Below, piece after piece: positions 1 through 64,000 of a DNA stretch of 64,000 nt. The stretch's first letter is position 1. Every line of letters begins with the position of its first letter. Below the pieces are notes generated by a model that searched no databases, was not told the origin of the DNA, and saw nothing but the letters and a program-made list of their open reading frames with translations. Location of the stretch: positions 62,001 to 126,000 of the forward strand of contig JAVJRG010000012.1 in the NCBI GenBank assembly GCA_040218535.1, in the 5' to 3' direction. Origin of the DNA: Lacipirellulaceae bacterium (GTDB lineage Bacteria; Planctomycetota; Planctomycetia; Pirellulales; Lacipirellulaceae). The position numbers and the translations under genes are program-made.

Positions 1-1
1 C

Positions 2-2248
2 GTTAGTGCAGCTGTAGATTTTCTTCGAGACAGCGAAGAGATAGTAAGGCTTGATTTGCCAGACGGCTCTTATCGCTTCACGAGCAAAGCCATGCTTCAA
101 AAAGAAAAGCAGTTGCTTGATGACGCTTTTGAGTTGCTTCAAACCGAGGGGGCCAGCGTTCCAGACGACCTAAGGGAAGACACGCTCAGTCGCCACTCAA
201 AGCTAACTTCTGAGCAACGACTCGCAGTCGATGAGCTACTACAATCGAACAATTCGCTTCGTTTTCTTCACGGAATGGCAGGGACTGGAAAAACAAGCTA
301 CGTACTCCGGGCGTGTGTTGAAGCGTGGAAAAAACAGGGCTACGAAGTTATTGGGGCCGCTCCAACTGGACGAGCGTCAATTGAGCTCGCTGACAGCGTT
401 GGAATTGAAACGAGTACTCTTCATTCAATGTTCGCTGACTTTGATCCGGAATGGGGCTTTAAGGCGAAGCACCACATAAAGCAGTTCGCTCGGGCCATGA
501 AAGGAAAGCGAACCTATCGATACAAAAAGCCAGCGCCAAGGCGACTAAACGCACGCCAAGTGCTCATCGTTGACGAATCGGGCATGGTGAACCTTCGCCA
601 CAACCAGATGCTTTTTGACGAGATTAAGCGAAGCGGGGCAACCATTCTTTTCACTGGCGACCCTTATCAGCTTTCCCCTGTTGAAGGTACAGCTCCATTT
701 TTAGCTTTATCTGAGCGCTGTGGCTACTCAAAGCTTGAAGACATTCAGCGACAAGTTGAAGGATGGGCTCGCGATGCTGCTCGCTATTTCGCAAAGGGGC
801 AGCCCGGAAAGGCACTTGCACTCTATGAAAAGCGGAACCAAATCCGAGTGAGCGACACCAAAGACGCAGCGATTCAGCAGATGGTACTTGATTGGACGGG
901 CGAAGGGCTTACTACTCCTGAGAAAGCTGTAATTCTTTGCTCCACCAATGCTGATTGTGAGGTGGCCAATCAGCTATGCCAGAAAAAGGCACTCGATGCT
1001 GGGTGGCTTCGGGCTAGTCAGTGCATAACGGTCAAAGATGACCAAGGATTTGGTCGAAGCTCTGAAGCTGACATCCATGTTCACGACCGTGTTCAGTTCA
1101 CACAGAACTCAACGAAATACGGTGTTGAGAACGGCACCCTAGGTGTAGTCATCGCGATGGATGCCATCGCAAAGAAGCTAGCCATTAGGCTAGATAACGG
1201 AAAAACGGTTCGGATTCCGCTAAAACGCTACTCCAATATTCGCCTCGGCTACGCTCTAACCACGTACAAGGCACAAGGTGCAACTGTCGACCATGCCTAT
1301 GTGCTTGCAGGGGGAAGAATGCAAGACCTTCCAACGACCTACGTGCAGGCGACAAGAGCGAGGCTTAGGACGACCTTCTACGGGCAAAAAAGCCACTTCG
1401 ATGAGTGCATGGACAATATCGAGGAGTCACCGCTCGCTCAGCAGATGGCAACTCGCCCTGACCTCTCCATGGCCGCAGATTTACTGCAACCTCCGGATGC
1501 AACGAGTGATAGCAAAGACGAGGTACTTAGCACGCTCGTTGGTGACTATCTCAAAGCAAATGCAAAACTCGATTGCAATACGCTTATTCTTACGAGGACT
1601 AGCGTTGAAGCTGAAGAGCTAAACAAGCTGTGTCACGAACGCTTGGCTCATGAATCTGCGTCCGTTCTTGAGTCGGCCAATGGGCTAAGACTGGTTCCAG
1701 GAGATCGCATCACGTTCAATCAGCCGCCCTACATGGAGACTCGAATCAAACGAGGTGAGCGAGGAAAAGTGGTTAGTGTTGATGAGCAATCAGGCTTTAT
1801 TCGTGTTGCCTTTGATGAACACAAAATGCTCATCAAGGAAGAAGCGATGCAGCTTGAAGCCAAGCGGCTTGACCTCGCTCGTGCTCATGCCTTAACTCAA
1901 GCACAAGCAAAGCAATCCGCAAGTAACGTCGAAGAAATCTACAACTACCAAACCTCTCAAGATCGACCAATAACGCAAGGCTTTGACACTCAGCAATACG
2001 CTCAAAGCGGTGGCACTCACTACACTTGCAATAACGCCAGTAGCTGGCAGCCCTTCTCTGTTCAAACATCTACTTGGGCGGATGATTACACAAAGCAGTA
2101 CAATTACTTGTATCAAGGAGCGGGCTCAAACCACTTGCAGCAGCAGATGTATAACTCAAACCAGCAGTTTAATACCTTCACACAGCAATCAACGCAAACC
2201 CAGTACCAAGCGATAACGCAAACCAACGCTTGGGGCCAAGCGTACTAA
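2..2248 (+). CDS. MobF-type conjugative relaxase, helicase part (5' end outside window)
   Basis: The frame is open from the first bases, so this is the 3' part of a longer gene; a TTG at 56 is not needed as a start. Seen: Walker A GMAGTGKT near base 271, Walker B with DESGM near 572, the motif TGDPYQLSPVEG, and a UvrD-like C-terminal block (TYKAQGATVDHAYV ... QATRAR). Two SH3-like blocks follow the pattern 'D-R-(V/I)-x-F ... G-x-V' near bases 1085 and 1710. The last roughly 90 residues are Gln/Asn/Thr-rich and probably unstructured. In TraI/TrwC/TraA-type MobF proteins this helicase follows an HUH relaxase that nicks oriT and leads the DNA strand into the recipient; that relaxase part would lie upstream. 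The coupling-protein gene starts 10 bp downstream, which fits one transfer operon. A RecD-like helicase without relaxase is the alternative. Confidence 0.85.
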   Translation, partial: VSAAVDFLRDSEEIVRLDLPDGSYRFTSKAMLQKEKQLLDDAFELLQTEGASVPDDLREDTLSRHSKLTSEQRLAVDELLQSNNSLRFLHGMAGTGKTSYVLRACVEAWKKQGYEVIGAAPTGRASIELADSVGIETSTLHSMFADFDPEWGFKAKHHIKQFARAMKGKRTYRYKKPAPRRLNARQVLIVDESGMVNLRHNQMLFDEIKRSGATILFTGDPYQLSPVEGTAPFLALSERCGYSKLEDIQRQVEGWARDAARYFAKGQPGKALALYEKRNQIRVSDTKDAAIQQMVLDWTGEGLTTPEKAVILCSTNADCEVANQLCQKKALDAGWLRASQCITVKDDQGFGRSSEADIHVHDRVQFTQNSTKYGVENGTLGVVIAMDAIAKKLAIRLDNGKTVRIPLKRYSNIRLGYALTTYKAQGATVDHAYVLAGGRMQDLPTTYVQATRARLRTTFYGQKSHFDECMDNIEESPLAQQMATRPDLSMAADLLQPPDATSDSKDEVLSTLVGDYLKANAKLDCNTLILTRTSVEAEELNKLCHERLAHESASVLESANGLRLVPGDRITFNQPPYMETRIKRGERGKVVSVDEQSGFIRVAFDEHKMLIKEEAMQLEAKRLDLARAHALTQAQAKQSASNVEEIYNYQTSQDRPITQGFDTQQYAQSGGTHYTCNNASSWQPFSVQTSTWADDYTKQYNYLYQGAGSNHLQQQMYNSNQQFNTFTQQSTQTQYQAITQTNAWGQAY

Positions 2249-2258
2249 AAGGTGCATA

Positions 2259-4730
2259 ATGAGCAACTACCTGTTGAACCACGCAAGGCTTGGCAATCCG
2301 CACTTCTGGCATCACTACACGGGTGTCTCGCTTAAGTCAGCGATCACTATCGCGAAGACTTTCCCAACGTATTGGTTACATCAGCATAGTCACTCTACGA
2401 ATAACCTGCATTTTCAGTACGATGAAATCGCTGCTGCCTGGGACGCGCTTAGCTGGGCCTTCGATAACGAAGAGCTGAAACGTATTTGCGAGGGAATATC
2501 GAAAGCTAAATCAGTACTAATTGACCTGGAGAAATACTTAGAACGAATTGATCGCGGGGCTGCCGATAGCCAAGACGCTCACAATGACTACGTTCATGCA
2601 CTCCACAAGGCTCAAGACTCATGGGTAGAGACGTTCAATGCAGAACAACGCCGCTGGGTCGAGGAGAACAAGTGGGAGCTAGTTTACAAAGTACCGGGTA
2701 GTGAATGGTTTCCTTTCGTAAACAATGGGGCTTCAGTAACGAGTGGCGCCCCCCTAGTAAGCCAGAACTCACTAATGCAAATCTATGGCATTAGAGGTGA
2801 CGCTACACTTGACCATTTACGCTTCGGCGCGCTGCTTCTCCCTTATGAGGAGGCTCGGAAAGCGCATTTTTGCATTGTCGGAATGCCGAGGAGTGGGAAA
2901 ACCGTAACGATTCGACTTTTGATTGAAAGTCTTGGGACACATAGAAAGAAAGAGCAGCAGAAAGTCAGGTTCGTCACCTACGACCGAAAGGGCGAGCTTT
3001 ATCCGATACTCCAAGGAGTTCCAAGACATCCGGCATACAAAGATCGTCCCCCAGGCACCTTCTTGCTCAATCCCTTCGACAAAAGAGGCGTTGCCTGGGA
3101 CATTGCAGCCGATGCTAATTCGCTACACTTTGCGCGCGAAATAGCAAAGATTCTTATCCCGTCAACAGGCCACGAGAAGCCTTACTTTGTCAACGCTCCA
3201 CGAGAGTTACTCGCAGCGGCCATCATGTCGCTTAGAGAAGTGAGAGGAAAACTCTGGACGTTGATGGACCTCCTTATCGCGTGCAAGCCAGCAAACCTCC
3301 AAGCGGTGCTCTCAAAAAGTCCTACTGGTCGAGACGCCATTGAAAGCTATCTTCGCTCACCGCACGGTTCCTCAGCCGACATCCTTTCCACGCTTGCAAC
3401 CTACCTTGCTCCGCTTCAGCCAATTGCAGCAGCATGGGATAAGACCTCAGCCATGCTCAGTATTCGCGACTGGGCTGCTAAGAGTTCAGACAGCATTGTG
3501 CTTTCAGATAGCGAGAAGCACTCGCTTGCAATGCGATCGATCAACCAGGTACTGATTCAGTTAATAAGCGAGTGCTTGCTTGACTCCCAAGTCGAAAAGC
3601 CTCGCGAAACCTTCCTGATACTCGACGAGTTGCAAAACATTGGCCGCATTCCATCACTTCCCGTACTCCTCAGCACAGGTGCAAGCCTTGGCGTCACAGT
3701 AGTCCTTGGACTACACGACTTAACAGCACTCAACAACGTCTACGGTGAAGACACAGAGGGGCTTCTTGGTATGTGTGGGCATTTTGCGTTTCTTCGCGTA
3801 AATGCAAGTAAGACCGCCTCCTGGGCATCGGATCAGTTCGGGCAACTTGAGCTTCGAAGCCTCAGAACAACACGCACAACCAATCCTGGACTAAAAGAAA
3901 CTGACTCTAGTCGCGAAGGTAAGTCAGTCTCAGTCCATGAGGAATCAAAGCCCGCTGTTTCGGCTGACGAAATTCGAGGCCTTCCTCTAGCTTCGACTGA
4001 AAACGGATTGCACGGTTTTTTTAAGAGCTACCTTCATCCTCCATACCGAGCAGATCTCCCTGGCAAGGTGCTCTTCACGCACGCTGATCCTGCAACAGAT
4101 ACTTCAATCAGTCTTTTTCATCGCATGCAACTCGTCAAGCGGCCTGAGGTAGGAAACTTGAATGTGGCACAGCTTCGTCTCCGTGATTCGATGCTTGAGA
4201 CTTTCATCCCCCGTCCAGAGAGTGATCTTCAGCCCCGAGAGTACTTTTTGCCTTTGGAGGCTAATTCAGAGATCGCAGGTCTCGCTCCCCATCAAGAGAA
4301 CGTTGCTGACGGCGACTATCAAAGAGATATCTTCATGGATGTTACTAATGATTACCTATCATCCATTCCAATCGCTCGTTGGCATACCTCGTACCAGTAC
4401 ATGAAGAAGATTGGCCCGGAGAGCTATGACCTAGTCGCCTTTCCTCAGGCGTTTAGCCCTCGTTTCTGTCGGTTTGCTATCGTCCCGGAGGATGCGAATT
4501 CACTTCCGGGTATCAAGCCACTGGAAACGGCTTTCCCGCACAAGTCCGATAATGGAGGGAGTGGCACGATGGACCGCGAATCTGAAGATGCGACATCTGG
4601 CGAGCGTGGCGGCGAATCAAGTATCGTTGGAAGCAGTGATCAGAAAACTAAAGAGAATCCAGACACCGGGCCATCGAATCGAAAGAGTGTCGCCGCTGAC
4701 CTCTTCGGCATTAAGCGTCCACCGCGCTAA
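2259..4730 (+). CDS. Type IV coupling protein (VirD4/TrwB/TraD family)
   Basis: This 823-residue protein has Walker A GMPRSGKT near residue 207, then DRKGELY and the family-typical NPFDKRGVAWD, and Walker B LILDELQNIGR near residue 453. These are hallmarks of the hexameric ATPase that links the relaxosome to the type IV secretion channel. The N-terminal 200 residues are longer than usual and contain no clear pair of transmembrane helices, so it may depend on a partner for membrane attachment. The C-terminal tail is hydrophilic and Gly/Ser/Glu-rich. ATG with AGGTG just upstream supports the start. The gene follows the relaxase by 10 bp. No mating-pair-formation genes are in the window, so the channel must be encoded elsewhere or supplied in trans. 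Confidence 0.88.
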   Translation: MSNYLLNHARLGNPHFWHHYTGVSLKSAITIAKTFPTYWLHQHSHSTNNLHFQYDEIAAAWDALSWAFDNEELKRICEGISKAKSVLIDLEKYLERIDRGAADSQDAHNDYVHALHKAQDSWVETFNAEQRRWVEENKWELVYKVPGSEWFPFVNNGASVTSGAPLVSQNSLMQIYGIRGDATLDHLRFGALLLPYEEARKAHFCIVGMPRSGKTVTIRLLIESLGTHRKKEQQKVRFVTYDRKGELYPILQGVPRHPAYKDRPPGTFLLNPFDKRGVAWDIAADANSLHFAREIAKILIPSTGHEKPYFVNAPRELLAAAIMSLREVRGKLWTLMDLLIACKPANLQAVLSKSPTGRDAIESYLRSPHGSSADILSTLATYLAPLQPIAAAWDKTSAMLSIRDWAAKSSDSIVLSDSEKHSLAMRSINQVLIQLISECLLDSQVEKPRETFLILDELQNIGRIPSLPVLLSTGASLGVTVVLGLHDLTALNNVYGEDTEGLLGMCGHFAFLRVNASKTASWASDQFGQLELRSLRTTRTTNPGLKETDSSREGKSVSVHEESKPAVSADEIRGLPLASTENGLHGFFKSYLHPPYRADLPGKVLFTHADPATDTSISLFHRMQLVKRPEVGNLNVAQLRLRDSMLETFIPRPESDLQPREYFLPLEANSEIAGLAPHQENVADGDYQRDIFMDVTNDYLSSIPIARWHTSYQYMKKIGPESYDLVAFPQAFSPRFCRFAIVPEDANSLPGIKPLETAFPHKSDNGGSGTMDRESEDATSGERGGESSIVGSSDQKTKENPDTGPSNRKSVAADLFGIKRPPR

Positions 4731-4789
4731 ATAGTTGGTCGCTGAAAGCACTGCTTATCACTAAGCATGGCATCACTGAGTTATATGCT

Positions 4790-5305
4790 ATGGACATCAC
4801 AAAATGGCTTATCGCTTACTCTGACGAACCAGGCCGCTACTACGTTGTGTGCCTTGAGCATCCCCGCTGGTACTACATTATGGACCATGTAGAGAGTGAC
4901 CAAGGCTGCGAAATTCAGACAAGAAGCTTTGGCTCTCTTGCAAGCGGTATTGGCCCTGAGGAGTGCTTCAACGAGGATTTCGCTGAAGCAGCTTACGGAG
5001 CGTTCGTTAGCGTTCTAGAGTGGTTTTCGCCGCTACCGGTATGTTCGGATGAGAGCGATCCCCTGCCTGCTCCTCGCTGGATATTCGGTACAGCTCCAGA
5101 GCTTTCTCGTGATGGGAGAAAGCTGTTGGCATTTCGGACAGACCATCCACAACACCTTCCTGCCCTGTTCGCATTCGACGACGACGGCTACTTCTGTGAC
5201 ATAGAATCCACTGTTGACGATTTTTCTCTTGAGGCACAAGAAGCCTTTCAACTCTGGACAGGTGCAAACGATAATGAGCCATCCCGCCTTCGTTTTATGC
5301 CATAA
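4790..5305 (+). CDS. Hypothetical acidic protein in transfer module
   Basis: I do not recognise this 171-residue protein. It is acidic, rich in aromatic residues and cysteine-poor, with no signal peptide or transmembrane segment. A Trp/Tyr-rich start (ITKWLIAYSDEP, then HPRWYYIMDHV) resembles a small cytoplasmic fold rather than an enzyme with visible catalytic motifs. It lies between the coupling protein (60 bp upstream) and the methyltransferase-helicase (about 155 bp downstream) on the same strand, so a role in transfer or plasmid maintenance is possible but unproven. Shine-Dalgarno support for the ATG is weak. Coding is judged from the long open frame and compatible orientation. Confidence 0.6.
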   Translation: MDITKWLIAYSDEPGRYYVVCLEHPRWYYIMDHVESDQGCEIQTRSFGSLASGIGPEECFNEDFAEAAYGAFVSVLEWFSPLPVCSDESDPLPAPRWIFGTAPELSRDGRKLLAFRTDHPQHLPALFAFDDDGYFCDIESTVDDFSLEAQEAFQLWTGANDNEPSRLRFMP

Positions 5306-5461
5306 GTAGTGCTGCTTGGAACAAAGCAAAGAACAGTCTATCTCTTCATTAGAGAAATGTCTCAGGCTCCCCTCTTATGAAACGGCTGACACGAATTTTA
5401 GCATATCACCGCTTTCTCACTCAGTGCATTGCTTGCTACGAGTGGGTTTGTGGAGTAAGTA

Positions 5462-8400
5462 ATGCCAAATGCAGTAGTCAAAGTAAGCCGTATATGTAGT
5501 AAGGAGAATCAGAGAGCTTCGTCAGAAAAGCAGATGTTGCTGGACTTCGATGCAGCACCTAAGCTTCCGCCAAGGCCAGAGGCTCCCAGAGATACTTCCC
5601 CTGTCAGTCAGCTAGCTCTTCGGTTTTCAGCGCTTCTCGCTCAAGACACGACCGTTAACTTCACTAATCCAGCAGTTGAGCTGCTCGCTGTTGAGTTCTT
5701 CGGCTCGCGAGCTGGTCATGCTAGGGATACTTACGATGCTGTTGAAGCGGGTTTCAATCTCTATGTTCGACAGGCTGAACTTGACCTAGAGAATCCAGAG
5801 AGCGTCATAGCCTGGCTAAGCGATGCCGAAAAGCGGCTTCCAAGGCAGAGTAAACGTGATGAGCGGCAAATTGAGCTGCAGCAGTTCAGCACGCCTCCAA
5901 CGCTTGCCTACGTTCTCTCAAAAGTGGCTGCAATTCAAGCAGAGCAATCGGTCCTTGAGCCAAGTGCTGGTACAGGCAACATCGCTGTGTTCGCGAAACT
6001 AGCTGGTGGCGACGTCACAGCCAATGAGATTGACGACAGACGCCTTGGCCTGCTTCGTCTTCAAGGCTATCAACCTACGAGTGTCGATGCAGAGAGGCTC
6101 GACAACCTGCTACCAGCAGGTGCATTGTTTGATGTCGTTACAATGAACCCGCCATTCTCAGCAACCGGCGGGAGAGTCAACGGGCACAGCACAGCCTTTG
6201 GTGCTCGGCACGTTGAGCAAGCTCTGCTTCGCCTCAAGCCAGGAGGAAGGCTAGTTGCGATCGTTGGCCGTGGGATGGGCCTTGAGCGGCCAACGATGCG
6301 TAACTGGTGGACCCGCATTGGAAAACGTTTTAACGTGCGGGCCAACATTGGTTTGGACGGGCGGCACTACGGCAAGTTTGGAACAACATTCGATCAGCAG
6401 CTCATTGTTCTCGACAACACCGGGCCAACCAAGAGCATTGATAAGGTAATAACCGGCGGTGGGCTTAGTCCGTTTGAGGCATACGAAACGCTCAAACATC
6501 TCGCAACGGAAAACATCAGAGAGCAAACGGCGACGATGATTCCAAGGGGTGTGGCAACTTCTGCCATACCTAAAATGTCAAGGAAGCTTACGGGGGCAAG
6601 GACACTCTTTGATGAGGAGCCAGTACAAGCAGTTGTCGAGCCTGCGGCGACCATTCCAGACTCAGTGGGGCAGCTTGATACGAACGCCAAGGCTGAGCTT
6701 GTTGACGTTGAAGAGGGATCGGTCTTTGCCGCTTATCGCGTCCAAAAAGCGGTCGTTCAGGGCTCTCACCCTCATCCAGCGAACGTGGTTGAGTCGACGG
6801 CGATGGCCTGCGTTGAACCACCGGCTGTTACCTATCAGCATCACTTGCCAAAAGAAGTAATTGCTGAATCGCGAGTGTCAAACATTCAGATTGAGGACGT
6901 AATTTACGCTGGACAAGCAACCAGCGTTTTGCTTTCTGACGGTAGCCGCAAAGGCCATTGGAACGGTGACGGCACGGGAATCGGAAAAGGGCGAGAACTC
7001 TATGCATTCATCTTCAACGAGTATGCTCAAGGCAGAACCCGTCACGTCCACATTTCAGCCACGCATCAGCTATGCACCGATGCTGAGCGTGACCGTGACG
7101 CTTTGGGTTTGCCGCTTCCCCTCATCCATCAGGCGAAGCTAAAGCCAGACGATGCCATCCTCGCTGACCAAGGTGTCGTGTTCTCGACCTACACCATGTT
7201 AAGCAATGATTTCGGAGGCGGCAGGCGACGCTTCAAGCAACTAACTGAATGGCTAGGCGATGACTTCGATGGCGTCATCGCATTCGATGAAGCTCACTTA
7301 ATGAAGAATGCTGCTGCAACCCCGCATGGTGGTAAAGCTACGGTTGATCGCGGGACGCTTCGTGGAAATATGGGAATCGCTCTACAACGAATGTTTCCTG
7401 ACGCTCGTGTTCGATACTTCTCAGCTACGGGAGCTACCGAAGCCCGTCACATGGCACCCTATGAGCGACTTGGACTCTGGGGACCAGGGGCACCTTTCGC
7501 AAGCTTTCAGTCTTTTCTGATTGCTATGGAACAAGGGGGTGTTGCCGCAATGGAAATGCTCTGTCGCGACCTTAAAAGTGTTGGAACGTATCTTTCTCGA
7601 ACCATCAGCTACGGTCCAAGTAGAGAGCCTGACGGTTCCGTCGCTCCTAATTCGGCAGTTGAGTATGAGCCGCTTTTACATCGCCTCTCAGAAGCTGAGC
7701 GTCGTCAGTACGACAGTATCGCTGATCTTTGGTCAGAGATTCTGTTTGCTTTTGAGGGGGCTGAAGGTAACGCCAATGAAAAGCGAAACGGACATCGCTA
7801 TTCTCAGTTCTACTCTGCTCAACAACGATTCTTTCTCCAGCTGATGATGGCCTACACCCTCCCCGACCTAATTCCAGCTATCGAAAATGACTTAGCTTCT
7901 GGGCGATCCATTGTGCTTAGTCTCTTCAATACTGGAGAATCTCAAACCGAGCGAAAAGTACAGCAAGCTCGTGCTTCTGGTATTGATCTTTCAGAGCTAG
8001 ACGCAACGCCGCGAGAGATGATTGTGCAGCTCGTCCAAAACCATTTCCCGATTCATCAGTTCATCGAGAAAACTGACCCAGTAACAGGAAATGTCGTACG
8101 CGTTCGAGTTGAAGACGAGGACGGCAATCCTGAGATCAATCGCGAGAACCAACGCCAGCAGGAAGCGCTGCTGGACAAGATTGCTGACCTTGACTTCCCA
8201 CAGAATCCGCTTGACGCCATCATTTCCCACTTTGGAGTTGAGAACGTCGCTGAAATCAGTGGGAGAAGCCATCGCTTTGAACACGGGAAGTACGTCAGGC
8301 GAAAGCTTCGCGGTGTATCTCGTAGAGAACTCAATGCACACGAGACAAAACTCTTCCAGAACGGCGAGAAGCGGATTGCGATTATCTCCGGAGCTGGTTC

Positions 8401-9850
8401 CACAGGAATCAGCACCCATGCCGACAGACACGCTAAGAACCAAGACCGAAGGGTCTTTTACGCCTTTCAGCTTTCGTGGTCAGCAGACCAGCAGATGCAA
8501 GCCTTTGGTCGCGTGCATCGCTCAAATCAATCGTCTGCACCAATCGTTCGACTCGTCCTCGTCGATCTGGCTGGGCAAAAACGACTTGTCAATTCCGTCT
8601 CAAAGCGGCTCGCAGCACTCGGAGCACTCACTAAAGGCGAGCGGCACTCTCTTTCGAGTGATCTCTTTCGCCCCGAGGACGTAACGGATCATTTTGGGAA
8701 AAGTGCTCTTTCAAAGCTCTATCGAGAGGTGCAGCTAAACGAACACCTGGAAGCTGGCCTGAGTCTTAGCACCCTTGACCGCATGGGCGTGCTCAACAGT
8801 GAAAGATCAGCCGTCCGCGACAGCTACGCGTCTAACGTTGAGCAATTTCTAAACCGCATCATGGTGCTCCACGTTGTAGACCAGAATAGAATCTTTGACC
8901 TCTTCTATGAGCGGTATCAGCGATCAGTCGAAGCAGCCAAACGGCAGGGCTCGTTTGACTTTGGCGTTGAGGAAGTCAGGGCAACAAAGCTTCGTCAAGT
9001 CGGTGAGCCAGAAGTGCTCTTCACTGACCCAGCCTCAGGTGCTGAAACAAAGCTCCATGAGCTTGAAGGCCAAGTTAAGGTTCTTCGGAACTCGTTTACT
9101 GTTGCAGTATCTGATGCGAAGCTTGGCTTTTTTCAGAACCTAAAAAGCGGTCGCTTATACGCCGTAGCTCCTCATTGGAGCGATGAGCGAAACGACCTAT
9201 CGCTTACTTCAGTAAGGGGCCAAGCTCGCTCAATTGAACGCAGCGAGCTCGTGGCAAAGTATCGTGAAGTCGAGAAATTCGATGCCAAGCAGTGGTGGGA
9301 CGCTGAGTTTGAGCGAACTCCAAGCACTGAATCACGTAAGTTCTATGTGCTTAGCGGGGCTATCTTTCCCATTTACGATAAGGTGATGGGGCGAACCGGA
9401 ATTCAGACGGCGAAGATTGCTCGGGCAAGACTTGCTGACGGATCATCGCTCGTAGGACTCAGGCTGAATTCTCAAGACGTTCCGCAAGTGAAAGAACGTC
9501 TTGGAATCGGTACTCCCCTCGCCGCTGCCTCGATTGAAGAGCTAACTGAGCTGGTAGCCGGAGGTTCAACGCTTGAGCTTGATAACGGGTGGAGACTTCG
9601 ACGTGCTATGATCTCAGGCGACAGAGTGATCGAGCTTGTTCTAAGCGGTGTACCAGCTAATCGCGATGAGCTTCGAGGTTATGGCCTCATAGAGGAAAGC
9701 ATTCACTTTAAGCGTCGTTGGTTCGTCTTGATAGAAGATGCAAAACCCGTACTAGAAAAGCTCTTGATGATACGAAAGGCAGTGCGAAATACGATCGAAT
9801 TTGATTCGCTTGTTCCGGGAATGAAGCAGCCTAAGAAAGCAGTCTCCTAA
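5462..9850 (+). CDS. N6-adenine methyltransferase / strawberry-notch helicase fusion
   Basis: A 1462-residue protein with two recognisable parts. Residues about 160-260 carry a Rossmann methyltransferase: SAM motif LEPSAGTGNIAVFA near residue 165 and catalytic NPPF near 229, the adenine-N6 type. A superfamily-2 helicase of the strawberry-notch type follows: GDGTGIGKG near residue 503, DEAH in IAFDEAHLMKN near 608, and the C-terminal QAFGRVHRSNQSS near 1013. Known relatives occur on plasmids and phages, including the P1 antirestriction protein DdrB (formerly DarB), which has the same methylase-helicase layout. A role in protecting incoming DNA from restriction is an inference from that. The ATG has GGAG seven bases upstream. 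It is alone after the coupling-protein group and has no restriction-enzyme partner in the window. Confidence 0.85.
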   Translation: MPNAVVKVSRICSKENQRASSEKQMLLDFDAAPKLPPRPEAPRDTSPVSQLALRFSALLAQDTTVNFTNPAVELLAVEFFGSRAGHARDTYDAVEAGFNLYVRQAELDLENPESVIAWLSDAEKRLPRQSKRDERQIELQQFSTPPTLAYVLSKVAAIQAEQSVLEPSAGTGNIAVFAKLAGGDVTANEIDDRRLGLLRLQGYQPTSVDAERLDNLLPAGALFDVVTMNPPFSATGGRVNGHSTAFGARHVEQALLRLKPGGRLVAIVGRGMGLERPTMRNWWTRIGKRFNVRANIGLDGRHYGKFGTTFDQQLIVLDNTGPTKSIDKVITGGGLSPFEAYETLKHLATENIREQTATMIPRGVATSAIPKMSRKLTGARTLFDEEPVQAVVEPAATIPDSVGQLDTNAKAELVDVEEGSVFAAYRVQKAVVQGSHPHPANVVESTAMACVEPPAVTYQHHLPKEVIAESRVSNIQIEDVIYAGQATSVLLSDGSRKGHWNGDGTGIGKGRELYAFIFNEYAQGRTRHVHISATHQLCTDAERDRDALGLPLPLIHQAKLKPDDAILADQGVVFSTYTMLSNDFGGGRRRFKQLTEWLGDDFDGVIAFDEAHLMKNAAATPHGGKATVDRGTLRGNMGIALQRMFPDARVRYFSATGATEARHMAPYERLGLWGPGAPFASFQSFLIAMEQGGVAAMEMLCRDLKSVGTYLSRTISYGPSREPDGSVAPNSAVEYEPLLHRLSEAERRQYDSIADLWSEILFAFEGAEGNANEKRNGHRYSQFYSAQQRFFLQLMMAYTLPDLIPAIENDLASGRSIVLSLFNTGESQTERKVQQARASGIDLSELDATPREMIVQLVQNHFPIHQFIEKTDPVTGNVVRVRVEDEDGNPEINRENQRQQEALLDKIADLDFPQNPLDAIISHFGVENVAEISGRSHRFEHGKYVRRKLRGVSRRELNAHETKLFQNGEKRIAIISGAGSTGISTHADRHAKNQDRRVFYAFQLSWSADQQMQAFGRVHRSNQSSAPIVRLVLVDLAGQKRLVNSVSKRLAALGALTKGERHSLSSDLFRPEDVTDHFGKSALSKLYREVQLNEHLEAGLSLSTLDRMGVLNSERSAVRDSYASNVEQFLNRIMVLHVVDQNRIFDLFYERYQRSVEAAKRQGSFDFGVEEVRATKLRQVGEPEVLFTDPASGAETKLHELEGQVKVLRNSFTVAVSDAKLGFFQNLKSGRLYAVAPHWSDERNDLSLTSVRGQARSIERSELVAKYREVEKFDAKQWWDAEFERTPSTESRKFYVLSGAIFPIYDKVMGRTGIQTAKIARARLADGSSLVGLRLNSQDVPQVKERLGIGTPLAAASIEELTELVAGGSTLELDNGWRLRRAMISGDRVIELVLSGVPANRDELRGYGLIEESIHFKRRWFVLIEDAKPVLEKLLMIRKAVRNTIEFDSLVPGMKQPKKAVS

Positions 9851-10264
9851 AAACGAGACAACGCTGAGGCTCGCTTCATTCACCCTTTCCTCTGGCTTAC
9901 ATAATCCGGTCAGTCATCTTCTCTTGTAGCCCTTGCTTCTGGGGGCACCAAAGAAACGGTCAAAAAAAGCATGCAGCAAGCTCTTGAATCCTCTACCTCA
10001 AGCTCAAAGGTTCCAGGGATCGAACAGGCCTGATTTTATTCTACAATCCGCCGGGGACTAGCTAGCGTCCACACAGTACACTCGATAGGCATCGCTGTGA
10101 ATTTTTCAAGCCGCGCCAAGGCATTCCGAGAACCTTCAAAGTGTTTTCACTGGGCCATCAAGCAACAACAGGATAGATACGTCTGCTCGGACGCAGCATC
10201 ACATTGGTAGCATAAAAAGATTGCAGATAGGCAAATCCTCATTTTGCAACATAGAACTTAGTTC
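9851..10264. other. Intergenic region between transfer module and metal genes
   Basis: About 410 bases between the plus-strand helicase gene and the end of the minus-strand ATPase gene, so the neighbours are convergent. No supported reading frame, tRNA or clear terminator with a T-run was found. A short palindrome AGAAC-TTA-GTTCT abuts the ATPase stop codon (10253-10265). This stretch marks the change from transfer genes to metal-resistance genes and is the most likely place for an insertion joint, but I saw no direct repeats or transposon ends. Confidence 0.5.
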
Positions 10265-12397
10265 TCACGATTTGAGCAGACGCAAGCCATTCCCAATAAC
10301 GAGCAGGGACGCTCCCATATCAGCAGCTATTGCGGCCCATAGTGATGCGAAACCAGCAAATGTCAGAACCACGAATAGCACCTTGATGGCGAGCGAAAAG
10401 ATAATGTTTTGACGAATTACTCGCAGGGTGCGACGTGAATGGTGAATTAACCAAGGCAGCTTTGAGAGATCGTCAGACATTAACGCGATGTCAGCCGTTT
10501 CAATGGCAGCGTCACTTCCGGCAGCTCCCATCGCAAGACCAAGAGATGCACGAGCCAGTGCCGGTGCGTCGTTAACGCCGTCGCCGATCATTGCAACGTG
10601 TTTGTGTCGTTTGACTAGCCGCTCGATGGCAGTCACTTTGTCTTCAGGAAGTAACTCTGCATGAACTTCGTCAATGCCTGCTTCCCTAGCGATCGCTTTG
10701 GCCGTGCCTTCGTTGTCACCGGTCAGCATCACGAGTTGCTCGACACCCGCTTCGTGAAGTTGGGCAATCGCGTTACGGGTTTCTTTGCGAATGGCATCCG
10801 CCAGTGTGATGAATCCACAAACGTGCTCATTGTTTCCAATTACAACGACGGTCCGTCCGGCTTCCTGCATGGACTCCAATTGCTCGTGAATCTCAGGAGT
10901 TTCCTGCCCACGTTCTTCCAAGAAGCGATGCGAACCCAGCCAAAAGGGCTTGCCGTTAAGGATTCCCGCTGCCCCCTTGCCTTGAATGGTTTCGAACTTG
11001 TCGGCTGGGACGAGTTGCAGGTTTCGGTTTTTGGCTTCTTCAACAATCGCACGAGCCAAGGGATGGTTGTTGTTTAGTTCTAATGCACCGGCTCTCATCA
11101 GAAGTTCCGCGTCGTCATGTCCGTTCATCGGTACTACGTCAACAACTGCCGGTTCCCCCCGTGTCAATGTGCCGGTCTTATCCATCGCTATGGCCTTTAA
11201 TCGAGCGGGGATTTCAATAAATACTCCCCCCTTAATGAGAACGCCGTTGCGAGCAGCAGCAGCCAAGGCAGCTACGACACTCACAGGTGTTGAAATCACG
11301 AGTGCACATGGGCACGCGATTACCAGCAATACGAGCGAGCGGTAGAGCCATTCGGACCACTCACCTCCGAAAGCCAGCGTTGGAATCACCAGCATCAGTA
11401 AGGCAACAATCATAACTACGGGTGTATAGATGGCTGCGAACTTCTCCACCCATTTCTCCGATGGAGCACGCTTGGAGCCTGCGTCACCGACCATTTTGAT
11501 GATGCGAGCAAGCGTCGTATCAGCAGCAGCTTTGGTTGTTTTGATCTCTAACAGGCCGTCTCCATTTATGGTTCCGGCGAACACTTCATCACCAGCTTCC
11601 TTATCTGCCGGCACGCTTTCTCCGGTAATAGGTGCTTGATTCACGCCGCTGATGCCACGAATGACTCGCCCATCAAGCGGCATTTTCTCACCTGGACGAA
11701 CAACAACCGTAGATCCAACAGGGACATCCGCTGGAGGTACGTCCTTAACTTCACCCGCTTCATCCTGCAGATGAGCGGTCGGCGGTGACAAGTCCATCAA
11801 TGAAGCAATGGCTCGGCGTGCTCGGGCTACACTCCATGACTCAAGCAGTAGTGAGAACGAAAACAGGAAAGCAACTGCTGAACCCTCGAACCATTCGCCG
11901 ATAAGTACCGCCCCCACAACTGCGATAGACATCAAGAGGTTCATATCAGGACGAACTGAAACGAACGACCGCCAAGCCTTCGGGAGGACCATCACCAGAC
12001 CAGCGATGATGCCAGCGAGATAAAAAACGATGGCCAGTAAAGAAACAGTCTCGTCCGCTTTGCTGAGCGTCAGTTGCAATCCCAAACCGATCGCACCGGC
12101 CACGCCACTAGTCGTAGTTAGGATTGCACGTTGGTTGCGTTTCCAAAACGTCAAATCGCTGTCGCTCTTTGGATCATCGCCCCATACTTCGGCACGCAAA
12201 CCGGTACGCTCAATCGCTGCCCAGATCTTCTCGATTGGTACATCGACCCCTTGAAGGTCAACGGTCAGTTTACCGTTGAGTAAATCAAACGCTAATCGCT
12301 CATCTCTACCCAACAACGGCACTAACTCTCTCTTGAGAATCCCGACTTCTTCGGCACAATCCATCCCATGAATACGTAGTTGAATTTCTTGTGACAT
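10265..12397 (-). CDS. Zn/Cd/Pb-type P1B ATPase
   Basis: A 710-residue P-type ATPase that would export divalent soft metals from the cytoplasm using ATP. Seen: CPCALVISTPV in the metal-binding membrane helix (about residue 361), the phosphorylation motif DKTGTLT (about 404), HP in NNNHPLARAIV, the hinge GDGVNDAPALA (about 604) and a last helix with ADMGASLLVI. CPC followed by ISTPV and the Asp/Gly in the last helix are the pattern of the ZntA/CadA group (P1B-2), not of copper pumps. The N-terminal HMA-like domain has HGMDCAEE, with one Cys and two Glu in place of the usual CxxC. The ATG has AGGAAG upstream. No ArsR- or MerR-type regulator lies next to it. Confidence 0.9.
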   Translation of the reverse strand: MSQEIQLRIHGMDCAEEVGILKRELVPLLGRDERLAFDLLNGKLTVDLQGVDVPIEKIWAAIERTGLRAEVWGDDPKSDSDLTFWKRNQRAILTTTSGVAGAIGLGLQLTLSKADETVSLLAIVFYLAGIIAGLVMVLPKAWRSFVSVRPDMNLLMSIAVVGAVLIGEWFEGSAVAFLFSFSLLLESWSVARARRAIASLMDLSPPTAHLQDEAGEVKDVPPADVPVGSTVVVRPGEKMPLDGRVIRGISGVNQAPITGESVPADKEAGDEVFAGTINGDGLLEIKTTKAAADTTLARIIKMVGDAGSKRAPSEKWVEKFAAIYTPVVMIVALLMLVIPTLAFGGEWSEWLYRSLVLLVIACPCALVISTPVSVVAALAAAARNGVLIKGGVFIEIPARLKAIAMDKTGTLTRGEPAVVDVVPMNGHDDAELLMRAGALELNNNHPLARAIVEEAKNRNLQLVPADKFETIQGKGAAGILNGKPFWLGSHRFLEERGQETPEIHEQLESMQEAGRTVVVIGNNEHVCGFITLADAIRKETRNAIAQLHEAGVEQLVMLTGDNEGTAKAIAREAGIDEVHAELLPEDKVTAIERLVKRHKHVAMIGDGVNDAPALARASLGLAMGAAGSDAAIETADIALMSDDLSKLPWLIHHSRRTLRVIRQNIIFSLAIKVLFVVLTFAGFASLWAAIAADMGASLLVIGNGLRLLKS

Positions 12398-12785
12398 TAT
12401 TTCTTCCTACACGTGCATTCTCTTTTCACAGACATCTTGGCAAAACGACCGTAGTCATTACCATCATCACAGACGCCTCGCTCTATCTCTAATGCATATC
12501 ATTTCTTTAGCACCGTTAGGTAGCGTCTATCGAGTGACTCGATCAGCATCACAACAGGCTTATCGTGAGACGATTTCGGCAATCTTCACATGCGAAATAA
12601 GCACTCCCGTTGTTTCCGATTGATTAGCCGGATTGTTGTGCCGAGTCTGGATGCAGTGCATTGTTGGCAAGTCGTTGCGTTTAGTGAATTAAAACAACGG
12701 GAAAGCGAGTGCAGTAGCGAGCAGGGGCAAGTCACCACAGTCTCGCTTTCCCGTCCTAATCAACCATCCATCAAGCGTTAGACAA
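12398..12785. other. Intergenic region: ATPase promoter side and operon end
   Basis: About 390 bases. The part near 12400 must hold the promoter of the minus-strand ATPase gene; I saw no MerR- or CsoR-type operator in it. The part near 12700-12754 holds the terminator-like inverted repeat listed separately. A 63-residue plus-strand frame at 12590-12781 spans that repeat and is not considered real. Confidence 0.5.
12697..12754 (-). terminator. Terminator-like 13-bp inverted repeat at end of the 14-kb gene set
   Basis: The arms ACGGGAAAGCGAG (12697-12709) and its exact reverse complement (12742-12754) enclose a 32-base loop. Read on the minus strand, the second arm is followed by TGTTTTAATT. 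It sits about 30 bases after the stop codon of the His-rich lipoprotein gene, the last gene of the minus-strand set. The loop is longer than in most intrinsic terminators. Confidence 0.6.
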
Positions 12786-13301
12786 CTAATGATCATGACC
12801 TTCGTGATCGTGATCGTGTTCAATGGCTCCCCGATACTGCTTCCCGCCAATCGAAACCACCAACTGGGCTTGGACACCCTCGTGGTCAAGTTCTTCCACC
12901 AGTTCAGCATCGCTTGAGACAAACTTCGATGCTCTACCAGGAGGATCACCAACGTCAGAGGTGGCAAGCAGCTCGAATTGCTCAGCTTCGCCATCGTGGC
13001 TCAGGTTGATTTGCAGTTGCTTGCTATCAACCGGTACGGCTGCTATAGCCGCCGAATCAAGTAGATAGATTGTGACCGTCCCCGCCGCATCATCATGTAC
13101 TAGTTCGGCGTGGTATTCCTCGCTACCGAGTTCGATCAGACTACCGTGGTGCGGACCCTCGGAGGGATGGTCATGTCTATCCGCCGCAGTCGAGGGGCTA
13201 GTCGCAGTAGGGCTGCTCTCTCCGCAACCCATTGCGGCAACTAGGGTGAGGCTAAGCGTCGTCAACGCAAGTTGACGACATAATTGAAATGCACTCTTCA
13301 T
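12786..13301 (-). CDS. His-rich lipoprotein, probable periplasmic metal binder
   Basis: A 171-residue protein with a lipoprotein signal (lipobox AAMGC, Cys26), a Ser/Thr-rich linker, a block beginning GPHHGSLIELG, and a His/Asp-rich tail ending HDHDHEGHDH. The tail should bind Zn, Ni, Cu or similar ions outside the cytoplasmic membrane. The middle block follows the same pattern (G-x-x-G-[GST]-L/V ... E ... yL/fL-D) as the N-terminal parts of the proteins at 33110-34024 and 52572-53984, which points to a shared domain. It is the last gene of the minus-strand set, 56 bp after the RND pump gene, so it probably serves as metal sink or delivery partner for that pump. Exact function is unknown. Confidence 0.75.
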   Translation of the reverse strand: MKSAFQLCRQLALTTLSLTLVAAMGCGESSPTATSPSTAADRHDHPSEGPHHGSLIELGSEEYHAELVHDDAAGTVTIYLLDSAAIAAVPVDSKQLQINLSHDGEAEQFELLATSDVGDPPGRASKFVSSDAELVEELDHEGVQAQLVVSIGGKQYRGAIEHDHDHEGHDH

Positions 13302-13357
13302 CGGACGTTTCCTTTCAGTGAAAATGTTGCGTCACGCGACGCCTAACGGGACAAGTG

Positions 13358-16300
13358 TTATGTGGCCGCACTGGTGGAGGTGGCGGCAAGTTCATCCTCT
13401 TCGATTAGTTCCACACGCTCTTTCGATGACTCGACCACTGCCCGCGCGGCGTTCAAGCCTGCTGTCCAAAACAGAGCGGGTCGGACGAGAAATTCCAGCA
13501 GCGTACTTGTAATCAGCCCCCCAATAATGACAGTCGCCACAGGGTAGAGAATCTCTTTACCTGGCTCGCCCGCCGAAAGTGCCAATGGTACGAGCCCAAT
13601 GCCAGAGGTAAGCGCGGTCATCAACACGGGAGCTAATCGATCTTTTCCAGCATGGACCACCATATCGCGGGTCCACCCTTCTCCTTCGTATTTCACAAGG
13701 TGCAAGTAGTGGTTAATGAGCAGGATGCCGTTGCGAGACGCAATGCCGCATAAGGAAATAAATCCGACCATGCTGGCAATCGTGAGTGTCTGCCCTGTGA
13801 GGTAGAGTGCGGCGACGCTGCCAATGAAGGCCATCGGCAGGGCCACCATCACTTGCAAAGCCAGGTTGGCTGACTGGAACATTTTGTAAAGCACAAGAAA
13901 CATGCCAACCAGTGAGGCGGCAAAGAGGACGGCAATCGTTCGAGACGCCGACTGCTGGCTCTCAAATTGTCCGCTGTACTCAACGAAGTATCCTGTGGCT
14001 AGCTCTGCTACAATCGGTTTAAGACGTTGCTTGATATCCTCGACCACATCGACCAGCCCGCGGCCCGACACATTGCACTGCACGACGATGCGACGACGCA
14101 CCTGTTCTCGGTTGATCGTGTTGGGACCACCCGCTTTGTAGATACGGGCGACATCTTCCAGCTTCACCCGACCACCGTCTGGCAGGTCGATTTGCAATCG
14201 TTTCAGCGAGGCCAAGTCTTCCCGGAATTCCTCGCCTAAGCGGACTAGCAAGTCAAAAGTGCGCTGGCCGTTAAGCACTTGAGAAACGACCTCGCCTTGC
14301 ATAGCTGTTTCAACGAATTCATTGACGTCGGAACGACGCAGACCGAAGGTTTTTAGCTTTCGACTATCCGCCTCAATACGTAGCTGCGGAATGATGACCT
14401 GCTGCTCGACTTGCAGATCGCGTACCCCTTCGACATTCTGAATTGCCGCCTCCATGCCCTGAGCTTGACGACGCAGCTCATTTAAGTCGTCACCGTAGAG
14501 TTTGATGGCGACTTGCGCTTTGACGCCTGAGAGCATATGCGAGATCAAATGGGCAAGCGGCTGTTCGACGGCAGTGACAATCCCAGGAATGTCGGCCAAG
14601 GCTTCGTTAATCTCTTCGATGATTTCTTCCCTTGACCGCTCAGAGTGTGGATCGACTGAGGCGATGATTTCGGTGACATTGACCCCTTCGGCATGTTCGT
14701 CCAACTCCGCACGGCCCGTTTTGCGAACAAACGCAGTAAGGTCCTCCAGTTGAGCTAGTCTTTGCTCAACTCGCAGTGCAACCTCGTTGGAAGTCGCTAG
14801 CGATGTTCCAGGTGGCATCAGCACATTGACTTGCACTGCCCCTTCATTGAACGGCGGCAAGAAATCACTTTCTAGTTGGATTACTGCCCAGCCAGCGACC
14901 ACCACGGTAAGAGCGGCAACTGCGAGGATCAGCCATGACAGCCGCAAGCTAAGCCGAATTACCACATCGGCAAGACGCTTCAATCCGCGAAGCAGCAAGC
15001 CATCCTTTTCTTCCTGGGCATTCCCTTTACCTTGCAATAGCAAGTAACTAAGCACCGGAGTGACGGTAAGTGAAACAAGGAGCGATGAGACAATCGAGAC
15101 GATGTAGGATATTCCTAGCGGAGTAAACAACCGCCCTTCCATTCCCGACAGGGCAAACAACGGCACGAAGACGAGTACAACGATGATCGTCCCGTAGACA
15201 ATCGAGTTGCGAATCTCCACGCTCGCCTGAAAGACCACTAACAACGGGTGCTTTGGGTTATCGCTCTGGCGATTCTCGCGGAGCCGACGAAAGATGTTCT
15301 CGACATCGACAATCGCGTCATCCACCAGTTCGCCGATCGCGACCGCAATACCCCCGAGGGTCATCGTATTGACTGAGAGGCCGAAGGCGGCAAATACGAG
15401 CGCTGTGATGACGATCGATAATGGAATGGCCGTGAGTGTGATGAGCGTAGTGCGGAGGTTCATCAGGAACAGAAAGAGGATAACGACCACTAAAATTGCC
15501 CCGTCGCGGAGTGCCTCTACGACATTTTCTACAGCCAGATCGATAAACTCCTTCTGCTGATAGAGTTCAGGGAGAACATGTACATCGTCCCGCAGCGTCG
15601 GCTCCATTTCCTTAAGTGCTTTGATAACACGCGCGGTCACATCTCGCGTGTCAGCCTGTGGCTGCTTGAGAATGGTAAGTGCGACGGCGGGGCCGCCAAC
15701 CATCTCGCCGCTTTCGTTTCTGGCGTAGGCAGAACTGTCGCCCCGCTTGACTTGCGGCCCTTCGACAATCTTGGCGACTTGGGAGAGTGTGATCGACTGT
15801 CGCTCACGCTGCTTTACGACAATGTCGCCAATTTCCTCAATCGAGGTTACGCGGCCCAAGGAACGGACCAAGAATTCGCTCGGCCCTTGCTCATCGAGAT
15901 ATCCGCCCGCTGTGTTTTGGTTGCTATCTTCGATGGCCTGTTTGATTTCATGCAAAGTGACGCCGAAGCGAAGCATGGAGTCGGGATCGACAAGCACTTG
16001 GAACTGTTTGCGGTCGCCGCCCATCACAATCACCTGCGACACACCGGGGATTGTGAGTAGCCGTTGTCTGACCGTCCAATCGGCAAGCGTTCGCAGTTCA
16101 ATTGGCGTAGTCTCTTCACCTGCGGTCATGCCGAGGATCATGATTTGCCCCATGATCGACGAAATGGGCATCAATTGAGGTCTTACGCCCGGCGGGAGCG
16201 TTTCGGTGGCCAAGGCCATCCGTTCGGCGACGATTTGGCGGTCGTTGTAGATGTCAGTGCCCCAATCAAACTCGACATACACGACCGACAGCCCAATTCC

Positions 16301-16558
16301 TGAAGAAGTCCGCACGGCTTGCACCCCGGTTGCTCCGTTGAGAACCGTCTCAATCGGAAACGTCACCAGTGTTTCGACTTCCTCCGGAGCCATACCGGGA
16401 GCCTCAGTCATTACCACCACGCGGGGTCGATTGAGGTTGGGAAACACGTCGATTGGCAATTGGGCAGCTTGCCAACCACCGTAGCCCAGCAGGAATAGCG
16501 AACCCGCTATGATTAACAGGCGGTTATGCAGCGAGAATCGTATGATAGCGTTCAGCAT
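13358..16558 (-). CDS. RND heavy-metal efflux pump (CzcA/CusA family)
   Basis: A 1066-residue inner-membrane proton-driven pump, normal length for the family. The N-terminus (IIRFSLHNRLLIIAGSLFL) is the first transmembrane helix, followed by QLPIDVFPNLNRPRVVV. The fourth-helix motif GELVDDAIVDVENIFRRL near residue 413 carries the proton-relay Asp residues. The double Asp with DVEN is unlike the copper type (VDAAIVM-EN) and recalls the HME5 group of metal RND pumps, whose substrate is poorly defined; nickel has been suggested. The large periplasmic loops and second transmembrane block are complete. The gene lies 20 bp after the adaptor gene and is followed by the His-rich lipoprotein. The ATG has AAGGA upstream. 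Substrate is not decided by sequence; a Zn/Cd/Co/Ni pump is as likely as copper. Confidence 0.9.
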   Translation of the reverse strand: MLNAIIRFSLHNRLLIIAGSLFLLGYGGWQAAQLPIDVFPNLNRPRVVVMTEAPGMAPEEVETLVTFPIETVLNGATGVQAVRTSSGIGLSVVYVEFDWGTDIYNDRQIVAERMALATETLPPGVRPQLMPISSIMGQIMILGMTAGEETTPIELRTLADWTVRQRLLTIPGVSQVIVMGGDRKQFQVLVDPDSMLRFGVTLHEIKQAIEDSNQNTAGGYLDEQGPSEFLVRSLGRVTSIEEIGDIVVKQRERQSITLSQVAKIVEGPQVKRGDSSAYARNESGEMVGGPAVALTILKQPQADTRDVTARVIKALKEMEPTLRDDVHVLPELYQQKEFIDLAVENVVEALRDGAILVVVILFLFLMNLRTTLITLTAIPLSIVITALVFAAFGLSVNTMTLGGIAVAIGELVDDAIVDVENIFRRLRENRQSDNPKHPLLVVFQASVEIRNSIVYGTIIVVLVFVPLFALSGMEGRLFTPLGISYIVSIVSSLLVSLTVTPVLSYLLLQGKGNAQEEKDGLLLRGLKRLADVVIRLSLRLSWLILAVAALTVVVAGWAVIQLESDFLPPFNEGAVQVNVLMPPGTSLATSNEVALRVEQRLAQLEDLTAFVRKTGRAELDEHAEGVNVTEIIASVDPHSERSREEIIEEINEALADIPGIVTAVEQPLAHLISHMLSGVKAQVAIKLYGDDLNELRRQAQGMEAAIQNVEGVRDLQVEQQVIIPQLRIEADSRKLKTFGLRRSDVNEFVETAMQGEVVSQVLNGQRTFDLLVRLGEEFREDLASLKRLQIDLPDGGRVKLEDVARIYKAGGPNTINREQVRRRIVVQCNVSGRGLVDVVEDIKQRLKPIVAELATGYFVEYSGQFESQQSASRTIAVLFAASLVGMFLVLYKMFQSANLALQVMVALPMAFIGSVAALYLTGQTLTIASMVGFISLCGIASRNGILLINHYLHLVKYEGEGWTRDMVVHAGKDRLAPVLMTALTSGIGLVPLALSAGEPGKEILYPVATVIIGGLITSTLLEFLVRPALFWTAGLNAARAVVESSKERVELIEEDELAATSTSAAT

Positions 16559-16578
16559 AGGAGTTATCCTTCGCGGGC

Positions 16579-17958
16579 TTAATGGTTATGCCCAGCGTGC
16601 GGATCGACCCCGCCGCCAGCTTGGTTCTTGAGAGCCAGATGCATCTGATACGCCCCGCTACCGGCAATCACATCGCCAGGAAACAGCTCACCGTCATTAG
16701 CGATGACAATGGCGTTCCGGTCGCGATGGACTACATGTACGGGGACCTGATCGAAATGGTCGCCATTTTGTCGGTAGACATACGACTCTGCTCCGTCATC
16801 GACGACTGCCGTCGTGGGAACAACCAGTTGGTTTTCCCAGGTTTCGATCGGTACGCTAACTTCCAGACGCTGGCCAGGCTTGTAGACCCACTCGATGAAT
16901 CGTTTACCATCCGGAAGAGTCTTGTCGAGCGCCACTTCGTTTGGCAGACTCAAATAAATCTTGAATGCCCGCGATACACGATCGATTTGATCAGCGACAT
17001 AAAGTATTTCAAGTCCGTTAATGAGTCCGCTCTTAGAGTTGCTTGAGACTAAGTTAGCTGTAACGTTCCTGTTCGCTCTCGCTGCGGAACGAATAGCATC
17101 GGCATCGTCTTCGAAGGCAATCGCCTCAATATGTAATCGGCAGTGGTCAGAGAGCATTGCAAGCTCACGGCCAGCGTCAACCTGTTCCCCCTGAGCAGTG
17201 CCTAATTTCTGGACTTGAAACAGATGTTCACCTGAGCAAGACTCGCCTTCATCGGTGTGCTTTGGGGCACGGACAGTGATAGAACGAAAAAGGCGACGTG
17301 TTTTCAGGATATTTTGTACTTGCGGCTCAGTGATTCCGTGCAGACGCATTGCCTCTGACTCGGCGCGAAGGGATGCTTCAAGCTTTTGCTTTTCATATTT
17401 TTGCTCCAATATTCGTCGGCCAGCGACAACTCCCTCTCCGAGGCCTTCAAGACGTGCAATCTCACGGTTAACGATATCAAGGTTCTCAGCGGTACGAAGA
17501 AAATCTCGTTGTGCCGCTACGAGTTCTTCGTGAGTTAACCGCATATCAAACAATGGCTGCTCTGGTCCGACCGCTTCTCCGGGAACTGCGTGAATCGCAG
17601 TAACAACGCCAGTCAATGGCGATGTGATATGCAGCTGCGAACGTCCGGGCCGCTCCACTACTATCGCTGGCAAGCTAAGCTTCTTGACGAACTGTGTCGA
17701 AGTCACTTCGAATGGTTTGTAGCTAATGTTTCGTAGCGCGTTCGCACTCAACTCGATTGAAGCAGCTTCGTTGTGGCCGGCATGACTGTGATGGTCCTCC
17801 TCGCTGTTGAGCCGGTGTTCTGCTTTAGGCTCAGTCGTTGCTGATTGGAAGCCTGGAAGCCAGCGCTCACGTGTCAGTAAGGCTATCGCACCTAGGAGCA
17901 AGCAGACGAGGCCCGTTGTTACCACGCCAAACAAAGGTCGATTTGTTATAAAGTTCAT
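16579..17958 (-). CDS. RND periplasmic adaptor (membrane fusion protein)
   Basis: The adaptor joins the RND pump to the outer membrane channel. I place the start at ATG 17958 (459 residues) because CGGAG lies 8-9 bases upstream and the next residues (NFITNRPLFGVVTTGL) begin a membrane anchor; the frame is open to 18009 but has no ribosome site there. After the anchor comes a His-rich stretch (EEDHHSHAGHN), a lipoyl/barrel-sandwich part interrupted by a coiled-coil hairpin (roughly residues 140-215), a beta-barrel, and a C-terminal His tail (DPHAGHNH). His-rich ends suggest metal capture before handover to the pump. The gene lies directly before the RND gene (20 bp). Confidence 0.88.
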   Translation of the reverse strand: MNFITNRPLFGVVTTGLVCLLLGAIALLTRERWLPGFQSATTEPKAEHRLNSEEDHHSHAGHNEAASIELSANALRNISYKPFEVTSTQFVKKLSLPAIVVERPGRSQLHITSPLTGVVTAIHAVPGEAVGPEQPLFDMRLTHEELVAAQRDFLRTAENLDIVNREIARLEGLGEGVVAGRRILEQKYEKQKLEASLRAESEAMRLHGITEPQVQNILKTRRLFRSITVRAPKHTDEGESCSGEHLFQVQKLGTAQGEQVDAGRELAMLSDHCRLHIEAIAFEDDADAIRSAARANRNVTANLVSSNSKSGLINGLEILYVADQIDRVSRAFKIYLSLPNEVALDKTLPDGKRFIEWVYKPGQRLEVSVPIETWENQLVVPTTAVVDDGAESYVYRQNGDHFDQVPVHVVHRDRNAIVIANDGELFPGDVIAGSGAYQMHLALKNQAGGGVDPHAGHNH

Positions 17959-18123
17959 AGGGAAATCTCCGCGATTAATCGCTAGCGCAGCAATACGCGC
18001 ATAAAACATCTAGGGTTTTGGGACCGGGAACAACGCAAGGCTAAGTTGAAGAAGCCTTATCATCAGAGCAGAACCTGAGTGCACCGTGAGATGTACTAGC
18101 TCTGCAGCCCCGTAAAAAAGGGC

Positions 18124-18573
18124 TCAGATAAGAAGTACGCAATTCACCAAATGTGCGCGCACCGATGGCGCGAAAGACCATCCAGTTGCCGAATAGGCAC
18201 CCTCACTATTACCGGAGGCGAACGTAGCGATCCGGGGTTCGTACGGAGTCCAGATGACACTCATTCCAAGCCCAGAGGCAAGCGAGCCTACATCTTGACG
18301 AACTTCTGGAGGAAGCCACTTACATTGTGGGTGCGAACATGAATGTTCCGGCGTACGAGAATCTTTAATGCAAGTACAGCCACCGTCATCAAGAGCCAGA
18401 CTAGGCTGTTCTGTTCTATGATGATCGCAGGTGTGAAGCTCGGTCTCAGTACCATGGTGCGTACAAGTATGTCTCTTCGCAGCGTGCGCTTCATGGGCGC
18501 AACACCCGAATATCGCGTGGATTAAGATACAGCTCGCAGTAACAAGCGCGGTAAACTGAGACATTCCAAACAC
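18124..18573 (-). CDS. Cys/His-rich secreted small protein (leader type A)
   Basis: A 149-residue protein with a hydrophobic N-terminus (ALVTASCILIHAIFGCC) that looks like a signal peptide or anchor, then dense Cys/His clusters (HTCTHHGTETELHTCDHH, CTCIKD, CSHPQCKW) and a C-terminal end NCVLLI. The clusters should bind soft metals in the periplasm. It is one of three proteins in the window with the same layout (others at 26309 and 45795), each sitting before efflux genes. It lies between the TolC gene and the adaptor gene on the minus strand. Likely start codons are GTG 18573 or ATG 18564; neither has a strong ribosome site. A small hairpin (AGCCC ... GGGCT, 18105-18123) directly follows the stop codon. 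No named family is recognised. Confidence 0.65.
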   Translation of the reverse strand: MFGMSQFTALVTASCILIHAIFGCCAHEAHAAKRHTCTHHGTETELHTCDHHRTEQPSLALDDGGCTCIKDSRTPEHSCSHPQCKWLPPEVRQDVGSLASGLGMSVIWTPYEPRIATFASGNSEGAYSATGWSFAPSVRAHLVNCVLLI

Positions 18574-18676
18574 TAATTGATTATAAAAGAGACTGATAAG
18601 CTTATAGCACGAAGTTGTAATTGCCGTCTAGACAAGCACTTGGAGTACGACTGCCTTGGTGGCAACTAAGTAGCAC

Positions 18677-20047
18677 CTAATTAAGACTCCCTTCAAGCAG
18701 TAGGCCATCGATCTGAAGGTAACTTCCCCAGAGAGCACCTAACGCATCTAAATAGGCCAGATTTGTTTGGGAAAATGTCTGCTGCGCTGCCAACAGGTCA
18801 AGATAGCCGATTTCTCCTTGCTTATAGCCCCGTTGAACCAGCTCAAGCGTCCGTCCTGCTAAGGGGAGAATGTCTGATGCATAGTTTTCGGCGGTAACTG
18901 TTGCATCGGTGTACCTGCGAAAGGCAGTAGATAGTCGCTGGTTTAGACTCAACATAACTCGATCTACATTCTTCTTTGCACCGCTGACCTCTGCTTGTGC
19001 TTGCTGGATACCGCCTTGATTACGATCCCACATTGGTAAGGGAACACTCAACTGTACACCAACGATGGTATCCTGTGTTGCATCGTCATACTGAACGCTA
19101 AGCTGCGTGTTGATGTCGGGGATTGCCTCCACAGTTGCGCGATCCAACGCATATCGCGTACGCTCAACCTCAGCCATCGCAATCGCTACTTCTGGGCTCT
19201 GTGTCTGGAGACGCTTTAGCTGCTCCTCCCAATCTAAAGACTGGGGTAGTTGACGTATGTCTCCGACAAGAGTTTGCGGAGCCAAATCAGGTCTGCCAAC
19301 AACTGCCGCTAAGCCACGCCACGCTTGCCTTAGCGCGTTCTTACTCGTTCTAGCCATCGTTTGCGCATTCTTCAGTCGTACCTGAGTCTGCAGCAAACCA
19401 GCTACAGGAATTTCCTCGGCATTCAATAACGCACGAGAAGCATCAACTGTTTCAGTGGTTATGCGAACCAACTCCTCAGCTAGCTCTACACGTCTTTGGG
19501 CCAGTAAAGTGTTGTAGTAACCAGTGCGAACGTCGGTGCGAACTTTCTGAATTATTGCCGCCTGCTCTTGTTCCGCTTTGTGAATTTCGGCTCCGACTAC
19601 AGCACGGTTCCTCTGGAGTTTCGAGGCAGTAATGATCTCCTGGCCGACGAAGCCTCCCTGCTGGCCAGACGCTCCGTCGTTGCCGATTTCGCCAGCGACG
19701 TAACCTACGGTCGGGTTCGGCGGCAATCCGACCTGCACCAGCTTGCCGCGGAGAGCTTGAACACGAGCTTCCGCCTGAGTAACCGATGGGTTGCTCGAGA
19801 AGGCTAGCTCTTCTAACACTGGCAGTGTTAAACCGCTATCCGAAAGTGCGGGACCAGCATCTATGGATTCTAGTTCGCTTAGACTGGGTGGCTGGAGCAA
19901 CTCGGGAGTCAGAGGTTTTTCATAATCGACCTGCTTGATAGCTTGTGCAGCGAGCGCAACGTTTGGTTTATCGGGCTGCGGTGCACTTGCTGCACACCCA
20001 GAGAAGACGATAGCGAAAACGCCAAATAATGGTGACCATTTTGTCAT
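18677..20047 (-). CDS. TolC-family outer membrane efflux lipoprotein
   Basis: A 456-residue outer membrane factor. It has a lipoprotein signal with lipobox FSGC (Cys18), then two similar halves rich in long amphipathic helices (LEELAFSSNPSVTQAEARVQ; VEAIPDINTQLSVQY), as in the CusC/TolC tunnel. It should form the trimeric channel through the outer membrane. In the minus-strand set it follows the ABC exporter genes (47 bp) and precedes the RND adaptor and pump genes, and no second outer membrane gene lies in this set, so both exporters may share it. GGGAG lies seven bases before the ATG. Confidence 0.9.
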   Translation of the reverse strand: MTKWSPLFGVFAIVFSGCAASAPQPDKPNVALAAQAIKQVDYEKPLTPELLQPPSLSELESIDAGPALSDSGLTLPVLEELAFSSNPSVTQAEARVQALRGKLVQVGLPPNPTVGYVAGEIGNDGASGQQGGFVGQEIITASKLQRNRAVVGAEIHKAEQEQAAIIQKVRTDVRTGYYNTLLAQRRVELAEELVRITTETVDASRALLNAEEIPVAGLLQTQVRLKNAQTMARTSKNALRQAWRGLAAVVGRPDLAPQTLVGDIRQLPQSLDWEEQLKRLQTQSPEVAIAMAEVERTRYALDRATVEAIPDINTQLSVQYDDATQDTIVGVQLSVPLPMWDRNQGGIQQAQAEVSGAKKNVDRVMLSLNQRLSTAFRRYTDATVTAENYASDILPLAGRTLELVQRGYKQGEIGYLDLLAAQQTFSQTNLAYLDALGALWGSYLQIDGLLLEGSLN

Positions 20048-20093
20048 CCTTGAACTCCCGTTACCGTGTATATTCGTCTGGAAAATCGACCTG

Positions 20094-21236
20094 CTACGCG
20101 TGTCGAAGCGCCTGAACGATTTCTGTATTCGATGCTTGCCATCCTGGAGCGATCCCTGCCAAAACCCCTACTCCTAATGCCACCCCAGCACCCTGGAGTG
20201 CGATCGCCAACGAGGGTTCAAAAGCTATCGTGACTCCCTCAGCAGCTACGGACATACCAGAAATTGACAGCAGTAGGATGCTGCCAAGCACGCCTATAAT
20301 GCCACCGATTGTGCTTAGCAGCAAACTCTCAATCAGCACTAGTCGGAAGACCCGGAAAGGGCGCAAACCCAAAGTCTGAAGCACAGCATGTTCTTTGATG
20401 CGATCCTGCACAGACATTACCGTTGTGGTTGCAACGAGAGACAGCACCAAGCCAACGCATGCGTAGCCGAGCCAATGCACAAAGCCAATCAGTTCGGCAA
20501 GGTCCGCAAGGGTGTCGGCTTGGAACATCCCCTTAGTACGAGTGGTCGTGCCGACCGGACCAGCATAAAACTCTTGGTCAATTTGTTTTGCCATCGCCTC
20601 GGGGTCGGCAGTGTCGTTGAGATGCACTTCTAGCATGGTTACGGTGCCTACGTCGTTTGCTCCCCGTGCCCTCTGCAAAAACTCAAGCTGAGTGAAGATC
20701 AGGTTGTTCTCGGCGGCAGTGGGTGACTTGAACACGCCCTGCACGAGAACCGACACGTCGCCGATAGTAAACTTGTCACCAACGCTCAGGCCTCGGCGTG
20801 TGGCGACATCAATGCCAACAAGGGCGGCGTCGTCTTGGCCGGAGAAGGCTGACCAGTTACCCGACTGCAAATCAATATCCCTCCAAGCCTTCAGCTTTTC
20901 CGGCTGCACTCCCTGAAACACAATCGCATCAAGGCTGGCTCGGCAGTTGTTTGTAAATACTTTGACCGGTACGACATCTTGCACGCCCGGTAATTTCGCA
21001 ATGGTACTTTCATAATCTTGCGGCAATCGACTACTTTGCGGGCAGAACCGATTCTCCTGAAAGACAATGAGCGTCCGCCCAGCGTCGTCACCAGAGGTCA
21101 GTGCGAGCAAGCCTTGCTGCACTGACCCAATGAAGCAGAACACCAGCAGCGCGACTGCCGTGCCACTGACGGTCAGGAGCGTCCGGGCACGATGCCGCCA
21201 CAGGCTCTTGAAGACGTAAGGAATGAACTTGGACAT
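20094..21236 (-). CDS. ABC exporter permease, FtsX/MacB type (second permease)
   Basis: A 380-residue permease with one N-terminal helix ([20 protein letters not shown]), a large extracytoplasmic part (about residues 40-240) and three C-terminal helices, the FtsX/MacB layout. The external part contains [11 protein letters not shown] and TNNCRAS, two Cys that could form a disulphide or bind metal. It begins two bases after the ATPase stop codon, so translation is coupled. With the permease at 23635 it probably forms a heterodimer served by the single ATPase. These exporters move substrate from the periplasm or outer leaflet outward rather than from the cytoplasm. Confidence 0.85.
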
Positions 21237-21238
21237 GA

Positions 21239-21949
21239 TTAAGCCGTTTGTAAATGAGCTGTTTGTAGTGCCTTGCCGTTCTCCATCAATCGGCCACGCT
21301 CCAACCGAATTTGCCGCCTCGCTCGCGCGCCCGCGCTAGCATCGTGGGTGACCATCAGAAGCGTCATGCCGAGTTCTTTATTGATCCGGCTTAGGAGAGT
21401 GAGAATCTGCTCGGTCGTCTCGTCATCAAGGCTACCCGTCGGTTCGTCGGCCACGACCACCGTAGGGTTGGCAACGATGGCCCGCGCAATACCTACCCGC
21501 TGTTCCTGGCCACCCGACATTTGCCGTGGGTAGTGAGTTGCTCGTGAAGTGAGGTCAACCGCTTCCATCGCAATTTCGACCCGTTTGCGACGCTCGGCGG
21601 CCGACATCGGCAGCAGCAAGAGCGGTAGCTCGACGTTTTCATAGGCGGTCAGCACAGGAATCAGATTGTGCGTCTGAAACACATAGCCGATGTGCCGTGC
21701 TCGCCAGTCGGCCAGCTTGCCACGTGAGAGTTTCGTGATGTCAGTATCTGCGACGACGATTTCGCCCGAAGTTGCTCGGTCAATGCCGGCAATTAGGTTG
21801 AGCAGCGTACTCTTGCCGGAGCCACTTGCTCCCATCAGAGAAATGTAGTCGCCTTCTTCAACCGTCAGGCTCACGCCATCCAGCGGGCGAATCGTTTCTT
21901 CGCCGTTCGCATATTCTTTGGTGACATTGGTGACTTGTACGAGTGACAT
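21239..21949 (-). CDS. ABC exporter ATPase (MacB/LolD type)
   Basis: A 236-residue ATPase with Walker [11 protein letters not shown]-loop in [13 protein letters not shown], signature [15 protein letters not shown], Walker [13 protein letters not shown] and the switch His in VTHDA. This is the LolD/MacB ATPase group that works with FtsX-type permeases. The signature has QEQR where LSGGQQQR is usual, a minor change. It lies between the adaptor (19 bp) and the second permease (2 bp). AGGA lies upstream of the ATG. It powers the exporter formed by the permeases at 20094 and 23635. Confidence 0.93.
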
Positions 21950-21968
21950 ATTTCTTGATCCTTTTGGG

Positions 21969-23591
21969 CTAGTTGTTTGCTGCGGTGCGAGTAGCGGGTT
22001 CGCTCGTTGTTAGTGAGCTGTTACTGCCCGAGAGAGTTCGATCTTCACCAGTGACGCGTATGCGTGTTCCCACGACGACGGATTCTCGTCCCGCGACGAT
22101 CAACTTATCCGTTGGTGAAAGCCCGCTGGTCACTTCGACCAGTCCGCCGTCAGTTGTTCCACGGGCAATCTGAATAGCTTTCTGTTGGGCGATTCCCCTA
22201 GTGAGGTCGGCTACCCAGACTTGCGTACTTTGTTCGCCAGAGACGACAAGTGACTGCGGAATGAATAGCCGTAGCGGTGATTCGCCCTGCTCGTCGTCAA
22301 CGACTGGTGAAGGCGGAGCAAGAAACGTCACCTTACCCAGCATTTCTGGCTTAATGACCGATGGGGGATCGCTAACCGCCACTTTGACTTGCAGCGTGTT
22401 TTTCTGGATGTCTGCGAAAGTAGTGACGGAAATCACTTCGCCTGCCAGTGGCGCTGAAACCGCTGCTGTTTCGATTTGCGTTGGCTGACCGATCTGTACT
22501 TGTGGCACGTCCTCAAGGCGAACATCTACCCGTACCTGCAAGTTCTGTGGGTCGTACAACCCAACGACGACGCTTGACCCCTGAGAGGCCGAAGAGCCAG
22601 CACCGGACAGCCACTGCCCCGGTCGAGCGTTTAAGCGAAGCACGCAGCCATCAATGGGTGAGCGGACAACCATTCGCTCTAGTTGTAACTCGGCGCCTTC
22701 GACGCGAAGGCGTGCTTGTGCGAGTTGCGCCATAGAAGACGCTAGATTCGCTTTGGCCTCGGCGACGGCCCGCGTCTCATTGGTCAATAGGCTAAGCTGT
22801 CTCTTGAGAGCGTCACGCTTATCGGCGAGTGACTGCGCTTGTGATTGAAGCCTTGGCTCGCGGGCAATCAGTTCCGCCACGACGTTCTCTGCGGCGGCCA
22901 GTTCGCTCCGAGCTTCACGCAAGACTCGCCCGGAAATCGCTTCTCCCGCCAACTCTTTACGCCGAACATTCTCTTTGGCTAGTTGCAGGCGTGATTTAGC
23001 CGTTTCGATCGCGAACGGCAAATTGCTCAAGGCGATCTCGGTTTCATTCAGCTTTGCCGCCGCATCCGCGAGTGCCGCTTGCAACTCGGTCGGTTGCGCG
23101 AGATTCGTCGTGGCAGCAGCAAGGGTCGCCTCTGCACGAGCTACTTCTGCCTCTTGCAATTCAAAAGCGGCCTTGGCTTCGGCGAGCGCTAACTTCGCAT
23201 CGGTATCAATCAGAGTGGCGACTGGTTCACCTTGTTTAACGTGCTGGCCCTCAACGACCAACATTTCTTTTACGACTCCGGGAGCTAATGCAGACGCCAT
23301 CGCCGGTGTCGGTCGAGGTTCGATCCAACCTGCTGCCTGAAACAGCGGCGTACCTTCCTGCTTAACTTCGGCTCGGCTCACGACGACCGGCGTAATCGTG
23401 ATCGATTGGGCAGGCAAAAAACTGTCCCGAGCAGCCCAGCCAAACAGACTCACGAAGCCAATGAGGATGGCGAGAGGCAGGACGTATTTGGTGAACCACG
23501 AACGCTTGATGCGAACGCGCGTACCTTCTCCCGGTCCGCTGCGGTCAACAGCTAATCGGCTAAGATCAAGTTGTGATGATTGTTCGGACAT
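21969..23591 (-). CDS. Periplasmic adaptor of the ABC exporter (HlyD/MacA type)
   Basis: A 540-residue membrane fusion protein. A transmembrane anchor lies near residues 32-50 ([19 protein letters not shown]). The first half-lipoyl part has [15 protein letters not shown]; a long Ala/Glu-rich alpha-helical hairpin follows (about residues 130-310), then the second lipoyl half ([19 protein letters not shown]), a barrel and a C-terminal domain ending in a Ser/Thr-rich tail. It would bridge the two permeases to the TolC-type channel at 18677. The hairpin is long, as in MacA-like adaptors that dock on TolC tip to tip. It sits between the two permease genes. Confidence 0.88.
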
Positions 23592-23634
23592 GACTTGCGG
23601 ATGCCTTTCGCATCACTGCGTTAGTAGCGGTTGA

Positions 23635-24804
23635 TTAAATGGACTTAATGGCTTCGACCACAGGCAGTCGCATTGCTTTGACCGCAGGGGGCAACGCCCC
23701 GACGACCCCAAGTAGCGCTGCGACACCACAGGCCACCGCTATACCGACGCTATCGACTGAGAGCATGAAAGCCCCCATCGTGAAGCGAACGGCAGTGCCA
23801 TCCACAAGCAGCAGTCCCGCAACACAGGCGACAATCGCTCCGGCACAAGCGAGCAGCGTCGCTTCTTGTACGAGTGTCAGTAGGATGGCTCGCCGACGAA
23901 AACCGAGGGCTTGGAGCGTTGCGAGTTCGCGTACCCGACCCACCACAGCGCCATACATCGTGTTGAGTCCGGCGAAAATTCCCGAACCGGCAACCAATGC
24001 CACGACCACCCAGCCCAACATGCGAACTGGTTTGTAATGTTTTTGAAGAGAGGCGTAGTAGCCACTCTCCGACACGGCTTTAAGTTCCAGATCAATCCTC
24101 TCGCGGCAAAACAGGTCCACATCGGCAACGCCATCAGGCGAATCCATTGCTACCGCAACCATACTCAGGTCTTGTCGTTTCAGTGCGGTTTGCAAATCCG
24201 CCAATGGCGCCCAAATCTCTGACTCAAATGCTGAACCCGCCGCGGTGAAGCTTCCGCTGATCGTCCAGGTTTGCCCGTCAAAGCTGACTTGTTGCCCAAC
24301 GGCCAAATCATCTTCCTTCGCTCCGAGTTTTGAGTGAGCGAGGCGTCCAACCATCACTTCACCACTTTGCGGCCAAGTGCCTTCCGTTAGCTGAACCTTG
24401 TCTCGCACCAGAGGAGTGGTGGTTGTAACACCACGAACGAGGCCCATTCCTGGTTCACTCATGCCTGATGCAGTGATACGCGTTGCCAAATAAAGCTCCG
24501 GCGAAACGTACTCCACGCCATGCTGGCGACGCACACCGTCAACGCTGGCCGACAATAAGGAAGGCGTCCGACCAGGAATGGACGAGTTCTCAATGTCTGC
24601 ACCCGAAGATAAAGCATAGACGAGCACTACGTTCGGATTGCCCGTTGCCGCGAGAGACTTCTCAAGGCCACGGATAAAACCCACGACGACGAGCACTAGC
24701 AGCACCACGATCGTAAGACCGCCGAGTGTGAGCGCACTGCGGGACGGACGGCGGAACAAGTTCCGCACGCCGTAATCCCAAGGCAGTAGCTTTTGACCTA
24801 ACAT
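23635..24804 (-). CDS. ABC exporter permease, FtsX/MacB type (first permease)
   Basis: A 389-residue permease: N-terminal helix (TLGGLTIVVLLVLVVVGFI), large external domain and three C-terminal helices (for example MLGWVVVALVAGSGIFAGL). It has the FtsX-type layout and the motif RELATLQALGFRRRAI, the coupling helix that meets the ATPase. The start ATG has GGAG nine bases upstream. It follows the Cys-containing lipoprotein gene by about 65 bp and precedes the adaptor gene. It differs clearly from the permease at 20094, which supports a heterodimeric exporter. Confidence 0.88.
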   Translation of the reverse strand: MLGQKLLPWDYGVRNLFRRPSRSALTLGGLTIVVLLVLVVVGFIRGLEKSLAATGNPNVVLVYALSSGADIENSSIPGRTPSLLSASVDGVRRQHGVEYVSPELYLATRITASGMSEPGMGLVRGVTTTTPLVRDKVQLTEGTWPQSGEVMVGRLAHSKLGAKEDDLAVGQQVSFDGQTWTISGSFTAAGSAFESEIWAPLADLQTALKRQDLSMVAVAMDSPDGVADVDLFCRERIDLELKAVSESGYYASLQKHYKPVRMLGWVVVALVAGSGIFAGLNTMYGAVVGRVRELATLQALGFRRRAILLTLVQEATLLACAGAIVACVAGLLLVDGTAVRFTMGAFMLSVDSVGIAVACGVAALLGVVGALPPAVKAMRLPVVEAIKSI

Positions 24805-24868
24805 GGTTGCTGTCTCCAGTGTGCGTGATGCCCAAGTTCGGGTTCAGCAGACGATTGCTCGACGGTTC

Positions 24869-25429
24869 TTACTTGCGAATAAAGACGCCCTTGGCCAGCA
24901 TCACAAAATTCCCGGTCTTGTCCTTCTTAGCGATCCCCTGAACCACGACCATGTCGGACTCTTTCAAGCCGAGCAGTTCACGCGAGTCCATTGGCACGAG
25001 CTTGCCCTGTGAATCAACGACTTTCACGAGCGTGGTGCAGCTTTGGCGTTCCAAGGCGCAGCAGTCTCCCGTGCATAGTTCACCCTCTTCGTCAGAATCT
25101 TCTCCCTCGGCTACGACCGACATCGAAGCATCAAGCATCGTGAACGCCGCACGGCCATCGACCCAGGGCCGCGCCGTTCCACCAACTCGGCCCACCAGCA
25201 CAATTGGGGTGCCATCCTCTGCCGACTCACGTGCGGCGATAACGCCGACCGCACCTTCGGGTTCTTCCTCTAGTCGATACTGACTAGCGTCGATGTTGGG
25301 TACAGAACTCGAAGCCACAGCGGGCGATTCGGTCGCCGTGCCACAGCCAGTCGTCATTACTAAGCCGGTGAAAGCTACTGCCAACACACAACAGAGCGTG
25401 CTGGCTGATGTTTTTGCTGAGTTACTCAT
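24869..25429 (-). CDS. Lipoprotein with Cys cluster, function unknown
   Basis: A 186-residue protein with a lipoprotein signal (lipobox MTTGC, Cys29). The rest looks like a small beta-rich fold, perhaps OB-like (GVIAARESAEDGTPIVLVGRVGG ... VVVQGIAKKDKTGNFVMLA), interrupted by an acidic loop and the cluster CTGDCCALERQSC. The cluster could bind a soft metal. Its ATG overlaps the TGA of the upstream double-HMA gene, so the two are translationally coupled and probably work together. I infer metal receipt or sensing next to the ABC exporter; no named family is recognised. Confidence 0.7.
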   Translation of the reverse strand: MSNSAKTSASTLCCVLAVAFTGLVMTTGCGTATESPAVASSSVPNIDASQYRLEEEPEGAVGVIAARESAEDGTPIVLVGRVGGTARPWVDGRAAFTMLDASMSVVAEGEDSDEEGELCTGDCCALERQSCTTLVKVVDSQGKLVPMDSRELLGLKESDMVVVQGIAKKDKTGNFVMLAKGVFIRK

Positions 25430-26124
25430 CGAGAAATCCCTCCGACTCGGGGTTGTTGGGCTTGGTGATGGGGCTTCGCGGCTGCTTTGGACGCATACTC
25501 AACTCTGAGTTCGCCATGACTGCCGAAGATGGCCAGTGGTCGTTCTTTGACCTTCGATACGGCGTCTACTAAGGCCCACGGCGAGAGCTGCACATCGCGG
25601 TGCGTCTCCACAAACAGCATTTCCTTTTCCATGTCCACGCTGACCCTCGTTACGCTCTTGAGCGTGTAGAGTTGAGCGGCAATCTTTTTCGCACAGCCCT
25701 TGCAATGAAGATTATCGATCACAATAGTCAGTGGCGATGCGACACGTGGCTGCGGAATTGCCGGATCGACTTCGGGACGGAGCAGCGTGTAAGTCGCCTC
25801 AGCGGTGACTAGCTTCGTCGGTGTTCCCTCACCTCTTTCGACGGCGTGCCAGAGTTGGCCGAGCATTGCGGGGGTTGGCTCAGGCAGCGAAACTGTCAGC
25901 GTGCGTGACTTCATATCCACGCCCACTTCCTTGACGCCACGTGTGGCGTAGAGCTGTCCCGATACCTTGCGGGCACAACCAGCACAGCACATTGCCTCAT
26001 CAACAATCTCCACCTGAGTCGCAGCCAAACGCGAAGCTGCGACCGCAGCATTCGAATTGAGCGCGATGACGCCGGTCGCCAACGCCGTAATAAAGCCGTA
26101 GGTTCGGTAGCACTTCCTGTGCAT
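25426..26124 (-). CDS. Secreted protein with two HMA metal-binding domains
   Basis: A 232-residue protein with a signal-peptide-like N-terminus (about residues 1-30, ending AVAA) and two HMA domains. The first has CCAGC (Cys46, Cys47, Cys50), the second CKGC (Cys141, Cys144); each is followed by the usual V-x-V-D-M block. HMA CxxC sites bind Cu(I) or similar soft ions, normally in the cytoplasm; here the signal peptide suggests a periplasmic chaperone, which is uncommon. AAGGAG lies before the ATG. It precedes the lipoprotein and the ABC exporter, so it may hand metal to the exporter. Confidence 0.85.
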   Translation of the reverse strand: MHRKCYRTYGFITALATGVIALNSNAAVAASRLAATQVEIVDEAMCCAGCARKVSGQLYATRGVKEVGVDMKSRTLTVSLPEPTPAMLGQLWHAVERGEGTPTKLVTAEATYTLLRPEVDPAIPQPRVASPLTIVIDNLHCKGCAKKIAAQLYTLKSVTRVSVDMEKEMLFVETHRDVQLSPWALVDAVSKVKERPLAIFGSHGELRVEYASKAAAKPHHQAQQPRVGGISR

Positions 26125-26281
26125 AATCTTCTCCTTGAAAGAAATTGGACTGACGGTAAAGGTTCACTGCACGCGACAAAGCGCAGCAAGAACTGCCAGC
26201 AAAACGAGAAGCAAGGTATCCACGACTGGCTCAATCGACACGCCCCTTAAGGGACGGCTTTGAGCAACGGATACGCAGGCG

Positions 26282-26298
26282 GCAAGCAGAAGGCTTGC
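26282..26298 (-). terminator. Stem-loop after Cys-rich leader gene
   Basis: Arms GCAAGC and GCTTGC (6 bp) with a 5-base loop start about ten bases past the stop codon of the leader gene at 26309. A second palindrome CCCTTAAGGG lies at 26244-26253. Neither is followed by a T-run on the minus strand, so they could be partial terminators or RNA-stabilising stems that set the ratio of leader protein to downstream genes. Confidence 0.4.
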
Positions 26299-26308
26299 GG
26301 CATAGAAA

Positions 26309-26842
26309 TCAGATTAGAAAGCGACAAAGCGAAGCGCAACGCTCTGGCGAAGTCTGTGCGAGCAGACTGTTAGTACTGTTGTACGGCTCTGCATCAACGC
26401 TAATGGCGACAGATGTGCAGCAACCACTCGATAGCAGAACGATTAACTGAGCTACGCTCGATTCCGACGGCCCCCGAGGCAGCTCCAACGGCTGCGGCGT
26501 TTGGTTGCACCAGCAGTCAGGAGGACAAGGACATGAACCGTCTTGATGAGCCAATCCGCTGTCATTATCGACCAGCTTCGCGGTCGAAGGCTTCGCAGCT
26601 ATCCGGGGAGCGGGCGAATTGCATGAGTGTGAACAGGTCGTTGCCGCAGACTCATCCGCGTCATGATGCTCACACGATTGGCCCGTAGCGACTTCCGCAC
26701 ATCCGCCCAATTGGCAAAGCAGATGCGTATGCTCGACGCCAGACAACAACGCGAGCGCTACCCCAAGCAGGGCAACTCCACGCTTCAAGTTGTCGTAACG
26801 ACGAAACACGCTGGTCTCACTTTTGGATGGTCTGGAAGGCAT
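26309..26842 (-). CDS. Cys-rich secreted small protein (leader type B)
   Basis: A 177-residue protein: basic N-terminus, hydrophobic segment (GVALLGVALALLSGV), then HTHLLCQLGGC, CEHHDADESAATTCSHSC and the ring CPCPPDCWC, a Pro-rich linker, a second hydrophobic stretch with GCCTS, and the end RCASLCRFLI. Many Cys and His suggest soft-metal binding outside the cytoplasmic membrane. It is the first gene of the 14-kb minus-strand set and shares its layout with the proteins at 18124 and 45795. Stem-loops follow its stop codon. AGGTAGG lies upstream of the ATG. The family is unnamed to me; a metal sponge or a sensor are both possible. Confidence 0.65.
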   Translation of the reverse strand: MPSRPSKSETSVFRRYDNLKRGVALLGVALALLSGVEHTHLLCQLGGCAEVATGQSCEHHDADESAATTCSHSCNSPAPRIAAKPSTAKLVDNDSGLAHQDGSCPCPPDCWCNQTPQPLELPRGPSESSVAQLIVLLSSGCCTSVAISVDAEPYNSTNSLLAQTSPERCASLCRFLI

Positions 26843-27164
26843 GCGTACCTACCTAATCAATCGGTTCGGCACAATCCATTAGTTTAGACACTTCTAGGCT
26901 ACCAGACAAATCCAGTTGGATTCCTCGAAAAATGCTCACACGAGGCTCGGGGGCTTCACTTTTCCCACGCCGTAAGTCCATGTACCCGAGAAGCTTATGT
27001 TTCCAATGTGCCGATTGCTAGAGCTGATGGAGTGACGCCGGAATGGTTCGCTCAGCTAGCTAGCACTCGTGCAGCTAGATCGGGAATGCCACGCCAGCTA
27101 GAATGAGGGCGACAATTTATTTTGACGCGTATCCACGCTCAAGCTCCGCCGAAAATTACGACCG

Positions 27165-27187
27165 GTGCCTGTTGGCACTGTTTTTTT
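27165..27187 (+). terminator. Intrinsic terminator upstream of metalloprotease gene
   Basis: GTGCC-TGTT-GGCAC followed by TG and seven T residues is a compact stem-loop with T-run on the plus strand. It lies about 120 bases before the chosen protease start, so it could block read-through from upstream or act as an attenuator in the protease leader. Confidence 0.65.
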
Positions 27188-27202
27188 GCGAGCACTTGCC
27201 GT

Positions 27203-27230
27203 GGCCGCTCCCCGAACGGGGAGTGCGGCC
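27203..27230. other. Stable GC-rich hairpin in protease leader
   Basis: GGCCG (27203-27207) pairs with CGGCC (27226-27230), and CTCCCC (27208-27213) with GGGGAG (27218-27223), leaving a 4-base loop and a 2-base bulge. It follows the terminator by 15 bases and lies about 75 bases before the protease start. There is no T-run. It may be an RNA regulatory element or a repeat unit. Confidence 0.45.
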
Positions 27231-27305
27231 CTGCATGCTCGTACAGGGTGTCGTAACCCTTCGGCGGAATGCTTGTGTCGCACTCCCTTTTTCATGGAGC
27301 GGCTC

Positions 27306-28325
27306 ATGCCTTTCGCCAGACCCCTGATACTTACCCATCTCGTAGTCTTAATTCTCAATGCTTCTTCCGCCTGCGGACTTGCAGGCACCATCATCAATGG
27401 TGATGGTCTCAGGGGTGGCCTTCGCTGGGATGCCAAGCCGTACTCAATTGGAGGCTTTGAACGTTCGCTTGATGGCGGACTTCGCTACTCGCTACAAGGA
27501 GGCTCATACGAAGCGCTCAGGAATCGCTTCACCTGGGATGGTGATGCTCCGTCGGTCTCTGCATTCGCTGATGCAGTGAAACAAGCCTTCCGCGCTTGGG
27601 AATCTGTAGATCCCGTAACCGGACTTGGTACCGACATACGCTTTGTTGAAGACCTAGCTACGCCCGCTGACGGAGATGGTAGCTTCGGATCGGTGAGTTT
27701 CTTCGGAGCCGAGATTGACATCTTCGGCTACGACGGAGGGGCTGATGGTATGGATGGCTTTGCTGCGTGGAACTTCTCGAACAAGCCTGCAAACCTCACA
27801 TCTGGGGTAGATAACTACCCTGGCAGCACAACCTTCATTGGTGTAGACATCTCAATGAACTCCAACTCTGCGAAAGTATGGAAGCTAGACATTTTCAGAA
27901 GAGTGCTCACTCACGAGATAGGCCATGCAATTGGGCTAGGCGATCTTGAGAGCGACATCAATCCAGATTTTATTGACGACAACTTCGATGGCTCGGATGC
28001 CGATTCTGTCCGAGCGACGCTGACAAATTCTTGGGCCAAGTTGGTGAACCCTTTTGACCCTGCTTCGTCACCGCTTTCGGTTTATACAGTGCCACAGGGT
28101 GATCCCGGACTTCAAACAGTCGGCATCGAACTCCTGATGGAAAGTCGTGCAGACGATGATCCCCTCGGTAATCCAGCATCAAACTTAGTCCCGCTGATGA
28201 ATGATGACTATGGTATGCGACAGTTTCTTTATCCTGTTCATGTTCCAGAACCAGCATCTTTGCTGCTTGTTGGAATCGCTTCATGCCACATCATGACTTG
28301 CTCAAGACGGACTAAATCAGGCTAG
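27306..28325 (+). CDS. Secreted matrixin-like zinc metalloprotease with PEP-CTERM tail
   Basis: A protein of 339 residues from ATG 27306, chosen because GGAG lies six bases upstream and a signal peptide starts at once (PFARPLILTHLVVLILNASSA); the frame is open to 27165, inside a terminator hairpin. Near residue 202 it has HEIGHAIGLGD, the metzincin zinc-site pattern HExxHxxGxxD of matrixins. The C-terminus has VPEPASLLLVGIA followed by basic residues, the PEP-CTERM signal read by exosortase in Planctomycetota, Verrucomicrobiota and some proteobacteria. It would be an exported, surface-sorted protease. Substrate unknown. The exosortase is not in the window, so the tail relies on host genes. 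The last hydrophobic stretch is short and interrupted by Cys and His, so sorting may be imperfect. Confidence 0.82.
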   Translation: MPFARPLILTHLVVLILNASSACGLAGTIINGDGLRGGLRWDAKPYSIGGFERSLDGGLRYSLQGGSYEALRNRFTWDGDAPSVSAFADAVKQAFRAWESVDPVTGLGTDIRFVEDLATPADGDGSFGSVSFFGAEIDIFGYDGGADGMDGFAAWNFSNKPANLTSGVDNYPGSTTFIGVDISMNSNSAKVWKLDIFRRVLTHEIGHAIGLGDLESDINPDFIDDNFDGSDADSVRATLTNSWAKLVNPFDPASSPLSVYTVPQGDPGLQTVGIELLMESRADDDPLGNPASNLVPLMNDDYGMRQFLYPVHVPEPASLLLVGIASCHIMTCSRRTKSG

Positions 28326-28461
28326 TAGCTCCACCCCTAGAGATTTTCTAGTCGCCAGAAGTGCTAACAAGTACGGTAGGATGTGAGAACGCATAGTTTG
28401 AGTTCATTTCACACATTCATAAAACCTTTAGTTCGTCGGGTTTCTGCCGACTAATTTACTA

Positions 28462-28677
28462 ATGAGAGCGGTATCTGAAGTATTGACAACAGTCAGACGA
28501 AGCCAAAATGGCTCCGCTATACTTGAGTACGCCATAGCGATTGCCTTGATCAGTCTTCTCGCATTAGCTGGCATCAGCTCAACTGGGCAATCCGCAAAGA
28601 AGAACTTCCGATGCATTGGTAAGAATCTAAATGGCATTCAGTGCGACAATGCCGGCGGTCAAGGAAACGATGGATAG
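28462..28677 (+). CDS. Flp/Fap-type (type IVb) pilin-like protein
   Basis: A 71-residue protein with the prepilin pattern RRSQNG-SAILEYAIAIALI: predicted cleavage after Gly17, mature residue 5 Glu and residue 6 Tyr, then a hydrophobic helix. This is the Flp pilin signature (Tad pili). The short tail has two Cys (FRCIGKNLNGIQC) that could form a disulphide. No Tad assembly genes are present, so it would need host machinery or be a pseudopilin. It ends one base before the end of the convergent kinase gene. The ribosome site is weak. Confidence 0.7.
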   Translation: MRAVSEVLTTVRRSQNGSAILEYAIAIALISLLALAGISSTGQSAKKNFRCIGKNLNGIQCDNAGGQGNDG

Positions 28678-28678
28678 G

Positions 28679-30841
28679 TTACTCAATAAGCAGGTGAGCG
28701 ATGCGTTGTGCTCGACCGCTTCTGAGAATCACCTCAACCAAGCCTCCTAGAACGACAACAACTGCGACGCCAGTCAGAGGGATGAAATAGCCCTGAAAGA
28801 GCCAAACGAACTGGAGCGTTGGCAGCAATACCGCTGACGCTACAGTCGCTGCTAGAAGATTCTTGTAATTTAGCAATCGAAACCCGAGAGCGAGCAAGAA
28901 TACCAGCCATGCACCCCCGTAAGCAATAACCTTTGAAGGAAGGCCTCGAATCCAGTCGCCTTGCAAGAGGTTTCCAAGCATTGTAGCGTGAATCTCGACA
29001 CCAGCCGTTTTGCCAGAATACGGGGTCTGAAACATATCTGGTCTAACTGACTGCGTTGGTAATGTTCGGTGGAAACCAATCAAAAACCAGGAGTCTTTGA
29101 ATGGCTCAAGCTCGGCATCTGAAAGCGACAGTACGTCAGCAAAAGAAACGCTTCGAAGCGTTCCGTTCGGGCCGTAGTAGTTGATTAGATCATTTGATGA
29201 GGGTACTTGGTGATACCCGAAGTTCTCATCACCGAAAACAACTGGTGCAAGCGGAGGGTAGTTAAAACTGCTACTGCCAACGAGTGGAAACTCGCGAATC
29301 ACTCCGCTACTCTGTCGAATCCCAATCGAGAAGACTCCCGCAGCAGCTTCTTGAAATTTAGGGATTGGGAGGATTCGTTTCGTTGTAGTACGAATCACTC
29401 CGCTGGAAGTTGCCCGTACACGGTGCTGGACACCCTCTGCGATGAAGGTTGGAGAATGAGCCATCGCAGCAGCTAACTGATTATCGGTAGCCAGCTCGGT
29501 TTCCTCCTTGAAGACAAAATCTATGACGATTCCACGGGGCTTCGCATCAGCTAAGCGCTGAAGGAGTCTTGTTTGAAGCTCTCTTGGCCAAGGCCTTAGT
29601 TCTGACGCTCCTAGTCGCTCATAGCTCTCATCATCTATCCGAACGACAACGATGTTCTTGGGAGGCGTTGTCGCTCCACGCAGCATGAACCAAGTGTCAA
29701 GGGACCAAAGGTTGGCTTTTCCTAAGAGGCCGTTGGCTGGCGTCACCAGAATTAAGTAGCTGAGAGCTAGAAACGTTGCCGCTATAAGATTCTGCCGCAC
29801 AACGCTTAGCTCAGACCAAAAGCGACTCAGGAAGTTCCAAACTCGTTGGATAAGCCTCTTCTGATTTTCAGATTTCTCCTTTCGAAGGTGCCTCATCGCA
29901 TCGTCGTTGGCGATGATGCCCTCAGTCTTCAACTTATCAGTTAAAAGCACTACAAGCTCGCGAGCGGTCTGGTAGCGGTGATCGGGTGACTTTGCAGCGC
30001 ACCGCCTAACCATCGTCTCAAACCAGGAGGGGGCAGTCGCCCCAAACTCACCAAGGGTAGGAAGACGCTCCGCGATGTGCTTTCCGGCCAAAGCGACGTG
30101 GCCATCGGCTTCAAACGGCTTCTTTCCGGTTATGAGTTCAAACGCAACTATCCCAAACGCGTAGATGTCCGCACGAGTATCGAATCCCCCACTGCTGAAT
30201 AACTCAGGAGCCATGTAGTATGAGGTTCCGAGGGCATTGCCAGTCTGAGTAAGGCCCTGATCCTCAAATAGCGACTTTGCGATACCGAAGTCGGCTAACT
30301 TGATTGCTCCGGCTTTGGTGACCATTACGTTTGATGGTTTGAGGTCGCGGTGAATTATTCCTTCGGCGTGAGCAGTGTGAAGGGCGAGAGCAATTCCGCG
30401 AAGAAACACAAGTGCTGAACCAAGACTGAAGGCACCTCGTTCTTCAAGTGCATCGGCAAGAGTCTCTCCCTCAACATACTCCATTACGATGAATCGCAAC
30501 CCGTCTGAGGACGTGCCGCTATCAAAGACACGAACAATGTTTTTATGAGAGAGTTTTCGAGCCAAATAGACTTCTTGGTCGAATCGTTTGAGGTGATTCT
30601 CGTCTCTTGAAAGCCCCCAAGAGAGCAGCTTCAACGCCACTCGTTGATTACGCAGGGCTAAGTCCTCGGCCATGTAGACTGAGCCCATACCTCCTGCACC
30701 AATTTTCTTCACTATCCTGTACCGCTCCGCGATCACAACGCCGTCGAAAAGCTCCACATTTCCCTCACGGTTTACGTTTGCAACAGATATTAGTCGAGAG
30801 ACTATGGTTGAGCAAAGGTAAACACAAAGAACAACGCTCAC
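28679..30841 (-). CDS. Ser/Thr protein kinase with CHASE2 sensor domain
   Basis: A 720-residue protein. The kinase domain comes first: glycine loop IGAGGMGSVY, catalytic Lys in RVALKLL, HRDLKPSN near residue 164 and the DFG motif in LADFGIAKS. A transmembrane segment (NLIAATFLALSYLILVTP) leads to an extracytoplasmic CHASE2 domain (LDTWFMLRGATTPPKNIVVV onward, about residues 375-600), and three C-terminal helices follow. CHASE2 kinases are signal receptors with unknown ligands and are common in planctomycetes. The start is a GTG without a strong ribosome site, so the real start may be a little downstream, nearer VIAERYRIVKK. No partner gene is evident. Confidence 0.88.
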   Translation of the reverse strand: MSVVLCVYLCSTIVSRLISVANVNREGNVELFDGVVIAERYRIVKKIGAGGMGSVYMAEDLALRNQRVALKLLSWGLSRDENHLKRFDQEVYLARKLSHKNIVRVFDSGTSSDGLRFIVMEYVEGETLADALEERGAFSLGSALVFLRGIALALHTAHAEGIIHRDLKPSNVMVTKAGAIKLADFGIAKSLFEDQGLTQTGNALGTSYYMAPELFSSGGFDTRADIYAFGIVAFELITGKKPFEADGHVALAGKHIAERLPTLGEFGATAPSWFETMVRRCAAKSPDHRYQTARELVVLLTDKLKTEGIIANDDAMRHLRKEKSENQKRLIQRVWNFLSRFWSELSVVRQNLIAATFLALSYLILVTPANGLLGKANLWSLDTWFMLRGATTPPKNIVVVRIDDESYERLGASELRPWPRELQTRLLQRLADAKPRGIVIDFVFKEETELATDNQLAAAMAHSPTFIAEGVQHRVRATSSGVIRTTTKRILPIPKFQEAAAGVFSIGIRQSSGVIREFPLVGSSSFNYPPLAPVVFGDENFGYHQVPSSNDLINYYGPNGTLRSVSFADVLSLSDAELEPFKDSWFLIGFHRTLPTQSVRPDMFQTPYSGKTAGVEIHATMLGNLLQGDWIRGLPSKVIAYGGAWLVFLLALGFRLLNYKNLLAATVASAVLLPTLQFVWLFQGYFIPLTGVAVVVVLGGLVEVILRSGRAQRIAHLLIE

Positions 30842-31004
30842 AGCTCGCCAGCAGGTGAATTGGCGTGTGTGATTAGCGAAGAAACGGTATCAATCAGCTA
30901 ATACTAGATCACCAATTTGCGTCCATCTGCTGCACTATTGCACGCTCGTTGAATGCTTGCGAATAACTCTCACAGAACAGCAAGCTGCTTAGGGGAGTTA
31001 TACG

Positions 31005-32084
31005 ATGGAAATTGTCAATGCAATCTTTAGACGAGAAGAAGGATCACCAGCGAAATTATCCGACGCTGATCTTCCATCGCATAGAACAGCTACACGTCTC
31101 CACTCTCCTGAGCAAGCAATATTTCTAGCTCGTAACGTAGTTGACCGTATTCAATCTTACAGAGATGCTTTCGTCAGGCATGGAGTAGATGGACCGGCAG
31201 CGGACTTGCTCGTTGATTGTGCGGGCAACCCTCGGGTCATTGGAGCAACCTACCGAGCAATAAAGGAAAGTCTTCCAGAGGTAATCAATCTGGAAGCCCT
31301 TACCTTGCTAGTGAGGTCAGCGGAAGGCAATCCTCAGAACGTTAGAGATATAGTATCTCGCTATAAGAAAATTGAGGCTTCACTAGGCATCGATTTAGAC
31401 TCTTTCGGAGGATTATCTACGGAGGAGCGCGAAAGAGTTGTAGCAGATATATGCCTCGGAATGACATGCCTCGGAAACAAAGACTCCGAAATGTCAGTTG
31501 CACCGCAAAAGGCTTACGACATGCTTATTAACATGTACGGACGCTATAGGGATGTTGGGATGTCTCCTTTAGTATCCGCTAACATGCTGAAGTTCTATTC
31601 AGAACCAGCTGTCTGCACTAGCACACCTAAGCAGCTTCACGATCGCCTTGCCTATATCGAGTCATGTATCAGCCCGCGTGCTATGGAAGACAACGTATAT
31701 TCAGCCGCAAATATATTCTTTCAAAGCCACTACGCTCAGATGCCCCTAGATCGAGTTCTGACGCAGTTCACAGCACGCGAAGAAGCACTACGGCAGAATG
31801 AAGATTACCTTCCAGGAAATGCAAGAGCTTGCCTGTTCGTCTGCCTAACAGCTGAGATGATGGCCGCTGCCTCGCCCTATAGCTTGGCGGAAGCAATGCA
31901 AAGAACGTGTGCCCTATATCATGTCCTTCGTAGTGAAGGAAAATCGAGTGCCCTCGCATCGACGATGGTCCAAGCGTCGATAAGCTATGCTCCACCACAA
32001 GCAGATGACGCTAGCCCCACTAATGACCCAATTGATAGAATGGAAGAAGAACGAAGAAGAATTTTGGAGGGAGCATTGGATTAA
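31005..32084 (+). CDS. Hypothetical helical protein
   Basis: I do not recognise this 359-residue protein. It has no signal peptide or membrane segment and appears almost wholly alpha-helical, with scattered Cys (for example CLGMTCLGN, ESCISP, ARACLFVCL) and an acidic/basic C-terminal helix (RMEEERRRILEGALD). GGGGAG eight bases before the ATG and a long open frame support it as a real gene. Neighbours are the divergent kinase and the small regulator at 32197, neither in an operon with it. Codon use looks AT-richer than the copper genes further on, which suggests a different origin. Confidence 0.65.
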   Translation: MEIVNAIFRREEGSPAKLSDADLPSHRTATRLHSPEQAIFLARNVVDRIQSYRDAFVRHGVDGPAADLLVDCAGNPRVIGATYRAIKESLPEVINLEALTLLVRSAEGNPQNVRDIVSRYKKIEASLGIDLDSFGGLSTEERERVVADICLGMTCLGNKDSEMSVAPQKAYDMLINMYGRYRDVGMSPLVSANMLKFYSEPAVCTSTPKQLHDRLAYIESCISPRAMEDNVYSAANIFFQSHYAQMPLDRVLTQFTAREEALRQNEDYLPGNARACLFVCLTAEMMAAASPYSLAEAMQRTCALYHVLRSEGKSSALASTMVQASISYAPPQADDASPTNDPIDRMEEERRRILEGALD

Positions 32085-32196
32085 CCAGAAGTTTACATGT
32101 ATGAAGAGCGTCTCGCAGACACCGGCTTTCTTAAGTCCAGAGTTTGATCGGTGCCCAGCGTGAGATATATCATTGAATGTGCGAAGGCCATTACCA

Positions 32197-32409
32197 CTAT
32201 GCCTTGCCATCAAATAGAAACCCAACCTCGCACTTCAGGTTGCTGCAAATAACATCAAGAGTTCGCAGCGTGATGTTAGCTGACTGGCTTTCTATTCGAC
32301 AAACAGTTGTCCGGTCAATCCCGAGCCGTTTTGCGAAATCTCCTTGGCTTTCGTTGCCTCGGAGTTTCTTCATTGTGATCGCTAGCTTTCTGGCCAGTTC
32401 TGCTTTCAT
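32197..32409 (-). CDS. XRE-family helix-turn-helix regulator
   Basis: A 70-residue protein consisting of one Cro/CI-type domain: SQGDFAKRLGIDRTTVCRIE is the helix-turn-helix, followed by the usual NITLRTLDVICSNL helix. It is a DNA-binding regulator without sensor domain. It is divergent from the response regulator at 32453 with about 40 bases between them, so it could control that gene and itself. It is not close to a toxin gene. The ribosome site is weak. Confidence 0.8.
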   Translation of the reverse strand: MKAELARKLAITMKKLRGNESQGDFAKRLGIDRTTVCRIESQSANITLRTLDVICSNLKCEVGFLFDGKA

Positions 32410-32452
32410 CAGGCAAGCTAATCACGTCTACCTGTGAACATGTGCACATTCC

Positions 32453-32905
32453 TTGAATACCTCTAAGGTGCACTGGCATCTTATACGTAAATTCACTGAC
32501 TGGAGGCTCTTGGCCACGATAATAATCTGTGATGACAGCGAGTTATGCCGACGCGTTTTAAGGCTCACCATCGAGTCGATGCGTAATGATGTGGCATGTG
32601 TGGAAGTTGCAACGGGCGCTGAACTACTCAACTACATTAAGGCGAACGAGCACCCAAGCTTAGTTTTCTTGGATTTGAGAATGCCCGATAGGGACGGCTT
32701 CAGAACGCTAGCGGACCTTCAGGCAATGGAGGCCAGCTTCAAGGATTTGAAAATAGTAGCCTACAGCGTACTCGCGTCAGAAGCGGATAAGGTTCGGTCG
32801 CTGGAAGCAGGCTTTGACGCATTCCTTGGCAAACCTTTTAGTCGCTCTGAGCTAACGCTGCTTCTAACCAATTTACTTGGAGGAGAGACTGGTGGCTTCT
32901 CATAG
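32453..32905 (+). CDS. Single-domain response regulator
   Basis: A CheY-like receiver: acidic pocket in IIICDDSE, phospho-acceptor Asp in VFLDLRMPD, conserved Ser in AYSVLAS and Lys in LGKPFSR. There is no output domain, so it would act through protein contacts. The start is uncertain: TTG 32453 gives 150 residues, but TTG 32510 follows GGAGG closely and would start just before the first strand (ATIIICDD), giving 131 residues, which is the usual receiver length. No histidine kinase is nearby. A 7-bp inverted repeat (CCAACAC ... GTGTTGG, 32916-32943) follows. Confidence 0.8.
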   Translation: MNTSKVHWHLIRKFTDWRLLATIIICDDSELCRRVLRLTIESMRNDVACVEVATGAELLNYIKANEHPSLVFLDLRMPDRDGFRTLADLQAMEASFKDLKIVAYSVLASEADKVRSLEAGFDAFLGKPFSRSELTLLLTNLLGGETGGFS

Positions 32906-33109
32906 AGTAAGCTTGCCAACACTGCCTGTTGCGAATGTGTTGGAGGCCGTTTAACAGGTGCATTCATGCAGCAAGTATTAATCCTGGTAGTGTCATTATT
33001 TAGCGAATCGACTTCGAAAATCATCACGTTCCACGTTCCAATCGCAATACGTTATCGTGAAACTGGAATTGATTGGGCTTGCTGTGGCTAAGCACTCCAT
33101 TTCTTAAAG

Positions 33110-34024
33110 TCATTCAATCGTCGGCGGCTTTACTCCCATCTTCTTAAGTTTAATGAGATACGCGTCTGGATCGGCATGCAACTTCTTTGCACAGCCGGCA
33201 CAGCAAATGTAGACAGCCTGACCTTTAACATCGACCTTGAGCGGAGCACCCATCCCGCCGAGCGGCTCATCCATTACCGGACACACCTTTTGTGCGTCGA
33301 TCGCCTGGGCATCGGCTAGCGTGGCTTTGAAGACTCCGGGGCGGACCTGCTCGCCTTTCGCCTCGTAGTACTTGGTAAGGTACAATTGCGGCGATTTCTT
33401 CACTTTTTCGCTGCATCCGGCACAGCATACGAACAGTGGCTTTCCATCTACCATGACCTTTGGCGGTGCCCCCATAGAGCCGAGCTTCTTGCCGCTAACC
33501 GGGCAAGTTCGCTGCAAGCTGACCAGCATTGCATCAGCCAACGTATTGTCTTTCACGATGCCCATCGCATGAAATGAAAGCGGTTGCGCGGCAATGCCAT
33601 CGAGAGTCACGTCCATATGGATGGTGTGGTCGATGATTTTAGATAGGTCAACGCCGACACCTATCGCGCTGTTCTTGAGCGGTTTCAATTCGTACGGGTA
33701 CTCCTTGGTATTATCGTTAATTCGCAAGGTTAGCGAGCCAGACGCCTTCGGCGCTGCGAGTACCTTTCCTTCCTTGTCTAGCAGCATGAACATGATGCCT
33801 CTGGGGACAATGACGGTTTCGATGGTATGTGATCCAACTGTCGGAACAGTTCCGCCATGTGTCCCCTTTTCGCTCTCGCCGTGGTCGTGCTTCTCCGTTG
33901 TGGCATGATCATGTGTGCTGTGCTGGTGTACGGAGTGACCATGCTCTTGGCCGGACACATTGGACGTGATGATACAAGTCGCCACAGCAACCGCTAGTAA
34001 GCTCGGAAGGGTTTGCGAAGACAT
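33110..34024 (-). CDS. Secreted metal-binding protein, HGG module plus two CPV/CC-GC domains
   Basis: A 304-residue protein with a signal peptide, a His-rich stretch (HGHSVHQHSTHDH), a module starting GTHGGTVPTVG, then two copies of a Cys domain of about 45 residues with the pattern C-P-V-x4-LG-x-MG-x-P-x-x-V ... CC-x-GC ... P-x-x-YL. The Cys pairs resemble TRASH/YHS-type metal sites, so binding of copper or another soft ion in the periplasm is likely. The linker GEQVRPGVFKATLADA recurs in the protein at 52572. CGGAGA lies before the ATG. It follows the one-domain lipoprotein (34087) by 62 bp on the same strand. Confidence 0.75.
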   Translation of the reverse strand: MSSQTLPSLLAVAVATCIITSNVSGQEHGHSVHQHSTHDHATTEKHDHGESEKGTHGGTVPTVGSHTIETVIVPRGIMFMLLDKEGKVLAAPKASGSLTLRINDNTKEYPYELKPLKNSAIGVGVDLSKIIDHTIHMDVTLDGIAAQPLSFHAMGIVKDNTLADAMLVSLQRTCPVSGKKLGSMGAPPKVMVDGKPLFVCCAGCSEKVKKSPQLYLTKYYEAKGEQVRPGVFKATLADAQAIDAQKVCPVMDEPLGGMGAPLKVDVKGQAVYICCAGCAKKLHADPDAYLIKLKKMGVKPPTIE

Positions 34025-34086
34025 GCGTATATTCTCCGTGAGGGAAGGAAATGGATGACGTGAAATCGTAACCGTTAGCAGCCTGA

Positions 34087-34503
34087 TTAATCGTTGAGCT
34101 GAGCTAGGTATTTATCCGGATCGGCGAGGAGTTGGTCTTTGCAACCGTCACAGCAGATCCAAACCGTCTGGCCTTTGACTTCGACCTTTTTCGGCTCCCC
34201 CATCGTGCCGAGCATTTCACCGCTGACCGGGCAGAAGTGTTGCTTCATCGCTGATTCGCGATCTTCTTCGGAGAAGCTAGCTAGCGATTCTTTCATTTTC
34301 TCCATATCGGTCTTACCCGTATCGTCGCTGTCCCCGTGGTCATGCCCGGCATGGCCATGCTCCAAATCTGCGTGAGCGGTCGAATCTGCTTCGACATCCG
34401 GCGTTAAAGCGTTTGGTGTGTCCAACTCGGTAGAACCGCAACCCGAGATGGCTACTATCAGCCCAAATCCGAATACGGCGGTGAGCAAGAGCTTTAGCGG
34501 CAT
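34087..34503 (-). CDS. Lipoprotein with His-rich stretch and one CPV/CC-GC domain
   Basis: A 138-residue protein: lipobox AISGC (Cys22), His-rich region (HADLEHGHAGHDHG), a charged helix, then a single domain CPVSGEMLGTMGEPKKV ... ICCDGCKDQLLADPDKYL. It has the same Cys domain as the proteins at 33110 and 52572. It is likely anchored in the outer membrane or the periplasmic face of the inner membrane and binds soft metal. GGGAG lies seven bases before the ATG. It is the first gene of a two-gene minus-strand unit and divergent from the anti-sigma gene at 34772. Confidence 0.78.
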   Translation of the reverse strand: MPLKLLLTAVFGFGLIVAISGCGSTELDTPNALTPDVEADSTAHADLEHGHAGHDHGDSDDTGKTDMEKMKESLASFSEEDRESAMKQHFCPVSGEMLGTMGEPKKVEVKGQTVWICCDGCKDQLLADPDKYLAQLND

Positions 34504-34771
34504 GGGTTCGCTCCCAGAAAAACGGTGAACTAGGTCATTGAGGACCCGATGTAGAGTTCGATGCCGATGCTGGGCAATTCTTCACGTGAAATCTGAGAAT
34601 CTGCGGCCCAGCAGGGTTGGCCGCGTTACTTCCGGTTTCTCGCGTTCAAAGCGTGAAGAAGTAGTGATACCGAGCATCAAAATCGTGTCCTCCAAGATCG
34701 CTTCTCGGACCGGCGAGAGCACGGCATAATGCATTTGTCCCTGCTTTGGCCCCCTGAATGGATGTTTCGCC
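34504..34771. promoter_or_regulatory. Divergent control region with TTCACGTGAA palindrome
   Basis: These 268 bases must drive the minus-strand lipoprotein unit and the plus-strand anti-sigma/CusBA unit. A perfect 10-bp palindrome TTCACGTGAA lies at 34581-34590. No CsoR-type ATACC-N7-GGTAT site is present. Small frames on both strands cross the region but have no ribosome site or recognisable product. Confidence 0.4.
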
Positions 34772-35644
34772 ATGAAATGCACCGATATTCAAGATCAACT
34801 TTCGGCATTCTATGATGGCGAGTTATCCGATGAGTCGCACGCTAGGATGGCTCAGCATCTGGCCGAATGTGAGTCATGCGCTGCGGAATTTGCGGGCTTC
34901 ACGGATGTGGCGCGGGCCGTGAGCCAAATGCCTCAGCCGAAGGTTCCACCTGCGATTTGGAAAGGTCTCGCGGTTAAACTGGCCGCTGGAGAATCGAATG
35001 AATCGGCCAAACCGCAACCAGTGTCATGCCAAGACCACAACCGGCACTGGTGGACATTGTCCCGACAACTGGCTTTGGCCGCGTCGGTGCTGCTGATGTT
35101 GGGCTTTGGATACTGGATGAGTCGCGGTACGGACCACCCTCACTCCGGTGATCAGGCACATGGTGCCGAATTCGTGGCGACGATGGATCATTATTTGAGG
35201 CAGCTTCCTGCCGATCCCGACGCGGCTGAGCAGTTCCTCTTGAATAAGTACGATGGACAACGCGTTAATGCGGACGACGCAGTCCATTTAGTTGGCTATC
35301 GTCCTGCCGTTTCCAAAGGACTACCGGACGGCTATTTGCTGGCTTCTACTAGCGTTCTCAAAATGCCCTGCTGCACATGCGTCAAAGCAGTGTGTAAACG
35401 GCAAGATGGCTCGACTCTCGTTTTGTTTGAACATGACGACGAAAAGGCAGAATGGTTTGGCGATCGTCAGACAAATATGGCAATGTGTGGAGACAAGGAG
35501 TGTTGTCTGGTCGAACTTGATTCGAACATCGCGGCCACTTGGAAACGGGGTTCGCGATCATTGACTGCGGTTGGTATTCAGGATGTTGAGGAAGTCAACA
35601 CACTGGTGAGTTGGCTGGACGCGAAAGTTGAATCAGCACTGTAA
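34772..35644 (+). CDS. Anti-sigma factor with zinc finger and Cys-rich outer domain
   Basis: A 290-residue membrane protein. The N-terminus has the anti-sigma zinc-finger pattern H-x3-C-x2-C (His29, Cys33, Cys36; HLAECESC) after the helix QLSAFYDGELS. A transmembrane segment follows (LALAASVLLMLGFGYWMS). The outer domain contains MPCCTCVKAVCKR and CGDKECCLVE, two Cys clusters that could sense metal and release the sigma factor. No sigma gene lies next to it; the only ECF sigma gene is at 43482, beyond the CusBA genes. It overlaps the open frame of the following adaptor gene, so they are one transcription unit. Confidence 0.82.
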   Translation: MKCTDIQDQLSAFYDGELSDESHARMAQHLAECESCAAEFAGFTDVARAVSQMPQPKVPPAIWKGLAVKLAAGESNESAKPQPVSCQDHNRHWWTLSRQLALAASVLLMLGFGYWMSRGTDHPHSGDQAHGAEFVATMDHYLRQLPADPDAAEQFLLNKYDGQRVNADDAVHLVGYRPAVSKGLPDGYLLASTSVLKMPCCTCVKAVCKRQDGSTLVLFEHDDEKAEWFGDRQTNMAMCGDKECCLVELDSNIAATWKRGSRSLTAVGIQDVEEVNTLVSWLDAKVESAL

Positions 35645-35666
35645 GAAGGGGCTCACAAACGAGGAA

Positions 35667-38081
35667 ATGGATAGATCACCCGCAATGAATCGACTTAGTA
35701 AGTTCTACCAACAACATCGAAGCAAACTGTGGATTGCCCAGGCAATAGCGCTGCTGGGAATTGGTTTGCTGGTGGGCATGTCGATGCGCGGCGATGGGTT
35801 GATGACTCACGGCACGTCTGCCGAGGAAGACCATTCAGGCCGTGCTCATGCGTCAGCCAGCGAATATGAAGCACAAATCTGGACTTGCTCTATGCACCCG
35901 CAAATCCGCCGTGACGGACCGGGTAGCTGTCCAATCTGCGGAATGGACTTGGTTCCGGTAAAGAAGTCGGTCGCTGGTGTTCGCACCATTTCAATTAGTT
36001 CGGACGTCAAGAAACTGATGAACGTTCAGACAATTCCAGTTGCACATCGGTATGTCACTGCCGACGTTCGCATGGTTGGCAAAATTGAATACGACCAGAC
36101 CCGACTGGCTCATATTACGGCTTGGGTTGCCGGTCGCTTGGATAGACTATTCGTCGATTTTGAAGGTGTGGAAGTCAAAGAAGGCGACCACATGGCATAC
36201 ATCTACAGCGAAGAACTCTACACCGCCCAGGAAGAGCTGGTCTCCGCCCTGCAATCCAAGGCCGAGCGGACTTCATCACGCTTCTTAGAACCATTGAATC
36301 TTGCTGAGTCGGCTCGCGAGAAACTACGGCTGTTGGGCATCACCGATAAGCAAATAAAAGAGATCGAACAGCGTGGAAAGCCGAGTACGCACCTGACAAT
36401 TTACTCACCCGCAGGGGGCATCGTCGTCAAGAAACACCGCGAGGAGGGCGATCGTGTCCGTACTGGAGATCGCATCTATACCGTGGCCGACTTGGACCAC
36501 CTCTGGGTGCAGATGGATGCGTATGAATCCGACTTGCCGTGGCTTCGCTATGGACAAGATGTGGAGTTCACCACGGAAGCCTACCCTGGTGAAGTGTTTC
36601 ATGGTCGCATCGCATTCATAGACCCAGTTCTCAATGAAGCGACTCGAACGGTGAAGGTGCGAGTCAACGTCTCCAACGAAGATGGGCGACTCAAACCGGA
36701 AATGTTTGTGCGCGCGGTCGTAAAATCCAAAATTGCTGCCGGCGGACGAGTTCTTGATTCCTCGCTCGCCGGGAAGTGGATTAGCCCGATGCACCCCGAG
36801 ATCGTCAAGGACGAACCGGGCAATTGCGATGTCTGTGGTATGCCACTCGTGCGAGCCGAGACGCTTGGCTACGTGACAGCAGAACCGAGTGACACGGCCA
36901 AGCCGCTAGTAATTCCCGTTTCCGCTGCACTACTCACCGGCACGCGTGCTATTGTCTACGTGCAGGTTCCCGACGCCGAAGAACCGACGTATGAAGGTCG
37001 TGAAATTGTGCTTGGTCCGCGTGCCGGGGACTACTACCTCGTTAAAGGCGGGCTGGAAGAAGGCGAACTGGTTGTCACCAACGGCAATTTCAAATTGGAT
37101 AGTGCTCTGCAAATTTCTGCCAAGCCCTCCATGATGACTCCCGAAGGTGGCGGCGGAGGTGGAGGCCATGATCACGGCGGCGAATCGAAGCCTGCGGCGG
37201 ACGGCGAGCCGATGCAGATGGCCGAGCATACGGGAATGTCGCTGCCACAGGAATTGAAAAAGCAACTCCATCAAACGATTGAGTCGGTCGAGACAATCGG
37301 CGAAGCCATCGAGTCCGCAGAACTTGACGCGATTCGCGCCGGCTTCAATCAACTCGGAAAAGGCATCGCTGGCTTGAAGATTGACCAGTTGTCCGGCGAC
37401 ATGCGAGCGCAACTGGAAGAGTTTGCCATGCTGTTAAGGAACGATGCGATCGAAGGTCAAGCCGTACGGACACTACAAGATGCAGACCGAGTCTTCTTGG
37501 TGACGAAGCGACACGCTGAGCGGTTGCAGCAAATGTTTGGGCTATCTCACGCCGGACACCAGATGACTGAAGAAAGCCTCGATGTCCCTGCTGAGTTTCG
37601 CACTCAACTCAGCGGGCTCGTTAATCCCTACCTTGCGATATCGCAGGCGCTGTCGGCAGATGATGCCAGGGCCGCAACGAACGCCGTAGCACATCTCCAT
37701 CAGATCGTCAGCAAAATCAGCGCTCAGTCGTTATCGGGTAAAGCCGCAGAGCGTTGGAAGTCAGAACTCAACAGTCTTTCGACAATTACTGCGCGATTGT
37801 CCAAAGCCAGTGATCTCAAGTCGCTCCGTTCGGCCTTCGCTCTCTTGTCGGACCAACTGTTGACGCTTCAACGCATGTTCGGACTGCCCGATAGTGATCA
37901 ACTCTTCGAGTTGCATTGCCCGATGGCGTTTGAGGGTCGCGGAGCCAGTTGGATTCAAGCTGACGACGCAGTTCGCAATCCGTACTACGGAGCTTCCATG
38001 CTCAAATGTGCGGACAAGGTCGAGCCGCTGAGTGATAAAGAGCCGCCACGCGATGAGCACGCCGGGAGCAATCACGGGTAA
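35667..38081 (+). CDS. cusB: CusB-type RND adaptor with two CPMHP metal-binding domains
   Basis: About 804 residues from ATG 35667 (GAGG is close by; the frame is open back to a TTG at 35628 inside the anti-sigma gene). After a transmembrane anchor comes WTCSMHPQIRRDGPGSCPICGM, a heavy-metal-binding domain, then the adaptor core (lipoyl halves, hairpin, barrel), a second degenerate copy (ISPMHPEIVKDEPGNCDVCGM), a Gly/His loop (GGGGGGGHDHGG), a helical region and a C-terminal block with HCPMAFEGRGASW ... NPYYGASMLKCADK. Domains of this last type occur at the end of Cu/Ag adaptors. It is about twice the length of E. coli CusB. It is followed by the RND pump gene; copper or silver export is very likely. 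Confidence 0.88.
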   Translation: MDRSPAMNRLSKFYQQHRSKLWIAQAIALLGIGLLVGMSMRGDGLMTHGTSAEEDHSGRAHASASEYEAQIWTCSMHPQIRRDGPGSCPICGMDLVPVKKSVAGVRTISISSDVKKLMNVQTIPVAHRYVTADVRMVGKIEYDQTRLAHITAWVAGRLDRLFVDFEGVEVKEGDHMAYIYSEELYTAQEELVSALQSKAERTSSRFLEPLNLAESAREKLRLLGITDKQIKEIEQRGKPSTHLTIYSPAGGIVVKKHREEGDRVRTGDRIYTVADLDHLWVQMDAYESDLPWLRYGQDVEFTTEAYPGEVFHGRIAFIDPVLNEATRTVKVRVNVSNEDGRLKPEMFVRAVVKSKIAAGGRVLDSSLAGKWISPMHPEIVKDEPGNCDVCGMPLVRAETLGYVTAEPSDTAKPLVIPVSAALLTGTRAIVYVQVPDAEEPTYEGREIVLGPRAGDYYLVKGGLEEGELVVTNGNFKLDSALQISAKPSMMTPEGGGGGGGHDHGGESKPAADGEPMQMAEHTGMSLPQELKKQLHQTIESVETIGEAIESAELDAIRAGFNQLGKGIAGLKIDQLSGDMRAQLEEFAMLLRNDAIEGQAVRTLQDADRVFLVTKRHAERLQQMFGLSHAGHQMTEESLDVPAEFRTQLSGLVNPYLAISQALSADDARAATNAVAHLHQIVSKISAQSLSGKAAERWKSELNSLSTITARLSKASDLKSLRSAFALLSDQLLTLQRMFGLPDSDQLFELHCPMAFEGRGASWIQADDAVRNPYYGASMLKCADKVEPLSDKEPPRDEHAGSNHG

Positions 38082-38153
38082 GGAGGTAAGAAGCGTGCAA
38101 ACCTCTGAGGCAAAAACGTTTATGGAAACCAACAAAGAGAATACACCGCATTG

Positions 38154-41100
38154 ATGTCTGATTCTACCAATGATGAGATAGCCCCTGATATCCAAAGCGG
38201 TCGGCGAACCCTGCTCGGTGGAATCATTTGGTTTTGCCTGCACAACAAGCTCGTTGTCTTCTTACTCGTCTTGGCCATCATTGGCTGGGGCATCATGGTC
38301 GCCCCGTTTGATTGGCAGGTCGGTAGTCTGCCGCGCGATCCAGTTCCCGTCGATGCGATTCCTGACATTGGCGAAAACCAGCAGATCGTATTTACCGAAT
38401 GGATGGGCCGTAGTCCGCAGGATGTTGAAGATCAAATCGGCTATCCGATGACGGTTGCTCTCTTGGGCATCCCTGAAGTCAAAACCATCCGCAGTTACTC
38501 GATGTTTGGCTTCTCGACGATCTACGTGATCTTCAATGAGAAAGCTGAATTCTACTGGTCGCGTTCTCGGGTACTCGAAAAGCTCAACAGTCTACCAGCC
38601 GGAACGCTTCCCGAAGGCGTGCAGCCAACGCTTGGGCCAGATGCCACGGCACTTGGTCAGATACTCTGGTACACGCTTGAAGGTCAAGATCCAGACGGAA
38701 ATCCAACCGGCGGTTGGGATTTGCACGAGCTACGAACGATTCAGGATTGGTACGTTCGCTACGCCTTAGCCTCAGCGGAGGGCGTTAGCGAAGTCGCTTC
38801 CATCGGCGGCTTCGTTCAGGAATACCAGATTGACGTCGATCCTGATGCGATGCGAGCCGCGAAGGTGTCACTGGCGGATGTTTTTCAAGCCGTCCGCATG
38901 TCAAACGTGGATGTTGGTGCGAGGACCATTGAACTCAACAAGGCTGAGTACGTCATTCGCGGGCTCGGCTTCATCGAACATGTTGAAGATATTGAAAAGA
39001 CTGTCGTCAAGGTGGCTGACAATGTGCCTATCACGATTAAGGATGTGGCGACGGTGACCCTTGGCCCGGCATTGCGTCGTGGAGCCTTGGACAAGGCAGG
39101 AGCCGAAGCGGTCGGTGGAGTAACCGTCGTGCGTTACGGATTCAATCCACTCGAAGCCATCAAGAACGTCAAGGAGAAGATCGTTGAGGTCTCGCCGGGG
39201 CTTCCGAGTAAGGTCCTCGTGGACTACACGCAGACATCCGCCGCCCAAGTCGATGCGTACGCCAAGGCGAACGATCTTCCTTCCCTCACCGGACCTGATC
39301 CGCAGCACGACCCGTGGATTCAACACTTACGCGGCACGCCACGCGACCAGTGGCCGAACTGGATCACGACAAGCCAGGTCCGTGTGGTTCCCTTTTACGA
39401 CCGCACCGGCGTGATTTATGAAACACTCGGCACGCTCAACACCGCACTCTCCGAAGAAATCCTTGTTACGATCATCGTGATTCTGGTGATGGTGCTGCAC
39501 CTGCGCAGCTCCATTCTCATAAGTGCGTTGTTGCCTCTGGCCGTCCTGATGGTTTTCATCGCTATGAAGACGTTTGGCGTCGATGCCAACATCGTCGCCT
39601 TGTCGGGTATCGCTATCGCGATTGGAACGATGGTCGATATGGGAATCATCCTGTGTGAGAACATTCTCAAACACTTGGACGAGGCGGACCCTGACGAAGA
39701 TCGCGGCCATGTCATCTTCCGCGCGTCAAACGAAGTGGCCAGTGCCGTTCTAACCGCTGTCTCAACGACCGTCGTCAGCTTCCTCCCCGTGTTTACGATG
39801 ATTGCAGCCGAAGGAAAACTGTTTCGGCCACTTGCGTTCACTAAGACGTTTGCACTGGCTGCTTCCGTAATTGTCGCATTGACCATCATTCCTCCGGCAG
39901 CTCACATCCTCATGGGCGGACGGATGCAGGCGGGCTTGCTTCGCCGCTACTCAATGCTCGCCCTTATCGCTGCCGGAGTGCTGGCGATGTTTTTTGTCTC
40001 GTGGTGGGTAGGAGCAATCGTCATCGGACTCGGTCTCTACAAGCTGCTTGAACCTCGCATCCCGACCGAGTACAACCACTATGCTCCTTACCTTGCCAGC
40101 GCCATTGCGGTATTGGTTGTTGGCGTGGTGCTTACCGAACACTGGCTACCGCTGGGGCCGCAAAAGGGTCTCACGCGAAATCTATTGTTCGTTGGGCTGC
40201 TCATTGGCGGTCTGCTCGGGTTCTTTACGATCTTCCAACGCTACCTCTACGAGCCAATCCTGCGATGGTGTCTCGCCCACAAGGTCATGTTCCTATCGAT
40301 TCCAACCGCGATTCTGCTGTTTGGCGGTAGTGCGTGGCTTGGTTTTGACCGCGTGTTTTCATTCATCCCGAAACTCGTATCGAATGTCGGAATTGAGCAA
40401 TCGACGATCCGCCAATCGAAATCGTGGACAGCCGCCAGCGAAACGCTTCCCGGCATCGGCAAAGAGTTCATGCCGCCTTTGGACGAAGGTTCCTTTCTCT
40501 ACATGCCGACGACGATGCCCCACGCTTCGATTGGCGAAGCAATGGATGTGCTGCAATTGCAAAACAAGTTTCTCATTTCCATTCCCGAAGTGGATTCCGT
40601 CGTAGGCAAGATTGGCCGAGCGGACAGTCCGCTCGATCCGGCTCCGATTTCGATGATTGAGACCTTCATCACCTACAAGTCGGAATACAAGACGGACCAG
40701 AACGGCAATCGCCTCAAATTCCGCTACGACGAGGAAGCCGAGGATTATGCTCGCGATCAGAAAGGTGAACTGATCGAAGACCCTGACGGTCGTCCGTTTC
40801 GGCAATGGCGAGATGAAATCAATTCGCCGGACGATATCTGGCAGAAGATCACTGAAGCAGCCGACATTCCCGGCACCACGTCGGCTCCCAAGTTACAACC
40901 GATTGCCGCACGTATTGTGATGCTGCAAAGTGGTATGCGTGCCCCGATGGGCATGAAGATCAAAGGCCCCGACCTTGAAACCATCGAACGCGTTGCTTTA
41001 CAGATTGAAGGACTACTAAAACAAGTTCCCACAGTTCAGGCGTCTGCCGTGATCGCTGACCGCATCGTCGGAAAACCGTATCTGGAAATCGACATCGACC

Positions 41101-42146
41101 GCGACGCGATCAAACGCTACGGCCTGCATATCCGCAGTGTTCAGGACGTGATCGAAGTCGCAATCGGCGGACGCCGCATCACCACAACAGTCGAGGGCCG
41201 TGAACGCTACCCCGTGCGTGTCCGCTACGCACGAGAACTTCGAGACGATGCAGAATCGCTGGAACGCATCCTCGTACCAACGCCGATGGGGCAGCAAATT
41301 CCCCTCGCCCAGTTGGCCAACATTCGCTACGTCCGAGGCCCGCAGGTCATCAAGAGCGAAGACACATTCCTACTGGGATACGTGTTGTTCGATATGAAGG
41401 CAGGCAACGCGGAAGTCGATGTTGTGGAAGACGCTCAGGCGTTCTTACAAGAGAAGATCGACAGCGGTGAACTCGTGCTGCCTGCTGGCGTCAGCTATTC
41501 CTTTGCCGGAAACTACGAGAACCAACTGCGATCGCAAAAGACCTTGATGGTCGTCTTGCCTCTAGCACTCGGCATCATCTTTCTGATTCTCTACTTCCAG
41601 TTCAAATCGGTCATCACCACGTCGCTGGTGTTCAGCGGCATCATGATCGCGTGGTCAGGCGGCTTTATCATGCTGTGGCTGTACGGCACCGACTGGTTTC
41701 TGAACTTCAATCTGTTCGACACCAACATGCGGGATCTGTTTCAGGTTCACACGATCAACCTCAGTGTGGCGGTCTGGGTCGGCTTCCTCGCGTTATTCGG
41801 AATCGCCACCGATGATGGCGTAGTGATCGCTTCTTACTTGGAAGACAGCTTCCGCCGCGATCGAATCACCAGTGCCAAACACGCCCGCGAAGCCACAGTA
41901 ACTGCCGGCCTACGCCGCGTTCGACCGTGCCTGATGACCACCGCGACGACGATTCTCGCGTTGATCCCGGTGCTGACGTCTACTGGCAGAGGCAGTGATA
42001 TTATGGTCCCTATGGCCATCCCCAGTTTCGGCGGCATGGTGATTGCAATCATCACGATGCTGGTTGTCCCGGTACTCTACTGCTCGGTGATGGAGTGGAA
42101 GCTCAAGTTCGGCATCGCCGATCCAAGGTTTGCCGAGAACGCATGA
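38154..42146 (+). CDS. cusA: CusA-type copper/silver RND pump, long form
   Basis: About 1330 residues from ATG 38154. Features: N-terminal helix (LVVFLLVLAIIGWGIM), VPVDAIPDIGENQQIV, the fourth-helix motif AIGTMVDMGIILCENIL with the proton-relay Asp, and the LQSGMRAPMGMKIKG block. It is nearly 300 residues longer than E. coli CusA. Extra length lies partly after the first transmembrane block, where several added hydrophobic segments occur (for example ALIAAGVLAMFFVSWWVG and ASAIAVLVVGVVL), and partly in the second external loop (residues about 840-890). It pairs with the adaptor 70 bp upstream. The ribosome site is weak, so coupling to the adaptor gene is possible. Confidence 0.9.
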   Translation: MSDSTNDEIAPDIQSGRRTLLGGIIWFCLHNKLVVFLLVLAIIGWGIMVAPFDWQVGSLPRDPVPVDAIPDIGENQQIVFTEWMGRSPQDVEDQIGYPMTVALLGIPEVKTIRSYSMFGFSTIYVIFNEKAEFYWSRSRVLEKLNSLPAGTLPEGVQPTLGPDATALGQILWYTLEGQDPDGNPTGGWDLHELRTIQDWYVRYALASAEGVSEVASIGGFVQEYQIDVDPDAMRAAKVSLADVFQAVRMSNVDVGARTIELNKAEYVIRGLGFIEHVEDIEKTVVKVADNVPITIKDVATVTLGPALRRGALDKAGAEAVGGVTVVRYGFNPLEAIKNVKEKIVEVSPGLPSKVLVDYTQTSAAQVDAYAKANDLPSLTGPDPQHDPWIQHLRGTPRDQWPNWITTSQVRVVPFYDRTGVIYETLGTLNTALSEEILVTIIVILVMVLHLRSSILISALLPLAVLMVFIAMKTFGVDANIVALSGIAIAIGTMVDMGIILCENILKHLDEADPDEDRGHVIFRASNEVASAVLTAVSTTVVSFLPVFTMIAAEGKLFRPLAFTKTFALAASVIVALTIIPPAAHILMGGRMQAGLLRRYSMLALIAAGVLAMFFVSWWVGAIVIGLGLYKLLEPRIPTEYNHYAPYLASAIAVLVVGVVLTEHWLPLGPQKGLTRNLLFVGLLIGGLLGFFTIFQRYLYEPILRWCLAHKVMFLSIPTAILLFGGSAWLGFDRVFSFIPKLVSNVGIEQSTIRQSKSWTAASETLPGIGKEFMPPLDEGSFLYMPTTMPHASIGEAMDVLQLQNKFLISIPEVDSVVGKIGRADSPLDPAPISMIETFITYKSEYKTDQNGNRLKFRYDEEAEDYARDQKGELIEDPDGRPFRQWRDEINSPDDIWQKITEAADIPGTTSAPKLQPIAARIVMLQSGMRAPMGMKIKGPDLETIERVALQIEGLLKQVPTVQASAVIADRIVGKPYLEIDIDRDAIKRYGLHIRSVQDVIEVAIGGRRITTTVEGRERYPVRVRYARELRDDAESLERILVPTPMGQQIPLAQLANIRYVRGPQVIKSEDTFLLGYVLFDMKAGNAEVDVVEDAQAFLQEKIDSGELVLPAGVSYSFAGNYENQLRSQKTLMVVLPLALGIIFLILYFQFKSVITTSLVFSGIMIAWSGGFIMLWLYGTDWFLNFNLFDTNMRDLFQVHTINLSVAVWVGFLALFGIATDDGVVIASYLEDSFRRDRITSAKHAREATVTAGLRRVRPCLMTTATTILALIPVLTSTGRGSDIMVPMAIPSFGGMVIAIITMLVVPVLYCSVMEWKLKFGIADPRFAENA

Positions 42147-42457
42147 TGTAGGCGACTGGAAGAGCGATTTCATCTTCTGCTTATCAGAGGGTGCTGGCTA
42201 TCTAAGCTCGCCGTACAGTTTGTAATTGTGTCTTCTGAAGGCATCTTAGCCAACGGAAGCAGGCAGTGCCGGTTAGGCGACCGGCTTGTACTTCAAATAT
42301 GTGGTCAACCCTGACAGAGCAACCACGTCGAGGTTCTGCATGCAAAGTTGCACGATACTAGCTCTGACGTGGAACAATCGGCACTGGCTCGTTCTATTCG
42401 AGCCAGTGCCGCTGTAATGACCGGGGTTAAAAACTTAAGTGTGCCTCCCGTGCTAGC
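42147..42457. other. Convergent intergenic region
   Basis: About 310 bases between the ends of the plus-strand pump gene and the minus-strand protein at 42458. Apart from the perfect inverted repeat at 42379-42411 I see nothing; there is no supported reading frame. Confidence 0.5.
42379..42411. terminator. Perfect 13-bp inverted repeat, probable two-way terminator
   Basis: The arm CGGCACTGGCTCG (42379-42391) and its exact reverse complement (42399-42411) enclose a 7-base loop. It lies between two convergent genes. The stem is very stable, though no clear T-run follows on either strand, so it may stop transcription in both directions or protect mRNA ends. Confidence 0.6.
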
Positions 42458-43006
42458 TCATTGCGTTGACTGCGCCTTGATTTCAAGCAATCGTATCAAG
42501 GCATCGTGCTCGGCTTGAGCTTTATCCAAATCCAATAGAATCTGATTGCAGTGCTTCATGCAAGCCAAGCCATCGACCGATTCCTTACAGCATTCCTCAT
42601 AAAGCAGCTTTTGCTGTTTTTCAGAAGAAGCAAGGTGCTGGTGGATCGTTTTCAGCGGAGCCGTTGCGGCTGGGTCGTTACCTACCTCTTGGCGGACTGT
42701 GGCCAGTTGCTGTTGAGCCGTCGTTATATTGCGACCCAATGTTTCTGCATCGGCCTTTGCTACGCTCGGCTGAATCGTTTCCGGGACTCGTGAGTAGTGA
42801 TAAATGTCCCGCGAGTAGTCCCGAGCGTGACGAATACTCCGCGACGCGCGTTGATTGCTGTAAGAACTGCCGGGGCGTAAACGATCTCCACCCGTAAGGC
42901 CTCCAGGGCTCTTCCTTTGAGCCTGGGCGACAGTTGGCCCCGCCGCAACAACTGCGGTGAGAATAATCACCGCCAGGCTCAGCAGTCGCTTCTGTTCGTA
43001 ATACAT
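42458..43006 (-). CDS. Secreted helical protein with Cys motifs, function unknown
   Basis: A protein of 182 residues from ATG 43006, chosen because GAGGAG lies about ten bases upstream and a signal peptide follows (LLSLAVIILTAVVAAGPTVAQA); the frame is open to 43108. The mature part is basic and Arg/Ser/Tyr-rich, then becomes helical, with ECCKESVDGLACMKHC near the end, a set of four Cys and one His that may bind metal. A CsoR-type site lies about 150 bases upstream (43159), so it may be copper-induced. I do not recognise a named family. Confidence 0.65.
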   Translation of the reverse strand: MYYEQKRLLSLAVIILTAVVAAGPTVAQAQRKSPGGLTGGDRLRPGSSYSNQRASRSIRHARDYSRDIYHYSRVPETIQPSVAKADAETLGRNITTAQQQLATVRQEVGNDPAATAPLKTIHQHLASSEKQQKLLYEECCKESVDGLACMKHCNQILLDLDKAQAEHDALIRLLEIKAQSTQ

Positions 43007-43481
43007 GGCACACGTTCTCCTCTGGAATTTGCTCGGAGTTACCGGCCTTCGGAAAAAAGTTCTAACTGCCCGAGCGGTGGATAAAGAGCCGGATCGCGAT
43101 CCCATCACGGCTGACAGGTATTGCTACATGCACCTCCTGAATATTCGACCACCCTTCAATACCCTATCTGGGTATGCTACTCTGAGATTCTTCGTAGTTT
43201 CGGTTGCAACGACCTAACACACGGCGGATCGGGGAACTTGCGTGGATTCCTGATATTGCACATAGGGTTTCAACGGATACGACTCCATGACCGAGATACG
43301 ACTGCCGTAGCGGACCGAACTGGAACCGATGGAGCTGTGCAGCTACGGGCGGTTGACTCTGCTTGAACTTTTGATGCGGTACATGCCGTTCCCTTCACCA
43401 AAAAACAGAAAGCTCACCTGCTGCTTAAGCGTTTCCTCCAAAACTTCACTCTGGACAGTGCCGCAAACGGAGCCCTAGCGT
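43007..43481. other. Divergent intergenic region with CsoR-type site
   Basis: About 475 bases between the start of the secreted helical protein (-) and the sigma factor (+). It holds the CsoR-type site at 43159 listed separately. An 81-residue frame at 43121-43366 crosses this site and has no ribosome site; I do not accept it. Confidence 0.5.
43159..43175. promoter_or_regulatory. CsoR-type operator ATACCC-TATCT-GGGTAT
   Basis: A perfect 6-5-6 palindrome with the pattern ATACC-N7-GGTAT shared by three other sites in the window. It matches the form of known CsoR operators (TACC...GGTA cores). It is 153 bases upstream of the secreted helical protein gene (-) and about 300 bases before the sigma gene (+); the first is the more likely target. 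Confidence 0.7.
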
Positions 43482-44063
43482 TTGAATGAAGCGAGCCAAA
43501 ACAACGGAGACCCGTCGATTCGCGAATCGCCTACAAATGCTTCCACCCAGCAATTGGTTGATGCGTGTGTCGCGGGTGATCGCTGCGCGATGCAGCAGCT
43601 TTACGAGCAATGCGCTGACAACGTGTACGGATTGATGGTCCGTATGGTCGGGCGGCAGGACGCTGACGATCTTACGCAGCAGGTATTTCTTAGGATGTTC
43701 CGTAAACTGGAGCAATTCAACGGGCAATCCAAGCTCGAAACGTGGCTCTACCGTTTGGCAAGCAACGAAGCCTTGCAACATCTTCGTCGTAGCAAACGAC
43801 GATCCACGGCACCACTTGTCACCGATCCCGCAACAGATGATCCAGACCGGATCGGCAAAGCCGAGGAAGCCGAGCTGCTTGAAACGGCTATGTCGCAGCT
43901 CGACCCGGAACTTCGAGCAATACTGATTCTGAAAGAACAGCAGAATCTGTCTTACCGCGAGATCGCCGAGTCTATCGGCATACCCGAGGGCACCGTCGGT
44001 TCGCGGCTAAACCGGGCACGGAAACTACTTCGCCAAGAACTTGCGCAACTCGGTTGGGAGTGA
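43482..44063 (+). CDS. ECF-type RNA polymerase sigma factor
   Basis: A 193-residue sigma-70 family protein. Region 2 contains DADDLTQQVFLRMFRKLEQF and the -10-binding helix with SKLETWLYRLASNEALQHLR; region 4 contains LSYREIAESIGIPEGTVGSRLNRARK, the -35-binding helix-turn-helix. The start is a TTG with GGAG eight bases upstream. There is no anti-sigma gene beside it; the nearest is at 34772. It is convergent with the TolC gene, 14 bases between ends. It probably directs metal-response promoters, but the target sequence cannot be read from this window alone. Confidence 0.9.
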   Translation: MNEASQNNGDPSIRESPTNASTQQLVDACVAGDRCAMQQLYEQCADNVYGLMVRMVGRQDADDLTQQVFLRMFRKLEQFNGQSKLETWLYRLASNEALQHLRRSKRRSTAPLVTDPATDDPDRIGKAEEAELLETAMSQLDPELRAILILKEQQNLSYREIAESIGIPEGTVGSRLNRARKLLRQELAQLGWE

Positions 44064-44077
44064 GTTCGACCGTCAAC

Positions 44078-45643
44078 TCAACCTCCGTAGGGACACCCAA
44101 CGGTGCGTTCGATTTGAGCGATCGTCCCAGCAAGTGTTGCCTCAATGCGTGCCAACTGGGTCTCGAACATCAGCAGTTCGCGATAGGTCTCGATCAGCGC
44201 GAAGAAGTCGGTTCGCTTGCCGCGGTAATCGGCGAAGGAGAGTTTGAGCGTATCTTCGGTTCGCGGAATAATTCGGTCTTCATAGATACCTGCCTGCTCA
44301 ACCAAGGCGTCGGCCTGGGCCATCAGCCGTCGCAACTTGCCTTGTATGGCATCGCGTTCGGCTTGTAGCCGTTGCGCCGAACTACTGGTCCGGTTGGCTG
44401 CTTCGCGGATGCCAGCGTTGATCTTTTCACGCCATATAGGAAGGGTAAATCCAACCATGAAGCTGATGTTGTCGTGACCGTTCGCCACAGGGCTGATGGC
44501 ATTCGTGTCGTCATCAATGATTGCGTAATTCAGTCCGAGGTTGAAATCAGGATATTTTTGCAAGTAAGCGAGCCGCTGCTTCTGACGGTCGCGTTGGATC
44601 TCTGATGCGATAGCTCGAAGTTCTGGACTGCACTGCTCGGCGAGGGCAAGTAAGCTTTCCAACCGCTCGGGCACATTCCTTAACCCAATGTCTTGCTGAG
44701 CTTCGGGGATAAGGGTGACCGGCTGCTGCACTAACGCTGCCAAATCGGCCTGAGCCTGCTCTTTTTGCTTGCGCAACCCTACCAGTTGGTCGTCCAATCG
44801 GTCTGCTTCAAGTTGCGCTCGCAGTACGTCTTGCTGAGTGCCGCCACTCTTGTAGCGAGCTTCCGCCACTTGCGTCAGGTCGTCCACTAACTCGCGAGTT
44901 TCTTCGACAATCGTGATCGCCCGAGTTGCAAACCAGACTTCGTAGTAAGCCAGACGAACGGATTCGGTGATCTCGCGTTGGATTCGATTGAGTTCTGCTT
45001 GCGCTATTTGGACTTCGCGACTGGCGATCGCCGCTTTTGCACGCAGCTTCTCCGGCCACGGGACGCCTTGCCCAAGCTGGAACTGATGCCCTACGCGACC
45101 ACCGGCCGTCTGCAGAGCCTGGTCTTGAATCGGCCAGAAGGTGTTGTTGAAACTCGGATCGGGCAACGCTCGCGCTTGCGGGATTACATTCGCTGCAGCG
45201 GACACGCGGTTTTGGGCCGCTTGGATTTTTGGATGCCCACTTAGGGCCACTTGTATGAAATAATCCACCGGCTGCTGTTGCTCCGCCACCGGAGGAATTA
45301 AAGTTAGTTCCATCGGCTGCACAAGTTCTTCTACGGCTTCGGAAGCCGATTGATCTTCTCCCGACTGCTGGCCAGAACCACTGCTTTCTTCCACCTCATT
45401 ATTGAGATCATTGGGGGAGAGAGACGGCAGACTGATGTCTTCGGTTTGGCTGGCTAGCTGAATTTTGCTCTTCGGCGTAGCTGAATCCTCAGTGGGTGCC
45501 TTGGTCCTTTCCTCCTCTCTACCAGACGCAACGCTTTTAGGATTGCTGCTCGATAGCACATATTCCTGCGTCGTTGCACACCCACTGGCGACAATCAAAG
45601 CCAGCGTGGCTAGCAGAAATCGTGTTTTTCTGCGAAAATCCAT
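44078..45643 (-). CDS. TolC-family outer membrane efflux lipoprotein (CusC-like)
   Basis: About 521 residues from ATG 45643, chosen because AGGGA lies seven bases upstream and a lipobox follows (VASGC, Cys22); the frame is open to 45667. An acidic, Ser/Glu-rich linker of about 90 residues precedes two outer-membrane-factor repeats (VALSGHPKIQAAQNRVSAA; ASEIQRDRQKQRLAYLQKYP). It should be the outer channel for the CusBA system that starts at 46676, from which it diverges. The shared control region holds a CsoR-type site at 45763. Confidence 0.88.
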   Translation of the reverse strand: MDFRRKTRFLLATLALIVASGCATTQEYVLSSSNPKSVASGREEERTKAPTEDSATPKSKIQLASQTEDISLPSLSPNDLNNEVEESSGSGQQSGEDQSASEAVEELVQPMELTLIPPVAEQQQPVDYFIQVALSGHPKIQAAQNRVSAAANVIPQARALPDPSFNNTFWPIQDQALQTAGGRVGHQFQLGQGVPWPEKLRAKAAIASREVQIAQAELNRIQREITESVRLAYYEVWFATRAITIVEETRELVDDLTQVAEARYKSGGTQQDVLRAQLEADRLDDQLVGLRKQKEQAQADLAALVQQPVTLIPEAQQDIGLRNVPERLESLLALAEQCSPELRAIASEIQRDRQKQRLAYLQKYPDFNLGLNYAIIDDDTNAISPVANGHDNISFMVGFTLPIWREKINAGIREAANRTSSSAQRLQAERDAIQGKLRRLMAQADALVEQAGIYEDRIIPRTEDTLKLSFADYRGKRTDFFALIETYRELLMFETQLARIEATLAGTIAQIERTVGCPYGG

Positions 45644-45762
45644 TAGCATTTCCCTGTTACGCCGCATTCACAAAGCGGCTTCGCCAGCCAAATAGGTCTG
45701 TAAATTGCTCAATTAGCCAAATTGGACTTGTACCATTGCCCTTCATTCCCGATATAGTTGAT

Positions 45763-45779
45763 ATACCGTCAGAGGGTAT
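45763..45779. promoter_or_regulatory. CsoR-type operator ATACC-N7-GGTAT
   Basis: ATACC and GGTAT arms with GTCAGAG between, in the 150-base gap between the divergent TolC gene (-) and Cys-rich leader gene (+). TTGATA at 45758-45763 could be a -35 element for the plus strand, with a poor -10 at 45781. The site would overlap the spacer, so a bound repressor would block RNA polymerase. Confidence 0.6.
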
Positions 45780-45794
45780 CTATCGGAACGAACA

Positions 45795-46412
45795 ATGAGA
45801 AACTTCCCGACAATTTGCATGGCCCGCGTAAATCGAATCATCGTCAATCTTTTACTCATCGTTGCCATAACGATGCAGCCGACGCTGACGCTCGCGTTCC
45901 AACAAGGTTGTTGTTCTGTTGATTGCACGTACGAATTCACCTGTCAAGGTTGCGGTTGTTGCAAGGTGCAATTGCAGACGGAGAAGTGTCCTTGTTGTAG
46001 TGGCGGTGTTCCGGACGAGCATCAAAGCTGCTGCGGGCATGCCGGTCGCGACAAGTCGCAGCGGGCCAAAGAGCCTAGCGTTGACGACCCATTTGCGGAC
46101 ATGGTTCTCGAAGAAGGACCGGTGCCGGAGAACTCCGAACAACCGACCGATGAAGGCCAAGCAAATAGACAAGAGGTTGCTAATGCGACTCTATCTACCA
46201 CTTGCCAATGCCTGAGCAAACGCGACCCGCTTGATGCTCCTACGCCACGTTCCCCGATTACGGAACTACGAGACGTTCTCTCATTGAGCAGCGCTCAATG
46301 TGGCATCCTCTACTCGGCAGAAGAGCATCCGCCTGCGTCTACGCTTGACGCCGCATGTGCTCCAATTGCGCCTCACTTCTCGCAGATATCTTTCTGTGTC
46401 TGGCGGCTATAG
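45795..46412 (+). CDS. Cys-rich secreted small protein (leader type C)
   Basis: A 205-residue protein: hydrophobic signal (IIVNLLLIVAITMQPTLTLA), then a very Cys-rich part (QGCCSVDC, CQGCGCCK, KCPCCSGG, QSCCGHAG), an acidic linker, CQCLSKRDPLDAPTP, and the end ISFCVWRL. It should bind soft metal ions in the periplasm. It has the same layout as the proteins at 18124 and 26309 and precedes a CusBA gene pair. The start could be ATG 45795 or ATG 45819; the first lies only 16 bases past the CsoR-type site. A strong stem-loop follows the gene. Confidence 0.7.
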   Translation: MRNFPTICMARVNRIIVNLLLIVAITMQPTLTLAFQQGCCSVDCTYEFTCQGCGCCKVQLQTEKCPCCSGGVPDEHQSCCGHAGRDKSQRAKEPSVDDPFADMVLEEGPVPENSEQPTDEGQANRQEVANATLSTTCQCLSKRDPLDAPTPRSPITELRDVLSLSSAQCGILYSAEEHPPASTLDAACAPIAPHFSQISFCVWRL

Positions 46413-46426
46413 TCGCCCACTTCTAG

Positions 46427-46456
46427 GAGTACTGCGCACGTTGCGTGGCAGTACTC
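46427..46456 (+). terminator. Strong stem-loop between leader gene and CusB gene
   Basis: GAGTACTGC (46427-46435) pairs perfectly with GCAGTACTC (46448-46456); inside, CACG and CGTG extend the stem. It starts 15 bases after the leader stop codon. No T-run follows, so partial termination or mRNA processing is likely rather than a full stop. Otherwise the 263-base gap shows no gene. Confidence 0.5.
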
Positions 46457-46675
46457 GCCTTCTGTTGTGCAGGCAATCGGTCTGACTCAGCGCACTCCGC
46501 GAGCTTGCTGATCTGCTTTGCAACTCAGAACTACTGGCAACCAATGCAGCTTGATGCTGCGCGGTGACTTCTGGTCTACGGTTGCCGTGCTACTAAGCCC
46601 CTCCATGCACTGAAAGAATCCGTGCGAGCAGAACTCCTATTCGTGCATTGAAAACGCACGAAGTGAGAAAAGATC

Positions 46676-48892
46676 ATGATGCATCACGAAACGCCAAACC
46701 CGGCCGACGACCACGACGGCGCAGTCAACCCCTCTCGCGGACAGGTCGAAGACACAGAAACCACTTCGGAAACCAAAGCAGATATGTCGGATGACGTAAC
46801 TGATCGCTCAGCATCTGTCGCGAACGCTTCGGCCAGTGACGATGCCGCTGCAACCGACGCTGTCGCAGCGAGAGCAGAGGTCCCCTCACCAGCCAATTCT
46901 ACTACCGCAGCCGATGCCCAGCTTGGTGGTTGGTCTTGGCTTCTGCGTTTCGCCGTGAAATCGATCGGGGTCGTCGCGGTCGGAGCACTGTTGCTGTTCT
47001 TAATCGGAGTCGCTCAGCGAACCGAATGGGTGACCGCCGACGGCTTTTCCGCCACCGGCGGTGAAACCACTGCCAAAGCCGCCGCAGCTAGTGAAGACAA
47101 ACGTTATATCTGTCCCATGATGTGTACCCCGCCATCGACCGAACCGGGTCGTTGTCCGGTGTGTGCGATGGAACTTGTGGAGGCTACCAGTGGTGGTGGC
47201 GGCGACGGGATTTCGGTCACCATCGAATCGGCCGCGCGCCGACTCGTCGGCATCCAGACCGCAATGTCGAGGATGGGCGAAATGACGCGCACCATTCGCA
47301 CCATTGGCTCGATTGACTTTGATGAAAGCAGACTGTCTACGATCTCCGCTTACATCGACGGACGACTAGAAAAGCTGTACGCCGACTACGTCGGCGTCGA
47401 GGTAACCCAAGGAGAAGACCTCGCGCTGATCTACAGCCCTCAACTCTATTCCGCTCAGACGGAGTACATAACTAGCCTTGAAGGTAATGCGTCCAAACGG
47501 TTCCAAATCGGCGATAGCAACCTGGAGGAAATGTCTCGCCAGAATCTCAGTGAACTTGGCATGACCGAGCAGCAGATCGAGTCACTGCGCCAGAGCCGCA
47601 AGCCGCAATCCCGCATTCGTATTAAGTCGCCGCAAAGCGGAACGGTCATTGAGAAGACGGCGGTTGAAGGCGACTACGTCAAGACCGGACAGAAGCTCTA
47701 CCGCATCGCAGATCTGAGTTCCGTCTGGCTGATGCTCGATCTGTTTCCCGACGACGCGGCAACGGTCCGCTTCGGTCAACAGGTCGAGGCGGAGATCCAA
47801 TCCATGCCGGGTGAAGTCTTCTCGGGGAGAGTGGCGTTTATCGATCCCACCGTTAACTCGCAAACTCGCACCGTACGAGTTCGTGTTGAAGTGATGAACT
47901 TCGACGGTAAGTTGCGGCCCGGTGACTACGCCACCGCGCGGATCACGGTGCCTGCGATTCCAACCGACTTAGTCTACGACCCGGCGCTCTCCGGCAAATA
48001 TATCAGTCCCATGCATCCCCAAGTCATACGTGACGAGCCCGGAGACTGCCCAATTTGTGGCAGGGACTTAGTGCCGACTAGCCAGCTTGGCTACGCCACC
48101 CAGCCGCAGCCCGAACAACGAGTCGTGACTGTGCCCCGAGATTCCGTCTTACTCACGGGCGACAGCGGTGTGATCTATGTGGAAACCGAGCCGGGACGGT
48201 TCGAGATTCGTCGGGTCGCCGTCGGGCCGATGAACGATACCGAAGCGGTGATCATTGAAGGGCTGGCTGCTGGCGAGACCGTTGCCACCGGTGGTAACTT
48301 TCTGATCGACTCGCAAATGCAGTTGGCCGGCAATCCATCTTTGATGGACCCTACCAAAGCTCCGAGCTATTCGCCCGGTCCCCTGGAATTGCCTGAGAGC
48401 CAACCGGCCATGCTTGCCGCCGACGCGGGTCGCCACTTCGACAGAGCCTACGACGCCTATTTTGAAATCCAATGTGCGATGGCTGCGGACATGACTCCGC
48501 CGCCAGTCTCACTTAATACCCTGTTGGATTCGCTCGCGCATTTAGCGATGTCCGCCGAAGTTCCCGACGACGCTCAAACAGAGTTAGCCAAAGCCCGCCG
48601 AGCCGCCTTGCGAATGGATGGCTCACTGGAGACAGCCCGCGAGGCTTACCGAGCTGTCAGCCACGGGATGTTGCGAGCCGCCGTAGTCGCACGCGGCCCC
48701 AAGACGGCAAGAGCACTGACGCACTACTACTGTCCGATGGTCCCGGGCGGCGGTGGCGACTGGATGCAACCTGGCGGTGATCTTGCCAATCCGTATTGGG
48801 GCGATGAGATGCTTCGCTGCGGCGAAATCGTGCGAGACATGGCGATCGACGAGCCTGTTTCGGCTCCTTCTGTTGCGAAAATGCCGAACTAG
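46676..48892 (+). CDS. cusB: CusB-type RND adaptor with CPM metal-binding domains
   Basis: A 738-residue adaptor. The first 85 residues are acidic and Ala/Ser/Asp-rich, presumably cytoplasmic. A transmembrane segment follows (SIGVVAVGALLLFLIGVA), then a first metal-binding domain (YICPMMCTPPSTEPGRCPVC), the lipoyl/hairpin/barrel core, a second one ([20 protein letters not shown]) and the C-terminal block YYCPMVPGGGGDW ... NPYWGDEMLRCGE. The layout equals that of the adaptor at 35667, so the two systems are paralogous. The gene is ten bases before the RND pump gene. Copper or silver efflux is the probable job. Confidence 0.88.
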   Translation: MMHHETPNPADDHDGAVNPSRGQVEDTETTSETKADMSDDVTDRSASVANASASDDAAATDAVAARAEVPSPANSTTAADAQLGGWSWLLRFAVKSIGVVAVGALLLFLIGVAQRTEWVTADGFSATGGETTAKAAAASEDKRYICPMMCTPPSTEPGRCPVCAMELVEATSGGGGDGISVTIESAARRLVGIQTAMSRMGEMTRTIRTIGSIDFDESRLSTISAYIDGRLEKLYADYVGVEVTQGEDLALIYSPQLYSAQTEYITSLEGNASKRFQIGDSNLEEMSRQNLSELGMTEQQIESLRQSRKPQSRIRIKSPQSGTVIEKTAVEGDYVKTGQKLYRIADLSSVWLMLDLFPDDAATVRFGQQVEAEIQSMPGEVFSGRVAFIDPTVNSQTRTVRVRVEVMNFDGKLRPGDYATARITVPAIPTDLVYDPALSGKYISPMHPQVIRDEPGDCPICGRDLVPTSQLGYATQPQPEQRVVTVPRDSVLLTGDSGVIYVETEPGRFEIRRVAVGPMNDTEAVIIEGLAAGETVATGGNFLIDSQMQLAGNPSLMDPTKAPSYSPGPLELPESQPAMLAADAGRHFDRAYDAYFEIQCAMAADMTPPPVSLNTLLDSLAHLAMSAEVPDDAQTELAKARRAALRMDGSLETAREAYRAVSHGMLRAAVVARGPKTARALTHYYCPMVPGGGGDWMQPGGDLANPYWGDEMLRCGEIVRDMAIDEPVSAPSVAKMPN

Positions 48893-48902
48893 GAGACACT
48901 CC

Positions 48903-51900
48903 ATGCTCAACATCATCATTCGCTTTTGTGTGAAAGAACCGTGGCTCGTCCTGCTATTGGCGATCGGGCTAAGCGTGGGCGGCTGGTTCGCCTACCAGTC
49001 CGTGCCCATCGACGCCATTCCCAACGTCGGTGAGAACCAGGTCATCGTGCTGACGCCATGGCCCGGACGTTCGCCGAAAGACATCGAAGATCAGGTCACG
49101 TATCCGCTGAGCGTCTCTCTGCTCGCCGTGCCAGGCGCCGAATCGGTGCGCGGCAAGAGCATGTTCGGTTACAGCTTTGTGCAAGTGACTTTCAAGGATG
49201 AGATTGACTTCTATTGGGCGCGAAGTCGCGTCTCCGAGCAACTTGGCTCGGCAGCGTCTCAGTTGCCCGATGGAGTCGTTCCGCAACTAGGTCCCGACGC
49301 TACCGGACTTGGGCAAATCTACTACTACACGTTGATCCCACCGCAGCTCCGCGAGGGGCAGTCTGCTGAAGCAGGGATGAGCTTGGCGGAGCTACGAAGT
49401 TTGCAGGACTTTGTCATCAAGTTCGAGCTTCAGGCAGTGGAAGGGGTGAGTGAAGTCGCTTCGATCGGCGGCTATGTTCGCCAGTATCAAATCGAAGTCG
49501 ATCCTGACAAGCTTCGCTTCCACAATCTGCCGCTAGATGCCTTAGCGATGGCCATCAAGGGGTCCAACTTGGACGTGGGCGCCAAGACCGTTGAAACAAC
49601 GGGGATGGAATACATTGTGCGTGGGAAAGGATTTCTTGGCACCGATGGCGACCAGCGGAAGACTATCCGAGACATCGAAGAGACGGTGATTACGCAGCGA
49701 AACGGCGTGCCTGTTCGCGTAGGTGATGTGGCGAATGTGCAACTTGGCCCAGACTTCCGCCGGGGAGCACTCGACTACAATGGGGCCGAGGCAGTCGGTG
49801 GCGTCGTTGTGATGCGCTACGGCGAGAATCCACGGGATGTCATTGACCGTGTGAAGGAGAAGATTGCTCAAATCGAACCCGCATTAAAGGGAGTCACGAT
49901 TCACGGCGTGTATGACCGAACGGGCCTCATCGACGAAACGATGGCCACGCTGACCCACGCGCTGCGTGACGAAATCCTGATTACCGCCGTCATCATTCTG
50001 CTGTTCTTGCTGCACATTCGCAGCAGCTTCATTGTGGCGATCTGTCTGCCGGCCGCCGTGCTGATGTCATTCATCGCCATGCACGTTGTAGGCGTTGAAT
50101 CGAATATCATGTCGCTTGCCGGGATCGCTATCGCCATTGGCACGATGGTCGATATGGGCATCATCGTCTCAGAGAATATCTATCAGCATCTTGCGGATTG
50201 GGAAAAAGATCAGGCAGCCAACGGCGGGAAGCAGATTAAGCGTTCCAAGAATCGTGCAGATGTTGTCTATGAGGCGGCAATCGAAGTTGCTCCGGCAGTC
50301 GTTACGGCGGTGGCAACGACCATCGTTAGTTTTCTGCCCGTGTTTTTTCTCACGGGGCGTGACTACCGGCTCTTCTCGCCGCTGGCTTACACGAAGACGT
50401 TCGCCATCGCGGCGGCCATGATCACTGCCGTCACAATCGTCCCAGCGATGTGTCGTCTCATGCTCCGCAGCGCCGAGTACCAGAAACGAACGGCGCTGGC
50501 GGCCGGCCTGGGACTGGCGGCTCTCCTGGGGCTAGCGGCTCACTACATGTGGGCGGAGCCACTGGCCCACCACTTCGGCATCCCAACTTGGTCGATAACC
50601 GCACTGGCGGTAGCCGTGGGCTTCATTGCCGCATGGCAGTTGATGCAGGAACGAATTCGCCCGATTGAAGAGATTCCTTCTAGTCGTTTTGTTCGCTGGC
50701 TCTATGCCGCTCGTTTGCGGCAAGCGCTCAACCACAAGGTGCTTGCCCTTTCATTTCCTGCGTTATTACTGGTTGTCGGTGTCGGCGCCTGGATTGGGAT
50801 GCCAACGGTCATGCGTCCTGTTGAGAAGATCGCCCGTGTCTTTGGAGCAGACCTCAATCAGTTTCCCGGCTATGTGGACGCCAAGCATGTGTTTACCGGG
50901 CTACAGAGCGACGACTGGATCGCTCTGGATGAGGGCAGTTGGTTTTATATGCCGACGCTTTATCCGGCCGCCAGTTTTTCGCAGGCAATGCAGGTCTTGC
51001 AGACGCAGGATGTGCTGATTGGGCAGATTCCAGAAGTGAAAGATGTGCTCGGTAAAATCGGCCGCGTTGAATCGGCGCTCGACCCCGCGCCGGCTGCGAT
51101 GGTTGAAACCTATGTGATGCTTAAGCCTGAGAGCCAGTGGCGAGAGGGTGTTACCCCTCGCGATGTGTGGGATGAGATTAACAAAGTCGCCACGCTTCCG
51201 GGCGTGACTCCCGCGTCCGCCCTGCAACCCATTGAAGGCCGGGTGGTGATGCTGCAATCGGGCATCAAAGCGCCGATGGCTATCCGCGTCTACGGCGACA
51301 AGCTCGATACGCTGGCCGATGCCGCGATGGATGTGGCTGCGACACTGAAGACCTCACCGCTGGTCAACGCCGGAACGGTCAATCCCGACATTGTGCTCGG
51401 CAAACCGTATATCGAATTCACCGTCAACCGCGAAGCCGCCTCCCGCTACGGCCTGAGTGCGGCGATGGTCAATCAGATAATCGAAACCGCTCTCGGTGGA
51501 ATGAATCTCATCAAGACGGTTGAAGGCCGCGAGCGTTATCCCGTGCGGCTCCGCTACAACCGCGACCTTCGTGAACGGATCGATCAACTGAGCCGCTTAC
51601 CGGTCGTGACGCACAGCGGCGCGGTGGTGCCGCTGGAGGAACTCGCGAAGCTGGAGACCACCTGGGGGCCAGGCGCTATCAACAGCGAAAACGGCCGACT
51701 GGTGGCTCATGTTTCCTTCATGACCAGCGGCGCTAAAGGCGACTTGGAGTCGGTCACTGCGATCGAAGAGCAGCTTCGTGAGGCCCAGTTGCTACCACCA
51801 TCCGATCCGAATCGACTGGCGCTTCCAGCAGGGTATTCGTTGGAGGCAGTTGGCAGTTTCCGCAATCAAATTGAGGCCAACACGAGGCTCATGTGGATCA

Positions 51901-52466
51901 TTCCCGTGGTCATTCTCATCAACCTGCTGCTGATCTATTTCGAGTTCCGCAATCTGCCGATTTCAATGGCGGTCTTTAGCGGCATTCCGGTCGCCTTTGC
52001 CGGCGGAATGGTGTTGGTTGCTTGCATGGAAGTCGAACTGAACACCGCCGTCTGGGTAGGGTTCATTGCGCTCTTTGGTTTGGCCGTCGACGACGGCGTC
52101 GTCATGGCGACCTACATCCATCAATTGCTGAAGCGTCGTAAAGTACGAAGCGTCGAAGACATTCGCAATACGGTCTACGACGCGGGACTTAAACGCATTC
52201 GGCCGTGTGTGATGACGACGGTCACTACCCTTGCCGCACTCGTCCCCGTGTTGATTGCAACCGGGCGCGGCGCCGACGTGGCTCGCGCCATGGCTATTCC
52301 CGTCTTCGGCGGCATGCTGGCCGAGCCTTTTACTTCCTTCATCGTGCCGACGCTTTATTCTGCCTACCTGGAAACGAAGATGCGTTTCGGCTTCCACGAT
52401 CCACTTTGGGAAGGCGCCGAAGCAATGCCCACTACTCAAAAGGAGGAACTCATGGACGCTGCCTAA
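48903..52466 (+). CDS. cusA: CusA-type copper/silver RND pump
   Basis: 1187 residues from ATG 48903, with AGGAGA seven bases upstream; the frame is open back to 48753 inside the adaptor gene. Features: N-terminal helix (WLVLLLAIGLSVGGWFAY), VPIDAIPNVGENQVIV, AIGTMVDMGIIVSENIYQHL in the fourth helix, and LQSGIKAPMAIRVYG. Like the pump at 38154, it has additional hydrophobic segments after the first transmembrane block (AAGLGLAALLGLAAHYMW; ITALAVAVGFIAAWQLM). It is about 140 residues longer than E. coli CusA. It works with the adaptor directly upstream and probably the TolC protein at 44078. Confidence 0.92.
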   Translation: MLNIIIRFCVKEPWLVLLLAIGLSVGGWFAYQSVPIDAIPNVGENQVIVLTPWPGRSPKDIEDQVTYPLSVSLLAVPGAESVRGKSMFGYSFVQVTFKDEIDFYWARSRVSEQLGSAASQLPDGVVPQLGPDATGLGQIYYYTLIPPQLREGQSAEAGMSLAELRSLQDFVIKFELQAVEGVSEVASIGGYVRQYQIEVDPDKLRFHNLPLDALAMAIKGSNLDVGAKTVETTGMEYIVRGKGFLGTDGDQRKTIRDIEETVITQRNGVPVRVGDVANVQLGPDFRRGALDYNGAEAVGGVVVMRYGENPRDVIDRVKEKIAQIEPALKGVTIHGVYDRTGLIDETMATLTHALRDEILITAVIILLFLLHIRSSFIVAICLPAAVLMSFIAMHVVGVESNIMSLAGIAIAIGTMVDMGIIVSENIYQHLADWEKDQAANGGKQIKRSKNRADVVYEAAIEVAPAVVTAVATTIVSFLPVFFLTGRDYRLFSPLAYTKTFAIAAAMITAVTIVPAMCRLMLRSAEYQKRTALAAGLGLAALLGLAAHYMWAEPLAHHFGIPTWSITALAVAVGFIAAWQLMQERIRPIEEIPSSRFVRWLYAARLRQALNHKVLALSFPALLLVVGVGAWIGMPTVMRPVEKIARVFGADLNQFPGYVDAKHVFTGLQSDDWIALDEGSWFYMPTLYPAASFSQAMQVLQTQDVLIGQIPEVKDVLGKIGRVESALDPAPAAMVETYVMLKPESQWREGVTPRDVWDEINKVATLPGVTPASALQPIEGRVVMLQSGIKAPMAIRVYGDKLDTLADAAMDVAATLKTSPLVNAGTVNPDIVLGKPYIEFTVNREAASRYGLSAAMVNQIIETALGGMNLIKTVEGRERYPVRLRYNRDLRERIDQLSRLPVVTHSGAVVPLEELAKLETTWGPGAINSENGRLVAHVSFMTSGAKGDLESVTAIEEQLREAQLLPPSDPNRLALPAGYSLEAVGSFRNQIEANTRLMWIIPVVILINLLLIYFEFRNLPISMAVFSGIPVAFAGGMVLVACMEVELNTAVWVGFIALFGLAVDDGVVMATYIHQLLKRRKVRSVEDIRNTVYDAGLKRIRPCVMTTVTTLAALVPVLIATGRGADVARAMAIPVFGGMLAEPFTSFIVPTLYSAYLETKMRFGFHDPLWEGAEAMPTTQKEELMDAA

Positions 52467-52571
52467 GAATATTTTTGGCTATTGCTGAAGGAATCGTTCC
52501 TTCAAGCATCCAAGTGTCACAGAGACCCTTGGATCACTTTCACCCCCAAGCACATTACTGGGAGAACAAGG

Positions 52572-53984
52572 ATGAGAATTCACTCAATCAAGCAGTTCAC
52601 GCTAGCTTGGATGCTGGTTGCCGCTGCCCCTATTGTTACAAACGCGCAATCAGAGCATGAAGCCCACGGTCATCAGCATACCATGCCGAATCAGGCATCC
52701 GCTCCGCAGAGCGGACCCAATGGCGGCACGCTGAAACAAGTCGGCGAACTCCAGTTGGAGACCGTTGTTTCAGAGGGCGGCATCAAGATGTTTGTCTTTG
52801 CTCGCGATGGCCAGCTGCTGGCGGTCGAAGGAGGACGCGGCGCGGCGTCGTTGCGAGTGGAAGGTAACGCGAAGCGTTATCGCTACGACCTGCTGCCCGA
52901 CGGGAAAGGAGCACTCACCGCTCCCGTGAACCTGTCTCAAATCGCCGGGCGACAAATCGAACTCGACATGCAACTGGTGGGACTGCCGGGAGCCGGAAGT
53001 CGCCCGATTACCTTGCAAGAAGTTGCCACCGTTCCGGCAAGTCCCGAGCAGCTCGCGGCTGCTGCGATTGCACGTCAGAAGATTTGCCCGGTTAGCGGTA
53101 AGCCACTGGGCAGCATGGGCCAACCCGTGGCGGTCGATGTTAACGGACAGACGGTCTACGCCTGTTGCAACGGATGCGTGAACGCCATCCAGTCCGATCC
53201 GGCGAAGTACGCCGCCGGACGCCCTGAAATCACAATCACTACGTCAACTGCTGCTGACGCAGCCGCGATCGCTGCTCAGAAAGTTTGTCCCGTGATGGAT
53301 GAACCACTTGGCGGCATGGGAACGCCAATCAAAGTCATGGTTGGTGACAAGCCCATCTTTCTCTGCTGCAAAGGATGCATCAAGAAAATTCAAGCTGAAC
53401 CCGCTAAGTACTTAGCGATGGTGTACGGTGGCCAGTCGCAGCAAATCGCCATTGCGGAAGCAGGCCAGCCAGTGCGACCGAACGTCTTCAAAGTGACGGC
53501 TGCTGATGCGCCGTATGTCGCCGCACAAAAGAAGTGTCCGGTAATGGATGAGCCGCTCGACGGGATGGGCGGGCCCTACCGGGTGAATGCCAATGGCAAG
53601 GCCATTTACATCTGCTGTCCTGGTTGTGCCAAGAAGATCGCTGCCGAGCCGCAGAAGTATCTCGATATCTTGTCGCAGCAAGGCGTGAAGCCTCCCGCTC
53701 TGCAACCTCAACGCGATCCGGCAGTCGTACCCTCCGGAGGCGAGCAAGTGCGGCCGGGCGTGTTCAAGGTGACGCAAGCCGATGCCCCGTTTGTCGCGGC
53801 GCAGCAAAAGTGTCCGGTGATGGATGAAGCGCTCGATGGGATGGGCGGACCCTACCGGGTGAATGCCAACGGTAGGGCCATTTACATCTGTTGCCCAGGC
53901 TGCGCCAAGAAGATTGCCGCCCAACCACAGCGGTATCTGGCGATTCTCGCCCAACAAGGAATTGAAGCCCCAAGTATTCGGTAA
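52572..53984 (+). CDS. Secreted protein with four CPV/CC-GC metal-binding domains
   Basis: 470 residues from ATG 52572, chosen because GGAG lies seven bases upstream and a signal peptide follows (FTLAWMLVAAAPIVTNA); the frame is open to 52482. The mature part has a short His stretch (HEAHGHQH), the module starting GPNGGTLKQVG, and four domains of the type CPV(S/M)...L-x-x-MG-x-P ... CC-x-GC ... P-x-x-Y. Domains 3 and 4 are nearly identical. It has 16 or more Cys in CPV and CCxGC pairs, so it could bind several metal ions. It follows the CusA gene by about 105 bases and probably supplies or buffers periplasmic copper. Confidence 0.78.
   Translation: MRIHSIKQFTLAWMLVAAAPIVTNAQSEHEAHGHQHTMPNQASAPQSGPNGGTLKQVGELQLETVVSEGGIKMFVFARDGQLLAVEGGRGAASLRVEGNAKRYRYDLLPDGKGALTAPVNLSQIAGRQIELDMQLVGLPGAGSRPITLQEVATVPASPEQLAAAAIARQKICPVSGKPLGSMGQPVAVDVNGQTVYACCNGCVNAIQSDPAKYAAGRPEITITTSTAADAAAIAAQKVCPVMDEPLGGMGTPIKVMVGDKPIFLCCKGCIKKIQAEPAKYLAMVYGGQSQQIAIAEAGQPVRPNVFKVTAADAPYVAAQKKCPVMDEPLDGMGGPYRVNANGKAIYICCPGCAKKIAAEPQKYLDILSQQGVKPPALQPQRDPAVVPSGGEQVRPGVFKVTQADAPFVAAQQKCPVMDEALDGMGGPYRVNANGRAIYICCPGCAKKIAAQPQRYLAILAQQGIEAPSIR
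53472..53984 (+). repeat. Tandem repeat with 276-bp unit inside the four-domain gene
   Basis: The unit beginning GTGCGACCGAACGTCTTC at 53472 recurs from 53748, offset 276 bases (92 codons, frame kept), with high DNA similarity over the CPV/CC-GC domain. The more distant domains 1 and 2 of the same gene are much less alike, so this looks like a recent in-frame duplication. Confidence 0.75.
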
Positions 53985-53991
53985 GAAAACA

Positions 53992-54073
53992 CGATGGAGT
54001 TGCTTCCATCGACTCGATCGCGGGGGCGGTGTCGTGACGATTTACGCCTTCGGGCGTGATGATGCATCACGCC
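53992..54073 (+). other. Stem-loops including two mutually exclusive hairpins
   Basis: After the stop codon: CGATGGA ... TCCATCG (53992-54011), then ACGCC-TTCG-GGCGT (54044-54057) with a TTCG tetraloop, and GGCGTGAT-GATGC-ATCACGCC (54053-54073). The last two share GGCGT and cannot form together. A run CCCTTTTTAG follows from about 54081. This looks like a terminator with an alternative fold. Confidence 0.5.
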
Positions 54074-54133
54074 GCTCCTGCCCTTTTTAGTTTCTTAAAA
54101 ACTGTCAGCAATCAATCACTTTCAACGACAAGG

Positions 54134-54418
54134 ATGTCACTAATGTCACTTCGACCACTCTACGTTAGCATCATTCTCAGCACGGTTTTCTCTATTTGTG
54201 CGACCGGTTGTTCGTCGCCGCCTTGGCGAAAAAAGCAATCAACGATTGCAGATAGCACGGATGCCTATTACGAACAGGTCGCCACAGAAGCTCAATACGA
54301 TTCTGCCCCTGGCGACTCGAGTGAATATCGGCGTCCGCCCGAATCGGAATCGACCTACGCTCCCGCATCGCCAGTCTCACGCAGCCAGAGCAGCGGTTCC
54401 GGTAGCTGTTGTCACTAA
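54134..54418 (+). CDS. Small lipoprotein, function unknown
   Basis: 94 residues from ATG 54134 (or 91 from ATG 54143, which has AAGGA at better spacing). A signal with lipobox CATGC is followed by a hydrophilic, Ser/Glu/Pro/Tyr-rich, probably unstructured region and the end GSGSCCH. The final Cys-Cys-His could take part in metal binding. The frame is open to 54056, but that part crosses the stem-loops. It follows the copper-binding four-domain gene and precedes the acetyltransferase gene by 18 bases. No family is recognised. Confidence 0.6.
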   Translation: MSLMSLRPLYVSIILSTVFSICATGCSSPPWRKKQSTIADSTDAYYEQVATEAQYDSAPGDSSEYRRPPESESTYAPASPVSRSQSSGSGSCCH

Positions 54419-54436
54419 ACTAGACAGTAGGTCAAA

Positions 54437-55108
54437 ATGCTGCCAAGCAAACTGCTGAATTGGATACGTTTCTTTCCGTACCGTGTGATAAGGAGAATCG
54501 GTACCGCTGACATGAGCTGCGTCTTTGGAATCAAAGCCAATCAACTGCATACTCCAGAACTCAGAGAAGAATTCCGGTTTCTAGAGATTACTTCCAAGAA
54601 CATTGCCAAAATGTGCGAAGCTTATCCGGAGTTCTTCGATGAGCGTCAAGCCGAGCAACTCATGACCGGCCAGTTTTTTGGAATTGCGGTTCTTCAGCAA
54701 AACGCACTGGTGGGGTTTGCTTGGCTAGGTATTGGCAGCATTCCTGCGGAGTCCAACCACAACGGTGATGACCGAACTGGCTTACCAATCGACCTGCCGG
54801 CGGATACCGGATATGTCTACAACGTATTGGTCCTTCCAAATTATCGAGGTCGCAGACTGTACGGAAGCATCATGGGCAAGCTCGCCCAGCGGATGCAATC
54901 GCGAGGCGTTTCGCGGCTTATTCTGACAACTGATGTGATGAACACCAGTTCGCTCAAGGCACTTCATCGCATGGGATTTCAGGACCTTGGAAGAGCGTGG
55001 CTGTTCCGCATCGGTCCGTTTTCGATGGCGAGCTATCCACCTTCGCCGATATTCGACACGGTTCGATTCGGCAAGTACACAGGAGATACAAGAGTTAGTC
55101 GGGAGTAG
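54437..55108 (+). CDS. GNAT-family N-acetyltransferase
   Basis: A 223-residue protein with the acetyl-CoA-binding block NVLVLPNYRGRRLYGSIMGK (motif A, R/Q-x-x-G-x-G/A type: YRGRRLYG) and the closing motif NTSSLKALHRMGFQDLG. A C-terminal extension of about 40 residues follows. The enzyme would transfer an acetyl group to an amine; its substrate is unknown. TAGG precedes the ATG. Its 3' end overlaps the convergent phosphatase gene by 14 bases, which is unusual between unrelated genes and may limit simultaneous expression. Confidence 0.82.
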   Translation: MLPSKLLNWIRFFPYRVIRRIGTADMSCVFGIKANQLHTPELREEFRFLEITSKNIAKMCEAYPEFFDERQAEQLMTGQFFGIAVLQQNALVGFAWLGIGSIPAESNHNGDDRTGLPIDLPADTGYVYNVLVLPNYRGRRLYGSIMGKLAQRMQSRGVSRLILTTDVMNTSSLKALHRMGFQDLGRAWLFRIGPFSMASYPPSPIFDTVRFGKYTGDTRVSRE

Positions 55109-56561
55109 GCGAATGTGACGCACCAACCCTCGCCGCAAGCAAGGTTGTGTCATCGAATGGGGGCCGAGATCCACGAAACCGGGCAAGTGCCTCGACGAAT
55201 TCGCTAACCAGTTGCCGAGGAGAGGTAGCCGACGACTCCGCCATCACTTGGCCAACTCGCTCAGTGCCGAACTGGTTCTCATTCGGGTCGAACGCTTCAG
55301 TCACGCCGTCAGAAACGAGCACCACCTTTGTGCCGCTAGTTATACTCACATTCTGCTCCGTGTAGGCTGTCTGTTCGTCCACGCCCAACAGCAGATTGCT
55401 GACCGAAAGACGTCTAACTGACTGGCCCGGCTCATGAATAAACGGCGGCTCGTGCCCGGCGTTGGCGCAGCTCAGTGTCATTTCGCCTTGATTCGCAACG
55501 ACAATCACCATCGTCGCGAAGTGGCCCGGCACAATAATCTCGGCGTATCGGCGATTGATGCGATTGAGTATCTCTGCTGGACTACGGGTCACTTCTAGGG
55601 CTTCCAGAACTAAGGCTTTGATGACGGTAGCAGCCATCGCAGCCGGAACGCCGTGGCCCGAAACGTCAGCCAGACACAAGAGGCATTCACCATTGCCCAG
55701 CGGAATAACGTCGTAGTAGTCGCCGCCGACGTCATCGGCCGGCTCAAACAACTCGGCGGTGTCGACGCCTTCAATCTTTTGATTGGTCGGACGCAAGTGC
55801 TGTTGGATATCCCGAGCCTTCTTCATGTGAAGCCGTCGCTCTCGATCAGCAGCCGCTAGCTTTTTGGTCATCGCGTTGAGTCGTTCTGACAGGTAGGTCA
55901 GTTCTTCGCAACTACGTTCTTCCGCTTTGGCTTCAAGGTCACCATCACCAATGCGGCTGAGAGTGGCGACAAGGCGTCGCAGTGGTTTGGTGATAACTCC
56001 TCGCAGCACAAAGTGAACCACCAATCCGGCCAACGCGCTACCGAACAGCACTACGATCACTTGCCGAAGCAGCTCTTGCCGAGCGCCTCTCAACGCCGAG
56101 CTTTCTGACTCAGACACGTAGATCGCGCCGTGCGGACCAGCGAACTTCGCGGCCACGAGTGAGTACGAGTCTGTGGGCGGATGATTGCTGTCTCCAGCCG
56201 CAGCACGCATGGCACGAAACATATCGTGAGAAGCTCGACCGTGTGACTTGGCCTGCATTGAACTGCCTTGCCACTTGACCGCGATGTGATGCCCCGGCGA
56301 TTCGGACGAGTTCATGCGGGCACAGACATCGTCAATCAACTGCTGTATTGCCTCATTGCCGCGATTCGCGATTGCATCAATCGACTCGTAAACTGTCTTC
56401 GCTTCCTCTGTTAGCGCAATTCGCTTTTCCTGCTTCGCCTCGCGAATCCGCACCCCATGACCAACAACAAGAAACAAGACCACGACAAGTAGTAGCAAGC
56501 CATTGACGGCCAGCATCAGTTGCCGCCGCAGCGGAAGGCGTTTCCAGAATTCGATACTCAC
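55095..56561 (-). CDS. PP2C-type (SpoIIE) phosphatase with HAMP domain
   Basis: 488 residues from GTG 56561, chosen because AGGAGA lies nine bases upstream; the frame is open to 56591. Order: transmembrane helix (LMLAVNGLLLLVVVLFLVV), external sensor region, second helix (VIVVLFGSALAGLVVHFVL), HAMP (residues about 185-240), short coiled coil, and the SpoIIE/PP2C catalytic domain with DVGGDYYDV, LADVSGHG and the Asp in LVSDGVTEAF. It would dephosphorylate an anti-sigma antagonist or similar partner; no such gene is in the window. It is the last gene of the CsoR cluster (85 bases after the channel gene). Confidence 0.88.
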   Translation of the reverse strand: MSIEFWKRLPLRRQLMLAVNGLLLLVVVLFLVVGHGVRIREAKQEKRIALTEEAKTVYESIDAIANRGNEAIQQLIDDVCARMNSSESPGHHIAVKWQGSSMQAKSHGRASHDMFRAMRAAAGDSNHPPTDSYSLVAAKFAGPHGAIYVSESESSALRGARQELLRQVIVVLFGSALAGLVVHFVLRGVITKPLRRLVATLSRIGDGDLEAKAEERSCEELTYLSERLNAMTKKLAAADRERRLHMKKARDIQQHLRPTNQKIEGVDTAELFEPADDVGGDYYDVIPLGNGECLLCLADVSGHGVPAAMAATVIKALVLEALEVTRSPAEILNRINRRYAEIIVPGHFATMVIVVANQGEMTLSCANAGHEPPFIHEPGQSVRRLSVSNLLLGVDEQTAYTEQNVSITSGTKVVLVSDGVTEAFDPNENQFGTERVGQVMAESSATSPRQLVSEFVEALARFRGSRPPFDDTTLLAARVGASHSPTPD

Positions 56562-56645
56562 AAGACCGACTCTCCTGCTCGCACGGCGCATGGCTCCACA
56601 CCGTTTGATGCACGAGTTTCCGGTTTCTTCATCCAGTGCAGGGGA

Positions 56646-57713
56646 TTAGTGGGAATCTTGGGGGCGGTGGCTGCCGGTCATCGTGCATCGCTCTAATGAC
56701 CTCAGGTCATTGGACCACTGTCGGCAATTGACAGTGTAGGCAGAAGCAAATGCGTCGGGATCAATTGCTAAAAACGCCGACTCGGTTGAGCGAAGGTGGT
56801 CAGAAAGCCGAGCAGCAAGCGATGAGTCAACATCGTCTCGCGATACTTTGCAAATGACAAAATGCTTTTGGGCATCTTCCAACATTTGTAGACTCGCATG
56901 CCAGAGTCGCTCGGTCGGCTCCGCGTTCACCGTCGAAACACTGTCTTGCGACTCGTTTATTGCCCTTAACAGCGACGCCGTTTCCAAACAGAATCTCAGC
57001 ATCCGACTCATTGCATATCGCGGTTCGCGGAAACGAAAATAGTGCAGAGCAGGATAGAAATGGTGCGATTCAAGGAGGTCGGCCAGTTTGGATGCCAAGT
57101 CATACAAATCCTGTTGAAGCAGTGATCGGTCATCGCAGGCGAGGTGCGGTAGCAGATAACCTAACACATCTCCGGTACGTCCCGTACGATAGTCAATCTC
57201 AGATGCAAATTGGTTGCGTCTGCCCAGTGCGCTGTAGACCGATATGACATATGCCAAAACGAGCGTAAAGAAACTAAACCCGATAGCGGATGCGGTAATT
57301 GTGACCATTCGCGTGAATGTCGTTTGCGGCACTAGATCGCCCATCCCTAGCGTCGTCACGGAGAATCCGGCGTAGTAAACCGCCGTGGCTAAATCTGTGC
57401 CTATTGCCTCGCCACTTGCGTACACGATACCCCTACCGAGTTCCGGCCTGACTACGAGGCTAATGCCGAGCAATAGAAGAGACGCCCAGACGATCAGCTG
57501 ACAGAGGATCAATACCGGACCGCTGAAAAGCAACAGCCTACTGTTCGCCCCCAGCAGCTTCTGAGAAACGTAGTGGTAGACTCGATAAGTCGCCGCCGTT
57601 ACCGGACCGCTTACCGCGCGAGGATACAGGACCGCTATGCACGTCTCTAGAACGCCCAGCGTAGCAATGAGCCAACCGAAGATTACCAGCACAAATTCCA
57701 GCACGCCATTCAA
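56646..57713 (-). CDS. Two-pore-helix type ion channel (K+ channel-like)
   Basis: A 355-residue membrane protein. Two or more N-terminal helices (VLVIFGWLIATLGVLETCIAV; PVLILCQLIVWASLLLLGISL) are followed by a pore loop with FSVTTLGMGDLVP near residue 123 and a further helix (ITASAIGFSFFTLVLAYVI), then a cytoplasmic domain of about 190 residues. The filter TLGMGD replaces the usual T-x-GYGD of potassium channels by Met, so selectivity may differ. Its ATG overlaps the TGA of the CsoR gene, so the two are translated together. A channel coupled to a copper regulator is unusual. Confidence 0.82.
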   Translation of the reverse strand: MNGVLEFVLVIFGWLIATLGVLETCIAVLYPRAVSGPVTAATYRVYHYVSQKLLGANSRLLLFSGPVLILCQLIVWASLLLLGISLVVRPELGRGIVYASGEAIGTDLATAVYYAGFSVTTLGMGDLVPQTTFTRMVTITASAIGFSFFTLVLAYVISVYSALGRRNQFASEIDYRTGRTGDVLGYLLPHLACDDRSLLQQDLYDLASKLADLLESHHFYPALHYFRFREPRYAMSRMLRFCLETASLLRAINESQDSVSTVNAEPTERLWHASLQMLEDAQKHFVICKVSRDDVDSSLAARLSDHLRSTESAFLAIDPDAFASAYTVNCRQWSNDLRSLERCTMTGSHRPQDSH

Positions 57714-58036
57714 TCGATGACACCTGCGTATTTGCGAAACAGCTTGATCAGCTCTTCCAGCTTCTGCTCTCGGTCGGCGACATCCTTATTTTGCATTGCT
57801 TCAGTCACACAAGTCTTTAGGTGATTTTCCAAAACAATTTGTCCGACTTTGGCCAGAGCACCAGTCGCCGCGGAAATCTGCATTAACACGTCAACGCAGT
57901 ATTCCTCATCGTCGATCATCCGCCCCACCGCTTCAACTTGACCGTTGATACGCTTGATGCGGTTCAGTACCTTCTTTTTTTCATCGGACTTCAGCATGTT
58001 CCCTACCGGTGGCACCGCAATCATCGTTTTGGCCAT
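57710..58036 (-). CDS. csoR: CsoR-family copper-sensing repressor
   Basis: A 108-residue all-helical protein of the CsoR/RcnR/FrmR family: KKKVLNRIKRINGQVEAVGRM, then Cys47 in EEYCVDVL, and His72 and Cys76 in NHLKTC. The C-x24-H-x3-C set is the Cu(I) site of copper CsoRs, rather than the pattern of nickel/cobalt RcnR. With no copper bound the protein represses its operators; binding Cu(I) releases it. The start could be ATG 58036 or a later ATG (57997) with AGGGA close by. It overlaps the channel gene and lies 70 bases after the multicopper oxidase. It likely acts on the four ATACC-N7-GGTAT sites listed. Confidence 0.9.
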   Translation of the reverse strand: MAKTMIAVPPVGNMLKSDEKKKVLNRIKRINGQVEAVGRMIDDEEYCVDVLMQISAATGALAKVGQIVLENHLKTCVTEAMQNKDVADREQKLEELIKLFRKYAGVID

Positions 58037-58105
58037 TAAATATCAAAGCCTGGCAGCATATAGCGACCGTCAGATTCTAGCGTATTTAGGCGGTTGGGGA
58101 CAGGA

Positions 58106-59650
58106 TCAGCCATCCATCGACATCATCTCGTGCTTCGGTGCCGGTTCGTAATGATCGGGATCGCCGAAGCGTCGGACGATCTCTGAAAAAACGGCTCCTT
58201 TTTCGATTGGCTGGTCGGTCTCCATGACCAACTCGTAGAGGTCATCGGGTAAGACTCGCATGACCGTCATCAGACCCTTCACAGCCATCAAGTAATTTGC
58301 ACGCATCCCCTGTACTTCGCGACGACCCCAGTAGATTTTCATATCTTCTTCACTCATAGACATCCCCATCATCTTCTGAGGGTAACCGGGCGTGTTGAAA
58401 CCCGCTCTTTGCGCAGCTTCTACTGACGGTCGGTTGTCAAGGTTCGCCAAGTAGCGATCTACGGAGGCCTGTCGTATTCGCGGTCCCACCTGCTTGGTCA
58501 TGTGGTTCATCATGTGGTGAACCATGTGGCAGTGGAAAATCCAGTCACCGGGATTGTTTGCCACGAACTCAAAATCGGAAGCCTGTGCAACACCCACGAG
58601 TTCGTTGTTGCGAGGAATCCATGCACTCTTCGGTACCCTCGCTCCCTCATGTCCAGTCACCCAAAACGTGTGACCATGCATGTGAATGGGATGGTGCTGC
58701 ATTGGTGCAAAATTCAGTAACCTCACCCGGACACGTTCACCGTGCTTGCAAACCAAGGGCGTTGTGTAAGGACCGCTTCGTCCGTTTATCGTGTGCCAGT
58801 TCCAATCCATTGACCAACTATCAGAAACCGTCTGGTTGGGACCGACGAAAAAGTTTTGAAAGATCAAACCAAAGTCTCGGTCAACCGGCGGGTCGAATAC
58901 TTTCTTAGGATGAACGATGAACCATCCAACCTGTCCAAACGCCTCCTGCATGGCTACATGCGAATGATAGAAGAACGTGCCTTCTTCATGAACGTCGAAC
59001 TCGTAAACAAATGTTCTGCCTGGTTTTATCGGCTCCTGATTGAGCGTCGCGGCACCGTCGTATTGCACGGGCAACTCGAACCCGTGCCAATGAACGAAAG
59101 TGTCCTCCGGTAGTTCATTCGTCACGACTATGCGGACACGGTCTCCCTGATTGACCTCTATCGTCGGCCCCGGCATACTGCCATTGTAGCCGTAGACATT
59201 CATTTTGACTCCGGGATGGAATTCTCTTTCGACCGCCATCGGAACTAGATGAAACTCCTTTGCACCGTTCACCATCTCCCACGGCAACTTCTCTAAATCT
59301 GGAGCCACGAATGGAGCCGGACCATCTTCCGTTTTGCGAAATCCCGGAACCAATTTCCCCAAATAGTAATCTGAATCAGGGTCGTTTCCCCGCCCCGGCT
59401 TGAACCGCGAGTAACCGTCATATTCTTCACGAACATCTGTTCCAGCTGGTATGCTTGGCTTCGCATTCCGGCTGCCAATCGGTTTTTGGGAATGCCCATG
59501 TGCATGCGGCATTTTCATCGCTTCCTGAGCCGTAGCGGCCGAAGCGAGCATCGCCGCTGTCACACCCGTCGCGGCAGCTATCGCCCCCTTTGTGATGAAC
59601 TCCCGCCGACCAGCCGACTGTAACAGTTTGGTTTCTTTTTCGTATCTCAT
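58106..59650 (-). CDS. Multicopper oxidase (Tat-exported)
   Basis: A 514-residue enzyme with a twin-arginine signal (GRREFITKG, then AAATGVTAAMLASAATA). All four copper motifs are visible: FVHWHGFE, FFYHSHVAM, HPIHMHGHTFW and WIFHCHMVHHMM, which supply the type 1 and trinuclear sites. It should oxidise Cu(I) to Cu(II) in the periplasm, like CueO/CopA-type oxidases; a role in nitrite or phenol oxidation cannot be excluded. A Met/His-rich stretch follows the signal (EAMKMPHAHGHSQ) and the C-terminus has HEMMSMDG. GAGGA lies seven bases before the ATG. It follows the TolC gene by 14 bases. Confidence 0.92.
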   Translation of the reverse strand: MRYEKETKLLQSAGRREFITKGAIAAATGVTAAMLASAATAQEAMKMPHAHGHSQKPIGSRNAKPSIPAGTDVREEYDGYSRFKPGRGNDPDSDYYLGKLVPGFRKTEDGPAPFVAPDLEKLPWEMVNGAKEFHLVPMAVEREFHPGVKMNVYGYNGSMPGPTIEVNQGDRVRIVVTNELPEDTFVHWHGFELPVQYDGAATLNQEPIKPGRTFVYEFDVHEEGTFFYHSHVAMQEAFGQVGWFIVHPKKVFDPPVDRDFGLIFQNFFVGPNQTVSDSWSMDWNWHTINGRSGPYTTPLVCKHGERVRVRLLNFAPMQHHPIHMHGHTFWVTGHEGARVPKSAWIPRNNELVGVAQASDFEFVANNPGDWIFHCHMVHHMMNHMTKQVGPRIRQASVDRYLANLDNRPSVEAAQRAGFNTPGYPQKMMGMSMSEEDMKIYWGRREVQGMRANYLMAVKGLMTVMRVLPDDLYELVMETDQPIEKGAVFSEIVRRFGDPDHYEPAPKHEMMSMDG

Positions 59651-59664
59651 GATGTCGTCCTCGA

Positions 59665-61089
59665 TTAGCGTGGCTTCGGTACGGAGTCGATATGGCCAGC
59701 GGGCATTGGCCCAGACGCGGCATTAAGCCCACCGTCAAGCAGGTAACCCTGAATCAAGACTTCGCTTTGACGTAACTGCTCCTCATAGCTGATTTGGGCG
59801 AGCCGAACTTCAGCGTATTCTGCTTGAGCTTGCAATACCTCCCGCCACTCAATTCGATTTTGCTTGTAGCTGCTGAGTAACTCGCGATACGCTGCCCTCA
59901 TTTCGGGAACGATGGAGTCGCGATATTCCGAAGCATGCTCGAACGACATTGCGTACTGTTCATAAACCATTGCCAAGCGCTGTCGAAGCGTTAGTTCAGT
60001 CCGTCGCACTTCTCGTCGCTGACGGTTGAAGTCGGCACGGGCTTGGCTAATTGTGCCCTGATTTCTATCGAATAGCGGAATCTCAATGCTGATATCAGCG
60101 ACTGCCACAGTTTCCCTGGCATCGAAGTTATATCCAGTGCCTGCGGAGAAAACGATGTCGGGAATCCACTCTACTTCTTCTCGTTCGATCGTAATTCGAT
60201 CTGCGGATAGCTTGGCTCTTGCTGCAAGCACTTCGGGACTTTCCGCTACAATTCGCGCTAAGGTGCCATCAAAAGTTGCGAGCGGCTCAGTTGTCGCTAA
60301 CGTTCCGACCACCGCTCCCACAGGAAGATCAAGTCCGACAAGCGAAGTTAATTCACGAAACCGCATCCGATACTCGTGTTCGGCTTTTTGCACAGCAAGT
60401 CGAGTCCGCTGGAGCATGACATTTGACTTGCGAACATCGTATCTGTTGGCTTGTCCGACGTTGTAAAGCTCCCTTGCGGTAACCGCTGCATCTTCGGCCG
60501 TTTTGAGAAGTTCTCGTTGCATCTCCAAACGTTGTTGAGCGGCCAGTGCTCGGTAAAAGTGAATCCGAACATCGTTGCAAACGCGATACTGCTGAGCGAC
60601 CGCCAAGTGTTCCGTAACATGTGCCCGACGAAGGTACTTTTCTCGACTGAGGCTTAGTTTGCCAGCAGTAACAATTCGCTGCGAAATGATCCCCCCCTGA
60701 AATTCACCCGGCGAATCTGTATCTCCTTCAACATCCACGAAGATTTGCTCACCGGCGTAGGCTAACGTTGGATTCGGGTACAAGCCAGCCTGCTGTGCTT
60801 TGGCAAGCTCTGCTGATATCTGCAAACGCGCTTGCCGTAGTGTTGGATTATTCTGCGTTGCTAGCGACAAGACTGTTTTCAAATCGAGAACTTCGCCCAG
60901 GCCCAATGGAGTGTCACCGACCGATGCCGGCTGAGTGGGGCGAGCAGGTGGATTGATGAACTGGCTTCCGGCAGATGGGGCCGGTGGTTCTGCGATACGG
61001 GCCGGTGACTGTAGTAGCTCCTGCGCCCCAGCTCCGTCAATAAATAGAGCCATCAGCATAACGACTGCTGAGATACCAAATTTACTCAT
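59665..61089 (-). CDS. TolC-family outer membrane efflux protein
   Basis: 474 residues from ATG 61089, chosen because a signal peptide follows (KFGISAVVMLMALFIDGAGA) and because the frame further up to 61206 runs through the operator and promoter. Two outer-membrane-factor repeats are visible (SLATQNNPTLRQARLQISAE; VEWIPDIVFSAGTGYN). It is probably cleaved, since no lipobox is seen. It precedes the multicopper oxidase in the CsoR-controlled unit. No pump lies directly beside it, so it may serve one of the CusBA systems. Confidence 0.88.
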   Translation of the reverse strand: MSKFGISAVVMLMALFIDGAGAQELLQSPARIAEPPAPSAGSQFINPPARPTQPASVGDTPLGLGEVLDLKTVLSLATQNNPTLRQARLQISAELAKAQQAGLYPNPTLAYAGEQIFVDVEGDTDSPGEFQGGIISQRIVTAGKLSLSREKYLRRAHVTEHLAVAQQYRVCNDVRIHFYRALAAQQRLEMQRELLKTAEDAAVTARELYNVGQANRYDVRKSNVMLQRTRLAVQKAEHEYRMRFRELTSLVGLDLPVGAVVGTLATTEPLATFDGTLARIVAESPEVLAARAKLSADRITIEREEVEWIPDIVFSAGTGYNFDARETVAVADISIEIPLFDRNQGTISQARADFNRQRREVRRTELTLRQRLAMVYEQYAMSFEHASEYRDSIVPEMRAAYRELLSSYKQNRIEWREVLQAQAEYAEVRLAQISYEEQLRQSEVLIQGYLLDGGLNAASGPMPAGHIDSVPKPR

Positions 61090-61145
61090 CTCTGTATGCG
61101 ACCCCCGGTTTCTTCCATGAAATCCCTTACGACGTTCATCGGCGG

Positions 61146-61162
61146 ATACCCATACTGGGTAT
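61146..61162 (-). promoter_or_regulatory. CsoR-type operator ATACCC-ATACT-GGGTAT with promoter
   Basis: A perfect 6-5-6 palindrome 57 bases upstream of the TolC start. On the minus strand TTGCGA (rc of 61181-61186) and TATACC (rc of 61158-61163) form a -35/-10 pair with 17-base spacing, and the palindrome overlaps the -10. A bound CsoR would block transcription of TolC, oxidase, csoR itself and the genes after it. Confidence 0.75.
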
Positions 61163-61242
61163 AAATGATTTCCTTTCGTTTCGCAAACTTGCCCACTAAT
61201 GAGCATTTAAGCGATCTAGGCAGGCGATGCCCTTGAGATATC

Positions 61243-63639
61243 CTAAGCCAGCTTGGCAGCTCGCAGTCGCAGCGCATTGGCAATCACGGACACGCTACTG
61301 AAACTCATTGCCGCTGCGGCGATCATCGGGCTAAGCAACACGCCGAACACCGGATACAATAGGCCCGCTGCAACCGGAATGCCCAGCGCGTTGTAAATGA
61401 ATGCGAAAAATAGATTCTGCCGAATATTGCTCATTGTCTTGCGACTGAGATTGTTTGCCGCCGCAACCCCCCGCAAATCGCCACCAACGAGCGTCACTCC
61501 CGCCGACTCGATCGCAACGCCGGTGCCGGTTCCCATTGCGATCCCCACATTCGATTCCGCCAATGCCGGAGCGTCATTGATCCCATCACCCGCCATTGCA
61601 ACGACCTTACCTTCCTCCTTGAGTTGTTTGACGAAGTCATGTTTGTCCTGCGGTGAAACACCTGCGTGAAATTCATCGATTCCTAGCTTCTCTGCCACAG
61701 CCTTAGCAGTCGGCTGAGCGTCCCCAGTGAGCATCACAACTCGCAGCCCAAGTTCATGGAGCGTTCTAAGCGCCGCTGGGGTGCTATCCTTGATCGGATC
61801 GGTGATGGCCATGCTGGCGGCAAGCTCGCCGTCGATGGCAATGAATATCACCGTGGCTCCTTCCGATTGATGCTGCGTTGCCCGCTTGCGTCCTCCTTCG
61901 ACGCCAGAGATTGACAGCTGGTCGAGCAAGTCGGCTTTTCCGATCAGCACATCGCGGCCATCAACACTTGCACGAACTCCGCCGCCGGTAATGCTGTCGA
62001 ACTCTGAGGCATCAGGTACAGACAATTTGTCGGCCTTAGCTCGCCGAACCACTGCCTGAGCCAAGGGATGTTCGCTCTGGGCTTCCACGGCAGCAGCCAG
62101 CTTCAACACTTCCGTTTCACTCCAGTCTCCAGAGGTTTCAATCGCTGTCACCTCTGGACGGCCTTGAGTCAGTGTGCCGGTTTTATCGACGACAACTGTG
62201 TCGACATTCTCCATCACTTCCAAAACTTCCGCGTCCTTAATGAGAACGCCTTCCTTCGCACCGCGACCCACGCCAACCATCACCGACATCGGCGTGGCCA
62301 GTCCTAACGCGCACGGGCAAGCAATGATCAACACGGCCACCGCCGCTACAAATGCGTGAGCCAAACGAGGCTCCGGACCGAACACTGCCCAGCCGACAAA
62401 CGCAAGAATCGAACAGACGATGACAGCCGGAACGAAATAACGTGACACAACATCAACCAGTTTTTGAATTGGGGCGCGACTTCGCTGGGCTTCGGCAACC
62501 ATCTGTACGATTCGATGAAGGACTGTATCACCGCCCACGCCAACCGCTTCCATGACCAACGCTCCGGTCTGATTTAGCGTGCCGCCTGTAATCTCATCGC
62601 CTTCGCTTTTACTGACTGGAATCGGTTCGCCTGTCAGCATCGACTCATCAACACTGCTGCTACCGCTTATGACGGTCCCATCGACGGGAACTTTCTCCCC
62701 CGGTCGCACTCGCAGGCGATCACCTTGATGCACGTCGCCAAGTGCGACTTCTTCCTCGCCGTCCTCGGTGATGCGATGCGCGGTCTCCGGCGCAAGCTGC
62801 ATGAGTTCGCGAATGGCACCGCTGGTCTGTTGTCGAGCACGTAGCTCCAATACCTGGCCTAGCAAGACCAGTGTGATAATTACTGCCGCCGCCTCAAAAT
62901 AAAGCGGCGGCTTTCCATTTTCAAAAAACGCCTCGGGGATCATCGCGGGAAACAGCACAACAAACAGGCTGAATAGAAAGGCGGCAAGCGTTCCCACGGC
63001 GATCAGCGAGAACATATTTAGATTCAACGTGCGAAACGATTTCACTCCACGAACTAAGAGTGGCCAGCCACACCAGAACACGACCGGCGCGGCGAAAGCG
63101 AGTTGCAGCCAGCCGAACAGCCGATCCGACATCTGTTCAGCAAGATTCCAGCCGACCATCGGTCCCATCGCCAGCACCAAGAGCGGCGCCGACAATATTA
63201 CCCCCACCCAGAACCGCCGCAGTATATCTCGATACGACCCTTCGTCACCGTGTTCCGCCATATCGACGTACTTCGGCTCAAGGTCCATTCCGCAGATCGG
63301 GCAATCGCCCGGTCCAACTTGCTCAACCTCTGGGTGCATCGGGCAGGTGTAAATCGCATCGGGGTTTGCTGCTGGCGAAGCAGCGGCCGCCTCTTTCCCG
63401 GCGCGTGAATCCCCACCGTGGGAACAGCAACTATGATCGTCGCCTGACTTCCCACCCTTTTCAGCTTCTAGTTGAGCGGCTTTCGCCAGCACCGCAGCCG
63501 GATCCTCCTCAAATTTCCGCTGGCAGGACTCGCTGCAAAAGAAGTAGTCGCTGCCTTGGTAGTTCGACGACCGCGCTGATTCAGAATCAACCGTCATACC
63601 GCAGGCGGGATCGATTGCTTGAGTGTCCAGTTTGCTCAT
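61243..63639 (-). CDS. copA: Copper-exporting P1B-1 ATPase with YHS and CPMHP domains
   Basis: A 798-residue ATPase for Cu(I) export from the cytoplasm. N-terminus: YHS domain ([12 protein letters not shown] ... [16 protein letters not shown]) and a heavy-metal-binding domain ([20 protein letters not shown]) instead of HMA domains. Core: [10 protein letters not shown] in the sixth helix (about residue 441), DKTGTLT (about 483), [30 protein letters not shown], and the last two helices with YN and MSFSSVSV, the Cu(I)-type P1B-1 signature. AAGGGA precedes the ATG. It is divergent from the Csp gene, with one CsoR-type site between. Confidence 0.94.
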
Positions 63640-63699
63640 TTTATTCCCTTATGACCTGTCGCATGGTCCTGCATCAGCTCCCGTACTCATTTTGCGCCG

Positions 63700-63716
63700 A
63701 TACCCCTATACGGTAT
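63700..63716. promoter_or_regulatory. CsoR-type operator ATACC-N7-GGTAT between copA and csp
   Basis: ATACC (63700-63704) and GGTAT (63712-63716) with CCTATAC between. It is 61 bases before the copA start and 71 bases before the Csp start, so one site could control both. TATACT at 63714-63719 is a good plus-strand -10 and overlaps the right arm; a -35 (TTGCGC) lies 16-17 bases upstream. Confidence 0.7.
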
Positions 63717-63786
63717 ACTGCTTGCTGCTAAAATCCAAGGGCTGAGTGAGCGGTTTGCTTAGACTAACGAAATAAGAGAGGAGAAA

Positions 63787-64000
63787 ATGATGACTCAGAC
63801 AGCAACTTCTAAAGACACTTGCATCCAAAATTGCCACGAATGTCAGGTGACGTGTGCTCAGATGCTTGCGGACCACTGCCTGCAACAAGGCGGCGGCCAC
63901 ACGCACCAGGATCACGTCAAGGCCATGCTGGACTGTATTGCAGCCTGTGCCGCTTGCGTAGACTTCATGTCACGGAACTCTGACCACCATGCGCTCTACT
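63787..64000 (+). CDS. Csp/DUF326-type four-helix copper-binding protein (3' end outside window)
   Basis: The first 71 residues of a gene that runs off the window. Cysteines lie in CIQNCHECQVTC (Cys12, 16, 19, 23), then ADHC, MLDCIAACAAC, and it continues DFMSRNSDHH. This is the pattern of the Cys-rich four-helix-bundle copper storage proteins (Csp, DUF326). No signal peptide is present, so it would be a cytosolic (Csp3-like) form that stores Cu(I). GAGGAG lies four bases before the ATG. It is divergent from copA and shares its CsoR-type site. Confidence 0.88.
   Translation, partial: MMTQTATSKDTCIQNCHECQVTCAQMLADHCLQQGGGHTHQDHVKAMLDCIAACAACVDFMSRNSDHHALY

Follow-up and report, generated by a model that had tools for sequence, protein, structure and literature searches.

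A predicted two-tier copper circuit of CsoR and an ECF sigma factor in a planctomycete gene island

The window, a stretch of 64,000 nucleotides of DNA, carries an island of copper genes that very probably forms a two-tier circuit, in which CsoR acts as the repressor of efflux genes and of an ECF sigma factor that in turn drives a second tier. In the first tier, apo-CsoR would be bound at four type 2 operators and would repress copA/csp, tolC1 with the Cys-rich gene and cusBA, the tolC2-mco-csoR-channel unit, and the ECF sigma gene. CsoR would therefore also repress itself. Cu(I) bound at Cys47-His72-Cys76 is predicted to release the repressor from its operators. In the second tier, the ECF sigma factor would act at TGAAGR-N14-GCATCnAA promoters, with the anti-sigma/second-CusBA operon, a YHS lipoprotein, a YHS-repeat protein, and a SpoIIE phosphatase as putative targets, and probably a helical protein as well. 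The genes concerned are as follows.

34087..34503, minus strand: YHS-type lipoprotein (ORF; metal-binding motif by eye)
34772..35644, plus strand: anti-sigma candidate with zf-HC2, a TM helix, and an outer Cys motif
35628..42146, plus strand: second cusB (35628-38081) and second cusA (38151-42146), without a CsoR operator
42458..43006, minus strand: secreted four-helix protein (ATG at 43006)
43482..44063, plus strand: ECF sigma factor (Sigma70 regions 2 and 4)
44078..45667, minus strand: tolC1, outer-membrane efflux protein (PF02321)
45795..46412, plus strand: secreted Cys-rich protein before cusB, position kept in relatives; no Pfam or NCBIfam match
46676..48892, plus strand: cusB, membrane-fusion protein
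48903..52466, plus strand: cusA, RND efflux pump (TIGR00914; start by eye in ORF 48753-52466)
52572..53984, plus strand: YHS/TRASH-repeat protein (start by eye in ORF 52482-53984)
55095..56591, minus strand: HAMP-SpoIIE phosphatase
56646..57713, minus strand: ion-channel protein (PF07885; 4-base overlap with csoR)
57710..58036, minus strand: CsoR repressor (PF02583, 1.4e-29)
58106..59650, minus strand: multicopper oxidase, mco
59665..61089, minus strand: tolC2 (PF02321; start by eye in ORF 59665-61206)
61243..63639, minus strand: copA, copper P-type ATPase
63787..64000, plus strand: csp, four-helix copper-storage protein of 111 aa, extending beyond the window end (TIGR04401 below cut-off)

CsoR and its predicted operators

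CsoR scores 102.7 bits against PF02583 (cut-off 22.8), is encoded in the island, and is the one protein of this family in the whole genome. It aligns with CsoR relatives of solved structure. The copper-type Cys-His-Cys set claimed by the earlier note is present as C47/H72/C76 and is invariant in nine aligned sequences. Also invariant in the alignment is R26-x2-R29, a basic motif of the RLxR type named in CsoR DNA contact (PMC3902906). Both Cu(I) sensing and DNA binding are predicted for this protein. Its scores lie under the cut-offs of the named NCBIfam CsoR-type models, the best being NF052430 RicR (71 bits vs. 175), and under those of the FrmR and RcnR models.

The predicted operators, none assigned a strand, are placed as follows.

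43159..43175: CsoR operator 1, between the divergent helical-protein and ECF sigma genes, assigned to the ECF gene as most likely
45763..45779: CsoR operator 2, between tolC1 and the Cys-rich gene-cusBA unit
61146..61162: CsoR operator 3, upstream of tolC2-mco-csoR-channel
63700..63716: CsoR operator 4, between copA and csp

The motif ATACC-N7-GGTAT occurs in the window four times exactly, where the earlier note had placed it, compared with a mean of 0.00 in 100 shuffles. Two sites (43159 and 61146) are perfect 6-5-6 palindromes, as had been claimed, and the proposed likeness to known CsoR operators is upheld by all four, which have the type 2 form (TAC-X9-GTA with G/C tracts and A/T flanks). 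Across the whole assembly (5,355,217 bases, 13 contigs), the exact motif is found at these same four sites only (reversed-pattern control, 0); all genomic sites thus lie in the island, and the motif is not equally common elsewhere in the replicon. The description of a scattered regulon is right as to the four units, but scattered is a loose word for sites within 20.6 kb of one island. Allowing one mismatch gives 37 matches genome-wide vs. 23 in the control, with no additional site in the island, and those outside it are chance-like. On its own, the 15-bp core TACC-N7-GGTA shows no genome-wide enrichment (30 vs. 40 in the control), so the signal is carried by the full 17-bp motif. One palindrome, TACCGCGGAGCGGTA, turns up repeatedly in the core matches and was disregarded. 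Scans with the sigma-70 consensus returned no promoter at any of the four window operators; -10-like hexamers, judged by eye, lie beside them.

Placement of the operators is conserved. Among relatives, 30 of 35 csoR loci carry the operator (42 sites; control 0). These loci, 34 titled planctomycete and one Sumerlaeota (L142), include five repeats of genomes already seen (L109, L132, L137, L138, and L141) and four from one chromosome, CP036432. A further 45 csoR loci, mostly from other phyla, have 27 sites (control 0); in total, 80 of 332 csoR relatives were taken. In 20 PF02583-bearing genomes, 26 of 46 sites are at most 15 kb from csoR, where 0.26 would be expected. Counting only genes whose upstream DNA lies within the fetched csoR locus, the operator is upstream of copA in 19/19, csp in 16/16, and tolC2 in 9/9 cases (core form), and upstream of mco in 0/14, cusA in 0/15, and yhs in 0/19. 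The position of operator 2 is common to five genomes (G001, G179, G194, G670, and G718). The assignment of operators to the TolC/leader-CusBA, TolC-oxidase-csoR-channel, and copA/csp units is borne out, and CsoR autoregulation, also proposed earlier, is probable through the operator before the tolC2-mco-csoR unit, a placement kept in relatives. In one genome (G176), sites lie close to csoR even though the encoded protein is missing the third ligand Cys.

The ECF sigma factor, its predicted promoters, and the anti-sigma candidate

The ECF sigma factor matches PF04542 and PF08281, both above cut-off, and its start lies 323 bases from operator 1, which leaves a long leader. Orthologous genes were sampled by examining 33 of 59 listed matches and adding three found earlier. 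Of these 36 ECF genes, 20 have the operator (15-bp form) upstream, and the operator is present in 16/16 of the loci in which tolC1 was detected as a neighbor. An ECF-type, presumably autoregulatory, promoter precedes 12 of the 16 operator-less genes. The two elements are mutually exclusive: 20 genes have the operator only, 12 the promoter only, four neither, and none both. All 20 operator-bearing loci belong to PF02583-bearing genomes, and 12 of the other 16 to PF02583-less genomes. On the ECF tree, the link between ECF gene and operator comes down to roughly a single gain and a single loss; its Fisher value is therefore an overstatement, and an independent-pairs test was without power. Five weaker ECF loci outside the 36 (L103-L106 and L108) have no site. 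Sigma genes of this kind in a sister clade have a promoter of their own type, which would make them autoregulated, and an adjoining anti-sigma gene. In the window's clade, this autoregulatory promoter is absent and the predicted CsoR operator stands in its place.

The genome has six matches to TGAAGR-N14-GCATCnAA (control 0), of which five, each a predicted promoter, are in the island.

34557..34584, minus strand: before the YHS lipoprotein
34654..34681, plus strand: before the anti-sigma/cusB2-cusA2 operon
43370..43397, minus strand: toward the helical protein, across operator 1
52486..52513, plus strand: before the YHS-repeat gene
56604..56631, minus strand: before the SpoIIE gene

This N14 form was defined after the window sites were seen; a first scan of the window with an N16 spacer and a PWM of the N16 form had given no convincing match, and the N14 sites emerged once a form shorter by one base was seen in relatives. 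At csoR loci, an ECF-type promoter is upstream of 13/19 yhs genes (control 0). The site at 43370..43397 occupies the same alignment column in G670. The sixth genome match (C5:65413) is attributed to chance, as the fetched DNA has no plausible gene downstream of it. With one extra spacer base allowed, a seventh match appears at C12:945307.

The anti-sigma candidate has an N-terminal zf-HC2 domain (PF13490, 44.3 bits; cut-off 22.2) with H29, C33, and C36 invariant in the alignment, a long helix at 92-119 that is the TM helix, and an outer domain in which MPCCTC-x4-C is largely conserved. The alignment comprises 14 of the 16 proteins found, leaving out L100, which is without the Cys motif, and L213, which is cut off. 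The outer Cys motif suggests metal sensing. Fold matches are weak, with RsiW and RslA for the inner part and RseB for the outer part (best 1vr8, 3.8e-3). The gene follows the ECF gene by 3-55 bases in 13/13 operator-less loci tested and does not adjoin it in the window, G194, G670, or G589. Anti-sigma action and the promoter specificity of the sigma factor are both predicted.

A further, tentative reading, somewhat doubtful as a whole, is a two-compartment copper gate. CsoR would read cytosolic Cu(I) and gate production of the ECF sigma factor, and the membrane anti-sigma, through the Cys motif in its RseB-like outer domain, would read periplasmic copper and set sigma activity. The second tier would therefore open only with copper in both compartments. 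This reading includes the exchange, in a horizontally spread island, of an ancestral sigma autoregulatory loop and sigma/anti-sigma operon for repressor control. An ECF-driven transcript directed against the sigma leader, in G670, the window, and a single G718 copy, may add negative feedback.

Alternative readings

The earlier note assigned the site at 43159 to the secreted helical protein; its flanking genes were as described, but the divergent ECF gene went unnamed. Were operator 1 to serve the helical protein directly, with the ECF gene a bystander, its position would fit, as the ATG of the helical protein (43006) is closer to it than the ECF start (43482) is, and an operator can work in either direction. 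However, the site is present in only 1 of 30 helical-protein loci, the window's own, vs. 20 of the 36 ECF loci. In the window an ECF-type promoter stands at 43397, and relatives of the helical gene have one too, with the dyad in 17/28 upstream regions and at most four in shuffles (of 35 matches listed, 30 yielded loci and 28 an upstream region). For G194, the closest supported gene on the minus strand is the anti-sigma gene, whose start is some 850 bases away from the operator. Direct control of the helical protein is very unlikely, and the site most likely serves the ECF sigma gene at 43482. A fold search with the helical protein returned generic helical bundles only, none with E <= 0.001.

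Tens of ECF-like candidates appeared at a first look in these genomes, and CsoR might control the four units, ECF gene included, while another sigma factor uses TGAAGR-N14-GCATCnAA and no cascade exists. This is very unlikely, given that the promoter lies upstream of the ECF gene itself in the 12 operator-less loci and that its count tracks ECF presence, with 115 matches in 18 ECF-bearing genomes vs. nine in 14 ECF-less ones (controls 8 and 3; the 32 genomes were hand-chosen and divided at E 1e-42, and those 14 are all of the window's family). It is extremely improbable that a regulator other than CsoR binds the palindromes. Absence of the motif despite csoR in L119, L137, and the G034 island would agree with such a regulator, but the motif is that of experimentally studied CsoR operators and is clustered near csoR both in planctomycetes and in other phyla (control 0). 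The two-tier circuit of CsoR and the ECF sigma factor remains the preferred reading.

Relation to known systems

CsoR regulons are already known in Streptomyces lividans, with three operators, in Bradyrhizobium, where the CsoR box of the csoR-cueA divergon overlaps -10 elements, and in Mycobacterium, with CsoR and RicR (PMC3902906, PMC5057107, PMC10141476). The window system is like these in its PF02583 repressor with Cys-His-Cys, its type 2 operator TAC-X9-GTA, and the predicted control of a copA-type ATPase. Unlike them, it has operators at RND efflux, TolC, multicopper oxidase, copper-storage, and ECF sigma genes. In the literature searched, a CsoR operator before an ECF gene in place of the sigma's own promoter was not found.

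The genes for HrpL, SigE, and SigQ are ECF genes under other signaling systems in a cascade (PMC8999054, section 3.1), and the window ECF gene would likewise be placed under another regulator. The regulators named there are enhancer-binding proteins, two-component systems, and TetR-type repressors, with no copper repressor among them; unlike those cases, the window system also retains an anti-sigma candidate. CorE of Myxococcus xanthus is a copper-dependent ECF sigma factor that senses the metal by its own C-terminal Cys-rich domain (PMC8999054). The window ECF sigma factor is probably also tied to copper; unlike CorE, it has no C-terminal Cys-rich extension, with Cys only at 29, 35, and 44 of 193 residues. 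The anti-sigma candidate resembles the zinc-finger RsiW/RslA/RseB systems in its N-terminal zf-HC2 domain and weak fold matches, and differs in the MPCCTC-x4-C of its outer domain.

If correct, the circuit, for which cultured relatives allow a test, would define a metal regulon for planctomycetes that comes with predictions for the operators and the ECF promoter and with a candidate anti-sigma factor. It would also offer a natural before-and-after comparison of a sigma factor rewired from autoregulation to repressor control.

The predicted CsoR regulator and its putative operators

The four putative CsoR operators claimed in the earlier note (ATACC-N7-GGTAT) are all present where it placed them, and such matches averaged 0.00 in 100 shuffles of the window. 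The replicon-wide search that it proposed found no further exact match in the 5.36-Mb assembly (13 contigs; the window is C12:62001-126000) and none for the reversed pattern.

43159: operator 1, with the gene for the helical secreted protein on one side (minus) and that for an ECF sigma factor on the other (plus)
45763: operator 2
61146: operator 3
63700: operator 4
57710-58036: csoR, encoding the only PF02583 protein of this genome

Two of the four sites are perfect 6-5-6 palindromes. The 15-bp core alone (TACC-N7-GGTA) is not enriched across the window's genome; its 30 matches there repeatedly include the palindrome TACCGCGGAGCGGTA, or the complement of this, with copies on contigs C5, C9, C10, and C12. 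The operators have the form of published CsoR boxes, as given in the consulted portions of two papers (PMC5057107, PMC3902906): the Bradyrhizobium box TATACCC-N5-GGGTATA, the Corynebacterium box ATACCCC-N3-GGGGTAT (both PMC5057107), and the TAC-X9-GTA motif of type 2 CsoR operators (PMC3902906). The earlier note's copper-type Cys-His-Cys set was borne out by alignment, in which C47, H72, and C76, together with R26 and R29, are invariant across the window CsoR and eight relatives. The closest solved structures are the CsoR proteins 4m1p, 4adz, and 2hh7. An ion-channel gene (56646-57713) overlaps csoR by 4 bases, and a relative adjoins csoR in several planctomycetes.

PF02583 matches occur in 20 of 196 genomes including this one (19 above cut-off), and 26 of the 46 exact sites in these genomes lie within 15 kb of the match (0.26 expected). 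Within the window's family, 10 PF02583-matched genomes hold 26 sites (control 5) vs. 37 (control 29) in 33 others. Not all matches are copper-type: the Cys set is absent in G015 and G160, and a ligand position differs in G049, G063, G076, and G176. The G028 match was rejected as spurious. A named-genome search kept 80 of 332 csoR relatives. Exact sites occur in 30 of the first 35 loci (34 titled planctomycete; 42 sites, control 0), and the remaining 45, mostly from other phyla, hold 27 (control 0). Three of the five loci lacking an exact site are short contigs (L110, L115, L125), while L119 and L137 are not short. The csoR island of G034 (L075) lacks the motif as well. Even the core TACC-N7-GGTA is absent near csoR in L075, L119, and L137; thus, some planctomycete CsoR proteins may use a different operator.

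Sites upstream of each gene, counted where upstream DNA was at hand (reversed controls 0 apart from one core match)
copA: 19 of 19
csp: 16 of 16
tolC2: 9 of 9 in core form, 4 exact
Cys-rich gene: 3 of 4
tolC1: 1 of 3
csoR: 5 of 35, 2 exact
mco, cusB, cusA, yhs: 0 of 14, 1, 15, and 19
channel, SpoIIE, GNAT: 0 of 8, 15, and 8

Since csoR itself is seldom preceded by a site, autoregulation, where present, would act mostly through its downstream position in the operon. The Cys-rich secreted protein (45795-46412), encoded immediately after operator 2 and ahead of cusB, has no Pfam or NCBIfam match; diverged relatives (24-54%) keep this position in several genomes.

The gene probably served by the operator at 43159

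The earlier note had assigned this site to the helical secreted protein (42458-43006). This protein is predicted to form a four-helix bundle preceded by a signal-like segment; Cys141 and Cys155 are conserved, and a fold search matched only generic bundles. The assignment finds no support in relatives: among 30 helical-protein loci, the window's own alone has the site. The ECF gene fares differently, with TACCC-N5-GGGTA upstream in 20 of 36 loci (reversed control 0 of 36); the full exact motif is kept in 4, and the first outer base is changed in 16. By detected ECF neighbor, the operator accompanies tolC1 in 16 of 16 loci, the helical protein in 0 of 4, and others in 4 of 16. In G194, it lies 109 bases ahead of the ECF match start; on the minus strand, the closest supported gene is that of the anti-sigma, which begins about 850 bases off and has its own ECF promoter.

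All 20 operator-bearing ECF genes are in PF02583-bearing genomes vs. 12 of 16 operator-less ones in genomes without it (Fisher 1.5e-6, relatedness ignored). A quick ECF tree has two sides, one with 20 of 21 loci bearing the operator and the other with 12 putatively autoregulated loci and 3 of neither type; the operator label needs 2 changes. The exception on the operator side, G691, has no PF02583 match, and by eye only a right half-site is left in the region L207:1250-1520, adjoining a CTCCCAG-type repeat array. By analogy with Bradyrhizobium, as described in part of PMC5057107, the predicted operators probably overlap or abut promoters. A consensus promoter scan at the window's four operators found none; by eye, TAnAAT-like hexamers stand 3-4 bases beyond the operator on the ECF-gene side in many of the 20 loci and are poor in the window.

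ECF-type promoters and a candidate anti-sigma factor

The pattern TGAAGR-N14-GCATCnAA has 6 matches in the window's genome, 5 inside the island (control 0).

One ahead of a YHS lipoprotein gene (34503, minus)
One ahead of the candidate anti-sigma gene (34772)
One directed at the helical protein from 43397
One ahead of the YHS-repeat gene
One ahead of the SpoIIE gene

The pattern was modelled on these five sites, and tests in other loci and genomes are therefore fairer. Eighteen genomes with this ECF hold 115 matches (control 8) vs. 9 (control 3) in 14 without (Mann-Whitney 1.2e-6). In csoR loci, the promoter precedes yhs in 13 of 19 (reversed control 0) but SpoIIE in only 2 of 15. In G670, it stands upstream of the anti-sigma, YHS, and SpoIIE genes; G718, G583, and G589 have it upstream of yhs. 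A related dyad, GAAG-N17-CATC, whose spacer is one base longer than the window's, lies upstream of 17 of 28 helical-protein genes (maximum 4 in three shuffles). This dyad is also found ahead of the ECF gene in 12 of 16 operator-less loci vs. 0 of the 20 operator-bearing ones. In L119, outside these 36 loci, csoR is present and the ECF is nonetheless putatively autoregulated. Between 43159 and 43397, the minus ECF-type promoter opposes the presumed CsoR-controlled plus promoter of the ECF gene, with some 200 bases of leader between them. G670 and one copy in G718 share this layout; transcriptional interference is possible.

The candidate anti-sigma factor (34772-35644), first gene of the second cusBA operon, combines a zf-HC2 domain with a predicted TM helix, and its outer domain carries the motif MPCCTC-x4-C. 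M198, P199, and C203 are invariant and C201 and C208 nearly so in 15 aligned sequences, excluding that of L100, which lacks the Cys motif. In an AF2 model (mean pLDDT 83.8), the outer part weakly resembles RseB (E 0.03), and the inner part weakly resembles RsiW/RslA (E 0.55 and 0.92). In all 13 operator-less loci tested (of 16), an anti-sigma gene lies 3-55 bases after the ECF gene, but it is detached in the window and the three operator-bearing regions where it was found (G194, G670, G589).

Island history and a probable two-tier copper circuit

Between the window (34772-63639) and G670 (L268-L269), a genome of another family, island genes are 46-95% identical (CusA2 95%, CusA 92%, CsoR 90%), which suggests horizontal transfer. 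In the consulted part of a marine survey (PMC10141476), copper homologues of Planctomycetota are only two-component and ECF, with no CsoR. No paper among the open-access matches listed describes CsoR control of an ECF sigma gene. The likeliest arrangement is a two-tier copper circuit, in which a predicted CsoR tier would repress efflux genes and the ECF gene, and a predicted ECF sigma tier would drive the TGAAGR-N14-GCATCnAA promoters.
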